Of a DNA stretch of 64,000 bases, positions 1 to 64,000 are shown one piece after another. This DNA is from Branchiostoma floridae (lineage: Eukaryota; Chordata; Leptocardii; Amphioxiformes; Branchiostomatidae), in NCBI RefSeq assembly GCF_000003815.2, contig NC_049997.1:6225204-6289203 (forward strand), in the 5' to 3' direction. Below the pieces are notes generated by a model that saw only the letters and a list, made by a program, of their open reading frames with translations, ran no database searches and was not told the origin of the DNA. The stretch's first letter is position 1; each line of letters opens with the position of its first letter. Position numbers and translations under genes: made by a program.

Positions 1-26
1 TGGCCACTTTTTGGTGGTCCCCTTGG

Positions 27-881
27 CAGGGCTCGAAAAACTGGGTGCATGTGCACCCAGGTGCACCCAAAATTGGAACTGTGCACCCAATTTTTTGCAT
101 TGCCGCGCCAGCGGCAATGCCTTATGCCAGCTTTCTTCCATGGTTGGATCAATGGACGGACCTTTTAACCCAGCCCTTCCAAAGCCCCTTCCAAAGGCCC
201 TTCTTTCCTTGCCGAGTTTCATGGCTTAGTTAGACAATGGTACATTCCAGGCGAGTATTAAAACGCTCTTCTAGACGCATGTTACTGTATGTGGTCCAGC
301 GTAATAAATCTACGCTTTAACTCACCATGTTTATATAAAGATATATCACAAATTGCATCAGAAGGAACTTATTTTGTAATGAAAAATAATGCATATTCAT
401 TGTGGGTCAAAAAGTTTTACAAAACCTGTTTAATGTGCCAATAATTCATGTGACATAAATTATGATAATGAGGTAAATTTCCAATATCCCCTTTTGCTGC
501 ATTTCCTACTGAAGAAGCTAGGTGTCGCTCTCAGCAGTTCAGTCATAAAATATGCGGCAATGCACAGCTTTTCTTAAAAGATTTCTTCTTTCAGTGGGTG
601 CACAAGGTGCACCCAAATATTTTCTTAGGTTTATGTATGTAAAGATTTCAAGTATACTAGTGTACATCATATTCTTGACATCTAAGTGTTAGAAAGATGA
701 TAAAAATGTCTGTCATGATACTTGTTTAAGAATTTGATAGCTTGTAACTTAGTTGTGTTTTAATTTTTGTCTGACATTCTACTTAAATTTAAGTGGTGCA
801 CCCAAAAATATTTTGGTGCACCAAATTTTTTAAGCTGGGTGCACCAGTGCACCTAATCCCAAAAATGAATTTCGAGCCCTG
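27..881. mobile_element. hAT-like nonautonomous DNA element in a TAF8 intron
   Basis: The ends are inverted copies of CAGGGCTCGAAA, with the right end reading TTTCGAGCCCTG. CCTTGG lies directly outside both ends, consistent with a target duplication (hAT elements normally give 8 bp, so the match is incomplete). The interior repeats the words GTGCACCC and GGTGCACC near both ends and has no transposase frame. The superfamily call is an inference from the termini. Confidence 0.6.
98..121. repeat. Short perfect hairpin inside the hAT-like element
   Basis: Arms GCATTGCCGC and GCGGCAATGC surround the loop GCCA. A closely similar hairpin occurs at 24333-24360. Function unknown. Confidence 0.6.
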
Positions 882-1087
882 CCTTGGTGTTCTCAATGAC
901 ACAAGCAGTAAGAATCCTGTCGTTAGTGGCCACTTTTCTTAGTTCAAGTCCATTATGTGGACAGGTTTTACAATACCGACAAAAAGTGACCGCAATGGCC
1001 AGGTGGCCCCTATATTCAGGTGACCCCTAAGGCAGGTTTCACTGTATTCATAAACTGAAAATATGGTTGTCTCTGCCCCCCTTTCAG

Positions 1088-4000
1088 AGCCTCAGGCCAG
1101 GACACCGGGGAACCCTAAGGTGCTCCAGACGGGTACCAGGAAGCCGCACCCGTCTTACGTACCTGAACACCTGCCTGCCTTCCCCGACCCGCACACCTAC
1201 ATCAGAACACCTGTAAGTACGTCTGAACAGCTTTCCTGACCCTCACACTATCAGAACACCTGTAAGTACCTAAATACCTACATCAGAACATCTGTAAGTA
1301 CCTGAACACCTGCCTGCCTTCCCCGAACCACACACCTACATCAGAACACCTGTAAGTATGTCTGAACAGCTTTCCTGACCCTCACACTATCAGAACACCT
1401 GTAAGTACCTAAATACCTACATCAGAACATCTGTAAGTACCTGAGCACCTGCCTGCCTTCCCCGAACCACACACCTACATCAGAACACCTGTAAGTTTTG
1501 GATTGATGTCATGGTTATTGGGTTGGCCAACTACTCTCTCTTTGCAGTCAGGGGTTGAATTGTGAGGGGCTTATAATTAAATTGTACATGTATACGCGAT
1601 ACTTAGTGAGTGATCTCAGAGAGTGACAGCCATTGGAGTATTAACTTAATAATTAAGTAATAAATCACTGGCACCGTGAAGGACCCCATTTCTTTTCAAA
1701 TAAGTGTGATGGATTCTTTAAAAAAGTGATGCTCCAGCTGTGGCTCTTCTCGAACACTGCTACCTGAGGGATGTCTTTAATAACAAAGCTAGATACCCAT
1801 TTTTACCTGAGTTAAGTGAGGAAAGTCATGTAACACACAATGCCAAGTAGCATCCAAATATAACATTTTACTTTTGGTAATGCATTGTACACAATACTTC
1901 ATGTATTGTTTGTTACTTGTGTTATTTATACCTTCCTTACCACATGTTAGTTTGAGACTTTTTAAACGTTGCCGTACATTTGTATATTCTTTTTTTTTCA
2001 GACCTTCCGGCCTCCAGCGAGTGATTATCAGGTGATTAGAGAAACGGCAGCGTCCCAGAGAAGAGACATCGAGCGGGCGCTGACCAGGTTCATCGCTAAA
2101 ACTGGCGATACTCAGAGCCTCTTTAAAGATGACAAGAACTCCTTCCCACGTCAGTATCTTTTTATGTGTGTGTCTTTGTGTGTGTATATGTATGTGTGTG
2201 TGTGGTGTGTGTATTTGTGTGTGTGTGTGTTTGTGTCCGTGAGTTTTTGTGTGTGTGTATGTGGTGTGTGCATGTGTGTGTGTCTTTGTGTGTGTATATG
2301 TATGTGTGTGTGTGGTGTGTGTATTTGTGTGTGTGTGTTTGCATGCATATTATCACCTGCTTTGTACATGTCATCCCTAGCCTGCTGGGTGCAGACTTGG
2401 ACCACATTGTTTTGTTTGTTGTTGTTTCCATAGTGATAGCACCTGCCCACCCTGTATACATGCAGTCCCTCCTGGGTGCAGACATGGACCATATTGTTTA
2501 TTGTTTGTTTGTTTGTTTGTTTCCTGTTACCATAGTGATAGCACCAGGCCCCCTGTCCGCCCCATACATGCAGTCCCTGCTGGGTGCAGACATGGACCAT
2601 ATTGTTTATTGTTTGTTTGTTGTTGTTGTTACCATAGTGATAGCACCGCACCCCCTGCCCGCCCCGTATATGCAGTCCCTCCTGGGTGCAGACATGGACC
2701 ATATTGTTTATTGTTTGTTTGTTTGTTTGTTTCCTGTTACCATAGTGATAGCACCAGGCCCCCTGTCCGCCCCATACATGCAGTCCCTCCTGGGTGCAGA
2801 CATGGATCATATTGTTTATTGTTTGTTTGTTTGTTTCCTGTTTCCATAGTGATAGCTCCGCACCCCCTGCCCGCCCCGTACATGTTATCCCTGTTTGGTG
2901 CAGACATGGACCATATTGTTTATTGTTTGTTGTTGTTACCATAGTGATAGCACCACGCCCCCTGCCCGCCCCGTACATGTTATCCCTGTTTGGTGCAGAC
3001 ATGGACCATATTGTTTATTATTTGTTTGTTGTTCCCATGGTGATAGCACCGCACCCCCTGCCCGCCCCATACATGCAGTCCCTCCTGGGTGCAGACATGG
3101 ACCATATTGTTTATTGTTTGTTTGTTTCCTGTTCCCATGGTGATAGCACCACGCCCTCTCCCCGCCCCGTACATGCAGTCCCTCCTTGGTGCAGACACGG
3201 ACCTTATTGTTTGTTTGTTTATTGTTTCCATAGTGATAGCACCACGCCCCCTGCCCGCCCCATACATGCAGTCCCTGCTGGGTGCAGACATGGACCATAT
3301 TGTTTATTGTTTGTTTGTTTGTTGTTGTTTCCATAGTGATAGCACCACGCCGCCTGCCCGCCCCGTACATGCTATCCCTACTGGGTGCAGACATGGACCT
3401 TATTGTTTGTTAGTTTGTTTGTTTGCTGTTTCCATAGTGATAGCACCATCACCACTGCCCGCCCCGTACATGCTGTCCCTGCTGGGTGCAGACAAGGACC
3501 ATATTGTTTATTGTTTGTTTGTTTGCTGTTTCCATAGTGATAGCACCATCACCACTGCCCGCCCCATACATGCAGTCCCTGCTGGGTGCAGACATGGACC
3601 TTATTGTTTGTTTGTTTATTGTTTCCATAGTGATAGCACCACGCCCCCTGCCCGCCCCATACATGCTATCCCTACTGGGTGCAGACATGGACCTTATTGT
3701 TTGTTAGTTTGTTTGTTTGCTGTTTCCATAGTGATAGCACCATCACCACTGCCCGCCCCGTACATGCTGTCCCTGCTGGGTGCAGACAAGGACCATATTG
3801 TTTATTGTTTGTTTGTTTGCTGTTTCCATAGTGATAGCACCATCACCACTGCCCGCCCCATACGTGCAGTCCCTGCTAGGTGCAGACATGGATCATAGTG
3901 TTTATTGTTTGGTTGTTTGTTTGTTGTTACCATAGTGATAGCACCATCACCACTGCCCGCCCCATACGTGCAGTCCCTCCTGGGTGCAGACATGGACATT

Positions 4001-5344
4001 ACAGACGAGACGAGTGATGAGGAAGCCATGGACACAACCAGCACCTCCCAACACCAGGTATGGCTGCACTTCCATACTGTAAACCTTGTAAAGATAAGGA
4101 AAAAATAATGTTGTGTTTCCCGCTTCAGTCCTGGAAAAATTAGGGTTGGTAGGTCATGTAGGGATTATCTTTTAATCTTGTATTTTTTTTTAGGCTGGCC
4201 AAAACTCCAATGTGACATATTACTGTAAAATACAGTTGAACAAAGTAAACTGAAATGCATGAGGACACTTGTCTTTCAATGTCAAACTTTAAATTTGTGC
4301 ATAATAGATAGGACAAGCTGTGTTGTTACCTCTAGTCAATAGAAAGCAGGCTGAATACAAATTCTAAGTGAAAGTACTGCCCACCCAAAAAAAGGCTAGG
4401 GTCACAAGGTATTTCTAGTGTAGGTAGGACAACGGGTAACAACATATTTCCTCCCAACACCAGGCTTGGTGGCTGTGTTGTGTGTAGGTATATATTGCAC
4501 ATGTAGTGCTGAATAGCTGTATTTGTACATAGCAATGTTTGACACGTCTATTAGCCCGGGTAAGTGAAAATGCCAATCGGGCAAGCGCATGTCCTACCCC
4601 ACTTGCCCTATCAGAAAATCAGCACTATTTTGATTTGTTAACCTCTCAAAAGCGTGGGTTCCTTGCATAAAATATCTGAAATAACTAAATAACTGACAGT
4701 GTTTATTCATCTTTCTGTCATCATTGAAGACAACAGGTTATAATTACTTTGTCTAATTAAGCAAAGTGGCATTGCAGTACTAATTGCAAAAAAAGGAGTT
4801 TGCTTCGTCTCAAGTAAAACACTTTGAGTTCTGACTGCTTTACCTTTTTTGCTAACATCAGGGCTCAAAATACTTTTTTCTGCATTACCTGCACCAGACA
4901 AATTTTACCTGCACCACTCTGAATTTACTAAAATTATTCAGGAACCATTGCTATTTTTTTCTTTTATACTTTATAGGTGGTAACAGTCAATGCAGCTAAT
5001 AACAATCCACATACACATATATCATAGGACCTTTATGTATAAAACCCAGTACATGGATCAGTACAGGTTAGGTATAGGTCGACACCAACTTTACCTTCAC
5101 TAGCCTGCATATGCAGGACACCAGGTGGTATTTCATTGAAACTTTGTGTATGTTTCAGACCGCTCCCTCCCAGACAGCAGGGACCAGGGAAAGTAAAGAC
5201 ACTCTAGGGGAGGGGAGGGGACAAGACTCCTCACAAGATTTGTCTCAAGACCAGAGGAACCGAGATTCCGACTCCATCATCGATAATCCGTTCTTACAGC
5301 CGGCGAGGAAACCACCGTTCCGCAGAAAACTTTCAGCAAAGTAA
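1088..5344 (+). CDS. TAF8: TFIID subunit 8 (TAF8), last four coding exons; 5' part lies outside the window
   Basis: Exons join at 1088-1212, 2002-2149, 3936-4057 and 5159-5344, with a TAA stop at 5342-5344. Junctions are GT-AG and phases agree (0, then 1, then 0). About 192 residues are visible. TAF8 is a histone-fold subunit of the TFIID general transcription factor and works in the nucleus; the histone fold itself is upstream of this window. What is seen here is the family's C-terminal half: the proline-rich PAFPDPHTYIRTP segment, then SDYQVIRETAASQRRDIERA and TRFIAKTGDTQSLFKDD, then an acidic DETSDEEA stretch, and a C-terminal IIDNPFLQPARKPPFRRK basic tail matching the TAF8 nuclear-localisation tail. 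All of this lines up with vertebrate TAF8 as I know it. Oddities: the exon ending at 1212 and the exon starting at 3936 both have their splice-site edge amplified into minisatellites in the flanking introns. Intron 4058-5158 holds nothing else convincing beyond a hAT-like end near 4859. Confidence 0.93.
1162..1500 (+). repeat. Exon-edge minisatellite: TAF8 exon end plus splice donor, about 3 copies of 139 bp
   Basis: The last 51 bases of the exon ending at 1212 plus its GTAAGT donor are repeated with a 139-bp period, starting at 1162, 1301 and 1440. Each unit also contains shorter internal copies of the word CAGAACACCTGTAAGTA, so seven donor-like sites lie in a row. The first copy is the real exon edge; the others are intronic. 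Confidence 0.85.
2160..2345. repeat. TG-rich microsatellite just after a TAF8 donor
   Basis: Imperfect (TG)n with TATG and TTTG interruptions. It directly precedes the acceptor-edge minisatellite. The long frames across it are low-complexity artefacts. Confidence 0.9.
2346..3990 (+). repeat. Exon-edge minisatellite: splice acceptor plus start of a TAF8 exon, 17 copies of about 100 bp
   Basis: Each unit contains a TTGTTTGTT-rich tract, an acceptor (CCATAG or CCATGG), then the first 60 or so bases of the exon that truly begins at 3936, ending at GGTGCAGACATGGA. I count 17 copies, with GGTGCAGAC words spaced 85-108 bp apart from 2389 to 3986. Only the last copy runs on into the rest of the exon. 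Units differ by point changes and by the number of GTTT words. Several reading frames stay open over many units, because the exon-derived part is open, and should not be taken as genes. Confidence 0.92.
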
Positions 5345-5710
5345 CGTTAACACGCAATATATAAAATTCTTCTGCAGAAAACTTTCAGCGAAGAAACGTT
5401 AAGACAGTCACATAAAATTTCTGTGAAAAACAGGTATTTTTTCCCTCAATTCAATGGTCATATTTTGTTTTCTATCTGTAAATATCTGTTTATAGCAGTA
5501 ATGTAATGCTCATATAAAGACGAGGGAGGTGACTATATTTTTTTCTCAATTTGAGGTCAAATTAATATTTTTGGGGCTGAATATGTAGTTAGAGTGTTTT
5601 TATTTGGCAAAGTATTTGGGCTCCATTTTGCAGAAAACTCTCAGTTAAGTACGAAGTAACACACAGGACAAGAGAAATATTTTGTGAACATTTATTACTA
5701 TGTAAATTCA

Positions 5711-6131
5711 AAACCACACCAATTTGATTTCTTTGCTGTCAGATCTTTAAAAAATAATTGGCCATCAACATGACAATACAGTCTGGGGGTAGTCTGTGTC
5801 TTAGTTCACACAGTTTCAGGGAGTCAGATGTAACGCTAGTTCACCTTTATCTGTGGCGTAAACCTTTATCCGTTGTCTTTATAAACAGCACAATTAGGAG
5901 TGTTAAGTCCGCTGACAGTGGTTTCAAATTTGCAATATTTTCAAAGTGTTCCGATTTTAAACCACCGTCTGTGGACTTTATATCCCTTTTTTTGTACAAA
6001 CAACGAATATAGGTTACCCTCGGATAAAGGTGAACCAGCGTTAAGTTTCCTCCCAGCCCTCTGTTTTCATGATGTCTGGTTGGTAGAATTTCACATAAAA
6101 GAAAACCAACCATTTAAATTGGTGTGGCTTT
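5711..6131. mobile_element. Degenerate Harbinger-like element split by a nested foldback MITE
   Basis: The left end at about 5711 (ACCACACCAATTTGATTTC) is the inverted counterpart of the right end near 6110-6131 (AAATTGGTGTGGCTTTA). These ends match the terminal repeats of the better preserved element at 6513-6873. A separate foldback MITE sits inside it at 5831-6043. Confidence 0.5.
5831..6043. mobile_element. Foldback MITE, family 1, copy 1
   Basis: Begins TAACGCTAGTTCACCTTTAT and ends with the inverted ATAAAGGTGAACCAGCGTTA. The interior is also an inverted repeat centred on GTTTCAAA...TTTAAACC, so almost the whole 213 bp can fold on itself. Related copies are at 16330-16553, 17109-17330 and 54032-54252. 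Noncoding. Confidence 0.8.
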
Positions 6132-6512
6132 AGGGTGGTTTTCTTTTAGAATACAGTGAGATTTGCATTTGTTTGTAAAATATTTTCTGAAAATGTTACT
6201 TTTCATCGTTGTATTGCTAGTTGTGGAAACGACTGAAAAATATTGTATTTTTTCTACCATACAAGACTGGTATATACACTGTGTGAGATAGATATAAATA
6301 CATATCTTTTCCAATGTAAAACATGTCATTAATACATTTTTACAAGTACGACTTTATCATCATGAGAAGTGCATACAAAAGTATCACAAACACACATATT
6401 TTCCAAAGTTGTTAAACTATGATTCATACATGTGATACAACATTACGCAAAGTGCATTAAACTTTGTTCCTAAACTTAAGCTTCAGTTTGCCAGGTTTGC
6501 ATTGATTCCTAA

Positions 6513-6873
6513 GGCCACACCAATTTAATTTCTTGGTTCACGGATTTTTTCATAAAAAATATGGAGCGAAAGGGCGAAATAAAAATAAAAATTGTAAAAT
6601 GGTTGGGGTAAAGGTAACGGCTAATCCAAAACATAAAGAAAAAAAGTTTTCAGCTTGAAAAAAGTACAGAAACACTATTTTTGTACAGTAACAGCAACTG
6701 TACCCACACTTTAAGGAGCTTATAATATAAAGGCCAATTTGCTACACCAGAAAGTTGGTGAATGGTTTCATTAATGGTAAAAATTTGCTGAGTGGTAATT
6801 TTTATTTTTATTTTTTTTTCCAAAAAATGGGAGCGAGCGAATCCGTGAACCAAGAAATTAAATCGGTGTGGCC
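6513..6873. mobile_element. PIF/Harbinger-like MITE with TAA target duplication
   Basis: Long terminal inverted repeats of more than 30 bp begin GGCCACACCAATTTAATTTC and are flanked on both sides by TAA (6510-6512 and 6874-6876). A three-base TWA duplication is the mark of PIF/Harbinger elements. No transposase frame is present. Confidence 0.75.
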
Positions 6874-7160
6874 TAACGTCACATTTCCAAACTGGGGCCA
6901 GGACGGGCTGTTTGTGGAAACAAAAAATAGAAACGTATGCGTAGAAATATACACAAATAATGCCAACGGCTATTCTCTTTAGGTCTTTAGTAGATTGGTC
7001 TTTTTACACTTTTCTTTTCCAAAAGCTGCTCGGCCGACCCTGGTGTGGAAATTTAATCTCCAAGCAGATCCTGCGGTGCCATAAGATAGTATCAAAGCTG
7101 GCCAAGGAGTGTAGCCGGCTAAGGGAGTCAAACGGGCACCGGAGAAGTTTGATACATATA

Positions 7161-7253
7161 GAATACAACAGTGTATTCCGTCTCACCCGAGGTACCAGCC
7201 CGACCGCGGGTCGGATCGCCCGACGGCCGATGCGTAATACACCGTGTTGTATT
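7161..7253. mobile_element. Small palindromic MITE (GAATACAACA ends), copy 1
   Basis: GAATACAACAGTGTATTC at the left and TACACCGTGTTGTATT at the right are inverted copies. The middle is GC-rich with GATCGCCCGA words. A fuller copy lies at 55840-55978 and a single end at 47382-47400. The DNA that follows is similar in all three places. Confidence 0.65.
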
Positions 7254-7900
7254 TTATTTATGTCAAACCCGTTTTGATGCGAAAAGCGCCAGAAGTTGAA
7301 CAAATTTGGTGCCCTCGAACAAAAAGTGTTGCAACAGTAAGTGAAACTTCCAACGTCTAAATCAGGTATTCGAACTCTCGATGGCACCGCACTCGGCCTG
7401 CTCGAAACAGTTTGATTTATTCAAATGGAGCCCGTGTGATACGCCTTTTGAACCTGTGCGATACGGAAGTTATGGCACGGTCCGGAACACCTGTATCGAA
7501 CGTTTTCGCATCACAGGTATGACATAAAGTAGATTATTATGCAACAGTAATTAAAACAAACTGTGCATTCTGATTCAATACACATCCTTATTGCAATGTA
7601 CTCCAGAGGATTTCTTGTATGATCATAATAAAATCAAAGCTAATATTCCTTTTGTATTTCAGTCTTTTCTTTGACAAAATATAGTCATCCTTCAGTGTAT
7701 TATAATTCATTTTTTCTGTACACTATACATACAACAGTGCTTGTAAAAATTCAAAATCTTTTTCAAAACATTTGTATAAAACTGTGAAATCTGCAGGGAA
7801 GAGCAAGTATCTAAAATTTCTCTTGTTCATAAAGCCTGCCACAGCTGATTGCTGCATCGAATTGTTTAATACACTCTTACAACAGCCAAAAAGGGCTGTC

Positions 7901-8059
7901 AAGGTGGAAAATATACCTTTCTGGAATATACATAATCTTTTTTTTTTTACAATTTTCGTCCTCTTTTAGAGTATTGCAAAAAGGTGGAAAATATACCTTT
8001 CTGGAATATACATAATCTTTTTTTTTACAATTTTTGTCCTCTTTTAGAGTATTGCAAAA
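7901..8059. repeat. Direct tandem duplication, 80 bp x 2
   Basis: AAGGTGGAAAATATACCTTT begins at 7901 and again at 7981, and the two units are almost identical apart from poly-T length. Noncoding, in the region between TAF8 and the dioxygenase gene. Confidence 0.85.
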
Positions 8060-8289
8060 GGGCTCCATGTACATCAGGTGATCCCTAAAAGCCAGGCAGT
8101 GATCGTGGACTGTTAGTGGAGTCCAAAAAGGTATTTTAGAACTCAGACATGCAGGGTCGAGATATTTTCCTGTGATGCTGCCTTTTTGTAGCCTGGGTAC
8201 CGTCTGGGTAGAAGTTTGCTCCCATGTTTGCTTCTGCTACCCGTCTGGGGAACTGCACATTCAAACCTTTTGGTGTTGACGTCAGTTAA

Positions 8290-8422
8290 TGAGCAAATTA
8301 AGGAACGGGTTCTAGAGCGCTTGTGTGATGACAACAGGCCCTCTCGCAAGTGGAAGGAGGGCATTTCAGGTGTTGGAACACCTGTTAGAATAAGCGCTTG
8401 AACCCATTCCTTAATTTGCTCG
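8290..8422. mobile_element. Foldback MITE, 133 bp
   Basis: TGAGCAAATTAAGGAACGGG near 8290 pairs with CCCATTCCTTAATTTGCTCG ending near 8422. The inner part (AGCGCTT) is also inverted. No coding content. Confidence 0.7.
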
Positions 8423-8692
8423 TGTATGGGGACCAATCAGCACTCTCGTCCAAAATTTGGAAGATTCCAGACAATTAATAGAGATGTCAAGGTTCCCAGG
8501 CAGACAATAGCAATAAAGAAGCGACTGTATATAGTTCATAATAAACGTTGGAGCCAACTGCTATACGGATGGTACTAAGCAATTATAGTACAACGCATAA
8601 CCTTAGCTGGTCTAGGTTACTCCTTCTCTGAGTCTTCTTCTTTGTCAACTGGTTCTGCGCTGTACAACATGGCATAGGGGTAACCTGAAGGC

Positions 8693-9009
8693 AGGGTTCG
8701 ACAAGTCCACTAGTCCGATTGTCCCGGGCAAGTGAAAATGCTGTTGGGGCAAGTGCATGTCCAACCCTACTTGCCCAATTTTTCCATGGGTGAGATTTTG
8801 ATACACTGTAACTTTTCATAGTCATGGTGTCAAGCGTTGGTAAACACAGAAAAGAAGTCAATGATAAAACAATTCCATTTTGGAAGTGAAAATACACAGA
8901 AGAAATGTCATTTGAATTCCGGGCAAGTGAAAAGTTGGTTCGGGCAAGTGGATTTTTTGTGTACTTGCCCGATAGGACAAGTGAAATTTTGAAAACTTGT
9001 CCAACCCTG
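8693..9009. mobile_element. hAT-like MITE downstream of the dioxygenase gene
   Basis: Ends are CAGGGTTCGACAAGT and the inverted ACTTGTCCAACCCTG. The interior repeats GGGCAAGTG in both orientations. It ends about 30 bp from the stop codon of the minus-strand dioxygenase gene, so it lies in its probable 3' untranslated region. Confidence 0.6.
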
Positions 9010-9038
9010 GAAGATACCAGAAGATGAAGAGGAGGAAG

Positions 9039-9501
9039 TCAATCTTTCTCCTCCTCCTCCTCCTCCTGGACCGGTTCAGCACCATACATCACGTCCGTCC
9101 TCATGGCGTACTTCACTCCGGCCGTCACCTCCTCGCCCTCGTGGTAAATGTCGTGTTGGAACACCAGGACGCGACCTGGAAGTAGACAATCAATTTCATG
9201 AAATTGGTAAAAGTAGTCTCAAAGCCTTTCTGAGGCTGTAAGCTAGGGCAGTGTCTAGGGTACAATATTGGGAGGTAGAGCCAATCCCTCCAATCCTTCC
9301 AATACCTCTTACACAAGATCAAACATGCGAATGCTCAATGTCATGGCCTCTATCCTAGCCACTCCGCCATTCATTGTTATTACAGCCAAACATGACCGGT
9401 CATAGACACATGAAAACAATAAGCACAGTCCTGTACTACTGTTGCACAAGAACCTGTCTATAATGGCCACCTGCCTCAATTCTCTTGCAAGGGTGTGTGT
9501 C

Positions 9502-9532
<31 letters not shown>

Positions 9533-12500
9533 TGTGTGTGTGTGTGTGTGTGTGTGTGTGTCAGTGTGTGTATGTGTGTGTATGCATTGTGTGTGTGAGT
9601 GAGAGAGAGAGAGAGAGAATGTTATCTTGCCTTAACAAATTTCCTTACCAGGTTTAGGAATGACAGGCACTTTCTCCTTGATCTTGTCCCCAGTGGCAAA
9701 CATGGGTGAGATGAAGTTTGTGGCACCTCCGGTACTGCCCTGCAAGAAAGGAGAGTACAAATTTATCAAGATTGCAATGTTGCAAGTAAACTTAATTTCA
9801 CGGTTCATGTCTTTTCTATGGGAACTCTCTGTATGTCTTTCATAGCATGAGTGTTTATCAATGGACAAGTAAGGTTTCAACCAACATTACATGAGTCCAT
9901 TGAGCATTTACTCATGCCACTCTAGATTATGGCTAAGTGGTGACCGCGTAGCGCAGTGGGACCGTGTTCGCCCCGTGACCGAGAGGTTGCGGGTTCGAAT
10001 CCGCCTACCGTGTTACCGATCTTGTGCCCTTGGGAAAGGCACTTTACACGACTTTCCTCACTTTACTCAGGTGAAAATGAGTACCTAGCTTCGGCTCACG
10101 GTGATTAACATCATTCACCCGGACGGGAGACCTGGTGCATATGAAAGGGTGTGTCATCCTGTAAGGGGCGGTATAACCCTGTCGTGCGCAAACATGTGCG
10201 AACATGTGCGATCACGTCGACCGATGATGTATGTTCGTCTGTATCTCTGTGGATCTGCCGCTACCAGCCCAAAGCTGCCTAGGTAGATCCGTGTAATGAG
10301 TTGTATCATTGGCAAATAAGTAAAATAAAATAAAATAAATAAGTAGCTATATGACTTAAGCATATAGTATTATACATATACATTACATATATTTGAAAAT
10401 ATGGAGACACACAAGAAAACAAAACATAACAACATGCCAAAAATAAAACCTCCATTTACATGTACCTTCTTTTGCAGACTTCTAGCAACACCTATTTTGC
10501 AGGAATGCTGACTTGTGATTTTTAACATGGACTCAGGTTCTCTGACGTTGGGACAGTTCTGCCCTTGCCAGAACTCCTTTCCCATCATTACAGATGCTTA
10601 GTCCATGTTGAAAATCACAAATCAGCACTGCTAGAAGTCTGCAATGCAGGCTACACTACATAGAAGTAAAACGTTACAGACTACAGACTAAAGTACTATA
10701 TGATAATTCTCTACTCACCTCGTTTAAGTACAGCATGAGCGTGAGGTAGCTCCTGTACTCAGAACTATACTCACCTCGTTTAAGTACAGCATGAGTGTGA
10801 GGTAGCTCCTGTACTCAGAACTGTACTCACCTCGTTTAAGTACAGCATGAGTGTGAGGTAGCTCCTGTACTCAGAACTGTACTCACCTCGTTTAAGTACA
10901 GCATGAGTGTGAGGTAGCTCCTGTACTCAGAACTGTACTCACCTCGTTTAAGTACAGCATGAGTGTGAGGTAGCTCCTGTACTCAGAACTGTACTCACCT
11001 CGTTTAAGTACAGCATGAGTGTGAGGTAGCTCCTGTACTCAGAACTGTACTCACCTCGTTTAAGTACAGCATGAGTGTGAGGTAGCTCCTGTACTCAGAA
11101 CTGTACTCACCTCGTTTAAGTACAGCATGAGTGTGAGGTAGCTCCTGTACTCAGAACTGTACTCACCTCGTTTAAGTACAGCATGAGTGTGAGGTAGCTC
11201 CGGTACTCAGAACTGTACTCACCTCGTTTAAGTACAGCATGAGTGTTAGGTAGCTCCTGTACTCAGAACTGTACTCACCTCGTTTAAGTACAGCATGAGT
11301 GTGAGGTAGCTCCTGTACTAAGGATAAGGGAGAAATTCTTTGTACACAACCAGTGGGTACTTACATAGCTTACGTTTCGATGTCTCTCAGACACCTTCGT
11401 CAGAGCTTCTAACTGGAGTTCTGCTTCTCACCGCTATATGTAGCCGATGTAGGTGGCGCTTTTGCGGTGAGAAAACAATCCCAAACGTGGCTTAGTTTGT
11501 ATCCCCCTTCGTCCCGGTTCATCACTGGGGTTGACTTTCTTATCCAGATGGCCTCCTTAATCCACCGTGCCCGCCTATTGTCTTCCCTGTCTATGACCTT
11601 CGCCCCCTCCCAGTCAATTACGCAATTGTTCCTGGCGATATGGTCTGTAACTGCCGACTTCTTTTCTTCTTTGAGCGCAAGTCTTTTCTGTGATCTTGTG
11701 TATCTTGTGGCATCTATGTTGTTGGCTTCTTTCTTGTGTTCTTCTAACCTCGTCCCAAAAGTCCTTCCTGTTTCACCAATATACACCTGATCACAGCTCT
11801 GGCACGGGATTCTGTACACACAGTCTGTTTTGGCTAAGTCCTCCTGTTTGTCCTTAGGATGCACTAACAGACTTCTCAGTGTTGTTTTGGGTTTGACTGC
11901 AGTGGCTATCCCGTGTTTCCGAAATACCCTTTCCAAAGGTTCCGTGACTCCTTTGACGTAAGGGATGATCACCATACCTTTCGACTTTTCCTGTTGTTTA
12001 GTGCTCAGTTCTTTCTGTTTAGGTCTCTTCTTCTGTTGTTCCACTTTGTTGAAGGCCCATTGAGGGTAGCCACAGCGTGTGAGGGCTCTCTTGACATGTT
12101 GTGTTTCCTGTTCTTTGTCCTGGTCTTCAGTGGTGACGGTGTTGCATCGGTCCAACAGGGTACGGATTACTCCTAACTTTTGGTGCAGAGGGTGGTGGGA
12201 CTGGAAGTTAAGGTATTGGTCTGTGTGCGTACTCTTCCTGTACACCAAAAGTTTCACTGTGCCATCCTCCTTATGCACTAGAAGGGTGTCAAGGAAAGGT
12301 AGTGTGCCTTCCTTCTCCTCTTCATACGTAAACTGTATGTTGCCGGTGGGGTCGATGCTGTTAAGGTGGTCTGTGAGCTCTTGCTGGGCTCCTGTACTAA
12401 GGTCAGACAGTATACTCACCTCGTTTAAGTACAGCATGAGTGTGAGGTAGCTCCTGTACTCAGAACTGTACTCACCTCGTTTAAGTACAGCATGAGTGTG

Positions 12501-15500
12501 AGGTAGCTCCTGTACTCAGAACTGTACTCACCTCGTTTAAGTACAGCATGAGCGTGAGGTAGCTCCTGTACTCAGAAATGTACTCACCTCGTTTAAGTAC
12601 AGCATGAGCGTGAGGTAGCTCCTTTCCCCGTTTTCCCGGCGGTAACTCCCGTCCATGTGTGGATGGAAGTAGTTACCTGGACCGTACTTCAGAAATCTCA
12701 GTCTGTGTGACACAAAACACATGATTGTAATAAAACTATGTGTCTTATATCTTAAAAATATATCAATACCACTTCTCTTTTCATATGCCCAAGGAGCTTT
12801 TATGAGAAGGAAAGAGAACAAAATCATTTATGATAAAAGCTCCTTGATGTGCCTGAAAATAGGTTGCAACTTTTTTCAAGGCCAAGATTTTTTAAATTTT
12901 GATACAGTTTGGGCAAAAATGGTCAAATAATAGATTAGATGGAGGAAAAACAAAAGAGAAAGTAGAGGACAATATTTGCAATGCAGTGCATACAACACAT
13001 GTATGCATGTAATATTACATGGCTTAACAACAGAATAGAGCAAATAGAAAGTTATACATGTACATACTTTCAACAAGAGGCTTTTCAACACTGACTGATT
13101 CTGATCTGAATTTATTTTATCAATTACATGAAAACAAAAAGCTTTACCTCTCGTTGAGCCCCAGCACCTTCCTCCTGGCCCATCTACGAGGCACGTACTG
13201 TTTGATTCTCTCCCAGATCTGCTCTGCTCTCTCCGTGGAGTCCATGATGCATCGCTCACTGTTCCTATAGTCTGTGGCCAGGATCTGTCTACAAGGGGAA
13301 AATGTGAGATAATTTTCAGAAGCAAGGAAAAGTAGCTTTCAAAAAATACATTCTGTATTCAGGGCCCAAAATACTTTTTTCAGCCAGGTTGTCCATGTGG
13401 CAACCTGAGTCAAAAGCCGGGGCTGAGGTTGCGCCATCAGCATTTCAGGTTGCCCCACTTTCAAATTGTTACTTTCTTCAAATCAGCTACTTATCCATTA
13501 TCTTTTCTTCCAGCTATATGTAACTAATTGTACTATGTTTTATGTTATCAAAAAAATGGATACAAAAGCTTATGCATGTTAAGGTGGGGAAAAAGCTGCG
13601 AGTGTTCCAACAGCAAAATTTCAGGTTGCTCAGTGTGCAATCTGGGTTTAAAATCAAGTTGCGCAAAGCAAAATGTGGTTGCATTTTCAAGTGGGCAAGT
13701 GGGTATTTCGAGCCCTAGTACTGTATATTTCTAAAAGGCTATTCATCCATCTATTCATTTCATTGTTATTTGTACAAATTAACCCTAGGCGGAGTCAAGA
13801 TGACGTGTGGACCTGCTCTTGCCTTGGGCTTAAACTGCTAAATGTTGGTGGAAAGTCAATGAATAACTTTAATACAGTTAACAAATGACAAAGTTTAAAA
13901 AAAAATGAGAAAATGTTTTCTCTGTTTTGAGGTTTGAAGAGACTGTCTATTGTTGGGGCGAAAAATCACTGTCTCCAAGTGTCTTAAGTATCAGGTACAT
14001 GTGACAAACTCCAAGAGCTAAAGGAAGCTTGCAGGATGCAGAAAAAAGGTGAAGAAAGACTGAATGCAGCTATAGGACTTTCCAAAGACTATCACAGGAC
14101 TTTCAAACTTGTCACATATGTAGCTGAGAAAGAGAATGCCCAATCCATATTGATTATGCAAATGATGACCTCATTTACATAATCAATGAGTAAACATGAA
14201 CTTGTTGACAGATTATGATTTTTGGTATGAAGATAGCCTAAGTGAAGACTTACATAGTGGGATGCTTATTATGCAAATCAACAGCAAATTTACATAATTA
14301 ATGAGGAAAGTTTACAAATCCAAGTGGCATTCCACGATAGGACTTTCAAAGTTGTCACCTATGTAACTGACAAAGGTAACTGAGAAAAGCAGCATAACTT
14401 TAAATTTTGACATCTCGTGTTCTGGACATGCTGTGGTCATGATTTTTGAGTGGTAGATAGCATTGAGGTCTTCTGATGAGAGAAGTGTCTTGAGCTCAGT
14501 CAAGTCAGTGAAAGGGGCTTCAAGTTCAAGATTAGAATACAGTGACTGATGATGATGGCACAAGTACCTTCCTCCTCCAACATTGAGCATGGCAACTTCA
14601 TATCCTTGGTCTTCTGTCTGCCGAATCAGCTCTTCACATTCCTGAAAAAAATACAAAAAAATCATCCTGGCTAAAAGTCTGGTTTCCAAGATAGATATTA
14701 ACTTACTCTCTAAGGTACTCTGATGACCTACACAGTGCCATTCTCCTATACAGAGGGACCACAGTCGTGTCAAAACGGCTTGTGTTACCTCTGCTTTCTT
14801 GTGCAATCAGACCAGTTAGGGAGCGCCCTACTTATAAATATTAATGAGCTTGCCCTTATATGGGCAGTCAGCCGTTGGGGATCGGGCGTAGGCATGGTGA
14901 GCAAACAAAGCCATGGTAATACGTAACATGATTGGCTGATAGCTTCCCAGGGGCCTTTGCGAGACAGCTTGCGACAACAACAAGCCCAAGAAAGCCCTAT
15001 TCTCTGATTGGTTGACAGCTTGTTTGTAGCGACAATCATAATAGCCACTAATAGGGCATGGGATAGCAGGGCCCCATAAGGTAATGCCGTTGGGGACCGG
15101 GTGTTAGGAGGATGCACAGTGCCAGCCCTTAAGACAGAGGCTGCTAGCTTAGCTGCCATCAAGCCTTTACATTTGAATACACAGTGAGTGTGTGAGTGTG
15201 AGAGTGAGAGAATTGATGAGTGAGTCAGGGTGAATGAGTGAGTGGGTGAATGAGTGAATGAGCAAGCAAGTAAGTGCATGCGTGAGTAGTGAGTGAGTGA
15301 GTAATTATATATAACGTTGTGTATAAAATATTGTATGTATTCTTCATAGAAAGACTGGAGAGTGTACAGAGGCGAGGAACCAAGTTTATCCTCAACAATT
15401 ACCAAACTTACTACACGTACAAAGACAGGCTGCTCAGTTGCTCACTTTTACCCTTGTCATATAGACGTGAAATTTTAGATTTAGTTTTCATTTTCAAATG

Positions 15501-16766
15501 TTTCTTAGGATATTACGAAATAGATGTCAACAATTACTTAACTTTCCCACATCCTCTCCTTAGATCACATGATCAGGCCAAGTTAACCCCAGGCAAATGT
15601 AATACTACTACCTTTAAGTACTCATTTTTTCTTAGAATTGCTCACATTTGGAATTCTCTCCCTACAGAAATAAGACAACTCAGGCTAATCCCAGACTCAT
15701 CAATTAGGCGCTTTAAGCAAGACATTTCAGGCCATTATCTATCCCTTTTGTCAACACACTTCGACGCTCATAAAACTTGCACATGGACCACTTGTTGAAA
15801 ATGCTGTCTGACATAGTTAACTCGACATGTTTCTTCAATACCATTACTTTATATCTCTAAGACTTTCACTTACAGTTTGGTTGTATCAATTCCTCTTTGT
15901 TTTTACTGCTATTCAGATAATTTCTTAGAATGTTTTGTCAATTATGTGAATGTATTAAGTATTAGTTATGTGCTCTTATTTGTCACACATGTATTTTTGT
16001 TTTTTAAATGTACCCTGGAGGTGGCGGCCCTGAAAAGGATATGCTAATCCTGTTGCCGTCACCTTTCAGATTCCTTCTGAAAAAGCTTAATAAATAAAAA
16101 ATAGCTTTGTTATTCAGTATAAGTTAGACATCCAGGTCATATAAGAATAACGCCAAAAGCTGTTACTAAAGCAACTGGATATGATTTGGGAAATGGTCAG
16201 ACGTTTCATACAACACCCAAATGTCTTCTGTCAGTGATATCATATCGGTGTCACTTAATGAAAGACATTATAATAGGGGGGTTGTCTGAAACGTCTGACC
16301 ATTTCCAATATCTTACCCAGTTGCTTGTGTAACGCTGGTTCATCTTTATCTGGGGGTAACCTATATTCGTTGTCTGTAAGTAAAAATGTATTTAGGGATA
16401 TTAAGTCGATGGACGGTGGTTTCAAATAGGAACATTTTGAAAATATTGCAAATTTGAAACCACTGTCAGCAGACTTAATATTCCTAAGTAAAAGTGCTGT
16501 TTTTAAAGACAACGGATAAAGGTCACCCCACGGATAAAGGTGAACGAGCATTAACTGCTTTTTGGCATTTGCAATCCAGTGTTCCTCACCTTTTTTGAGA
16601 AGACGTTATCGACGATGAAGGCCAGTTTGTCGTTCTGGAAGTCCCCCGGGAGGTTGATGTCCTTGCGCTGACCGTGCAGCTGTACATCCACCTCCGACAG
16701 GGTCCGCAGGTCTGCCGGGGATCCACTGGTGTTCCCCATCCGGTCTGCAGGGTTGGAGCTAGTCAT
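9039..16766 (-). CDS. Fe(II)/2-oxoglutarate dioxygenase, prolyl-4-hydroxylase (P4Hc) type
   Basis: Six exons on the minus strand: 16766-16590, 14641-14568, 13288-13148, 12702-12588, 9739-9649 and 9175-9039. All have GT-AG borders and matching phases (0, 2, 2, 0, 1), giving 244 residues. The likely start is MTSSNPADRM. Motifs in order: FSKKECEELIRQTEDQGYE (typical N-terminal helix of P4Hc domains); KYGPGNYFHPHMDGSY, where H and D of HMD form the first two iron ligands; LTLMLYLNEGSTGGATNF, the usual core strand; VLVFQHDIYHEG, with the distal iron-ligand histidine; and KYAMRTDVMY, with the basic residue expected to hold 2-oxoglutarate. It ends in a glutamate run. It should hydroxylate a protein or small substrate using O2 and 2-oxoglutarate; the substrate cannot be read from sequence. 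No signal peptide or membrane segment is apparent. The donor edge of exon 4 is amplified 15-fold in the following intron. Confidence 0.86.
9493..9620. repeat. (GT)n / (GA)n microsatellite
   Basis: Mostly GT dinucleotides, turning into GAGAGA at 9600-9620. It lies in the last intron of the dioxygenase gene. Confidence 0.95.
9938..10345 (+). mobile_element. tRNA-derived SINE
   Basis: A pol III A box (TAGCGCAGTGG) and B box (GGTTCGAATCC) lie in the right order and spacing within a tRNA-like head. A body containing CTTGGGAAAGGCACTTTACA follows, and the tail is a (AAATA)n run at 10320-10345. The same head and body occur inverted at 19950-20388. It lies in the last intron of the dioxygenase gene. 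It is not a functional tRNA gene: the cloverleaf is not maintained. Confidence 0.85.
10713..11323 (-). repeat. Exon-edge minisatellite, 11 copies of 56 bp (intron side of the Penelope insertion)
   Basis: Each 56-bp unit, read on the minus strand, is 33 bases of exon (the 11 codons SYLTLMLYLNE) followed by GTGAGTACAGTTCTGAGTAC, that is, the exon end and its splice donor. Copies start at 10715 and every 56 bp to 11275 and are nearly identical. The array continues at 12403-12640 after a transposon insertion. Confidence 0.95.
11324..12387 (-). mobile_element. Penelope-like retroelement (5'-truncated, RT C-terminus plus GIY-YIG endonuclease)
   Basis: The minus-strand reading frame from 12387 to 11409 encodes the C-terminal part of a reverse transcriptase, with the conserved LPFLDTLL and KSTHTDQYLNFQSHHP region, followed by a GIY-YIG endonuclease: CVYRIPCQSCDQVYIGETGR, then TRLEEHKKE, and later TDHI and ARWIKEAIWI. 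This domain pairing defines Penelope-like elements. The element is flanked by identical 15-bp direct repeats (GCTCCTGTACTAAGG at 11309-11323 and 12388-12402), its target duplication. It was inserted into a host minisatellite inside the dioxygenase intron. The apparent N-terminus MLYLNEVS of the open frame is host repeat, not element. Truncated at the 5' end, so not autonomous. Confidence 0.88.
11350..11416 (-). ncRNA. Hammerhead-ribozyme-like motif of the Penelope element
   Basis: On the minus strand the order is CCAGT (outer stem I), CTGACGA (catalytic box), a 7-bp stem II (GGTGTCT/AGACATC with loop GAG), GAAA, a short stem III (CGTA/TATG with loop AGC), then GTA as the cleavage triplet and ACTGG closing stem I. 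Penelope-like elements are known to carry minimal type I hammerheads at their ends. One extra A between CTGACGA and stem II departs from the canonical core, so activity is uncertain. Confidence 0.6.
12388..12640 (-). repeat. Exon-edge minisatellite, remaining 4 copies including the real exon edge
   Basis: 56-bp units start at 12416, 12472, 12528 and 12584. The last one is the true 3' edge of dioxygenase exon 4 (12588-12702). The first 15 bases of this segment are the Penelope target duplication. Confidence 0.93.
13361..13714. mobile_element. hAT-like MITE
   Basis: Begins CAGGGCCCAAAATAC and ends GTATTTCGAGCCCTA. The interior repeats CAGGTTGC words. A left end of the same type (CAGGGCTCAAAATACTTTTT) lies at about 4862 in TAF8 without a clear right end. 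Target duplication not clear. Confidence 0.5.
14080..14320. repeat. Dispersed repeat with ATTATGCAAATCA words, copy 1
   Basis: The order TTTGGTATGAAGATAG, AAGTGA, ATTATGCAAATCA, AATTTACATAATTAATG is found again at about 26080-26180. Shared order over about 100 bp marks a degenerate repeat family of unknown class. Confidence 0.55.
15186..15310. repeat. Degenerate GAGT/GAATGAGT simple repeat
   Basis: Irregular (GAGT)n and (GAAT)n words in a dioxygenase intron, directly before a truncated LINE. Confidence 0.85.
15340..16112 (+). mobile_element. 5'-truncated CR1/L2-type LINE (RT C-terminus and 3' end)
   Basis: The frame to 15798 contains LESVQRRGTKFILNNY, then DRLLSCSLLPLSYRREI, LVFIFKCFLGYYEIDV and RIAHIWNSLPTEIRQ, the usual C-terminal region after the reverse transcriptase of CR1/L2-like elements. 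A 3' untranslated part with CCTGAAAAGGATATGC follows, ending in AATAAATAAAAAATAG. Sense strand is plus, opposite to the host dioxygenase gene. Confidence 0.8.
16330..16553. mobile_element. Foldback MITE, family 1, copy 2
   Basis: TAACGCTGGTTCATCTTTAT at the left pairs with ATAAAGGTGAACGAGCATTA at the right, with the same internal inverted arms as the copy at 5831-6043. It is 36 bp from the 3' edge of the first dioxygenase coding exon. Confidence 0.8.
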
Positions 16767-16827
16767 GTAAGAGTTAAAGTTAAATAAGGTTAAAGTTTGC
16801 CCATACATCTAAGATGCGTAGGGTGGC

Positions 16828-17063
16828 GCCCATCTCCACTTTGAAGCCCTTGGGCCACACATGTGCAAGCCACTACAGCAGGGGGCTGGTCCGCTGGTAG
16901 TGATGTGTGTTTAACTTCCATACTCTTCCTCATTAGTGCTGAGTGTTAAGCAGAGAAAGCAGCATGTACCATTATTAGAGTCTTTTATGACTCGGCCGGG
17001 GTTCAAACTCACGACCTACCGAATGCAAGGCAAACACTCTACCCACTCGGCCATTGTACCAGT
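16828..17063 (-). mobile_element. tRNA-derived SINE, second family
   Basis: Read on the minus strand, a tRNA-like head with GGCCGAGTGGGTAGAGTG and a B box around GAGTTTGAACCCC is followed by a body ending in GGAGATGGGCGCCACC. A related copy lies at 30565-30890. It lies upstream of the dioxygenase start. Confidence 0.65.
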
Positions 17064-17108
17064 CAATGTACTGTCATCAGTCATGGAAGAGCAACAGGTG
17101 AAAATGAG

Positions 17109-17330
17109 TAACGCTAGTTCACCTTTATCCGATGGGTAACCTTTATCCGTTGTATACACATTTGTAGTATTCATGGTTATTTATAAGTCGACAGACAGCT
17201 GTTTCAGACTGGAGTGCTATGAAAAAAATGTAATTTGAAACCAACGTCCGTCGACTAGATATTCCCAATTACATAACTTTTAAAAACAACGGATATAGGT
17301 TACCATGTGGACAAAGGTGAACTACCGTTA
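17109..17330. mobile_element. Foldback MITE, family 1, copy 3
   Basis: TAACGCTAGTTCACCTTTAT and the inverted ACAAAGGTGAACTACCGTTA bound a foldback interior related to the other three copies. Confidence 0.78.
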
Positions 17331-17339
17331 CTTAGATTT

Positions 17340-17625
17340 AGTTATATAACTTAATAGGGGCTGTCCCTTGGATAAGATGTTAAATAAGATGTTGATGGGT
17401 CGTTCGGTGTAATATAACGAGCTGCTCCCGCGCCGCGTGCCTGGGAAGCTGGTGTGTTACGCTGAACGGCATTTATACCGGCCATATATAGACACAGAAA
17501 CGGAGGTCCCGTGTTTGGTGACAGAACCCATTAACGCGTTAAAGATTCTACCCATCACACCTTTTGTAATGGGGGCATGCCCTGGTGTGCGATGGTGCAA
17601 ACCTTACAGCTTTTAATCTAGGCAT
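17340..17625. mobile_element. SINE tail interrupted by a dispersed GC-rich segment
   Basis: GGAGGTCCCGTGTTTGG and GGTGTGCGATGGTGC match the tail of the SINE seen at 19950-20388. Between them and 17395 is a segment (CCGCGCCGCGTGCCTG then GAAGCTGGTGTGTTACGC) that is found again at about 62180-62235. Confidence 0.5.
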
Positions 17626-18239
17626 GTACATGTACAAGTCTTCAGCATATTGAAGTTGGTAGCCTCAAAAGAAAGAATAAGAAGCTTTTAATTAATAACA
17701 ACACTTGGAAGGCCAGACCAATTAAATTAGTTACCTCTCAGATTTTTTGCAGAAAAAAAAATACACCATTATTAAGAATGTCACTATGTCAGGGAAATAC
17801 AGTCATTCACATCGCATACTTTTCTCTACCCCTTACATCTGCTTGAAGATCAAACTGAAAGGAAAGTCACACATAGATAAATGCAATTGCACTTTTCTAA
17901 CAGACTCACTTACGTTCTAGATCTCTTGACAAAAGGCGACCAACAAGTCCGTAAAAATGCGACTGTGCAGGGACAGGGCTCAGTCCGACTATTGCCGACT
18001 GTTTGAAGACATCATGATCATTATATTTCAATCTCTTTCCTGTCTCTCTCCTTCCTGAAAATCTTAGTACTGACATTCGCAGCAAGCTCGGCTGCTTTTA
18101 TAGTGGTCCCCTATTCTCGGACCATGAAGTCATCGCTAAAACAGACAAGTATAAACAACACTCAGCACTTACCGCGAACTTCCCGTCATGTATTCAGTCG
18201 TCATCGTGAAAACGCCTTCTGTACCACGTCGCCACTCAG

Positions 18240-19163
18240 ATGACTCAGAGCTCCAAAATAAACCTAATACTCTAAAATTATTCCACCTTTAAGTCGATTC
18301 CATGGTATCTCTGTAAGCTATAGATGGGAGAGCAAAGCTTGTGACTTGGTGCAAGTAGGACTTTTGCTCGTTTTGAAGCGTAAAGCAGTTTCAGATGATG
18401 CTTTTGTCTCTACTTCAAGCTTGTTGCTACTTCCGCGTAAACAGGTGTTTGACCTCTGACCTAGAGGATGCTGTGCAACAGCGCTACTAATTCACAGCGG
18501 AATGGCCGTGAAACGCAGTAAAAGTTTTTCGTTGTGAGTACTATAATTTATATGTCGTATAATGTCGTATACCTGTCAACCGACAAGAGGGATAATGGAT
18601 GACTACCGGCAGACTAGCAGCGTGACACAAATTCTCAAACTCAAAGGCCTGCAGTGGCTCCCTCTCTCTGAAAGAAGAAGGAACGTTTCCCTGCCAATCC
18701 ATATGTAGAAGTAGATGTTGACATTTCGCCTATAAGATCCGCTTACAAAAGCTATTGTCCGGAGTTTGATATGATAAAAATATATTTGAAAATACTTCGC
18801 TTGTGCGGGTGTTTTTGCTTCGAACTTACCTCTGAATGGGGAAATAAAAGACAAGAAAATCGTATTTCGGTATTTTCCAACCTTCCTTCAAAAAACCTGT
18901 TTGTAAGTTTATCTATATGATCTGGGATCATAGGGCCCTGGCTACGAAAGTGTGGTCAGACGAGTTACTACTTGTCGGACAAGTTACTGTCCACAAAAGG
19001 TGGGTTCCCCCATGGGAACATTTATCTCGTGCATCGAAGGGACGGGGAACTGAAAGCAAAGGGCGTCGCTTGTGTTTGTCTTCGACAGCTTGGAGAATTC
19101 CCGATCAAGAAGCCGCTAGCGTCTTTAGAAAGTGAAACGACACCACAACTGTGACTTGTCGAG
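18240..19163 (+). promoter_or_regulatory. Upstream flank and 5' UTR of ninjurin A, duplicated in front of ninjurin B
   Basis: Colinear blocks recur upstream of gene B: 18250-18330 with about 23795-23890, 18440-18525 (CAGGTGTTTGACCTC, GCTGTGCAACAGCG) with about 24150-24240, and 18950-19160 with about 28260-28540 (GGGAACTGAAA, GTCGCTTGT, GCTAGC then TCTTTA, GAAAGTG, GACACCACA). The shared part ends at the start codons. It probably contains the promoter and untranslated leader; no TATA box is assigned. Confidence 0.6.
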
Positions 19164-22100
19164 ATGGAAAACCAAGGATTCACCATGACTGAAAACCATG
19201 TGAACACAGAGAGCACGGGCGCAGAAGTTACACAACAACAGACGCAAACACAGGTTGATATGATAATGAACCACCAAAATCATGTCGTGGAGGGACAGAC
19301 TATGGAGCAAACACAGCGTCAGGAGGTAAACGGCTTTGTTTTGCTATTGTAAATACGTTTGATTTTGCGTTTTGAGAGTATAACAACAATGATAATCTTT
19401 ATTGCGTGTTCATGCCCGTAGGTTAAATGTACGGAGGACCGCGTGTGGTCTGACGACTGAAAAGGGAAACTAAATTTATACAGTAACTCAGTTGCAGTAA
19501 CTATAGACTAAACTGGATCGAAAATCAAATTCAACACTTTGTACTTCTATGAAACATACTATTGGCTACATCTAATATTTTCTCCTCTTTTTTTGAAACA
19601 AGTGGAGACATACGTAATTACATAAGTATTTTGTTTGTTATATGGTCATTCGTGCATGACACCAAGTACTTAAGCGCGTCCTGCTTGGACATTTTCTGAT
19701 TACAATTCTTGTCTATTTGGTGTTCGTTTTCATATTAGGTACAACCACTCTCGTATCTAGCGCCGCGAAGAAGCCATAGGTTTTAGATTATGAGCTTTGC
19801 CACCTCAATGTAGATGAAATAAACAGACGTACTTTTGTTTTGGGTTGGTCTCAATAACCTAAAATAAGTTTTATGTGCGCGTCATTATCTGCGTTTCTAC
19901 CCTAGTACTCGTATACAGCTACCAGATTTTTTTTTTCTAAATCATGTTCGTAGGGCCTGATGTTACCATCATGGTGATGAAGAGCGGCCCATAGCGATAA
20001 CAGTAGCAGCATCTCTTCTCCCTAAGTCAGAAACATCAAGCTTAGGCAAGCTTGACTTCACTGACTCAATAGGCGAAGCAGGGGTTACGAGGCTGCTCGG
20101 GAAATTCCCTACCCCATTTTGGCCGGAATGGTTTGATCCGCCACATCGCACCATCGCACATGTGGCGGGTTCTTTTACGTGCCCGGGGTGTGGCTCTCCC
20201 CAAACACGGGACCTCCATTTAACGTCCTATCCGAGGGACGACTCATTTTCACTTGAGTAAAGTGAGGAAAGTCGTGTAAAGTGCCTTTCCCAAGGGCACA
20301 AGACCGGCAACACGGCAGGCGGATTCGAACCGGCGACCTCTCGGTCACGGGCCGAATACACTACCACTGTGCTACACGGCCCCACTAAGATAGAGCCTAA
20401 ACAAGATGCAAGTGCCATTTATGCCGTAAAACGTTGCCACAATGGTAAGGTTATGTTACAAAGCTTTACAATGCACCTGATTTGGCGGAAGGGGAGTTAT
20501 TTCTTGGAAGGCAGTTTTGCACGAAATGACGGTTTGGCCCTCTCCCAGCATGCTTCACGCAGAAGTACTCTTTTTGGTCAAGGCAACGGGAAAACGATCC
20601 AAGGGACCACTCAAAAGTCACTACAGTGTCCAAATGGCCCGTATTCAGAAGTTTTTCATTGGTATGGGAGCATTAAGTACGTCTGTGCACAGATAAACAA
20701 AGAATTCTCTTTTGATTATTTTATTTCTTACTTTGACTTAGGAGCGTTTATGGACACTGCTTTTGTAGACGCCTTGGATTTTATGTTCTCTTGAACCTTG
20801 ACCGTGGACATCAGGGATGTCATCACGGGTCACAATGGATGTTGTCCACTGGTGACTCCACTTTGACTGAATGTCTTGTTTTGTTTACATGTATGGTTGG
20901 GCCTCATTGAAGCCAACTTCAAAAGTTGAAGGGGCTACCACCCGTCTTAAGATAAATAAACACATGAATGTCGTCTTTATTCCCAATAGATTCCTGGCCA
21001 ACAGCAGCAACCGGGGCATAAACGTAGGATGTTCAACAACCTGCGGTCCATGATGAAGGGTCCGAGCGTCACCAGGAGCGGACTGGACAAGAACAACTTC
21101 ACACAGAAGAAGACCATGGCGCAAGGCTTCATGGACATGGCGCTGATAACGGCCAATGTCGCTCAACTCAAACTCGTCATGTATGAGGTCAGTCGTGTAA
21201 GGTCATTGTCGGAGGTTAGAAATCTATTCTATTCGGAGAATAGAATTCTTTTCTATTCGGATAATAGAAATCTGTTCCATCCGAAGAACAGAGGTTTGTT
21301 CTATTCGGAGAATCGAATTCTTTTCTATTCGGATGATAGAAATCTGTTCTATTCAAAGAATAGAGATTTGTTCTATTCGAAGAATAGAGTTCTAGATCTT
21401 TTCGAACAATTGAACTCATTTTGGAACGTCAAATTCATTTCACTGAGAGCTGCCTAACTTTATAAGCGTGACCTTTCTTAGGTCTTTGAGTGGCCAATGA
21501 TTACAAATTCTATTCTCTTCGTTTTTTTTTTTTTTTCAGGGCGAGAATGGCCGAGTGGTGTGGTACGAGTTTGTGGTGTTCCTGTTGGTGTGTTCCATCC
21601 TGGTACAGATCCTGGTGGGAATTCTGCTGTTCATCAAGTCTCGATACAGTATCGAGGACCCGGAGCACCATAAACACGCAGAGATGTGGGTACTATTCGT
21701 GAAGAAGCTAAACAATCTGAAAATGCGTATATTCTTAGATTTGTACGGTACTATCGTAATCTCTAGGTCACAGTAACTAGATTCATCGCTCTAACTTACG
21801 CCTGGGTTGAGAAAAAAATGTTTTGTTCTTGTTCAGAGATACTAGTCTAAGTCTACATGACGAGAAAGCATCGAAACGGCTAACGTTATGGCTAACGTTA
21901 TCTCGCTAGTCATGACTGTAGTTGTAGAAGTGACACAAGAAACGTAACCATGACTGCAGTTGCCAACTTGGTAAGTAATACCAGTCTACCACACTAGCTA
22001 ACTATGTAGTGTCACACAACCACAATAATTTACTTCTTGAATGCAGGAATGAGTTCCTAGTTGGCTGCGATACCACGACGGTTACTCTTATATGCTACAA

Positions 22101-22330
22101 AGTTATTACGTAGATGATAAATAAAACGATCTTGCTGTTTGTGTCGTCCTCACAGGGCAAACAACTGGGCTACAGGGTTGGTGATGATCGTCACCGTCCT
22201 CAACGTGTTCATTTCGGCCTTCGTCATTGTGGATGCTGGCCCAGGCACACCGCAAAGTACTCAGGCGCCTACAACACTTACACGGGCAGCTACAACCCCC
22301 ATGCAGGCCCCTATAACTCCAACACCATAG
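19164..22330 (+). CDS. NINJ-like: Ninjurin family protein A (two-pass membrane protein)
   Basis: Four exons: 19164-19325, 20990-21187, 21540-21685 and 22156-22330 (TAG). GT-AG borders, phases 0/0/2, 226 residues. Exon 1 encodes a polar Gln/Thr-rich N-terminus (EVTQQQTQTQ). Exon 2 holds the ninjurin amphipathic region [19 protein letters not shown] then AQLKLVMYE, which aligns with alpha1/alpha2 of human NINJ1 and keeps Lys44-Lys45, Asp53, Ala59 and the QLK motif. Exon 3 gives the first membrane helix (FVVFLLVCSILVQILVGILL) and a charged loop; exon 4 the second helix ([20 protein letters not shown]). Family members oligomerise in the plasma membrane and act in adhesion and membrane rupture; which role applies here is unknown. 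The tail is Thr/Pro/Ala-rich and, unlike B, C and D, lacks the final Cys-x-Cys exon. The reading frame of exon 2 stays open into intron 2 through a 24-bp repeat. Confidence 0.93.
19950..20388 (-). mobile_element. tRNA-derived SINE in ninjurin A intron 1
   Basis: On the minus strand a tRNA-like head (GTGTAGCACAGTGG A box, GGTTCGAATCC B box) is followed by CCCTTGGGAAAGGCACTTTA, as in the copy at 9938-10345, and a longer tail with GGAGGTCCCGTGTTTGGGG and GATCCGCCACATCGC. It is inserted opposite to the host gene. Not a functional tRNA gene. Confidence 0.8.
21216..21395 (+). repeat. 24-bp minisatellite in ninjurin A intron 2
   Basis: About seven imperfect units of the type CTATTCGGAGAATAGAATTC plus TTTT, each partly palindromic, start 28 bp after the exon 2 donor. 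The period is a multiple of three and the frame in phase with exon 2 has no stop across the array. Shorter GAATAGAATTC repeats occur at the same intron position in gene C. Confidence 0.85.
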
Positions 22331-22439
22331 ACTCTAATAGTCCATGGGCCAGGTCACCAACATTGGCCATTTGGTATTAAACAGGGGGTGGGGGGGGGGT
22401 GTTCTATCTGCATAACGTGACGTCACAGAACATCATTAC

Positions 22440-23045
22440 TTGGCAAAGACTGGAGTTGGTCAGTGAAAATTTTGAGTTAGTCTGAAAATTTGGGTACATT
22501 CGATTTCTGTGTTTGAACATACTGTTCGATCCTGCTTCAAACTGAAAAACATGTTTTGTTTGTGAATACTTGACCCATGACTTGTCCACATTCGCCGAAT
22601 TGTCGTCTTCGTCGATTGCGAATTGAGAGCATTTCCGGAATAGTCGGTCGTGTGTTCGTCGTTGAAAGTTCAGCTGTCTGTTACGGAAAATAATTGCCGG
22701 CGGTCGGTTCTGTCACAGCCTGCTTGGACTTTCTGGACGTCACTGAACCTCATTCCTTGGCAAATACTGGAGTTGGTACAGGTCGGTCGAAAATTTGGCA
22801 TTCGATTTCTGTGTCGGGAACTAGAGTTCAATCCTGCTTCAAACTAGAAAACATGTTTGGTTTGTGAATGCTTGACCCATGACTTGTCCACATTCGCCGT
22901 GTTGTCGTTGTCGATTGTGAATTGTGAATTGAGGGCATTTTCGGGATAGTCGATCCTGTGCACGTCGTTCAAAGTCAGCTAAAAATGGTTTGTCGGTGGT
23001 TCGTTCTGTCACAGCCTGCCTGAACTTTATACGTGCTTCAAAATC
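22440..23045. repeat. Direct duplication of about 300 bp downstream of ninjurin A
   Basis: The order TGGCAAAGACTGGAGTTGG, CATTCGATTTCTGTGT, ATCCTGCTTCAAACT, CTTGACCCATGACTTGTCCA, GGTTCTGTCACAGCCTGC at 22440-22730 is repeated at 22757-23025 with moderate divergence. It probably includes the 3' untranslated region of gene A. Around 22420 there is also GTGACGTCAC, as in the foldback at 50195-50530. Confidence 0.75.
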
Positions 23046-23099
23046 AAACCACAACCTACAACGAAGGAGACGTTATAGAGGCGATGTTATAATAAATGT

Positions 23100-24332
23100 A
23101 ACTCATGGAATGCAATGGGCATTGCACGGATTAACACTATAGCATTTATTGGGATCATTTCTTAGGGGATCTGACAAACGGCGTGTATGTATATGTGTTG
23201 TAATTATAAGGGGCCCTTAATAATCAGCTGTAGGCTTGATTCGAAGGACACTTTGCTTATGATTTATGTGATTGGGCCTAGTTTTGGTGATGTAGTTCAG
23301 TAAGGGGATTTGTAACTTCTCACGCCTAATTACTCATAGCATCATCGGAAATATAATCGCTCAATATCATGACTGGTTCGGGCCCCCTTTTTCACTAGAA
23401 GGTAATCGCTAAGCGACCGTACTGCGAACAGAATCGGATTTGCATGTCTCTTTATATCATAATTAGAACACGATGCAAGAATTGTAAAGGTTTAATATTC
23501 TAAAGACAACAAAATGTTATATAGCACAAATTCTGCTGTATTGTGAGGTAAACAATACCAAACAATAGATTCTTTATTTGTTCTTTCACCTTCCTTGCTG
23601 GCATTCAACAGAAGATTTGCTTTCCGATATTTTGCAGCTGGGTTGCATGATTTACAAGGGTGTGTGGGAACAGCCGAAATTGATGTAAATGTCATTCGTA
23701 TGATAAAATGATAAAATCAACATGGCCAAATGAAACATAGATGCGCACGATAGATGGTTAGGGAACATTTCTTACTTGTGACGCAGGTAACGACGCCACT
23801 GAAGACTCAAAACCCTAAAATAAACCTAGCTTACTATAAACTTATTCCGCCTCCATGTCGATTCTATGCTATCGTTGTTCGCTAGCTGTAACAGCATATA
23901 GTAGAGTAGATTCATCCCTCAAACTACCGACATCTTGCACACTGCAGTCGTCCCTCAGAAAGACATCTGGAGCCGCATAGTTCAAGTTTTGAACTTTTAT
24001 TCAACCTGTCGGCCAAATTTGGTAGCTAGCTGTAACAAGCAGAAAAGCCCTTATGGTTTATTTAGTAAAAGCCGTATTTTTACACGTTTTTTTAGACAGT
24101 TTCAGATATTATCTGTTCTGTGGGAACTTAAACTTGCTTGTTGCAAACTTCGTAACAGGTGTTTGACCTCTTACCTATGGGAAGCTGTGCAACAGCGCCA
24201 CCATCCTTAGCGGAATCACGATGAACCGCAGCAGAGATATTTTTCAACTTTGACAGAATTATACAGAGTAAAAGCATTTGTACGAAATGTGTACAAGTTG
24301 ATACAGTGATAATGCTAGTGCTTGTGTTTTTT
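23100..24332. other. Intergenic, ninjurin A to B, mostly unique
   Basis: No coding exon is recognised. The stretch 23790-24245 contains the first blocks duplicated from the ninjurin A upstream flank. Confidence 0.5.
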
Positions 24333-24360
24333 GCATTTTGCCGCCTTAGCGGCAAAATGC
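24333..24360. repeat. Perfect 12-bp hairpin
   Basis: Arms GCATTTTGCCGC and GCGGCAAAATGC surround the loop CTTA. It resembles the hairpin at 98-121. Confidence 0.7.
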
Positions 24361-24689
24361 CCTGAGACCAGAATAGTTGCCGTTGTGATGGAGTGATGGA
24401 GTGATGTTGTGATGTTGTGATGTTGAGATGAACGGACCTGTTCAAAATCTGCAATGCATTTGTATACAACTTAAAAGCTCTGTCGTGAGTCATTGTCTGT
24501 GGGCCGTAATGGGGCCTGATATTTGATTAGATTAAATGAATGAAGTATGATATTCCTAAGATTGATGCAGCATATAATCAAATTATTGCTCTTACATTTT
24601 AACGTTGTATTACCAATTCATAAAGATGAAATGTTTTCCAAATAAATCGTGTATATATATATAACAGTTACATATAGCCTGTCCCAGAT

Positions 24690-25065
24690 TCCTTTGCGAC
24701 TTAGTTAATATTCATGCGTGCGGCGGTGGTGTTTTCCGTGCGTGTAGCGATTTTCGATTGATCGCCGTGTAAAATTGAGAAAGGCCTACAACTTCAAACT
24801 TACCAGAATTGTACTATGTAGTATGGAGGCCCTGGCAATGTAAAAATTTTAAGCAGGGGATAAAAGATTGTTGAGATATGGCCTTCGGGAAAATGCCTCG
24901 CGAGACGGGAAAGTCACTTCCGCGTTTACCTGTTCGAGCGCTCTGCGGGCATGGCGTTGCGTCAGCCTGATTTGCATCTGAGCCTTATTTGGAAGCAACC
25001 CATATATGGTAGGATTGGATAGACAAGAAAACAAGCTACAATTTGGTACGTGAAACTTTCTTGTA
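24690..25065. repeat. Dispersed intergenic repeat, copy 1
   Basis: Colinear with 26890-27160: CGATTTTCGATTGATCGCC, ACTTACCAGA, GTAGTATGGAG, CAATGTAAAAAT, AAGCAGGGG, GTTGAGATAT, AAGTCACTTCCG, GTCAGCCTGATTTGCA. Both copies lie in the expanded flank upstream of ninjurin B. Class unknown. Confidence 0.65.
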
Positions 25066-26690
25066 CCGCAATTTTAAGGCGGTTTACCTCCAGTTTGCAA
25101 ATTTAGATGGCATTTTTCACCATTGATGTCTTATTTTTTCAAAAAGTTGCATCCATGTGTGTAACAAGCGGTTTCTAAGCATTAAAATGATGTATAACAT
25201 GTGTAGGTTTGTTGTGAGTTAGCGATGTGAATGTTCAACATGTGCTACTCGCTCCGTGTGGTGTGCCGAGTCCGGGCCGTGAGTTACGGCCGTAGGACCC
25301 TGCATATAAATTTAGTTAGGCGGGTCCATAATTATCAAAATATTCTCGTTTCCATGTAAATAATTAGCGTATTGATATTCATTAATTGTATACAGATAGC
25401 CTTTATAAGTGTAGATACATTGTATGTTCGGACACGTTTGTTTCAGGTTTGAGACGCAAAACTTTTGTTTTCTTTGTCACCAACTTCATGAAAGGAAACA
25501 TCATTTGTAAATGTGTCCAACGTGAGCATATTTACGTTGAGATGATCACCACTGAAGTTCAATTTTTACCTTGTAAGATCCAAAAAATCAATAACATAGC
25601 AAGTTGTGTTTGTTGTTGAATGTGATATCAAGGGCATAGAGGTTTTTGCTGATATTTCCAATGTTAAAAGTTTTCAGATTTGCAAGATGCTGCATTGGGA
25701 ATAGCACCTGGAACATCATAGAAGAAATTGAGATGGCACAGAGGGAGAATTACAATGTATCAACCATTCAAAGCTGTGCAGCTTAGAAGAGGAGCTACCA
25801 AGTCTTTTCAAACATATGTTGTAATGTCAAAGAATTATCAATTGTTCAATAAACTTGAATAAACCAGTTACAAAGTCAGGTGGTCATGGTTCATAGGTAA
25901 TATTTTTATATACTTTTGGTCATTAGATGTCGTAAAAGTAGTATTTCCTGGTGAAATGTGATAGTTTTGATGGCAAATTTAGAATTAGCCAAAACCCTTT
26001 AGTAGTAAGGTATGCTGATATTCAATGCTTATGGTCAGACTGTGAAAGGGAATAACTCAAGAAGGGGTTGACGGATCATCATGATTATTGGTATGTAGAT
26101 AGATTAAGTGATGCTTCATGTAATTAAATATTGATTATGCAAATCAGAAGCTAATTTGCATAATTGATGTGGAAATTATCTAAACTATTTCTATTCTGTT
26201 ATATTAAACATGTGATACTTGTCACTGAGATAGAGAAGAATGTTGATAGGTAATTTTTTTATGTGGACTTATATAAGTGACAGGTGCCGATGACCTTTGA
26301 CCTTTTGAGATATGTTACAAATTAGTATTTTTGATTACACATAATCTCGTAACCATGTCTCTAGAATGTCTGCAATAAACTGTGTTAAGAGAATCTACTA
26401 CATATTTCCAATATCTGAAATATCTTAGTTATAGGATGAACAGTTTATTGATTATCGCTCTTCAAAAAGGGGTCATCTGGAAATAATTGGCCACTTTTCC
26501 AGCTGTGCATGTGCCATGCTGAAAAAACTTAATTTTCAGCAGGTTGACCTCACCTGTAGTGAAAGAAAAAGGCAAATAAACATCTTATCTTTACTTGATT
26601 GCTACAAAATACTACTTGGACTGTGCAGAAAAGAACTTTTGAGTGGCACAATGTTTTTACTTTCTTAATTATTGCTAATTAGAAATGCGA
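25066..26690. other. Intergenic stretch upstream of ninjurin B
   Basis: AT-rich. The only recognised content is the degenerate repeat at 26040-26200 (ATTATGCAAATCAGAAGC), matching 14210-14310. Its short reading frames have no recognisable domain. Confidence 0.45.
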
Positions 26691-26889
26691 TTTTCACACC
26701 TGGCGCCACACCTGCGGACACCGCCCATGGCCCAGCAACTTTAAAGGGCCATATCTCTGGAACGGAAGGTCCGATTTTTGTTCTGTAACTTTTATTTTTC
26801 ATAAATCAACACCCTCTATTAGGAAACACAAATGTTCTGATTCCCCTGGGTACAAAACAATTTCGACTGGAAACCCTATGACATTAGTA

Positions 26890-27165
26890 GGATTTCCAGT
26901 GCGAAAATGGAAATTGCCACGATTTTTCATTGATCGCCCTGTATTATCGAAAAAGAACTGGACCTTCTAACTTACCAGATTTGTAGTATGTACTATGGAG
27001 ACCGTGACAATGTAAAAATGTTAAAGCAGGGGTTTACGATTGCTGAGATATCATTTTCTGAAAAGTGCGCTATGATGCAGAGAAGTGACTTCCGGGTTCA
27101 GGGGTCACTACACAAATACCTCTGACGTCAGCCCGATTTGCAGAGCTACGGTCCGGGATCGAGTC
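26890..27165. repeat. Dispersed intergenic repeat, copy 2
   Basis: Same word order as 24690-25065 (ATTGATCGCCCTGTA, CTTACCAGATTTGTAGTATG, AAGCAGGGG, GAAGTGACTTCCGGGTT, GACGTCAGCCCGATTTGCA). Confidence 0.65.
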
Positions 27166-27225
27166 CAGGGGAGGGTGATTTTAAATTGTTCTTGTTTCCT
27201 TTTTACATCCATTTAATATAAACAA

Positions 27226-27940
27226 TAGAGTCCATTCCAAGACACCATGCGGATGTTTGTGGCCATTGTTTAGAATTGATTTTAAAGTTTTGTAATTATA
27301 TGTCTAGGACATTTGATACTTCAGAAATATTTGTAACACTGTTTCAACTTTATAAATATTTACCTGGTCCTGTAAAACTTTGGAAATATTCATCGTGTGG
27401 AATCGGATACTTCTAATGGTTTCTAAATAATGATAACAGCATTCTACCATTATTTACCATTTTCTACCATTTTCTACCATTTTTTGTAAATGGTTCAGTG
27501 GGCTGGGAAGATAGCAATTCACACATCCTTGCAAAGTATGGTTGGGTGCCATGCAACAATGGCCCACCACAAAGGATCCACCAGTGCCCAGCAGTGAAAT
27601 CTAAATATATACAGATACAACAATGGGGCTTACTTTTATGGGGGCAATAAACTAATTTAACCATTTGGCGAGGTTTACCATTTTTTCTGAATATTTGTAA
27701 ACATCAAATAATCACACAGAGGTTTCACAATTATTCTAAATAAAGATATTTTTGTACAGTTACTTTCAAAATGTTTCTAAAATATTCAAAGGAATTCAAA
27801 TATATGAGTACTTTCTCAGTCAATTTTTTTAAAATGATTTAATTATTGTGGCTCAGATATTCTTTTATTCAAAATAATTCAGACTAATTTTATTCAAAAT
27901 ATCGCCTAAAAACCCTCATGGTGTCTTGGAATGGACTCTA
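27226..27940. mobile_element. DNA element with perfect 24-bp inverted ends and TA borders (mariner-like)
   Basis: TAGAGTCCATTCCAAGACAC at 27226 is the exact inverse of the sequence ending at 27940, over 24 bp. If the outermost TA is the target duplication this fits Tc1/mariner. The 715-bp interior is AT-rich, with ACCATTTTCT tandem words at 27445-27482, and has no transposase frame. Confidence 0.7.
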
Positions 27941-28189
27941 GTTTCAGCACATTCCAATAACTAGAAAAAAAACGTGTACACACGCAAACCTTGGCAAAAT
28001 GCCAGCTTTTTTAAAGCACTTGTTTTAAATATTTGAAACAAACAAGCAAATATATGATAACTCAATTTTATGATCAATCATATACTTGCAATTAGTTTGC
28101 ATTCGCGAGCGTCTTTGGTTTGATCTTTAATGTCTGACGAGAAAATCAATATACAGATCAGTTTCTAGTTTTCAGTCTACAATCATCGG

Positions 28190-28551
28190 ACACCTGTTCG
28201 TGTCTTCGGGCTTTTCCGGGCTCTGTGACGTCATCTTCGGGCTCGTTCGATTGTCTCAAAAGAGTGGTCGGACAAGTAGCTTGGCTGCCGGAACACAAAC
28301 AAAGGGGGAGGTTTTTCCAGGTCACTTCACAAAGGGTGGGATTCCCAGGGAGCTTTAGGTCTATGAATATTCACACCGGAGAAACTGGGAACTGAAAACA
28401 AAAGGGGACGTCGCTTGTTATTGTGTCTTTCTTGGCAAGCTTGGAGGATTCTTCTTCTAGCAGTGACGTCTGAGGGCTAGCATCTTTAAGAAAGTGGGAA
28501 GACACCACAGGTGTGTCTTGTCTCGTCAGAAGGGGAGATCAAGTTGCAAGC
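28190..28551 (+). promoter_or_regulatory. Proximal flank and 5' UTR of ninjurin B (paralogous to that of A)
   Basis: Blocks such as GGGAACTGAAAACAAA, GTCGCTTGTTATTGTGTC and GACACCACAGGTGTGTCTTG match the 19030-19160 region in front of gene A, up to the start codon region. The two leaders are clearly homologous, so the duplication included the promoter side. Confidence 0.6.
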
Positions 28552-31500
28552 ATGGCCGATTCTAACCAGGTGAAAGCGGACAGCACAGGTGTGGAAATGA
28601 CCCAGCAACAGGCGCACACGCAGGTGAACATCAACAACCTGAATGTGGAGGAGGGGCAAACCACGGACCAGGCACAGAACCAGCCGGTAAACAACTTCCT
28701 TTTTCCGAAAATAGTTTCATCAAGTTGGTAGAATATGGGATATAGGAGAATTATTTCTACACAACCACCTACATCGGCTACATATAGCGCTGAGAAGCAG
28801 AACTCCAGTTAGAAGCTCTGACGAAGGTGTCTGAGAGACATCGAAACGTAAGAAATGTAAGTACCTGCTGGTTGTGTAAAAAGAATTCTCCTATATCCAT
28901 GACGCTTTTTTGTCATTACTGCTAAAATTATTTCGTTGTCATTTGGATACGGTATTTCTAACCTCCATTAAAGATAGACCCTGGGCAAGGACGTTATATA
29001 GAACGTCTTTGCCCTGAGGTATTGTTTTGGGTGTATGTCTGTGTGTATTTCCGGATATTTGTGCCCAGCATAATTCAAGAACCTCAGGCTGAATTGTAAT
29101 GCTGTCTGGTATGTGGGTAGGTCTTCGTTGACTTGATTCTAAGTAACAGAAGTATGCCACCATCTGAGATTTGATATACACGTCAGGAAGAAATCGTCTG
29201 CTCATTGAGCACTTGACAAGCTTTTATACGGAATTCGGCTTCCCAAAGTCGTCTGAACTCATCAGAATTGAATATGGGCTGGACTCAGACCTATCAGATT
29301 AAGAAGTAACGTCCTTGGATTCAGTAATGTTGAAATTGACTTTCATGTCCTGATATTTGTATTATTTTCTGTGATATAAAACATGTCAACATTATCAAAT
29401 GGCGTTACGCTCAATTCTACAATACAAACGGGAAAGTGGTTATATATACATCATTTTAATCTTTCAATTGGGTCAAATCCACTTGAATAATCAGACCGTC
29501 TCATTGGATCAAATTGATATATTTGCTATGAATTTCGACATAGAATAATTAATGCAAAAGAGATATAGGATCTAAACCAAAGCACTAAGATGGTACAAAA
29601 TGGTCAGCTCTTGGACAGCAGCTTCATTGTACAAATCTTTTGTAGTCTTACCGATATCTGTATGGGGGGGGGGGGGGTATCATAATTAGTGTGTAAAACA
29701 AATTACCCCAAATTAGTGCGACCAATTTGCAATAGGGCTTGTCTGTTACCGAAGGTAAATAGTCGGTCCCTTGGGAGTGTTTTGAAAAAGAGACAGACGG
29801 AAGTGTCTCTATGGAATATTCTGATATGTCGTATTTAACAACATCGCAATATCAATATTTTCAACGTAGAATATCTTAAAGTTTGTAGTTTAGATGATAC
29901 TCGCTTCAAGAAACTTGTAAATTCTCTAGAGAAAGACAAAACTGTCCGTTCCAAATCGCACGTACACCACTCACCGTGACACAACACGGAACTTTAACTG
30001 AGTGATTTTTCACGCCCCAGGCTGAAAAAACGACGACAGCTGACGCAAGCAAATCAATTACTTGCTGGCTAACTATGGACACGTTTCGTTTCCCTAGAAT
30101 TCCTGGCTTTATCTATTTATTCATTCATTCGATAGCTCGTTCATTCATTCATTCGATAGCTCGTTCATTCATTCATTCGATAGCTCGTTCATTCATTCAT
30201 TCATTCATTCATTCTCTCGTTCATTTCTTATCCTAGAATAGTTAACGCTAGAAATATATCTTCCAAGCAAGAAATCTGTATATCATGATGGCACAATGCG
30301 GGACTTTAAGCGAATTTGCAGGCCCCTTGATAGGTGTACTGAGGTGGCGTTAAATTATTAGTGATGTGTTCTGGATTGTGGTCAAAACTGTGGCATGTGG
30401 GTTGGCAACTTTCGTCACCTTTGTAACTGAAAAAAAGAAGCTAAAGTCCTCCCCGCACGTAATGGTGCAGTCGGTCGGCACCCATCTCTGTATCTGGGAT
30501 TGTACGTACATAGCTTTCTGCAATCACCGTTAGGCGTCTGGGGAACTAGACTACGGTGCAATCAGGCGGCGCCCATCTCCGTTACTGTGATAGTACGTAG
30601 CTTCATGCCATCACAGGCGGCTAACCCACTTGTAGTGGTATGTGTTAAGGTAACATACTCTTTACAAATACCGAGTGCTAAGCAGGTATAACAGCATGTA
30701 CCATGACCATGTTAAAGTCGGCCGGGAATCGAGTTCACGACCATTTGTCGGGGACGAAACATCCATGTGACGGGGACGACACATCCAAAACGGGGACGAA
30801 AGGACTAGGGGACGAAAGATCTAGGGGACGAAAAGACCTGATACCTCGACGGCAAGGTGAACATTCTACCCACCTGACCAATTATCACCGGTTCTAAACT
30901 ACCCCTCTAATGTTTACAGGATGGAACAGACTACATCTGTCCATGCTGAATCAACAAAACCCACACTCAAAGGGCCTCATTAATTCAACAGCCCTGTTAA
31001 TACTGTTTACTTTACCTACCGCAAAGAAAGAACATACTCGTATGCATGAGAGGCACACCCTGCGTCGTCGGTGCCTTATGGTTTTGAGCTATAAGTATGT
31101 ATATATGCTATTATACAAGATGTTCAGCTTGGTTGTCAAAGGGAAAACCGTCAACAAGGGTCTTACTATCCTGTCTGTCACAGGGCAGGTGAATTTTGTT
31201 CGATGAATTATAAAATGGCCCAAATTCACTATCGCAAACTCACTAGATCTATGCAATGACTCTTATGTTATATTTAAATATAACGATAGCTAAATTCGTT
31301 GGGACAGTCAATTATTACGACGCTAGAGCTGCGTTTATCTCTCATTTGTTCTGCGTTGTTGCAAAAGTGTAGTAAAGCGTGTCCGTTCTACATGATACAT
31401 ATTTGTCTCTCTGTGAACATACACGCATCACACGTACAGCGGCTTTGCTTACAAAATACTAGAAACTTGATGAGATAATTTCCGTTCCCCTGAGCACGTT

Positions 31501-34500
31501 TGCTGTAATTGGAATGCGCAAACATTTTGAGAGCCAATGAGAATGTCACAGGACTTCAAGAGTCCGGTGGGGTTTCCTGTTGAATTTGTTTATGAACCGG
31601 GAGTGTTTATTTGCGTGGTTGTGCTCAGTCAGTTTGCCTGTGTGGTTGTAGCCAGCCTGAAATCATTTTCAGCCCCCTCGATTTTGAATGGAAATCCTAT
31701 CGAGCACCGAAGGCATGGTGTGACGTTGCGCGTCATTTCTAGGGGATCTGAGTCCCAGAAAATTTTGAAACCTAGACTCTCTGAAACACTATTTCCTGCA
31801 TTTTGAGGTGCAAATTTGGCTTGTAGACTAAGCTGTTCAATGGCATCTGTTTTGGTGAAGAAGAACACATGGGTTTCATTTTTTTTATATCTTTATTTTT
31901 TTTTATATCTTTACATATCAGTTTTTGTCTGTCCCTGGGGACGGAATGGGGAAAACTTTTTTTTCAGTCCCCAGCGGCAAAATTCCTTCAAAGGACTGAA
32001 GGACAGGTGCTGGCTACAACCCTACATACACCATTTATGCACGGGTGACCATTGCGTTTGCGGACCACAAAGATATTGCCATGTCGATTTGATCATGTGG
32101 CTGACATCCGCGAGCATCAATTTCATCCGTTTCCAAAAGAAAAACTTTGCCCACACTGTAAATCGTAGAAAGCAGCTGTAAATGAGTACATGTAAGCCTT
32201 AATTTGAAAACACACACTCTCACACCAACACACACAACAAAAACACACACGCGCACACATACACACAAATGTACACATACACAAACACATAGACACACAT
32301 GCAGACAGAGACACACACACACACACACACTCACACATACAAATGTACATACAAACAAACAAACTCACGAACTGATCACAATGACTCCATTCCAAAGAGT
32401 GCGTGAAAAAATTAACGTTGTGCATTGCTTCCTTAACTACAGCTTGTACAACAAGTGCAAATACAAGGGAAGTCCAAGTTCGTGTTCTTCAAGAGAATGC
32501 CGGCCGGCCCGCCCAAAGTCCGACCCCCTCTGGGGATGAACGCTTACGCCCAGAAGAAAACCATGGCGCAAGGCTTCATGGACATGGCGCTTCTCACGGC
32601 GAACGCTGCTCAGATGAAACTCGTCATGGTCGAGGTAAGATTGTGCTGAAGCGTTCCTGTGTGTGCCAGAGAGAGAGAATGAGAGGAAGAGAGAGAGAGA
32701 GAGGGAAAGAAAGTTTGTGTGTGTGCGAGAGAGAGAGAGAGAGATAGGAACAGAGAGAGAGAGAAAATGAGGGAGAGAGAGTGAGAATGAGCGTTTGTGC
32801 ATGTGTCAGTTGGTGAGTTTGTTTGTATGTGTATGTGTGTGTGTGTTTATGTTTCTGTGAGTGTGTGTGTTTGTGTGTGTGTGTGTGTGTGTCTCTCTCT
32901 CTCTCTCTCTCTCTGTCTGCGTGTGTGTGTGTGCATCTCTGTGTGTGTGTGTTTGCCCTCAAATGTGTGTGTGTGTGCTGGGGTGTATGTGGGTGAGACC
33001 GCCTGAACAAAACCGTGTCACCTTAACTCATCACGTATCCATGTTTTCACCTTGCTGTAGGGTCACGACGGGCGGATCCCATTCTTTGACTTCATCATGG
33101 CGCTGCTGGGACTGTCCATCGCTTTCCAGATCGTGGTCGGCGCGCTCCTACTGTACAAGAGTCAGTACAACATCGAACAGCACAACGAACAGCACAGGGC
33201 CGACAGGTAGGTACAACAATGCGCTGTTACTGTACAAGTTTCAGTACAACAACGAACAGCACAACGAACAGCACAGGGCCGACAGGTAGGTACAGCAATG
33301 CGCTTTTACTGCACAGGTTTCAGTACAACATCGAACAGCACAACGTACAGCACAGGGCCGACATGTAGGTGGACAAATGTTGCGCTGTTACTGTACAAGT
33401 CTCAGTACAACATCGAACAGCACAACGAACAGCACAAGGCAGACAGGTAGGTACATCAATGCACTTTTACTATGCAAGTCTTAGTACAACATAGAACAGC
33501 ATGCCGAACAACACAGGGCCGACAGCAATGCGCCCTTACTGCATAGGGCCGACAGTTAGGTACAGCAATGCGCTGTTACGGTACACGTATCAATACAACA
33601 TAGAACAGCACAACGAACAGCACAGGGCCGATAGGTAGGTACAGCAATGCGCTGTTACTGTACAAGTTTCAGTACAACATAGAACAGCACAACGAACAGC
33701 ACAGGGCCGACAGGTAGGTACAGCAATGCGCTTTTACTATGCAAGTCTCAGTTCAATATAGACCAGCATGCCGAACAACACAGGGCCGACAGCAATGCGC
33801 CCTTACTGCACAGGGTCGACAGGTGGGTACAGCAATGCGCTGTTACTGTACAAGTCTCAGTACAACATCGAACAACACAACGAACAACACAAGGCGGACA
33901 GGTGGGTATAACAATGCGCTTTTACTATGCAAGTCTCAGTACAACATCGAACAGCACAACGAACAGCACAGGGCCGACAGGTAGCTACAGCATTGCGCTC
34001 CTACTGTACAAGTTACAGTACATCATCGAACAGCACAACGAACAGCACAGGGCCGACAGGTAGGTACAGCAATGCGCTGTTACGGTACACGTATCAGTTG
34101 AGTACAACATCGAACAGCACAACGAACAACACAGGGCCGACAGGTAGCTACAGCATTGCGCTCCTACTGTACAAGTCTCAGTACAACATCGAACAGCACA
34201 ACGAACAACACAAGGCGGACAGGTGGGTATAGCAATGCGCTGTTACTGTACAGGTCTCAGTACAACATCGAACAGCACAACGAACAGCACAGGGCCGATA
34301 GGTAGGTACAGCAACTAGTGCGCTGTTACTGTACAGGTCTCAGTACAACATCGAACTGTTGTGGAGAAATGTTTCTAAATCTGTTGGATAGACTATTTTG
34401 TTTGGTTTTATTCCCCATTTCTTCAAACAAGCCTATGTGGTTGACCACTTATGGGGCTAATTCTTCTTGCCCTTTTCATCCTGACGAACGATCAGTTCAC

Positions 34501-37500
34501 TGACAGATGGACTCGGCGATGTGCAACCAGACCCGCTGCACTCCTGCACAGTCTGTCAAAAGTTGAGCAAGTGAATGCACGTGAAGGTCTCGTTCCGGTA
34601 TTACTCCGCCGGTGGACACTCAAACGTAGATCCTTCCAAAATATAAATGAGGCCCCAAATCGTGTGTTTATGTAGGTGATAAATTGCCTTTTATCGCCCC
34701 CATGTCATATCGAAGGATTTGAGATGAAAGGTTGTGTATTTCTGACAGGATCGGTTGGAAAAGTTTCGGCATTCGGGCGATTCTCGGACGTGTACGTTTG
34801 TTTGTCCTGAGTAATGCGGTAAGCGGGTCACTGAAGGAAAGCCCCACTTTCTGGATAGTTTTTCTGTGCAGTTATAGATATTATAAAAATCGATCCATCG
34901 GTCAGATTTTGAGGGTATTTTTTTTATTGATTACTGGATAAGTGCTCTTGTAATAGAAATAAAAACATCTCCAGCAGAACGGTTTCTTTATTGGATTTTC
35001 GCCCATTAAAGTTGCATAATAATACATTGTTTTAAATGAGAGAGCAAAAGTCCGGAATGAGACCTTAATAAAAATGAAAAATATTCCTTAAAAATCAACG
35101 ATTTGAGCTAGGGCAAAAATTTCAAAACAATGTTTACCCAGGATTTAATCTACGATTTTTGAGGGTTCGTTACATTGCGTAACTCTATCCGTTGCCATGG
35201 TGACGGACGAGGCCATATTTCGCGGGGTTGATTTACTTCTTCTTTTTATTATACCCGTTTTAGAAGGGTTTGTCATCATCTAGAGTTACGAAAAAGCCAC
35301 AAAAAGTGCGTTAGTAGGATACAGACATATTGAAAAGCTACATGGATTGTGTAAGGCGTCTATAAAGCATTTCCCGACAAGCACGCACGCACGGAATCTA
35401 TAGAAATACCCCTTATATTGTAAACCCATTTTCGCGGAACACATGTGTGAGCGTCAAATACAGATATTAGATGTTCCTCCGAAGTTGTGTCTCTTTCAAT
35501 GACCTACAGAACAGCAAAACAAAGTAAAATTAGTACTGTCTGTGTCCTACTGTCAGGGACAGCGTCCAATACAAGACAAAACGACGCGCTATGCTGTGTC
35601 AAGCACGATATTAACTCTTGTTGTATTCTGCTTCTCCCCAAATCGTATGCTTAAAAGTAGGTTAAACTGACTATACAACTAAACGATATGTATCCCTTAC
35701 TTCGATTTATCTGACCGAAACCTGTGTTGTTGCTTCTCTTTAGACCCCCCCCCCCCCGGGCGAAAACACGCAAACCCACCCACACTTAGACTTAAAGCAT
35801 GGCCACCGGGCATGGACACGAATCTCCGCCACCCTGCACCTCCCCCCCCCCCCCTTTATCAAAAAGAAAGGAGAAAACCCCAAACGAAGTCTACATCACG
35901 TGAATTTCTACATCCGGATCGCAAAATAGTAATATTTCAGCAAATTTCTAGACAGTTACTCCCCCTTTCGTCCAGCAGCATACACAAGCGGTAGTGTATC
36001 GAAAAAAGCCATTTCTTGCATTCTCTTCCGCTTTAGATGAAAACCAGATGGACATAGCATATCATTCTAACCCATAGTGTAAAGCAAGCACTTTTAATTG
36101 CTGCACCGACACGTCAAAATAGCAATTAAAGTTCTTTTCAAAAATTTGTACTTTTACTAGAGTTGGGTAGGGGGCGCTTCTTATATGCGGCAAGATGTGG
36201 GCGACGTTTCTTGAGGCGTTGCTAGGTAACGGTTTGACTTGAGACGGAAATATTTTCAGAGATTATTGGGGGACAAGTATTCTTTTGTTTGCCAAGACAT
36301 CTTAATAATCGATGGAATTAAGGTCTCGTTCCGGTATTACTCCGCCGGTGGACACTCAAACGTAGATCCTTCCAAAATATAAATGAGGCCCCAAATCGTG
36401 TGTTTATGTAGGTGATAAATTGCCTTTTATCGCCCCCATGTCATATCGAAGGATTTGAGATGAAAGGTTGTGTATTTCTGACAGGATCGGGTGGAAAAGT
36501 TTCGGCATTCGGGCGATTCTCGGACGTGTACGTTTGTTTGTCCTGAGTAATGCGGTAAGCGGGTCACTGAAGGAAAGCCCCACTTTCTGGATAGTTTTTC
36601 TGTGCAGTTATAGATATTATAAAAATCGATCCATCGGTCAGATTTTGAGGGTATTTTTTTTATTGATTACTGGATAAGTGCTCTTGTAATAGAAATAAAA
36701 ACATCTCCAGCAGAACGGTTTCTTTATTGGATTTTCGCCCATTAAAGTTGCATAATAATACATTGTTTTAAATGAGAGAGCAAAAGTCCGGAATGAGACC
36801 TTAATAAAAATGAAAAATATTCCTTAAAAATCAACGATTTGAGCTAGGGCAAAAATTTCAAAACAATGTTTACCCAGGATTTAATCTACGATTTTTGAGG
36901 GTTCGTTACATTGCGTAACTCTATCCGTTGCCATGGTGACGGACGAGGCCATATTTCGCGGGGTTGATTTACTTCTTCTTTTTATTATACCCGTTTTAGA
37001 AAGGTTTGTCATCATCTAGAGTTACGAAAAAGCCACAAAAAGTGCGTTAGTAAGATACAGACATATTGAAAAGCTACATGGATTGTGTAAGGCGTCTATA
37101 AAGCATTTCCCGACAAGCACGCACGCACGGAATCTATAGAAATACCCCTTATATTGTAAACCCATTTTCGCGGAACACATGTGTGAGCGTCAAATACAGA
37201 TATTAGATGTTCCTCCGAAGTTGTGTCTCTTTCAATGACCTACAGAACAGCAAAACAAAGTAAAATTAGTACTGTCTGTGTCCTACTGTCAGGGACAGCG
37301 TCCAATACAAGACAAAACGACGCGCTATGCTGTGTCAAGCACGATATTAACTCTTGTTGTATTCTGCTTCTCCCCAAATCGTATGCTTAAAAGTAGGTTA
37401 AACTGACTATACAACTAAACGATATGTATCCCTTACTTCGATTTATCTGACCGAAACCTGTGTTGTTGCTTCTCTTTAGACCCCCCCCCCCCGGGCGAAA

Positions 37501-40500
37501 ACACGCAAACCCACCCACACTTAGACTTAAAGCATGGGCACCGGGGATGGACACGAATTTCCGCCACCCTGGAGCTCCCCCCCCCCCCCCTTTTTTAAAA
37601 AGAAAGGGGAAAACCCCCAACGAAGTCTACATCCCGGGGATTTCTACATCCGGATCGCAAAATAGTAATATTTCAGCAAATTTCTAGACAGTTACTCCCC
37701 CTTTCGTCCAGCAGCATACACAAGCGGTAGTGTATCGAAAAAAGCCATTTCTTGCATTCTCTTCCGCTTTAGATGAAAACCAGATGGACATAGCATATCA
37801 TTCTAACCCATAGTGTAAAGCAAGCACTTTTAATTGCTGCACCGACACGTCAAAATAGCAATTAAAGTTCTTTTCAAAAATTTGTACTTTTACTAGAGTT
37901 GGGTAGGGGGCGCTTCTTATATGCGGCAAGATGTGGGCGACGTTTCTTGAGGCGTTGCTAGGTAACGGTTTGACTTGAGACGGAAATATTTTCAGAGATT
38001 ATTGGGGGACAAGTATTCTTTTGTTTGCCAAGACATCTTAATAATCGATGGAATTAAGGTCTCGTTCCGGTATTACTCCGCCGGTGGACACTCAAACGTA
38101 GATCCTTCCAAAATATAAATGAGGCCCCAAATCGTGTGTTTATGTAGGTGATAAATTGCCTTTTATCGCCCCCATGTCATATCGAAGGATTTGAGATGAA
38201 AGGTTGTGTATTTCTGACAGGATCGGTTGGAAAAGTTTCGGCATTCGGGCGATTCTCGGACGTGTACGTTTGTTTGTCCTGAGTAATGCGGTAAGCGGGT
38301 CACTGAAGGAAAGCCCCACTTTCTGGATAGTTTTTCTGTGCAGTTATAGATATTATAAAAATCGATCCATCGGTCAGATTTTGAGGGTATTTTTTTTATT
38401 GATTACTGGATAAGTGCTCTTGTAATAGAAATAAAAACATCTCCAGCAGAACGGTTTCTTTATTGGATTTTCGCCCATTAAAGTTGCATAATAATACATT
38501 GTTTTAAATGAGAGAGCAAAAGTCCGGAATGAGACCTTAATAAAAATGAAAAATATTCCTTAAAAATCAACGATTTGAGCTAGGGCAAAAATTTCAAAAC
38601 AATGTTTACCCAGGATTTAATCTACGATTTTTGAGGGTTCGTTACATTGCGTAACTCTATCCGTTGCCATGGTGACGGACGAGGCCATATTTCGCGGGGT
38701 TGATTTACTTCTTCTTTTTATTATACCCGTTTTAGAAGGGTTTGTCATCATCTAGAGTTACGAAAAAGCCACAAAAAGTGCGTTAGTAGGATACAGACAT
38801 ATTGAAAAGCTACATGGATTGTGTAAGGCGTCTATAAAGCATTTCCCGACAAGCACGCACGCACGGAATCTATAGAAATACCCCTTATATTGTAAACCCA
38901 TTTTCGCGGAACACATGTGTGAGCGTCAAATACAGATATTAGATGTTCCTCCGAAGTTGTGTCTCTTTCAATGACCTACAGAACAGCAAAACAAAGTAAA
39001 ATTAGTACTGTCTGTGTCCTACTGTCAGGGACAGCGTCCAATACAAGACAAAACGACGCGCTATGCTGTGTCAAGCACGATATTAACTCTTGTTGTATTC
39101 TGCTTCTCCCCAAATCGTATGCTTAAAAGTAGGTTAAACTGACTATACAACTAAACGATATGTATCCCTTACTTCGATTTATCTGACCGAAACCTGTGTT
39201 GTTGCTTCTCTTTAGACCCCCCCCCCCCGGGCGAAAACACGCAAACCCACCCACACTTAGACTTAAAGCATGGCCACCGGGCATGGACACGAATCTCCGC
39301 CACCCTGCACCTCCCCCCCCCCCCTTTATCAAAAAGAAAGGAGAAAACCCCAAACGAAGTCTACATCACGTGAATTTCTACATCCGGATCGCAAAATAGT
39401 AATATTTCAGCAAATTTCTAGACAGTTACTCCCCCTTTCGTCCAGCAGCATACACAAGCGGTAGTGTATCGAAAAAAGCCATTTCTTGCATTCTCTTCCG
39501 CTTTAGATGAAAACCAGATGGACATAGCATATCATTCTAACCCATAGTGTAAAGCAAGCACTTTTAATTGCTGCACCGACACGTCAAAATAGCAATTAAA
39601 GTTCTTTTCAAAAATTTGTACTTTTACTAGAGTTGGGTAGGGGGCGCTTCTTATATGCGGCAAGATGTGGGCGACGTTTCTTGAGGCGTTGCTAGGTAAC
39701 GGTTTGACTTGAGACGGAAATATTTTCAGAGATTATTGGGGGACAAGTATTCTTTTGTTTGCCAAGACATCTTAATAATCGATGGAATTAATAAAAATGA
39801 AAAATATTCCTTAAAAATCAACGATTTGAGCTAGGGCAAAAATTTCAAAACAATGTTTACCCAGGATTTAATCTACGATTTTTGAGGGTTCGTTACATTG
39901 CGTAACTCTATCCGTTGCCATGGTGACGGACGAGGCCATATTTCGCGGGGTTGATTTACTTCTTCTTTTTATTATACCCGTTTTAGAAGGGTTTGTCATC
40001 ATCTAGAGTTACGAAAAAGCCACAAAAAGTGCGTTAGTAGGATACAGACATATTGAAAAGCTACATGGATTGTGTAAGGCGTCTATAAAGCATTTCCCGA
40101 CAAGCACGCACGCACGGAATCTATAGAAATACCCCTTATATTGTAAACCCATTTTCGCGGAACACATGTGTGAGCGTCAAATACAGATATTAGATGTTCC
40201 TCCGAAGTTGTGTCTCTTTCAATGACCTACAGAACAGCAAAACAAAGTAAAATTAGTACTGTCTGTGTCCTACTGTCAGGGACAGCGTCCAATACAAGAC
40301 AAAACGACGCGCTATGCTGTGTCAAGCACGATATTAACTCTTGTTGTATTCTGCTTCTCCCCAAATCGTATGCTTAAAAGTAGGTTAAACTGACTATACA
40401 ACTAAACGATATGTATCCCTTACTTCGATTTATCTGACCGAAACCTGTGTTGTTGCTTCTCTTTAGACCCCCCCCCCCCCCCGGGCGAAAACACGCAAAC

Positions 40501-42476
40501 CCACCCACACTTAGACTTAAAGCATGGCCACCGGGCATGGACACGAATCTCCGCCACCCTGCACCTCCCCCCCCCCCCTTTATCAAAAAGAAAGGAGAAA
40601 ACCCCAAACGAAGTCTACATCACGTGAATTTCTACATCCGGATCGCAAAATAGTAATATTTCAGCAAATTTCTAGACAGTTACTCCCCCTTTCGTCCAGC
40701 AGCATACACAAGCGGTAGTGTATCGAAAAAAGCCATTTCTTGCATTCTCTTCCGCTTTAGATGAAAACCAGATGGACATAGCATATCATTCTAACCCATA
40801 GTGTAAAGCAAGCACTTTTAATTGCTGCACCGACACGTCAAAATAGCAATTAAAGTTCTTTTCAAAAATTTGTACTTTTACTAGAGTTGGGTAGGGGGCG
40901 CTTCTTATATGCGGCAAGATGTGGGCGACGTTTCTTGAGGCGTTGCTAGGTAACGGTTTGACTTGAGACGGAAATATTTTCAGAGATTATTGGGGGACAA
41001 GTATTCTTTTGTTTGCCAAGACATCTTAATAATCGATGGAATTAAGGTCTCGTTCCGGTATTACTCCGCCGGTGGACACTCAAACGTAGATCCTTCCAAA
41101 ATATAAATGAGGCCCCAAATCGTGTGTTTATGTAGGTGATAAATTGCCTTTTATCGCCCCCATGTCATATCGAAGGATTTGAGATGAAAGGTTGTGTATT
41201 TCTGACAGGATCGGTTGGAAAAGTTTCGGCATTCGGGCGATTCTCGGACGTGTACGTTTGTTTGTCCTGAGTAATGCGGTAAGCGGGTCACTGAAGGAAA
41301 GCCCCACTTTCTGGATAGTTTTTCTGTGCAGTTATAGATATTATAAAAATCGATCCATCGGTCAGATTTTGAGGGTATTTTTTTTATTGATTACTGGATA
41401 AGTGCTCTTGTAATAGAAATAAAAACATCTCCAGCAGAACGGTTTCTTTATTGGATTTTCGCCCATTAAAGTTGCATAATAATACATTGTTTTAAATGAG
41501 AGAGCAAAAGTCCGGAATGAGACCTTAAAGCTAATAGATGGAAAACAAAAAATGCTCTTAAATATGATCTTTTCCTTTCAACTACAGAGCCAACAACTGG
41601 GCTACAGGACTGGTCATGTTAATCACAGTCTTGAACGTCTTCATCTCCGCTTTCATCATGCTGGAGGACACCTCATTGCCGCCAGGGGTCGCTTCAACTA
41701 CAGCATCTTCCCTCCCTGCAGTACCACAGGCGCCGGCGGCGGCGCCACTTCCCACAGAGGCGTCCTCAGCAGGTTAGCGTTGGACAGGGTCGTCCTAAAA
41801 ACTTCAGTAGGACAGGCATGTGGTAGTGTTGACTGTGTGTATATGAAATTATGTTTAACTGTTAGCATACAGTTATCTGAATGTACTGAAAATTATTGTG
41901 CCAATATATAACTATGGGGTGAAATGCTAAACCCCTTTATATTTCACAACTTTCTTTAAAGACTAAATAAACAACATATAATTTTTGGACAATAAAGTCA
42001 AGACTTTAACATTCGTCGCTATATGAAATAGTAATTTTTTTTTCAATATAACTGTATGCACTCACAGACGTCTTGTTTCTGAGCTGCGCCCGACTATATA
42101 TGATGTGCACCAATAGATAAACTTTTGCATACTGTTATCATGTTTGTATATACATGTATCTTAATGTTGCATAGTGTTAGCACGATTTATTATAATGCAT
42201 TGTAATCATTAAGTTTCCCTCAGTAACTGGAATGGTAGGTAGCCACTAGTACATAGAAATAAGCCAAGTAAGGGAAACGTTATCATATAATAATGTCTTC
42301 ACTGACTCTCTCTATACACTGACTCAATGTATTTACCTATTAGTAAGCGCTTTTCTTGATGCTTCCAATTTTACTAACTGACGCCTTCTTGTTCCAAACT
42401 TATAGTTGGTTATACGACGACAATCAGAGCTCTTTTGGCGCAGAGTACCACCTGCATCTGTCCAACAACGATGTAA
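28552..42476 (+). CDS. NINJ-like: Ninjurin family protein B (two-pass membrane protein)
   Basis: Five exons: 28552-28686, 32443-32634, 33061-33206, 41588-41772 and 42406-42476 (TAA). Phases 0/0/2/1, 242 residues. The N-terminus ([10 protein letters not shown]) is close to that of A. Exon 2 carries [20 protein letters not shown] and [10 protein letters not shown], the alpha1/alpha2 region, with both lysines kept. Exon 3 encodes [20 protein letters not shown] and a His/Gln/Asn-rich loop, distinct from the SRYxIEDPEHH loop of A and C. Exon 4 encodes [20 protein letters not shown], then a Pro/Ala/Ser/Thr-rich tail. Exon 5 ends in TTCICPTTM. The gene is stretched to 14 kb: intron 1 holds a Penelope-type repeat and a hAT element, and intron 3 holds an exon-edge minisatellite and a 6.9-kb tandem array. 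With so much repeat between exons 3 and 4, correct splicing should be checked with transcripts. Confidence 0.92.
28738..28898 (+). mobile_element. Short Penelope-type terminal repeat copy in ninjurin B intron 1
   Basis: About 160 bp, matching the 3' end region of the element at 11324-12387. The outer 30 bases are inverted copies of each other (GGATATAGGAGAATT and AATTCTCCTATATCC), with CACAACC/GGTTGTG inside. It begins about 50 bp after the exon 1 donor and has no coding part. Confidence 0.75.
28804..28871 (+). ncRNA. Hammerhead-ribozyme-like motif in the Penelope-type repeat
   Basis: CTGACGA at 28818-28824, stem II GGTGTCT/AGACATC with loop GAG at 28826-28842, GAAA at 28843-28846, a short stem III (CGT/ATG) and a GTA cleavage triplet at 28857-28859. 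Stem I closes with CCAG and CTGG. It shares an extra A at 28825 with the copy at 11350-11416. It is transcribed in sense with ninjurin B, so it would be present in its pre-mRNA. Confidence 0.6.
28905..30105. other. Ninjurin B intron 1, no recognised element
   Basis: Mostly unique AT-rich intron. A poly-G run lies at about 29667-29679. No exon-like sequence is recognised. Confidence 0.5.
30110..30225. repeat. (ATTC)n with GATAGCTCGTTC higher-order repeat
   Basis: ATTC tetramers are interrupted at regular spacing by GATAGCTCGTTC (three times), giving a compound repeat of about 27-31 bp. Confidence 0.9.
30565..30890 (-). mobile_element. tRNA-derived SINE, second family, carrying a GGGGACGAAA repeat insertion
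   Basis: GGCGCCCATCTCCGTTACTG through GGCCGGGAATCGAGTTCACGACC resembles 16828-17063 in order and orientation. The head is interrupted at about 30745 by a tandem repeat, and a degenerate head end (CATTCTACCCACCTGACCA) follows at 30862-30880. Confidence 0.55.
30747..30833. repeat. GGGGACGAAA tandem repeat
   Basis: Five units of about 15-21 bp contain GGGGACGAAA or GGGGACGACA followed by CATCC, GGACTA, GATCTA or AGACC. It is inserted in the B-box region of a SINE. Confidence 0.75.
31644..32022. mobile_element. hAT-like MITE (GGTTGTAGCCAGC ends), copy 1
   Basis: GGTTGTAGCCAGC at the left and GCTGGCTACAACC at the right are inverted. The interior (TCGAGCACCGAAGGCATGG, TAGACTAAGCTGTTCAATGG) matches the copy at 49018-49343 in the opposite orientation. 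This copy is longer because of a TTTTTATATCTTTA tract near 31885. Confidence 0.8.
32208..32360. repeat. (CA)n-rich microsatellite
   Basis: Imperfect CA/CAAACA/CATACA repeat about 85 bp before ninjurin B exon 2. Frames across it are artefacts. Confidence 0.93.
32660..32975. repeat. Compound (GA)n and (GT)n microsatellite
   Basis: GA-rich from about 32668 to 32790, then GT-rich with a (TC)n block at 32892-32912. It fills most of ninjurin B intron 2. Confidence 0.93.
33142..34345 (+). repeat. Exon-edge minisatellite: ninjurin B exon 3 end plus splice donor, about 15 copies of 79 bp
   Basis: The last 65 or so bases of exon 3 (codons for [19 protein letters not shown]) plus GTAGGTACAGCAAT are repeated with a 79-bp period after the true exon end at 33206. 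Donor-type sites (CGACAGGTAGG, CGACAGGTGGG, CGATAGGTAGG) recur near 33281, 33442, 33630, 33709, 33818, 33896, 33976, 34056, 34139, 34218 and 34299. Some units are shortened (about 33520 and 33787). The period is not a multiple of three. Confidence 0.92.
34585..35065. mobile_element. Block E, copy 1: MITE-like element with inverted ends
   Basis: Begins AGGTCTCGTTCCGG and ends CCGGAATGAGACCT, inverted copies with one mismatch. The left flank here ends in GA rather than TA. The other copies are at 36321-36801, 38057-38537 and 41045-41525. Confidence 0.7.
36321..36801. mobile_element. Block E, copy 2
   Basis: Same inverted ends, bordered by TA on both sides (GGAATTA before, TAATAAAA after). Differs from copy 1 by a G for T near 36490. 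Confidence 0.7.
38057..38537. mobile_element. Block E, copy 3
   Basis: Same inverted ends and TA borders as copy 2. Confidence 0.7.
41045..41525. mobile_element. Block E, copy 4, ending the array
   Basis: Same inverted ends, with TA on both sides; the right flank is host intron (TAAAGCTAATAG). Confidence 0.7.
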
Positions 42477-43192
42477 CACAATCGACTGACAGCTATTAAC
42501 GAATCTCACTCTTTGGTGTGGTCGCTAACCTTAAAAGTGGTCGATGAGAAAATTGTATCATTCTGGTTCCTTGTCTGTTATGCGTTAGGAAGGGTACAAT
42601 ATGGTGTAACATCACTAAAAAATGAGTTATGTTTTATTGTGGTGGGCTTTCTGTGTTTCTTTGGGTGATCGTTTCAATTCAATTCACAATGTTGTTCTTT
42701 ATGTTTGAGAAAACTGTTATTTTTGCACGATCTTGTTTTCAATATCACGTCTGTGTTGTGAGTATGACGAATACGAATAAGTTCAGTCACTTCTCGTTTT
42801 AATGTTTTTTTTTCATAAAAAAGATTTGTAGATGCTTCTCAGATAGATTATAATGTATCATATTGAGCACTCGAGTTTATTTCACCATATTTATACTAGC
42901 AATGCACTTTGTGTTCCAAACTATTAAACAATAAGACAACGTACTAATAGAAAATTACAGTGATTAACATGTAAATACTGCTCTTAGTTTTCTGTACCCT
43001 ATAATTCTACTAGCCAAGCGAATTTACTGTGGCACATATGCACATTAATGCTATTGCTGAATATCGATAGGCACCGTTTATAGTATATATCAATAATTTT
43101 GCCATTGTCGAACACTTCTCCTATGCAGAAAATTGAAAATGTGGCTTAACATATATGAGATATTGTCGTTCTTGTGTGTAATCACCTTTATG

Positions 43193-43232
<40 letters not shown>

Positions 43233-43743
43233 TAACTATCTACTTGTATGTGTGTGTGTGTGTGTAATTAACTATTTACATGCATGTGTGTGTGTGTGTG
43301 TGTATGTGTAATTAATTATCCACATGCATGTGTGTGTGTGTATGTATAAGTAACTATTTACATGCATGTGTGTGTATGTAAGCTTGTGTGTTTTGTGTGT
43401 GTTTGTGTACAAGCATGTTTATGTGTTTGATCGTGGATGTTGGCCATATACAACAAGTCAAGTCAGCATGGCCTTATCTAAATAACAACTGGGCAGTTCT
43501 ACCGATCGCACATTACACAGATATATATACATATATATTCTCATCACGCATTAGCACTTATCATGAACACAAATGATCTAAGCCACGAAGCAGAACAACA
43601 ACTTCCCCAAACCGCCCACGGCAATGTTAACGTAAATTTTACCCTACCACAAATTATCGCCACAACTTGGGACACTTCACTGCGTATAAAGGAATGTCTG
43701 CGTAAGTTTACCACAACATAAATCGATCCAAGTAGGCCTGAAT
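42477..43743. other. Intergenic, ninjurin B to C, with 3' UTR of B and a GT microsatellite
   Basis: AT-rich. (TG)n repeats with ATTAACTAT interruptions run from about 43196 to 43410. No other gene or element is recognised. The 3' untranslated region of B lies at the left. Confidence 0.6.
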
Positions 43744-46490
43744 ATGTCGTCTAAGACCAAGGATTCTAACCAGGCACGAGAGATGGCGCAAACACCGAAC
43801 CACGGAGGCCAAGAGGTGACCCAAACAGACCTGGTAATTATGACCTTGTGTGTGTGTCTCGAACGAGTCGCCATGTTACTGTTATTGTTCGAAAACGCAC
43901 CATGTAAACATGACTGAAATGTTTTGCTGTAAACTGGGAACATTGTGCGTACGTATTGGTTCTATTAAGCCGTTGATGACACAGAGAAACAATCGAGGGA
44001 ATGTATAATCATATAAAGTTACATGTGTATTATGTATCTAAACATGACGCTTAATACATAGAGTGTATATAGGCGTGGCCTTCGTACGTATTGTTAAGGT
44101 CAGACCAACATAGGGTGTGTATAAACAATGGTGTCACCGCACATTTTCAACCTTGTTTCATATTGAACGACTTAATGGTTGAGACTAATCTTACGTTTTC
44201 TTGCTAACATGATAACGCCATTAATTATCATTGGATAAAGAGACAGAAATTAGTAGAGTACGTTGCAGACAGGATTCTTATATGAATGCTTGTATAATGA
44301 GGGGGTAGGGGAGGGGTTGCATGGCATAGTTGTTAGGACTGCCTGAGGCCAAGGCCGCTGTACGTGTGTTAAGCAGGGCGGCAATTTTGAAACGTCTCAC
44401 AAAGGTGCAAATATGAACACTGATGTTGACATATGGAAACTTCACTTGCCATCCTATTCGTACCATCAGTTTGACGTACATTTGTCTTTAAGTCTTCTAA
44501 AGGTGGGTTATATTGTAACTGGCAATTCAAGGTCATCACCATTCCCATGGTAAGTAGGGATCTGTACCAAACAAGTTCATACCACCCCATCTGCACAGCT
44601 GATTCCAGAGGTGGAACAGGAACAGCATCAGCATAAGAAACCGAAATTTAAGAACTTAAGAGCGATGATGAAGGGACCTAGCACGAAAGGATGTGCCCTG
44701 GACAAGAACAGCTTCACACACAAGAAGACCATGGCGCAAGGCTTCATGGACATGGCACTGATGACAGCAAACGCCGCTCAACTCAAACTGGTGCTGTATG
44801 AGGTCAGGGTTATAGTTAAAGAATAGAATTCGTTTCGATTGATGGAATTCGTTTCGAAGAATAGAATTCGTTTCGAAGAATAGAATTCGTTTCGAAGAAT
44901 AGAAGTCTTTTTTATATTCTTTTCGATGTAGATTAGAATGTTTCTGTTACTTGAAAGTTCTTCTGCGTTGGTAGGATTCACTCTGAGTAAAGTTAAGCTT
45001 TAATTTCCAACACAAAACGCGTGCTTTTTGCTACTTATGATCCACTGGTCACATGTGTGGATTGTTTGTCCCATTCATGACAAAGACTGAAGTTGGGGTC
45101 AAAAATTTGGGTTAACTTAAAGTGTTGGAAATTACAGCCTAATTTTGCTCAAAATAATTCTTTGGAACTCTTTGTGAACAGTAGATCTCTTCCTAGTACT
45201 AGCGTTCTAGTCCACGAATAGAATTGTCTTTGGAGTACTTTCTTTCCCACTATCTGATAATATAAGGCATGTACCTCATCAGGAACGCTCTGTATTTTGA
45301 CTTGACTTGTATTTTATCGTAAACTTCCAGGGCAGACACGGCCGAGTTTTCCTGTTCGAGTTCGTGATGTTCCTGCTGGTGTGTTCCATCCTGGTACAGA
45401 TCCTGGTGGGAATACTCCTGTTCATCAAGTCCCGCTACAACATCGAGGACCCGGAGCACCATAAATACTGCGAAATGTAAGTACTTGAAAGTAGGGGTGG
45501 GTACCGGTACAGAAAAGTAAGATACAGGTCCAGTTCAGGTCCAGAGGGTCCTGAACCTGGACCGAATTGTTTGTGAAAACTTGCTAATGGGCGATACTCA
45601 AAACAGTGGTTCAATTTTCTACAAACATATCTATTTGGCGGAATATCCGACCCCCACTGGCGTTTTAAAATCCTGTTTTCATGTAAATTCTGTACGTTTG
45701 ACGGTAGAAACTCTACTCTACTACACTCTTGCTGTTTTCTTGAACCGGTAAGCGCCAAAATGAGTAAACACCTCCCAATTAGTCTACTCTTTTTCTACTC
45801 GGTTCAAAATCAAGTCCACTGATTTTTCAGGTCATTTTTTTCGGACCGGTTTAACAAGAAAAATCAGTTATTCACGATCAAACAGTACCAAGATCTTCTG
45901 AAAATGATTTTATTAGCTAAATCTAAACCAAACTAAACTTTCAGGGCCAACAACTGGGCTACAGGGTTGGTGATGATCGTCACCATCCTCAACGTCTTCA
46001 TTTCGGCCTTCGTCATGGTGGAACAGTCACCTGCGTCATCGCCATCGTCTACGCATGCGCCTGTAACGGTTGCTGGGCAACCGGCTCTTCCATCGGTTGG
46101 TCTGACTCCTGCGTTCGAAATACCAGGTGACGGTATTGGGAAAATCTTTTGCTTTGGTTTGTCTTGAATCTAATACATTTTGGTAATAGAAAGATCTGCA
46201 ATCTCATCGGCCTTTCTAACTTTTCCCATCCCTAGCGCTGTGCCATTGGTAAATGTCACTTTGTACGTATTTCCTCACTGGACCCAGTTTTATTTTACTA
46301 ACAAAATGCATTTATTTTACAACAATTAGAATGCACGATATCCAAAACTGTTGGTGAAGAGTCTGGTACTTTTTGTAGTAATGACTTTAGTTCAAACTTC
46401 CTAACTTCTTTTCTAGCAAACACCCGACCGATAACAACCACCCGAGTGCCAACTACAGCCTGCGTGTGTCCGACTTGCCCTGTGGATTGA
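43744..46490 (+). CDS. NINJ-like: Ninjurin family protein C (two-pass membrane protein)
   Basis: Five exons: 43744-43833, 44599-44802, 45331-45476, 45945-46126 and 46417-46490 (TGA). Phases 0/0/2/1, 231 residues. The N-terminus is short and polar (MSSKTKDSNQ). Exon 2 encodes a basic stretch (KKPKFKNLRAMMKGPS, shared with A) and [20 protein letters not shown], the alpha1/alpha2 region. Exon 3 has the first membrane helix and the SRYNIEDPEHHKY loop nearly identical to A, so A and C are the closest pair in this exon. Exon 4 has [20 protein letters not shown] and a Ser/Pro/Thr tail. Exon 5 ends TTACVCPTCPVD. A candidate polyadenylation signal AATAAA lies at about 46618. Both termini of ninjurins face outside, so the Ser/Thr/Pro tail could be O-glycosylated (inference). 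Confidence 0.93.
44820..44905 (+). repeat. GAATAGAATTCGTTTC short tandem repeat in ninjurin C intron 2
   Basis: About four units of 19 bp (GAATAGAATTCGTTTCGAA) begin 18 bp after the exon 2 donor, the same position as the 24-bp repeat in gene A. Confidence 0.8.
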
Positions 46491-47164
46491 CCTGTTATTA
46501 TGAATTGCAGTTTAGTTTAATTACTGAGGATTGAAAGGCAGAAATGATGATTACAACACCGGATGTGCCTTCTGAAGCTTCCCATGTATAAATCATGATC
46601 GTGCTTTTCATAATCAGAATAAACTTCTAAGGATTAGGATTTAGCCAAATGACTGTAGGGTCCCTTTTCTTAGGTTTACGTACATAAGGACTGTAATGAT
46701 TTTGCTTACATAAAGCCTGTACAAACTTCGTTATTTGTTCACGACAATTATTGTGCTGCGAAGCCAACGTATCAGAAAAAAAGGAACCAGACAAACCATT
46801 TGTCTGTACAATAAGGAATCCCTATTGTAATTGTCGTTGTCAACATCGTGTGTTCTTGCCAAACGGTGGAAGTGTAGAGTGCTTAAGCGCTTACTTATTG
46901 TATGTGACACTGTATGTATAGACCAGGTGCCTGATATATTAGGTAAATTAGTGATTAGTACATCACCATCAATTCATGTCGTGTCACATCATTTGCCAAA
47001 TTTCAAAGTTAATGTTGCAATACATTTTTCGCTGAGGTGACAAAATTGTCTGACTCTCTGTTTCTTTCAGTTGACATACCAAGTCAAATATTGTGATTCT
47101 CTGAAGTCGATGTCAGTATGTGAAAGAAAACTTTTTCTTTTGAAATTCAACTAAATAAATTTAC

Positions 47165-47166
47165 TT

Positions 47167-47225
<59 letters not shown>

Positions 47226-47395
47226 GAATGGTGAATGACTGACTGAATGAATGAATGGATGATTGAATGAAAGAAAGAAAGAATGAATGAATGAATGAAT
47301 GAATGAATGAATGAATGAATGAATGAATGAATGAATGAATGAATGCATGAATGAATGAATGAATGAATGAATGAATGAATGAATACACCGTGTTG
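47165..47395. repeat. (CTA)n followed by (AATG)n microsatellites
   Basis: CTA trinucleotides from about 47167 to 47224, then AATG tetranucleotides to about 47383. A MITE end (TACACCGTGTTGTATT) follows directly. Long frames here are artefacts. Confidence 0.96.
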
Positions 47396-47969
47396 TATTT
47401 TATTTATGTCACATCCAGGTCGGTAAACACTGATTTAATTGCCAAGCTCTTCATAAAATGGATAAGATTTTGACATATTGTTTCAACCTGCACCAACAAC
47501 TTTATATGCTTTAAGAACATAAATTCGAAAAAAATCTAACAAAAGAAGCCCGTTCGCTTTCATTGTAGTGCGTTCTATTTAATCGATGGAAGCCTGTATG
47601 ATATACAACCAAGAAGACTGGGTGATACGGAAAATTATCACCCGGTCCGAGTCTCTGTCCTCTTTCTTTCATTCAAAGACCAACGGAAACTGTGGTAATA
47701 ACGTTGAACCACAAATTTTTAATTTCCCAGCTGATGACAAGCTTTTTTTACACCTTGGACTTATGTTTAGTGTTTGACTCTCAGACACCGTCTTGTATCA
47801 GCTAGAAAAGAAGGGCATGCCACAGGTGCTGTAATACATCGTATGACTATGACTGACTGACAGACATGCTCACGCTTTCTACACACGGCGGCGGGATGTT
47901 AACGTTCTTTGTCACGGCCTGCAGTTTTAAGAACTGAGAAGCGTGACGGCACGCTGGCAGAGGACAATA

Positions 47970-48085
47970 TAATAGCGTTTACACTTAAGACATCTTCACG
48001 GCGGTGAGCATCTAGACGTGGAAACAACAAGCTAGCGACAGACACAGAGGAGCGAGCCGAACTGTCATCGTATCCATTTGATAAG
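47970..48085 (+). other. Probable noncoding first exon (5' UTR) of ninjurin D
   Basis: The segment ends in ATAAG|GTGAGTTA at 48085/48086, a good donor. The paralogous copy at 57990-58104 ends in AAAG|GTGAGTTG at the same place, so the splice site is conserved after duplication. The matching acceptor would be CTTCACACAG at 49891-49900, 31 bp before the start codon of D. The left limit of the exon is unknown. No transcript evidence. Confidence 0.45.
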
Positions 48086-48142
48086 GTGAGTTAGTGCTAG
48101 CTGTTCTTAACAGCCCGGTCACACGCGTCGTGCAATCGACGT

Positions 48143-48194
48143 GCAATTATCGTGCGATCCTCGTACGATCAATTATCGTGCGATCCTCGTACGA
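48143..48194. repeat. 26-bp direct duplication
   Basis: CAATTATCGTGCGATCCTCG plus TACGAT occurs twice in a row, within a GC-rich CGTGC-word segment just downstream of the probable first exon of D. Confidence 0.8.
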
Positions 48195-49017
48195 TCGCAG
48201 TCTGAGGACATGCTTGGGATAGTCTTATTTAGTTCTCTGAAAATAGATTTTGATTGACATTCAGTCACAGACGTCAATCAGGCATTAGGGAGTGATAATT
48301 TTGGTGATATCTTTTAATTTGGCCTGAAGAAGGAAAAACATTGAGTTTTGCTGCTGGGGAAAAATAGAAGAGCAGGGCACCCCTTCATGACGTCATGGCA
48401 CAGTCTTTATTGGACACAAGAAAAGTACAGCGACTTTTGTAAGGTCTTCTACAACTATACATGCAAACAAAAACAACAAGTGGATACAAGTCAATATTCG
48501 GCGCCCGACAAGGACGTTCATGGATAATGTATTTTGTTAACAACTCTGTATTTCTGATACCGTTAGTTCTAACGCTTGTGTTGGTATGGATAAGCTGGTT
48601 AGAAAGCGATCTTATTTTTACGCCTTTTATCTATTCATTTGCTTGTTTTCAAGCTTGCCATTGTAAGACTATATGTGCAGTTTTTAGTAACATATAGATG
48701 TAACGTTGGTGATTATCATTCCAGTGTATGTTTGTAAAGTTACTTCAAGAATTATGGCCCCTCCGATGCAAAATCATGACTCAACATTTTGTTTGGCCTT
48801 ACCCCGTCCTTGCACTATTGCCAATTGCAAGCACCGAAACTTTACACATGCCATTAACATATTTTACCTTCGTCGTGAAGGAATATGTTTTCCTGTGTGT
48901 CTGACTGTTTGTTAGGCTTCGTTTCTGTCTGTGTGCTTGAAAAATGTACCTTGTACGGAATGACATCACCAGAAGCATTAATTTTAATTTTAACATCACT
49001 TGGTAAAACCTTAGCCC

Positions 49018-49343
49018 CAGGGTTGTAGCCAGCACCTGTCCTTCAGTCCTTTGAAGGAAGTTTGCAGCTGGGGACTGAAAAAAGTTTTCCCCATTCCGTC
49101 ACCAGGAACAGACAAAAATTCTTCCTCACCAAAACAGATGCCATTGAACAGCTTAGTCTACAAGCAAAATTTGCACCTCAAAATGCAGGAAATAGTGTTT
49201 CAGAGGGTCTTGATTTAAAAATTTTCTGGGACCCAGACCCCCTAGAAATGATGCGCAACACCACGCCATGCCTTCGGTGCTCGATAGGATTCCCATTCAA
49301 AATCGAGGGGACTGAAAATGATTTCAGGCTGGCTACAACCCTG
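49018..49343. mobile_element. hAT MITE with 8-bp target duplication in ninjurin D upstream intron
   Basis: CAGGGTTGTAGCCAGC at the left end and GGCTACAACCCTG at the right. Identical CTTAGCCC lies on both sides (49010-49017 and 49344-49351). An 8-bp duplication with CAGGG ends is typical of hAT elements. The other member, in the opposite orientation, is at 31644-32022. The paralogous segment near 60050 lacks the insertion. Confidence 0.88.
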
Positions 49344-49931
49344 CTTAGCCCTGAAAAGTTTGCTGTACCTGCACCATTGTTTATACAGGCTGGGATCCGT
49401 GGCAGTTGTGGTCAACGCTAACCTGCATGGTACGGTTGTTTGTTTTACGAATCATTACCACTTTCAAACCATTTCACCATGCATTCAAGAATAGGAAAGA
49501 CACAAAAGTGGAAGACACGCACCAACAGTGGCGTGCTATAACAACTATGCTGTTGATATTTTTGCTGCCATCTTTTGATGCCAGTGAATCCATGGAATAC
49601 CCGAAAGAAACAGGTCAAAATTTGCCTGAGTGTACGTTGACCTGGCTGAGCAAATAAAGCCCCATGAGATTGGAAAGCCATGTACAACAAGAGTTTAACA
49701 GTACAGATAATATCTTAGATTATTGCCAAAAATGTTTGAACAGCAGCGTACTTGCTAAAGTTTTTTTTAATCACTATTTTGCAGTACTGGTCACATACAC
49801 AAGCATCCCGCGACTTTGACAACATCACGATTATCACTTCGAAGATACATTTGCTTCTTGATAATAATCAAGTCAAATCAAATCGTACTTCTTCACACAG
49901 GAATATTATTTGAACAACCCGGGAGCCAAAA

Positions 49932-52900
49932 ATGGCAGAGGCGGTGGTTCCTTCAACAGATGAGGAGGGAATTGGCGTTCAGTTAAAACGGCTTCCCAAA
50001 CAGTTCGCCTTGACTGAGGATGCAACCATTGAGATGGGAAAAGAGGAGGCACTGGCAGAAGCTGAGAAAAGGCTTAGGGATATGCAGGCAACAACAACAA
50101 GAAGGAGCCTCTCTAGACAACAGGTGAGGAAAATACAGTCACCACTTAGAGTTAGATTTTAACTTGAAAGTTCATCTGTGTTGGTAGAAGTCATTCTTGA
50201 AATAATTGAACTGTAATTTCCAACAAATGAATGAGCTCACCCCAATTTTCGACTGCACAGCATCAGTCTTTGTCAAGGAATGAACAATCCACTGTTGTCG
50301 TGACGTCACGTTATGCAGATACAGAACGCGTGACCCAGTGAGCAGTGGTGGGCGCCATAGACTTCCTGCAACCTATGATCCACTGCTCACTGAGTCACGT
50401 GTTCTGTCAGCATAACGTGACGTCACGACAGCAGTGGATTGTTCATTCCTTGACAAAGACTAATGCTGTACAGTCGAAAATTTTGGTGAGTCCAATTTTT
50501 GTGGGAAATTACAGTTCAACTATTTCTAGAAGATAGAGTTAGATTTATTCGATCAGAGAAAAGTAATGGAGACACTGTAGAAAAAAACCTAAGCAAAAAG
50601 ATATCCATAGCATGCAGATGGACCTTATACAGGTGCACACATACTACAGTAAGCATGCTTCTATAATCTGCAGTCGACTCCAGAGTCTGAGCAGCATAGC
50701 AAGGACACCTTCACCCAGACAAAGTCCATGGCGCAAGGCTTCATGGACATGGCGCTGTTGGTGGCAAACGCTGGCCAGCTCAAACTGGTCTTGACTGAGG
50801 TCAGTGATAAGCCCCCCTTTCGGCGATCGCGATGCACTCTAACTGCGACCTACAAAGGATATTTCTAACCTTTGATTTCATATTTGGTATATTATCAGTT
50901 CAGTTCAGTTATCCATCAGGTGATACTATAAAGTTCTTCCAGACGACTCTATATCATACAGCATGTAAAAGTGTGACTGAGAGGACAAATGGACACATAA
51001 AGTGTAAAAAAATTCGTTTTTTTAAATACGATTCGTTGAGCGATATGTCAAACTTTAGGTTGCAGAGAGAGCGCGGCGAGAGCACCGTCCTAGTGGAAAG
51101 GGGGTATAAAGAGTTAGCTTTTGAGGAAAAAAGTTTGCAATAAAAGGTTGTTGTTTTTGTTCTGTTCGAGAGTTATTGTCAAATAGAATTCCTCTCCAAC
51201 AATAGAATTCAGCATCTAATGTATATCTGTTGTGCATCGGGTGTCATAACATTTCAATTTTAAGTTAAGCAAAATATTGTTAGGATATATATGTTTATTT
51301 ATTATTTTCACATTGATACTGTTCAGATGTTTGGCCCAATTGTAAAAACTCATAATTCAGCCATTTGTTCTGCGAGTGTTTTTAATCAAATAAACATCTC
51401 TCTTTCTCTCTCGCTCCCTCTCTCTCTCCCTCCCTCTCTCTCCCCCTTCTCTCTGCTCTGCCCTCTCTCTCCGCTCTCTGTCTCTCCCTCTCTCTGGAGT
51501 ATTTTACTGTACATGTGTGCATCATACTTACAGGGAAGACGTGGTCGGATCTTCATGTATGAGTTTGTCCTCGCCCTGCTGGTGTCTTCCATCATTGTGC
51601 AGATTGTGGTGGGGATCCTGCTATACATCAAGTCCCGTCAGAACGAAAACAACCCGACTCATCGGAAACGCCTCAATATGTGAGTACAGAAAAGAAGTCT
51701 CAAAGTCCATGGTAACTGTGCCCACATAATTTGGCATATAATATGGCTGTCAGCTGATGTCAATCAATTTTGGTTGTTCAGGGCAGGTTGAATGCCCATT
51801 TGGGACTGTTAAGAAGTGGTTGCCGGTTGGGGAAGACAGGTGATTGCTTGGGAGGGGTTTTTAACTATGTAAAAATGGACGGGACTGTTTCAATGTGTCC
51901 TCTGACGGCAGGTGGTTGCCTGCCCCAGGTGGTTCCTCGGACAGGTTTCACTGTACTTATAGTTTATTGGCTTATTGGCATCCGAAGACAATGGTAGGCA
52001 GACATGGTGGGTTATTGGGCGACCAATTTGCCTGGCTTGCACGTGACTTTTTACGGTTAAGGTGGAGCGTGCACTTCCTTCTCCACCCTCTTGTCTGCTG
52101 GCGCACTTATAGTACTTATAGTAGGATGTGTATATATTAACCTGGTATGCAGTCTACCCTTCTGTACTATACATCCAAACCACATGAAAACACCAGCGTT
52201 TTAGAGCTTACTAAGCAAGGCTAAAACTCTGTTATTAAAAAAAAAACAACTCTTAACACTCTTAACAGTTACCTGTTATGTCCAGGTTCAAAATGACAAC
52301 ATATCCAAAAATGATTTACTGTTAGTTTTACCAACTTGAAGGTAGGCTAAATATTAGTGCATATGCTAAGCAAAAGTTTACTAAAGGTCTCTAAGTCTGT
52401 GCTTGAGGATGACCTTTGTCTATCAGGAATTAGACACTTTTGGGATGCGTGACGTCAGGATTGGGTCAAAGGTTATCAGAGAAGTCGATACCTGCCGCCG
52501 TCCAGCTCTAAGCTTTATTTAGTTATTTATTTCTGTTTTCTTTATACAGGGTAGACACACTCAGTACTTTGCGCATTGCTTTCCAGGCGTGCCCTGTACA
52601 GAATAGCATACACAAAATAGCATAACAAAGAAACTTAACAATGAACAAACCAAATTAACAATATATATAAACATCAATCAAAATCGTAACTCATTAATCA
52701 AAGCTTGCTGTTTGCGTTGTACTTTCAGGGTGAACAACGTGAGTACAGGGTTGGTGATGATCATCACTGTCCTGAACGTCTTCATCTCGGCTTTCGTCAT
52801 CGTGGATCAGTCAGTATTTCCATCAACTGCGCAGGCGCCGGCAACGGTTGCCTGGCAACCAGTTCTTCCCACAGTCGGCCCTACGACCAGTACTCTTGGT

Positions 52901-54027
52901 AATACCCCCTTTCCACTAAGAGGACGCTCTCGCCGCGCACTCTCTGAGACATGGAATTTGACATATCGCTGAACGAATTGTATAGAAAAGAAACGATTTT
53001 TTAACACTTTGTGTGTTTTATTTGCTGACCTCCCATTCACACTTTTTCATGCTGTATGATATACCCAGTATGAAATCAAAGGTTACACATATCCTATTAA
53101 GGTCGCAGTTAGAGCGTATTGCGATCACCGTCTACTGGAAAGGGGGCCTAAACTCCAGCTTGCGAAACTCGTCTGCTTAAACTCGTCTGCTTTAGTTTCT
53201 CTTTAACCATTTTGTAACGCAAAGATCTTTGATTTGTAACTCGTCAGCCTTTCTAGACTGCTGAACCCACAGACGTCTGGTGTTGTTACTATTCCATGTA
53301 ACGGGCTTCTAACCATCTTTGAAGTTCGGATTTCGGATTCAGTTTCTCTTTAATCAGCTTTTAACGCAACGATCTTTGACTTCGGTGGCTTTTCTAGACT
53401 GCATACCTACATGTATACACGTCTAGTGTTGTGTTTTTGACGACGCCTCAGGGGAGTCGTCAAGTGGTATATATTACATTCAGTCTGCAAAAATTCTAGG
53501 AATCGCACAGGCATTTTTCCAAGAATGCTAGTACTCCACAACAGTATGCTGGGTATGCACCCCCCCCCTAAATCTGTTCCAGATGTATCTCTGGTATGCA
53601 ATGGTGGAAGATTTAGGTCACCATTGTGCTGTACCGGGGATAGTACGTCTGCTGGCTGTAGGTTTATGTTACAGGTGGGCTAGTATATTATGCCAGGGAT
53701 AGTGCGACAGGGAAGTTCCAGTCTATTTCTGATTTGAGCTGTATTGTTGTACCCTCAATCGTCGTCATGGCAATAATACATTTCTATTGCCAGTCTTGTT
53801 GAATTAGGAAAGTCGTTTCCATACTCGACTCAGTTTTCGTTTCGTGAGTAGATTAGGATGTGTGACACTAGAAACTGTCGGTGAAGGGTCAATTGTTTAT
53901 TCTGCATTCTGGTGACTTTATCTCTAACACCTAGTTCCTGATTTCTTTCGTAGCACACACCACTCCGACGACGGCCGCAAACGTGCCCGCTTCAACCTGC
54001 GTGTGTCCAACTTTTCCAACGGATTGA
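49932..54027 (+). CDS. NINJ-like: Ninjurin family protein D (two-pass membrane protein)
   Basis: Five coding exons: 49932-50123, 50674-50799, 51534-51679, 52729-52898 and 53954-54027 (TGA). Phases 0/0/2/1, 235 residues. The N-terminus is longer, acidic and predicted helical (EEALAEAEKRLRDMQ), unlike the Gln/Thr-rich starts of A and B. Exon 2 is shorter than in the paralogs: it lacks the basic linker and reads [20 protein letters not shown] then AGQLKLVLTE, so the first lysine of the KK pair (human Lys44) is a threonine. Exon 3 gives YEFVLALLVSSIIVQIVVGI and a loop with NENNPTHRKR. Exon 4 has [20 protein letters not shown]. Exon 5 ends STCVCPTFPTD. It is the most diverged of the four. A probable noncoding exon lies upstream at about 47970-48085. 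A MITE begins 5 bp after the stop codon. Confidence 0.92.
50195..50530. mobile_element. Long foldback element in ninjurin D intron 1
   Basis: A long imperfect inverted repeat: TGAACTGTAATTTCC at the left with GGAAATTACAGTTCA at the right, CAGCATCAGTCTTTGTCAAG with CTTGACAAAGACTAATGCTG, and GTCGTGACGTCACGTTATGC with GCATAACGTGACGTCACGAC. The centre is near 50350-50365. Diverged relatives lie at 22420-22480 and 44985-45140. Each arm carries a TGACGTCA (CRE-type) octamer. Confidence 0.8.
51395..51500. repeat. (CT)n-rich tract before ninjurin D exon 3
   Basis: Imperfect CTCTCT and CTCCCT repeat 30-140 bp upstream of the exon 3 acceptor; it may extend the polypyrimidine tract. Confidence 0.9.
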
Positions 54028-54031
54028 CCTG

Positions 54032-54252
54032 TTACGCTAATTCACCTTTATTCGGAGGTTAACCTATAGCCGTTGTTTTTTAAAAACAGGGTATTCAGGG
54101 ATATAAAGTCAAAGGACGGTTTTAAAATTGTGATATTTTGAACACATTGCAGTTTGAAACCGCCGTTGACCTGACATCCCTAAATACATTCTGTATTAAT
54201 TCTATAAACAACGAATATAGGTTACCCCACGGATAAAGGTGAAGTAGCGTTA
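54032..54252. mobile_element. Foldback MITE, family 1, copy 4, in the 3' UTR of ninjurin D
   Basis: TTACGCTAATTCACCTTTAT pairs with ATAAAGGTGAAGTAGCGTTA. The same position downstream of the paralogous stop codon in gene C reads TGACCTGTTATTATG without the element, so C shows the empty site and TTA is the probable target. Confidence 0.82.
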
Positions 54253-54397
54253 CATGTAGCTAGTTGACGACAGGCAGTTACTGAGGCATCATAAAAACAT
54301 CGGGTATGCAGTTAACTGTAGAAGCACCTTAAGATTGCACAGTCTTCCAACTGCAGCAGCATCACCTAGCAGCAGTGATCAGTATTGCAGTTAGTAT

Positions 54398-54442
54398 TGC
54401 GCCGGAGAAGGTGACAGACGGTCACCGAAACGTTGGCTTGAT
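54398..54442 (+). ncRNA. Degenerate hammerhead-like motif (Penelope-type remnant)
   Basis: CCGGAGA, then a perfect stem GGTGAC/GTCACC, then GAAACG. The arrangement is that of the motifs at 11350-11416 and 28804-28871, but the CTGANGA box is changed at two positions, so it should be inactive. No coding part nearby. Confidence 0.35.
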
Positions 54443-54549
54443 CAAGGTTAACCTCCTTGGCTAGATATAGTGTGTAAAAAGAGCTTTGTTAACCAAACTG
54501 ATAAAACTGTTGAAGAAGACTGCTACAAATTTGGGAACGACGCTCTACT

Positions 54550-54746
54550 ACCGTAAATGCATTTAAGTTCGCGGGGATTTACTTTCGCGGTAGCGGGTAA
54601 ATGGAGTGTTCACGGTGGTTTTAAGTTCGCGGTAGCACCATAGACTGAAGTCTCATACTCTAATGGAAAAAAATGTTCGCGGTGAAGTGGCCACTGCGAA
54701 AACCGCGAATATAAAACCACCGCAAACATTTCTGTATTTACGGTAT
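54550..54746. mobile_element. Palindromic MITE with TACCGTAAAT ends
   Basis: TACCGTAAATGCATTTAAG at the left and GTATTTACGGTA at the right are inverted. The interior repeats TTCGCGGTAG and GAAAACCGCGAA in both orientations. Confidence 0.75.
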
Positions 54747-55163
54747 AATAGAATGAAAACGTATCGACGTCATCGACTTTGTCCTGGATTGACTCTGCGA
54801 GACACCAAATAAGGGCACCTTTTATACGTCACTGGAGCATTTAAGCAGATTGAGTTTTGTTTAATGTTGCTTCGCATGGGGATTTGTACCTTCTCAATTC
54901 ATTTCATTTATTTTATTTAACCGAGTATTATTCTCATTAGCCCTGCTTTTCAGGAAGCCCTGGGTACAACAAAACTTTTGGGTACACCAAAACTTTACAA
55001 ACTTTACAATTCAACAAACAGCATAATTACAATGATAGAACAACAATGCATGATTACATATTAAATTCCTATCAACGGGTAACATTCGCATTTAAAATCA
55101 GTCCTTAATCGAAATCAGTCCACGTTTGAATTCCTTTAATGCCACGTCATCCCTCTATATTGA

Positions 55164-55337
55164 ATGAATGACCTTTATTGTACATTTGTGCTCAAACAAG
55201 CTAAGTACAGGTCGTAGCGCTGGTGATAAGGTACAATTCTGACAAAAAAAGGTATCTTATCATCTCTACATATGCTGGAACGCCTCAGTTCTACGGTCAG
55301 GTTATTCCAGAGTGTTGGTCCGTAGTGTTGTATGCTG
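55164..55337 (-). mobile_element. LINE 3' fragment
   Basis: On the minus strand the frame reads SFKGSIQHYGPTLWNNLTVE, a pattern of LINE reverse-transcriptase C-termini, and ends near ACAATAAAGGTCATTCATTC, a typical CR1/L2-like tail. Confidence 0.6.
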
Positions 55338-55387
55338 CCTTTGAAGGACTGCACGTTACCCTGGGGTAACGTGCAGTCCTTCAAAGG
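55338..55387. repeat. Perfect 23-bp palindromic hairpin
   Basis: The arm 55338-55360 (CCTTTGAAGGACTGCACGTT plus ACC) is the exact inverse of 55365-55387, with loop CTGG. It sits at the border between the LINE fragment and a MITE-like segment. Confidence 0.9.
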
Positions 55388-55389
55388 AC

Positions 55390-55495
55390 TTTCTCATTTC
55401 TTCGTCGGCAGCAGGGTCGTGACTTTTCGTAATTTAGAGCTCGCAGACTCGTCGTCCGATCGATTTTCGCCTAATATGAGGGGGGTTTTACGCAA
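55390..55495. mobile_element. End of a GCAGACTCGTCGTCCGATCG MITE
   Basis: TTTAGAGCTCGCAGACTCGT then CGTCCGATCG, GCCTAATATGAGGGGG: one arm of the foldback family seen complete at 56990-57165. Confidence 0.6.
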
Positions 55496-55839
55496 TGGTT
55501 CTTTGTAGCCTTTTAGAAAGTCTCTTCAGCCCTGGTTATCACTGACATTACCTGCCTATTTTTAAGTTTCAAAAATTAAACACAATCTAGAAAAAGTCAA
55601 TACCACATGACGAATCTTGATGATAGCCATTGTACTTTTTCTTTTGAATGACCCGGGTTGGCCCATCGGGGATCATGTGTACAATAAAGATCTTCTCGGT
55701 TTTTAGCGCATTTGAAATACTTTTTTTCAAATGAATGATTTATAGAAACGTTTGAACGCTACAAGTAATGCAGAAATATGAACAAGAATACACCCTCAAG
55801 GGAGTTCCGTGCTGTCTTGCTGGCGGTTATTCAATTATA

Positions 55840-55978
55840 GAATACAACACGGTGTATTCGGTAACACCCGAGGCACCAGCCTGACCATGGTTGGATCGCC
55901 CAAAGACCGGAGGGTGATCCGACCCGCGGGAGGGCTGGGGCCGTGGGTGATGCAAAATACAGGTACACCGTGTTGTAT
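55840..55978. mobile_element. Small palindromic MITE (GAATACAACA ends), copy 2
   Basis: GAATACAACACGGTGTA at the left and TACACCGTGTTGTATT at the right are inverted. The GC-rich centre with GATCGCCC words matches 7161-7253. Confidence 0.75.
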
Positions 55979-56989
55979 TTTATTCATGTCATACGGTGAC
56001 GTACCCAGGTCGAAAACACTTATTTAATTGCCAAACTACTCATAGAAAGGATACAATTTAACAAATTGTTTCATCCTGCCCCAACAACTTTATTCTTCGA
56101 GAACATCAATTCGAGAAAAATTCGAACAAAAAAAGTCCGTTCGCTTTCAGTAGAGTGCTATTTAATCGATGGAAACCTGTGTGATACGAAAAATTATCGA
56201 CCGATCACCCGCATCGAATGTTATTGCGGCCTAGGTATGAGTTAAGTGCAGATCAAAGTTGTTGTTCTTTACCTTTGCACTTGGCTACATGTATTACGTC
56301 ATGCTCGGTCAAAGGTTCACGCATTCTCTCATATGTACCTCACGTTTGTTGCTAGTATAACGTGTTTAACTAACTAAGAGGGCGATTCTTTAGACATATG
56401 ATACCCGAAGTCTTTGATCTCTTTCTTTCATTCAAAGCTGTGGTAATGACGCATGACGTTGGACCACAAAATTAGCCAGCTGATGACAAGTCTTTTTTTA
56501 CACCTTGTTGATTGTTAGTGACTCGCAGACACGCTCCGACTGGAGACCTGGCATATCCCCGTCTTGTATTCAGCTAGAAGAAAGGGCATGCCACCCTGTA
56601 AGGGGCGGTATGACCACAACAGGTGCTGTAATACACCGTATGACTGACATGCACGCCCGGGCTTTTTACACACGGCGGCGGGAAGTTCATTGTTACGGCA
56701 TGTAGTTCTGGGAACCCTTGACGGCACACAGGACAGTCAAATAGCGTTTACTCTTAAGGCATTTTCAACAGTTAGCAATCATACGACGACCGTACGACTT
56801 TTGTGACCGTGTCCTTAAGCTACTAGAAAGCCTAAGGGCACAACCGGCCGTGCGGGCAATTTGTCAGTACGCTTATGGGGGATAGCTACGTCGCCGCCTA
56901 CTTGTAAAGTTCTACGGCGCGTCTGCGTGCTCTAAAACCCGTCGGATTCCCTACGAGTTCGTGCGGAGGCGGTACTTATACCCCCCTCC

Positions 56990-57165
56990 CATTAGGCGCG
57001 ATTCGATCGGACGACGAGTCTGCGAGCTCTAATTTACGAGGAGGCATGACCCTGATGCCGACGAAGAAATGACAGAGTTCCCCCTTCCCGTCAGGGTCAT
57101 GCCTCCTCGTATTTTAGAGCTAGCAGACTCGTGGTCCGATCGAATAGCGCCTAATGTGAGGGGGG
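56990..57165. mobile_element. Foldback MITE
   Basis: TTAGGCGCGATTCGATCGGA, then ACGAGTCTGCGAGCTCTAA and ACGAGGAGGCATGACCCTGA at the left, are inverted at the right (TCAGGGTCATGCCTCCTCGT, TTAGAGCTAGCAGACTCGT, TCCGATCGAATAGCGCCTAA). Confidence 0.8.
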
Positions 57166-57989
57166 TATTACCTCTTACGGATTCCAAAAGGTTGTCCACG
57201 TTTTGGCACGTAGACAGCACATATTTCCACGTATGACGGGTTGTACATGTGTCCTTAGCTTTACCTTTGCATTTGGGTACGGTTGACCTCATTCACGGCC
57301 AAAGGTTCCCCGTTCTGTCACCTGTACCGCACATTCTATACTTAAACTGGCGTTGCTAACTCACGTACATCAATGATTAACCTCTTGTTAACAGTAGCAA
57401 AAAGTGTTTTTAAAAACTGGTATGCTGAGCGTAAATGAAAAAAAAAAACTACGTAAGCTTCCAAGCTGAAGCTGCTCTATTGTCAAACCTTACAGGCAAA
57501 AAAAAAAAAAACTGAACAAATTTGTAATACTCTTTAATGTACTGTAAGTAAAGTAAGTAAGTCAGAGATGTTTTATGTTGTAAACTTGTTTAAATAAAGA
57601 TGTGAAAAATAAAATTAAAAAAAAAACTCACGGGAATTCTTCAGTCAGACAAGAAGAGTATATGATACCCGAAGTTCAGGCCTTCTCTCATATGTACCTT
57701 ACATTTTGTTGTTATAACGTGTTTATATGTAACTTACGGGAGGGCTATTCTTCAGACATATGATAACCGAAGTCTTTGATCTCTTTCTTTCATATCAAAG
57801 ATCTCTTTCCTTCATTCAAAGACCAGCGAAAGCTGATGACAAGCCTCTTTGTTACACCTTGCACTTAATATGTTGATTGTATAAATTTGACTCGCGGACG
57901 CGTCCGGGCTTTAAGTACACACGGCGGCGGGAAGTTCATTGTTACGGCCTGCAGTTCTGGGAACTCGAGACGGCTCACTGGACAATCAA

Positions 57990-58104
57990 ATAACGTCCAC
58001 TCTTAAGGCATGTTCACGGCGGCGAGGATCCAGACGTGAAAACAGCAAGCTAGGAAGAGACACCAGGGAGTGAGCCTGACTGTCATCATATCCATCTGAC
58101 AAAG
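57990..58104 (+). other. Probable noncoding first exon of a fifth ninjurin-type gene
   Basis: Homologous to 47970-48085, with the donor AAAG|GTGAGTTG conserved. The following sequence matches the D intron up to about 60125. No ninjurin coding exon is recognisable between 58105 and 64000, so the coding part, if it exists, is beyond the window. Confidence 0.35.
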
Positions 58105-58109
58105 GTGAG

Positions 58110-58760
58110 TTGTAGGGCTTATTCAGTCACGTGATCCACCCCTAGCAACTACCCGGACGCCATAGCAACGAGCGAAGTCGACAATTTTTGGGTCCACTTT
58201 GAGTGCGGCTCACAGCGGCTCGCTATGCAACTCTCCGTAAAAATTGAAAATATTTCTTATCCAACGCATAATTTCCCTTCAAAACGTTGAGGTTTATAAT
58301 CAAGGTGTTTTGTCTTGCGGTAGGATGTTGGTCTAGCGCTGGTAAAGCCTGCACACATCGGGTAACAGTAAAATTTGTTTTGCGTTTCTCGTGTAATAAC
58401 AAGCAAAGCCGGGAACAAACAAAGGGACTGCATGTAACGTTGCTAGAGTTACGACTCGGAAACAAATGTGGGTTTCTGCCATAAGCAGAGCTTTTCTTAC
58501 TAGTAAAATTTTGAAGACCAATGTGTGTGGTACTAATTTTGTATCTGCACAACTGCAGTAAACGATGGGCCATGATTTTGTCGACTTTGTACCTACTTCA
58601 GCACAACATAAATCTGTACATGGACCTACACTCACTAAAGCAGGAAGGCCAAAAAAAGAGCCAGACAAACAGCGAAGACAAGAAATGATAGGAAGAACAT
58701 GTCCCCAGGTTCTGTGAAGAATTTCTATGAAACAAAAGTACAACGTTACTGGCTATCACA
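58110..58760. other. Unassigned insertion in the duplicated segment
   Basis: This stretch has no counterpart in the 48100 copy. A 136-codon and a 116-codon minus-strand frame overlap here in different phases; neither shows a domain I recognise. It could be part of a DNA transposon. Confidence 0.3.
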
Positions 58761-59119
58761 GTTTCTGTGAACAGCAACCTAACCTAACCCAGCCCTACAG
58801 TAGTGTTCCCGTCTTTGCAATGAGACTTTCCCGATCACAACGCAACTTCTGCCAACCCGATCTCTCTTACCATTTGTTTTTGTACCTGTTCAGATATTAC
58901 ATGGTTGTAGGCCTGCTGACATTTTTGTTTGGCAAGCCCCTCAATCAACAGATTCAAATGTATCCCACCTACTTTCTGTAATCCACCAACGACTGAAGGA
59001 TATTTATTTCCAGAATTTCCTAACCAACATTCATAACGATAATAAAGGCAGTTTAAGTGCGAAAAACAAACTCCGAACGTACAGACTACTGAAGTCCACA
59101 TACAATTAAGAGCAGTATT

Positions 59120-59575
59120 TGAAAATTACAAACATTCGGCACAGACCTACCATCGCTAATTAATAAACTAGGAATCAGTTGCCACAAATTGCGGATTGAA
59201 TCAGGAAGGTACAACAGCACTCCTCTAGAACAAATAGTTTGCCAATTTTGTACTTCAAACATGGTAGAAGATGAAGTGCACTTCACTGTTGATTGTGATG
59301 TGCATGCCAATGAGAGAAATATTCTATTTAATTACATAGAAAATAGATTCCCTCATGTTAGACACTGACAAGTTTATATTCCTCATGCGTTTTGACAAAT
59401 CAACCATAGCTAAACCCACACAGTCCTACATTTTCACCATTACCAAGAAGCGAGAAGAAGTCGAACCTCTGTATTAGACAAGATTTGTGATACTTTTATA
59501 TGAACATAGGTTTTGACTTGTTGTGACCTGTACTAAAACTGTGCAATGAAGGTCTTCATTCATTCATTCATTAAC
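59120..59575 (+). mobile_element. Degenerate LINE 3' end
   Basis: The frame LRIESGRYNSTPLEQIVCQF, CTSNMVEDEVHFTVDC is the cysteine-containing segment common after the reverse transcriptase in a LINE group found in marine invertebrates. It stops at 59366. The end has TGCAATGAAGGTCTTCATTC then ATTCATTCATT, a typical tail. Confidence 0.6.
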
Positions 59576-60129
59576 GTGTACGCTTGGAACTGATTTTATG
59601 TGTAAAAAGCTTTCCCACAATCACTATCAAATACTCCGCTGTCACTGTTGCCATGTCGGGGGTCCTGAGTGGGTTAAACTTTTCCTCACTGATCAAAAAT
59701 GGGTTATTTCCACCGATTTATGTAGTGAAAATAAGACTTGAGGTTGTAGGCTCTTTGCATAGTCAAACATCGTGCAACCCAATTCACTTTCTTCGGACAC
59801 TTAGAGACACACGCTGTACATCGCTGTACATAACAACATTCTGTTTAGCCTTACCTCTTCTCTGCAGTATTACCAAGCACTGACGAGGTATAAATTCCAT
59901 TGATATATTTAACCTTAGTCGTGAAGGCTATGTTTTCCTGTCTGTCTGTCTGTTTGACAGTCTGTCTGTGCGTGTGCTTAATTTTAATTGAAAAAAATGT
60001 CTCTTGTACGGAATAACATGACAAGAAGCATTACTATTTACTTGGTAAAACCTTGGCCCTGACAAGATTGCTGTACCGGCACCATTGTTCATACAAGCTG
60101 GGATCGGTGGCAGTTGTGGACACTGCTAA

Positions 60130-60132
<3 letters not shown>

Positions 60133-60197
<65 letters not shown>
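60133..60197. repeat. (GT)n microsatellite
   Basis: Pure TG run of about 60 bp directly after the end of the segmental duplication. Confidence 0.97.
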
Positions 60198-60199
<2 letters not shown>

Positions 60200-60540
60200 A
60201 TGCATGTACATTGTGGTTGCCTGTGGGCGTGCCTGTGCGTGAATGTGTCTGTTTTAATGTGCACGATCCTCTTAACGTAAGAAAGCTAATAATTCACCAC
60301 ACAGTCTCATACCAATCCAATATGCCTGTTTACAAATGCCCGTTGCATGTGTAATGTAGTGCAATGCATCATAAGTCCGCATGGCGGCTACTGGGACTTT
60401 GATTCTTGTGACATAGGGGTTTGGAAGAGCACTCAAAATTTGGTTATAAAACATTAAACACCGAAATCTTGCGTGAAAGATTTGCTGACCCACTGCTCTT
60501 CTTTGTGACGTTTGTATACTAACTCTTAACATGTGTGATC

Positions 60541-60745
60541 ATAGATAGCTTTATTGCACAACAATTGTACGGGGTACAAAGTATGGCATCTACATCTACA
60601 TATCTAACTAAAACAGAAGTTGTAGTATGGAATAGGTTTCTTACAGTCATTGGTGGATAATACGAAGATGTAGGTAGAATGTCACAAAACTGTTTGTCCT
60701 TCCTATGTTTTTCCTGGATGGATTTCCTGGACATGGGTTTCCTGG
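60541..60745 (-). mobile_element. Probable LINE 3' tail
   Basis: On the minus strand: TACTTTGTACCCCGTACAAT, TGTTGTGCAATAAAGCTATC, a CR1/L2-like terminal sequence. No coding part is recognisable. Confidence 0.4.
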
Positions 60746-62437
60746 GAAAGCAGGTATTCGGGTAGCTGGAGGCAAAGTAGTACGTTCGCGTAAACTCTAT
60801 TAAACTGTTTTCTGAGTTATATAGACATGAAAATGACTCTAGATCGTAAGTGAAATGTTACGACCAGTGGAAAAAAATCTGGTCGAATACGGTCCACAAC
60901 AAAACGCCGCTTCTTTTACATATCGAATATCTTTACCTGGATATTTTTTATGGATATTTTCCGATGACGTCATCAAATTAGCATCATCTATACATATTTC
61001 ATTATGACAAATATTCTAGATAACATAAGATTCTATTTGTGTAGCAGTAATATAGCATGAAGAATGCATTGTTCGAACCAAAATCATCAATTTTCGGCAA
61101 AAATGCCTATCAACAAACGGTTGCCATGGCAACACAAAAAAATTGATTTTTTTTTAAAACTCTCACAGTGCCAAGCTAATTGTGGGTCCAAATAAAGTCA
61201 AGCTCAAAGAAAACAGTCTTTCTTCGAAGGGGGGGGGGGGGGGGTCTACAATCTATTTTTCAGCTAACAAATACTAAAGCGTCATACAAACCTTCTTTAA
61301 TGTGATTTTAATCACATGACCGAACGTTGTGTCCTTTTCTTTGTTTACCAGCCTGATGGATTGTTGGGCTTGGGTTATTGCCAAAACACGAAGCGAACAC
61401 AAGATGGGACGTAGAAAGGGCGTTCATTCAACTTGAGTTATTAATGATTTACCTCATAATACACAGGATGCTTATCCGACGCCTGGTTCGTAGAAGCAGA
61501 AAAGACGCAGCGAAACGGCTGAAGAAAAAAATCTCACAAACAGCACAGGCAAAACATGATTACATTCGTGATTACGTAGTCTTCTAAGCCTGATGACATC
61601 GACAATGGAGTGTTATTGTCCTGCCATCTGCTTGTTGACACATTACAAGGAGAAAGTGTCAACTTCATCGGTTACTTTCGCCCACGTCTTGGGGTAAAGG
61701 AAACACGTGTTTGATTTTCTGGGAAAAAACTTCGTCAAGGAAATGACACCATTTGCAAAATTTAGCAACACCAGATGTTCGAAAAAGTTACGCCAAGGGA
61801 TTTAAACGTACCAGTCACTGAAGGGTAAAGAGAGTTTCAGTAACTGCAATCATCTGGCTTGAGTTGCCCGAACAAAGTCCATCTTTCCAGATGTTTCTTT
61901 GCCTTATAGAGTACTTCAAATCCTCGACCTGCTGCGCCATTACCTCCAAGCTCGAGCATGTTGGTCTATGTATGTCAGTCGGGGTCGCCCAGCGTGTGTT
62001 TCTTCAAGCACTAGAGTTACCAACGTTAACCTAAGGATTGACTTATTCAAAAATTCGTATTTTCCCGGACCTATATCGAAGAGTTAAATTTGTTATCCCC
62101 AAGAACAGTAGGAGGATCGTCCCAGGATAGCTTTAAAGATCACTTCAGATAGATGTGCAAAAGTTAGGTGTGATAGGTCGTTCAGCTGCTACCGCGCCGC
62201 GTGCCTGCGAAGCTGGTGTGTTACGCAGAATGGCGGTTATACCTAATCTCCAAGCATATCTTGCTGTGACATAATACAGTAACGTAAGCTTGGGAATATG
62301 TTTAGTCTTCCTTCCAAGCAGAGGTTGAGTCGCGTAGATAGTAGTAGTCGGAAAGATTTCCGACTACTTCAGACCAGAGAATTGCAATATGGATCAACAC
62401 ACGAATCTGTTTCTGTAGAGGAGATGTCACTTCCCAG
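60746..62437. other. No gene recognised
   Basis: Contains a poly-G run at about 61231-61243, a 69-codon basic frame at 61378-61587 with no known domain, and at about 62165-62240 a segment (CCGCGCCGCGTGCCTGCGAA, CTGGTGTGTTACGC) shared with 17430-17470. A short palindrome (GTAGTCGGAAA/TTTCCGACTAC) lies at about 62345-62370. Confidence 0.4.
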
Positions 62438-62796
62438 CAGGGCTCTAGCCAGCTCGAAATTTTTTTCCGTCAGCCAATTCCCATTGTCGCGAAAATCGCG
62501 AAAACACTCTTCCATGACTTAGAAAGACTGAACTGAGACCTTGAAAAACGGGTTTTTAATGAGATTATCGTATGCTAAAGGGCGCCGACACACATTGTCA
62601 ACAATACTGATAACAATAGCAAAACAAATAGTGTGTGGCTTTTACGGCCGTGGACGGCGTCCCCAAGCCGCCTGTAGCTTCAACCAAGCCGGATTTTTGT
62701 GCGTCACGGTTGACGGATTGGTTTTAAAATTTTTCCGTCACACGCAGCAAATTTCCGTGTCAATTGACGGAAAAACGGACGCTGGCTAGAGCCCTG
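62438..62796. mobile_element. hAT MITE with 8-bp target duplication
   Basis: CAGGGCTCTAGCCAGC and the inverted GCTGGCTAGAGCCCTG are flanked by identical CTTCCCAG (62430-62437 and 62797-62804). The interior has CCGTCA and TGACGG words and no transposase. Confidence 0.9.
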
Positions 62797-62804
62797 CTTC
62801 CCAG

Positions 62805-64000
62805 ATATGACCTTACGATTTTTCTTTCACAGGTGCTTCATCCAAGACATCTGCTCGATTCAAACAGATGTATTCAGTTTTCAGCTGAGAGTCAAAGTAG
62901 CACATATAGCAATAATCATAGCATGTTCTTCGGAAGACGTCATATAGCTGAACATCTGAAAATAAGTATATATGAGCTGGTTGTTATTTTTGCTGACTAG
63001 CAGCTGAACTTGTGTATATGAGGGGGTGTCATGCTTAGTGCGGGCGGGGCCGGGAGGGGGGGGATTGTTTCGGAGAAAAGATGACGTGATTTCCTGTTGA
63101 CCCAGGTTATATGCCGCCGATCGGGCGCTGGGACCAGTCGGAGCTGAGTTGGGCACGGCACAGGTGTGGGAAGAGCTGATTAGGTAGGTATACTCTCATA
63201 TTTAAGAAAGAGTATGTTCTTGTAGCTGTATGTATACTCATTGAGGGGCCTTCAGTATATTCTGAGCTCTAAACGCCGCCATTTATATTCTCCAAGCAAA
63301 GGGTCGCGAAGATTAGTAGCGGTCGGGATTTTCACCTCCTGAAGATAAAGCTAATGGCACAACCCGCCGTACGTGCAATTTGTCCGTACGTCACGTATTT
63401 CTGAAAACGTTCCGGCAGTACAGGACAGGCGCGTCGCTCACAAAAAGTAGCATAGTGAAAACAGTACCAACATATGCTTCCATACATATGTTGGGCGCAG
63501 CACTACAAGTTTTTTTTAACAATAACAAATTACAAACAGAGAGTCACTGCACGGTGTCACATCTTCTTCTTCTTTGTCTTGTTTATCTTCGCACGGAAAC
63601 CGAATCAGCAGGAATCAAGCAGAACCAGCCAGAATGAATTATTTGCAAAATTCGTGCCACATTCGGGCCAATTCGGGTGGGAATTCCAAATGGGCCTTTC
63701 ACACGGGAAGGATTGAGCCAGAATGCCGTTAGAATGAACATTCTTTTCTATTCCTGTGCATTCGTAGTGTATTCTAGACATTCCAACTACATTCCAGATA
63801 TTCTTTCGGTCACATTCGGACAGGATTCGAGATGGCTTGCCGTTTCGATTCTTTATCGAATGAGATAAGAATGCTTAGAATAATGTTGGAATGCCGCAGA
63901 ATGCGGTAAGACTGCAGTTAGAATAGTTAGAATCCACTTAGAATCCACTCTGAATGCCATTTTATATTTCTCCACTTCGAAAGCACCTCGACAGTTTTTA
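62805..64000. other. No gene recognised; GAATGC/ATTCGG-word-rich end
   Basis: From about 63600 to the window end the sequence is unusually rich in GAATGC, GAATCC, ATTCGG and ATTCC words in both orientations, probably part of a repeat cut by the window edge. No coding domain is seen. Confidence 0.4.

Follow-up and report, generated by a model that had tools for sequence, protein, structure and literature searches.

In a 64,000-nt stretch of the Branchiostoma floridae genome (GCF_000003815.2, NC_049997.1:6,225,204-6,289,203, forward strand; hereafter the window), we found four tandem arrays lying on exon edges in three genes, namely TAF8 (donor and acceptor sides), a 2OG-Fe(II) oxygenase gene and the ninjurin gene B. 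TRF and a copy-by-copy layout revealed that the repeat unit of every array consists of an exon end and its own splice signal, spanning the exon-intron boundary, with three arrays on the donor side and one on the acceptor side. All four are mirages, new examples of a phenomenon already described in amphioxus, and they probably arose from chance in-situ tandem duplications straddling an exon edge, nearly neutral and followed by ordinary array growth.

Structure of the four arrays

The genes were identified by matches to PF10406 TAF8_C (E 8e-21), PF13640 2OG-FeII_Oxy_3 (E 2.6e-12) and PF04923 Ninjurin (E 3e-23); ninjurin B is one of four tandem ninjurin genes (A, B, C, D). An earlier note on this DNA had described four arrays with this geometry and with unrelated periods and sequences, and both descriptions hold, as all four are present in the three genes and their unit sequences all differ. 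The TAF8 features are as follows.

1088..1212, + strand: coding exon of TAF8, with the donor array seeded from its 3' end and the predicted working donor at 1213 (PF10406; human TAF8 alignment of the spliced product)
1159..1496, + strand: donor-side array of TAF8, in which the exon end plus GTAAGT occurs in 7 copies (TRF, unit layout)
2002..2149, + strand: TAF8 middle exon (alignment to human TAF8)
2381..4001, + strand: TAF8 acceptor-side array, T-rich tract plus CCATAG plus the exon's first ~60 bp (TRF, layout)
3936..4057, + strand: TAF8 predicted working exon at the last acceptor copy (LIAPSPLPAPY... aligns to human LIAARPFTIPY...)

The product spliced from exon 1088-1212 and the next two exons is gap-free against human TAF8 (query residues 3-112) across both array-bearing junctions; therefore, the exon-proximal donor (junction 1212|1213) and the last acceptor copy (junction 3935|3936) are most likely the sites used. 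The 139-bp period of the donor array is a higher-order repeat of three unit versions (49 + 32 + 58 bp), and its decoys score 4.6-5.2 as donors against 5.2 for the putative working site. The acceptor array holds 16 copies spaced 93-108 bp, with a higher-order period of 294 bp. Its decoys have diverged similarly on both sides of the junction (mean identity 0.879 in the exonic part and 0.907 in the intronic part), and 6 of the 13 that were translated remain open over the 61 residues read, so that their exclusion from the mRNA is not immediately forced, an observation that counts against near-neutral chance duplication.

The oxygenase gene carries a donor-side array that is interrupted by an insert.

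12588..12702, - strand: oxygenase exon, 36 bp of whose 3' end form the exonic part of the unit, predicted working donor at 12588 (PF13640)
10712..12623, - strand: donor-side array of the oxygenase gene, in two parts around the insert, with a 56-bp unit in 15 copies that all contain GAGGTGAGT (TRF, layout)
11324..12387, - strand: insert of ~1.1 kb inside the array (15-bp duplication on both flanks)

The PF13640 match (residues 74-165) crosses the junction of this exon with the exon at 9649-9739. The donor score is 7.8 in 15/15 copies, and the units are 98% alike by TRF. The earlier note had given a single 56-bp array from 10713 to 12640; the unit stands, and the continuity does not, since the array falls into two blocks (10712-11319 and 12413-12623) parted by the insert, which is flanked by the 15-bp duplication at 11309-11323 and 12388-12402. 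The insert, which looks truncated and gave no match in a Pfam search, carries a GIY-YIG-like motif by which we take it to be Penelope-like. At one base, the copies at the two ends of the array (12588, 12532 and 10719) have G and the twelve copies between them have A; the copy comparison gave no clear counterpart of this end-versus-interior pattern in the TAF8 acceptor or ninjurin arrays.

In ninjurin B, the array follows a short exon.

33061..33206, + strand: ninjurin B 146-bp exon, predicted working donor at 33207 (PF04923)
33142..34356, + strand: donor-side array of ninjurin B, with 16 copies resembling the junction and a main unit of 79 bp (TRF, layout)

The putative working junction is 33206|33207, and the spacing of the copies is mostly 79 bp, with three spacings divisible by three (30, 30 and 84). 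In the ninjurin and oxygenase arrays, the intronic parts of the copies are less alike than the exonic parts (0.66 versus 0.87 and 0.86 versus 0.985 identity, respectively), which counts against chance duplication with ordinary array growth, though these stretches are short (14-19 bp).

Across all four arrays, the layout is consistent with the exon-proximal copy being the working splice site and the surplus copies being intronic, in agreement with the earlier suggestion of a single working site being retained as decoys accumulate. AG or GT is present in all copies of the TAF8 donor (7/7) and oxygenase (15/15) arrays and in part of those of the TAF8 acceptor (14/16) and ninjurin (13/16) arrays. 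The main unit lengths of the donor-side arrays (oxygenase 56, ninjurin 79, TAF8 donor 49/32/58) are not multiples of three, and all 14 donor decoys translated (TAF8 6/6, oxygenase 5 of its 14, ninjurin 3 of its 12) run into an early stop.

Relation to known mirages and origin of the arrays

Amphioxus mirages have been published in Adh3, the globins BflGb6 and BflGb9, troponin C and PGBD5, and PMC3087553 and PMC3902484 describe tandem units of 10-160 bp across a 5' or 3' exon boundary, with AG/GT in many, not all, copies and with splicing reported as undisturbed. Mirages are further characterised by concerted evolution within an array with the boundary copies excluded, and by lengths that are unstable in somatic tissue and from one haplotype to another. 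The earlier note had pointed to amphioxus precedents, and these structures match. Compared with the published mirages, our arrays have in common the presumed amphioxus lineage, the tandem unit spanning a boundary, the occurrence of donor and acceptor cases and the partial retention of AG/GT, and TAF8, like PGBD5, bears two mirages in one gene. They differ in the genes concerned, in reaching 15-16 copies versus 6 and 3 units on the BflGb6 haplotypes, and in the breakage of the oxygenase array by a mobile element. Furthermore, we found a fifth mirage on the acceptor side of a P450 gene (L013:5523-5696) that had been chosen without regard to repeats.

In the origin that we favor, the seed would be a chance in-place tandem duplication whose segment straddles an exon edge by accident; end joining, or slippage of the template at short matches, may have produced it. 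One complete edge would still be joined to the exon and the surplus copies would lie in the intron, so the duplication may be nearly neutral; selection would purge a coding duplication that lies wholly within an exon and whose unit is not a multiple of three. The array would then expand, contract and homogenise as any minisatellite does (unequal exchange, slippage, conversion), and splicing would presumably continue with the exon-proximal copy. As tandem duplication in place predicts, the distal ends of two arrays are unlike their interior joins: the TAF8 donor array ends in GTAAGT|TTTGG, a join that has 2 bases (GT) in common with the point of re-entry into the exon, and the oxygenase array ends in GTGAGTA|GAGAATT, with a filler in which TGAGTACAG occurs twice.

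Tandem genomic duplication as a route to intron gain (the Rogers model, the subject of papers such as PMC4974935) also starts from a duplicated segment carrying splice signals. The ninjurin array is alike in this respect and differs in that its duplication did not create the intron: the 146-bp exon followed by a GT donor occurs in all four ninjurin paralogues and the edge array in B alone, so the intron predates the array, and we rejected the duplication as intron creator.

Selection for the decoys, which might serve as reserve splice sites or regulate splicing efficiency, would account for the signals kept in most of them (oxygenase 14/14, ninjurin 12/15, TAF8 acceptor 13/15, TAF8 donor 6/6). 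We regard it as very unlikely, because young or homogenised copies, such as the closely alike oxygenase units, keep their signals without selection, GT has been lost in three ninjurin decoys and AG in two TAF8 decoys, and the translated donor decoys would yield truncated proteins. It is scarcely credible that the arrays are assembly artefacts. We worked from a single assembly, in which the oxygenase unit, the one unit searched, occurs at a single place, and copy numbers in assemblies can err. Nevertheless, the copies differ among themselves, and a mobile element flanked by a target-site duplication sits within the oxygenase array. Among published mirages, resequencing confirmed PGBD5, and BflGb6 was seen on two haplotypes (PMC3087553, PMC3902484).

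Exon edges and splice motifs beyond the window

A process directed at junctions (co-transcriptional breakage, R-loops or recombination-prone splice motifs) would make exon edges preferred seeds of amplification, and the earlier note had raised a mechanism of this kind. To us it appears unlikely. In an array-blind sample of 260 kb, made up of 20 P450 loci and 6 grid points picked irrespective of repeats, contact with a predicted exon edge was seen for 2 of 23 arrays versus 2.9 expected (ratio 0.7, 95% range 0.08-2.5, P 0.81), a random rate that supports chance duplication. One of the two (L009, a 58-bp exact duplication with two predicted edges) was rejected as a mirage, as the DNA is a single P450 exon whose frame is broken by a duplication inside it; it is still included in the counts of 2/23 arrays and 2-3/297 edges, and the verified edge arrays in 260 kb number one. 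With the setting unchanged, local copies were found at 3/296 edges versus 316/8876 non-exonic positions drawn at random; long arrays carry extra weight in this comparison.

The window is richer. Here, 4 of 46 edges carry an array versus at most 3 of 297 in the sample (Fisher P 0.001-0.007), and 4 of 6 complex arrays cover an exon edge, the chance of at least 4 being 7e-5 for units placed anywhere and 4e-3 within gene spans set by hand, P values that are flattering because the window was chosen after the pattern had been seen. The density that the earlier note had called notable is thus above the sample, and it was noticed post hoc. The predicted exon edges came from a home-made gene finder that learned first from 14 P450 exon stretches and afterwards from the exons it had itself predicted. 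In the window it missed TAF8 exons and called false exons within arrays; before the edge tests, the false exons were removed and three TAF8 exons added by hand in the window only, and the sample was left unedited.

Genome-wide, tandem pairs of the donor motif AGGTRAGTB at 40-70 bp spacing number 619 versus 97 for the reversed motif, at near-equal abundance (26038 versus 27791 occurrences), and those of the acceptor motif 292 versus 49 (38528 versus 25523 occurrences), or 6.8x and 3.9x per occurrence, respectively. An initial pattern, AGGTRAGTA (2560 versus 211 pairs), had been dropped, because a dispersed element whose internal repeats measure ~51 bp had raised its counts. The raw AGGTRAGTB counts made a junction-specific mechanism convincing until near-donor and scrambled motifs were run. 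The donor motif with one base broken gave 405 pairs on 20571 occurrences, so that the donor rate exceeds it only 1.2x (23 versus 19 pairs per 1000 net of chance), the scrambled motif gave a raw count of 378 pairs, and control motifs range over 96-405; the excess is therefore not donor-specific. The reversed control, meanwhile, is possibly too high, since some of its arrays carry splice-like motifs.

Among the matches listed, clusters of at least two matches number 12 in 54.4 Mb for the donor and 49 in 886.7 Mb for the controls (near-donor 21, scrambled 15, reversed 13), a ratio of 4.0 that favors a junction-directed process, with densities that are rough as clusters were counted by eye and the single-motif donor and acceptor listings are strand-lopsided. 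Ten of the 21 near-donor clusters listed resemble one transposon family, judged by position alone. Also in favor of a junction-directed process, a coding-like 36-mer precedes the donor in 5 of 16 tandem donor units among the matches listed, versus ~1 expected, at a cut-off of 0.066 set post hoc, with short units not judgeable and a 17th unit (from the dispersed element) excluded. The presence of four of six window arrays at edges versus one verified in 260 kb, and the pair excesses over the reversed motifs, count against chance duplication, and neither is required by pure chance.

Implications for splice-site choice and intron evolution

Motif counting alone cannot decide whether exon edges are special, and an annotation-based count is needed. 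If exon edges, chiefly 5' splice sites, were favoured amplification seeds, which we doubt, mirages would arise continually, providing spare splice sites as well as material from which new introns and exons could form. Near-identical splice-site arrays beside a working site represent a natural test of spliceosome choice, and such arrays are a proposed source of new introns. With four arrays in 64 kb, one of them in a ninjurin gene with three array-less neighbours, the window provides a convenient locus for testing splice choice.

Four arrays across exon edges

The earlier note's claim that four tandem arrays in the window are built from exon edges was upheld by TRF and a copy-by-copy layout, and the genes that carry them match Pfam families PF10406 (TAF8), PF13640 (2OG-Fe(II) oxygenase) and PF04923 (ninjurin). 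On the donor side of TAF8, the 3' end of exon 1088-1212 with GTAAGT is laid out seven times, the 139-bp period comprising three unit versions (49 + 32 + 58 bp). On the acceptor side, 16 copies each contain a T-rich tract, CCATAG (replaced by CCATGG in two) and ~60 bp of exon, the last being the working exon 3936-4057, and TRF reports a higher-order repeat of 294 bp. The ninjurin B array starts inside exon 33061-33206 and has 16 junction-like copies, spaced mostly by 79 bp. The oxygenase array (minus strand) has 15 copies of a unit of 36 bp of exon and 20 bp of intron start; the proposed donor-side repeat thus stands, but as two blocks separated by an insert rather than as a single run.

11324-12387, minus-strand reading frame: mobile-element insert in the oxygenase array, with a 15-bp flanking duplication

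The reading frame of this insert is presumably GIY-YIG-like, and a Pfam search with the insert returned no match. Since the insert is single, it probably arrived later than the array grew. The ninjurin genes lie four in tandem:

21029-22352: ninjurin A, partial gene model
32443-33206: ninjurin B, partial gene model, with edge array
44558-45476: ninjurin C, partial gene model, without edge array
50674-51679: ninjurin D, partial gene model, without edge array

All four have in common an exon of 146 bp with GT after it; the edge array is found in B only. Downstream of ninjurin B, 34584-41528 holds about four head-to-tail copies (99-99.9% identical) of a 1.737-kb unit, which exceeds the TRF period limits applied.

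Amphioxus repeats whose unit spans an exon-intron boundary are known as mirages. The precedent that the earlier note mentioned at Adh corresponds to the Adh3 mirage (Nucleic Acids Res 2002), as cited by later papers including PMC3087553 and PMC3902484; the latter also describes mirages in troponin C and in PGBD5, where they measure 60 and 108 bp. Because the same structures are already published as mirages, the kind is a described one and the four arrays are new examples of it.

Exon edges compared with chance

Among complex arrays (period at least 25, low-complexity removed, the two oxygenase blocks taken as one), 4/6 in the window cover an exon edge; random placement of collapsed units gave P 7e-5, or P 4e-3 when restricted to hand-set gene spans. 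We compared this with 20 P450 loci (by Pfam match) and 6 grid positions of 10 kb each, chosen blind to repeats, a small and P450-heavy sample whose 152 exons and 297 edges are predictions made in this analysis. There, 2/23 complex arrays touched a predicted exon edge versus 2.94 expected (P 0.81; observed/expected ratio 0.7, 95% range 0.08-2.5), and six lay within 100 bp of an edge versus 5.6 expected. A local copy was found at 4/46 window edges and at 2-3/297 sample edges depending on the setting, one of them genuine (Fisher P 0.001-0.007, taking the sample count as 1-3). At the same setting, 316/8876 random non-exonic positions of the sample had a local copy versus 3/296 edges, long arrays being counted many times. 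Two P450 loci of the sample, L013 and L009, contain the following:

L013:5523-5696: P450 gene with a mirage on the acceptor side, its 92-bp unit present in 1.9 copies that are ~87% alike
L009:4671-4787: P450 exon in which 58 bp are duplicated exactly and in tandem, breaking the frame

The exon at the L013 array matches PF00067 (E 3.7e-16), and this array is a genuine mirage. The L009 duplication is one of the two edge-touching sample arrays, though it lies within an exon; the gene finder calls a 70-bp intron there, and three readings fit the locus: a damaged allele, misassembly or a candidate for a very young intron.

Splice-like motifs across the assembly

The literature searched, with most subscription papers outside reach, yielded no genome-wide mirage count. 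Motifs were counted in the assembly to which the window belongs (513 Mb, 431 contigs), as pairs 40-70 bp apart for the donor motif.

Motif pairs and single occurrences, with pairs per 1000 occurrences net of chance
Donor AGGTRAGTB: 619 pairs, 26038 singles, 23.0
Donor reversed: 97 pairs, 27791 singles, 2.7
Near-donor AGGTRACTB: 405 pairs, 20571 singles, 19.1
Near-donor reversed: 116 pairs, 24704 singles, 4.0
Acceptor TTTTNCAGG: 292 pairs, 38528 singles, 6.4
Acceptor reversed: 49 pairs, 25523 singles, 1.2
Scrambled: 378 pairs
Scrambled reversed: 96 pairs

Some reversed-control arrays themselves contain splice-like motifs, and one locus on contig C2 supplies 52 of 100 acceptor pairs among the matches listed. 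Clusters, counted by hand among the matches listed, were densest for the donor motif (12 in 54.4 Mb), compared with 21 in 173.8 Mb for the near-donor (11 without one apparent transposon family), 15 in 199.5 Mb for the scrambled and 13 in 513 Mb for the reversed motif, the donor density exceeding the controls 1.8- to 8.7-fold. Coding-like sequence precedes the donor in 5/16 tandem donor units among the matches listed, where ~1 is expected under a post hoc cut-off. These counts suggest donor enrichment but fall short of proof, because the controls vary greatly among themselves. The junction-directed mechanism raised in the earlier note is only a candidate, given 2/23 sample arrays against 2.94 expected in a small sample and motif controls too variable for proof; a preference for exon edges is possible.

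Other arrays were seen in these searches. A dispersed element on C1 and C2, whose internal tandem units of ~51 bp carry AGGTRAGTAAGG-like motifs, accounts for most donor-like tandem pairs among the matches listed for a separate pattern, AGGTRAGTA. At C2:6082671-6086584, a ~3.9-kb array has units of mostly 64 or 69 bp with an acceptor-like motif in each. Near-donor arrays occur in opposite-orientation pairs ~10-18 kb apart (C1:20692497/20703381, C3:15666277/15675926, C4:5258409/5269431 and C5:29444179/29462556); by position alone, they look like the subterminal repeats that a large family of transposons would have.

Decoys, turnover and origin

The product of the first donor and last acceptor of TAF8 aligns with human TAF8 without gaps across both junctions (query residues 3-112). 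Decoys, the extra copies in the intron, score like real splice sites: the oxygenase donors score 7.8, the ninjurin copies with GT 5.2-7.4 and those of TAF8 4.6-5.2, against a reference median of 5.7 (n=130 donors). Every donor decoy translated (6/6 for TAF8, five of the 14 for the oxygenase, three of the 12 for ninjurin) meets an early stop, and 6/13 translated TAF8 acceptor decoys stay open across the 61 residues displayed.

The TAF8 donor array and the oxygenase array adjoin, at their distal ends, intron sequence that differs from the interior joins, as expected from tandem duplication in place. At the TAF8 donor join, GT is all that is shared with the point of re-entry into the exon, and the oxygenase join has filler in which TGAGTACAG is present twice; both would be compatible with template slippage or with error-prone end joining. 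The outer copies of the oxygenase array (12588, 12532 and 10719) share one base that is absent from the 12 copies between. The ATCACCACT variant of the working TAF8 exon recurs in four nearby acceptor decoys (3438, 3538, 3732, 3832), and this coding stretch may therefore turn over jointly with the array.

The four arrays are real, and they are mirages. Most likely they arose by chance tandem duplications reaching across an exon edge, which would have been tolerated since each leaves the exon with an intact edge.
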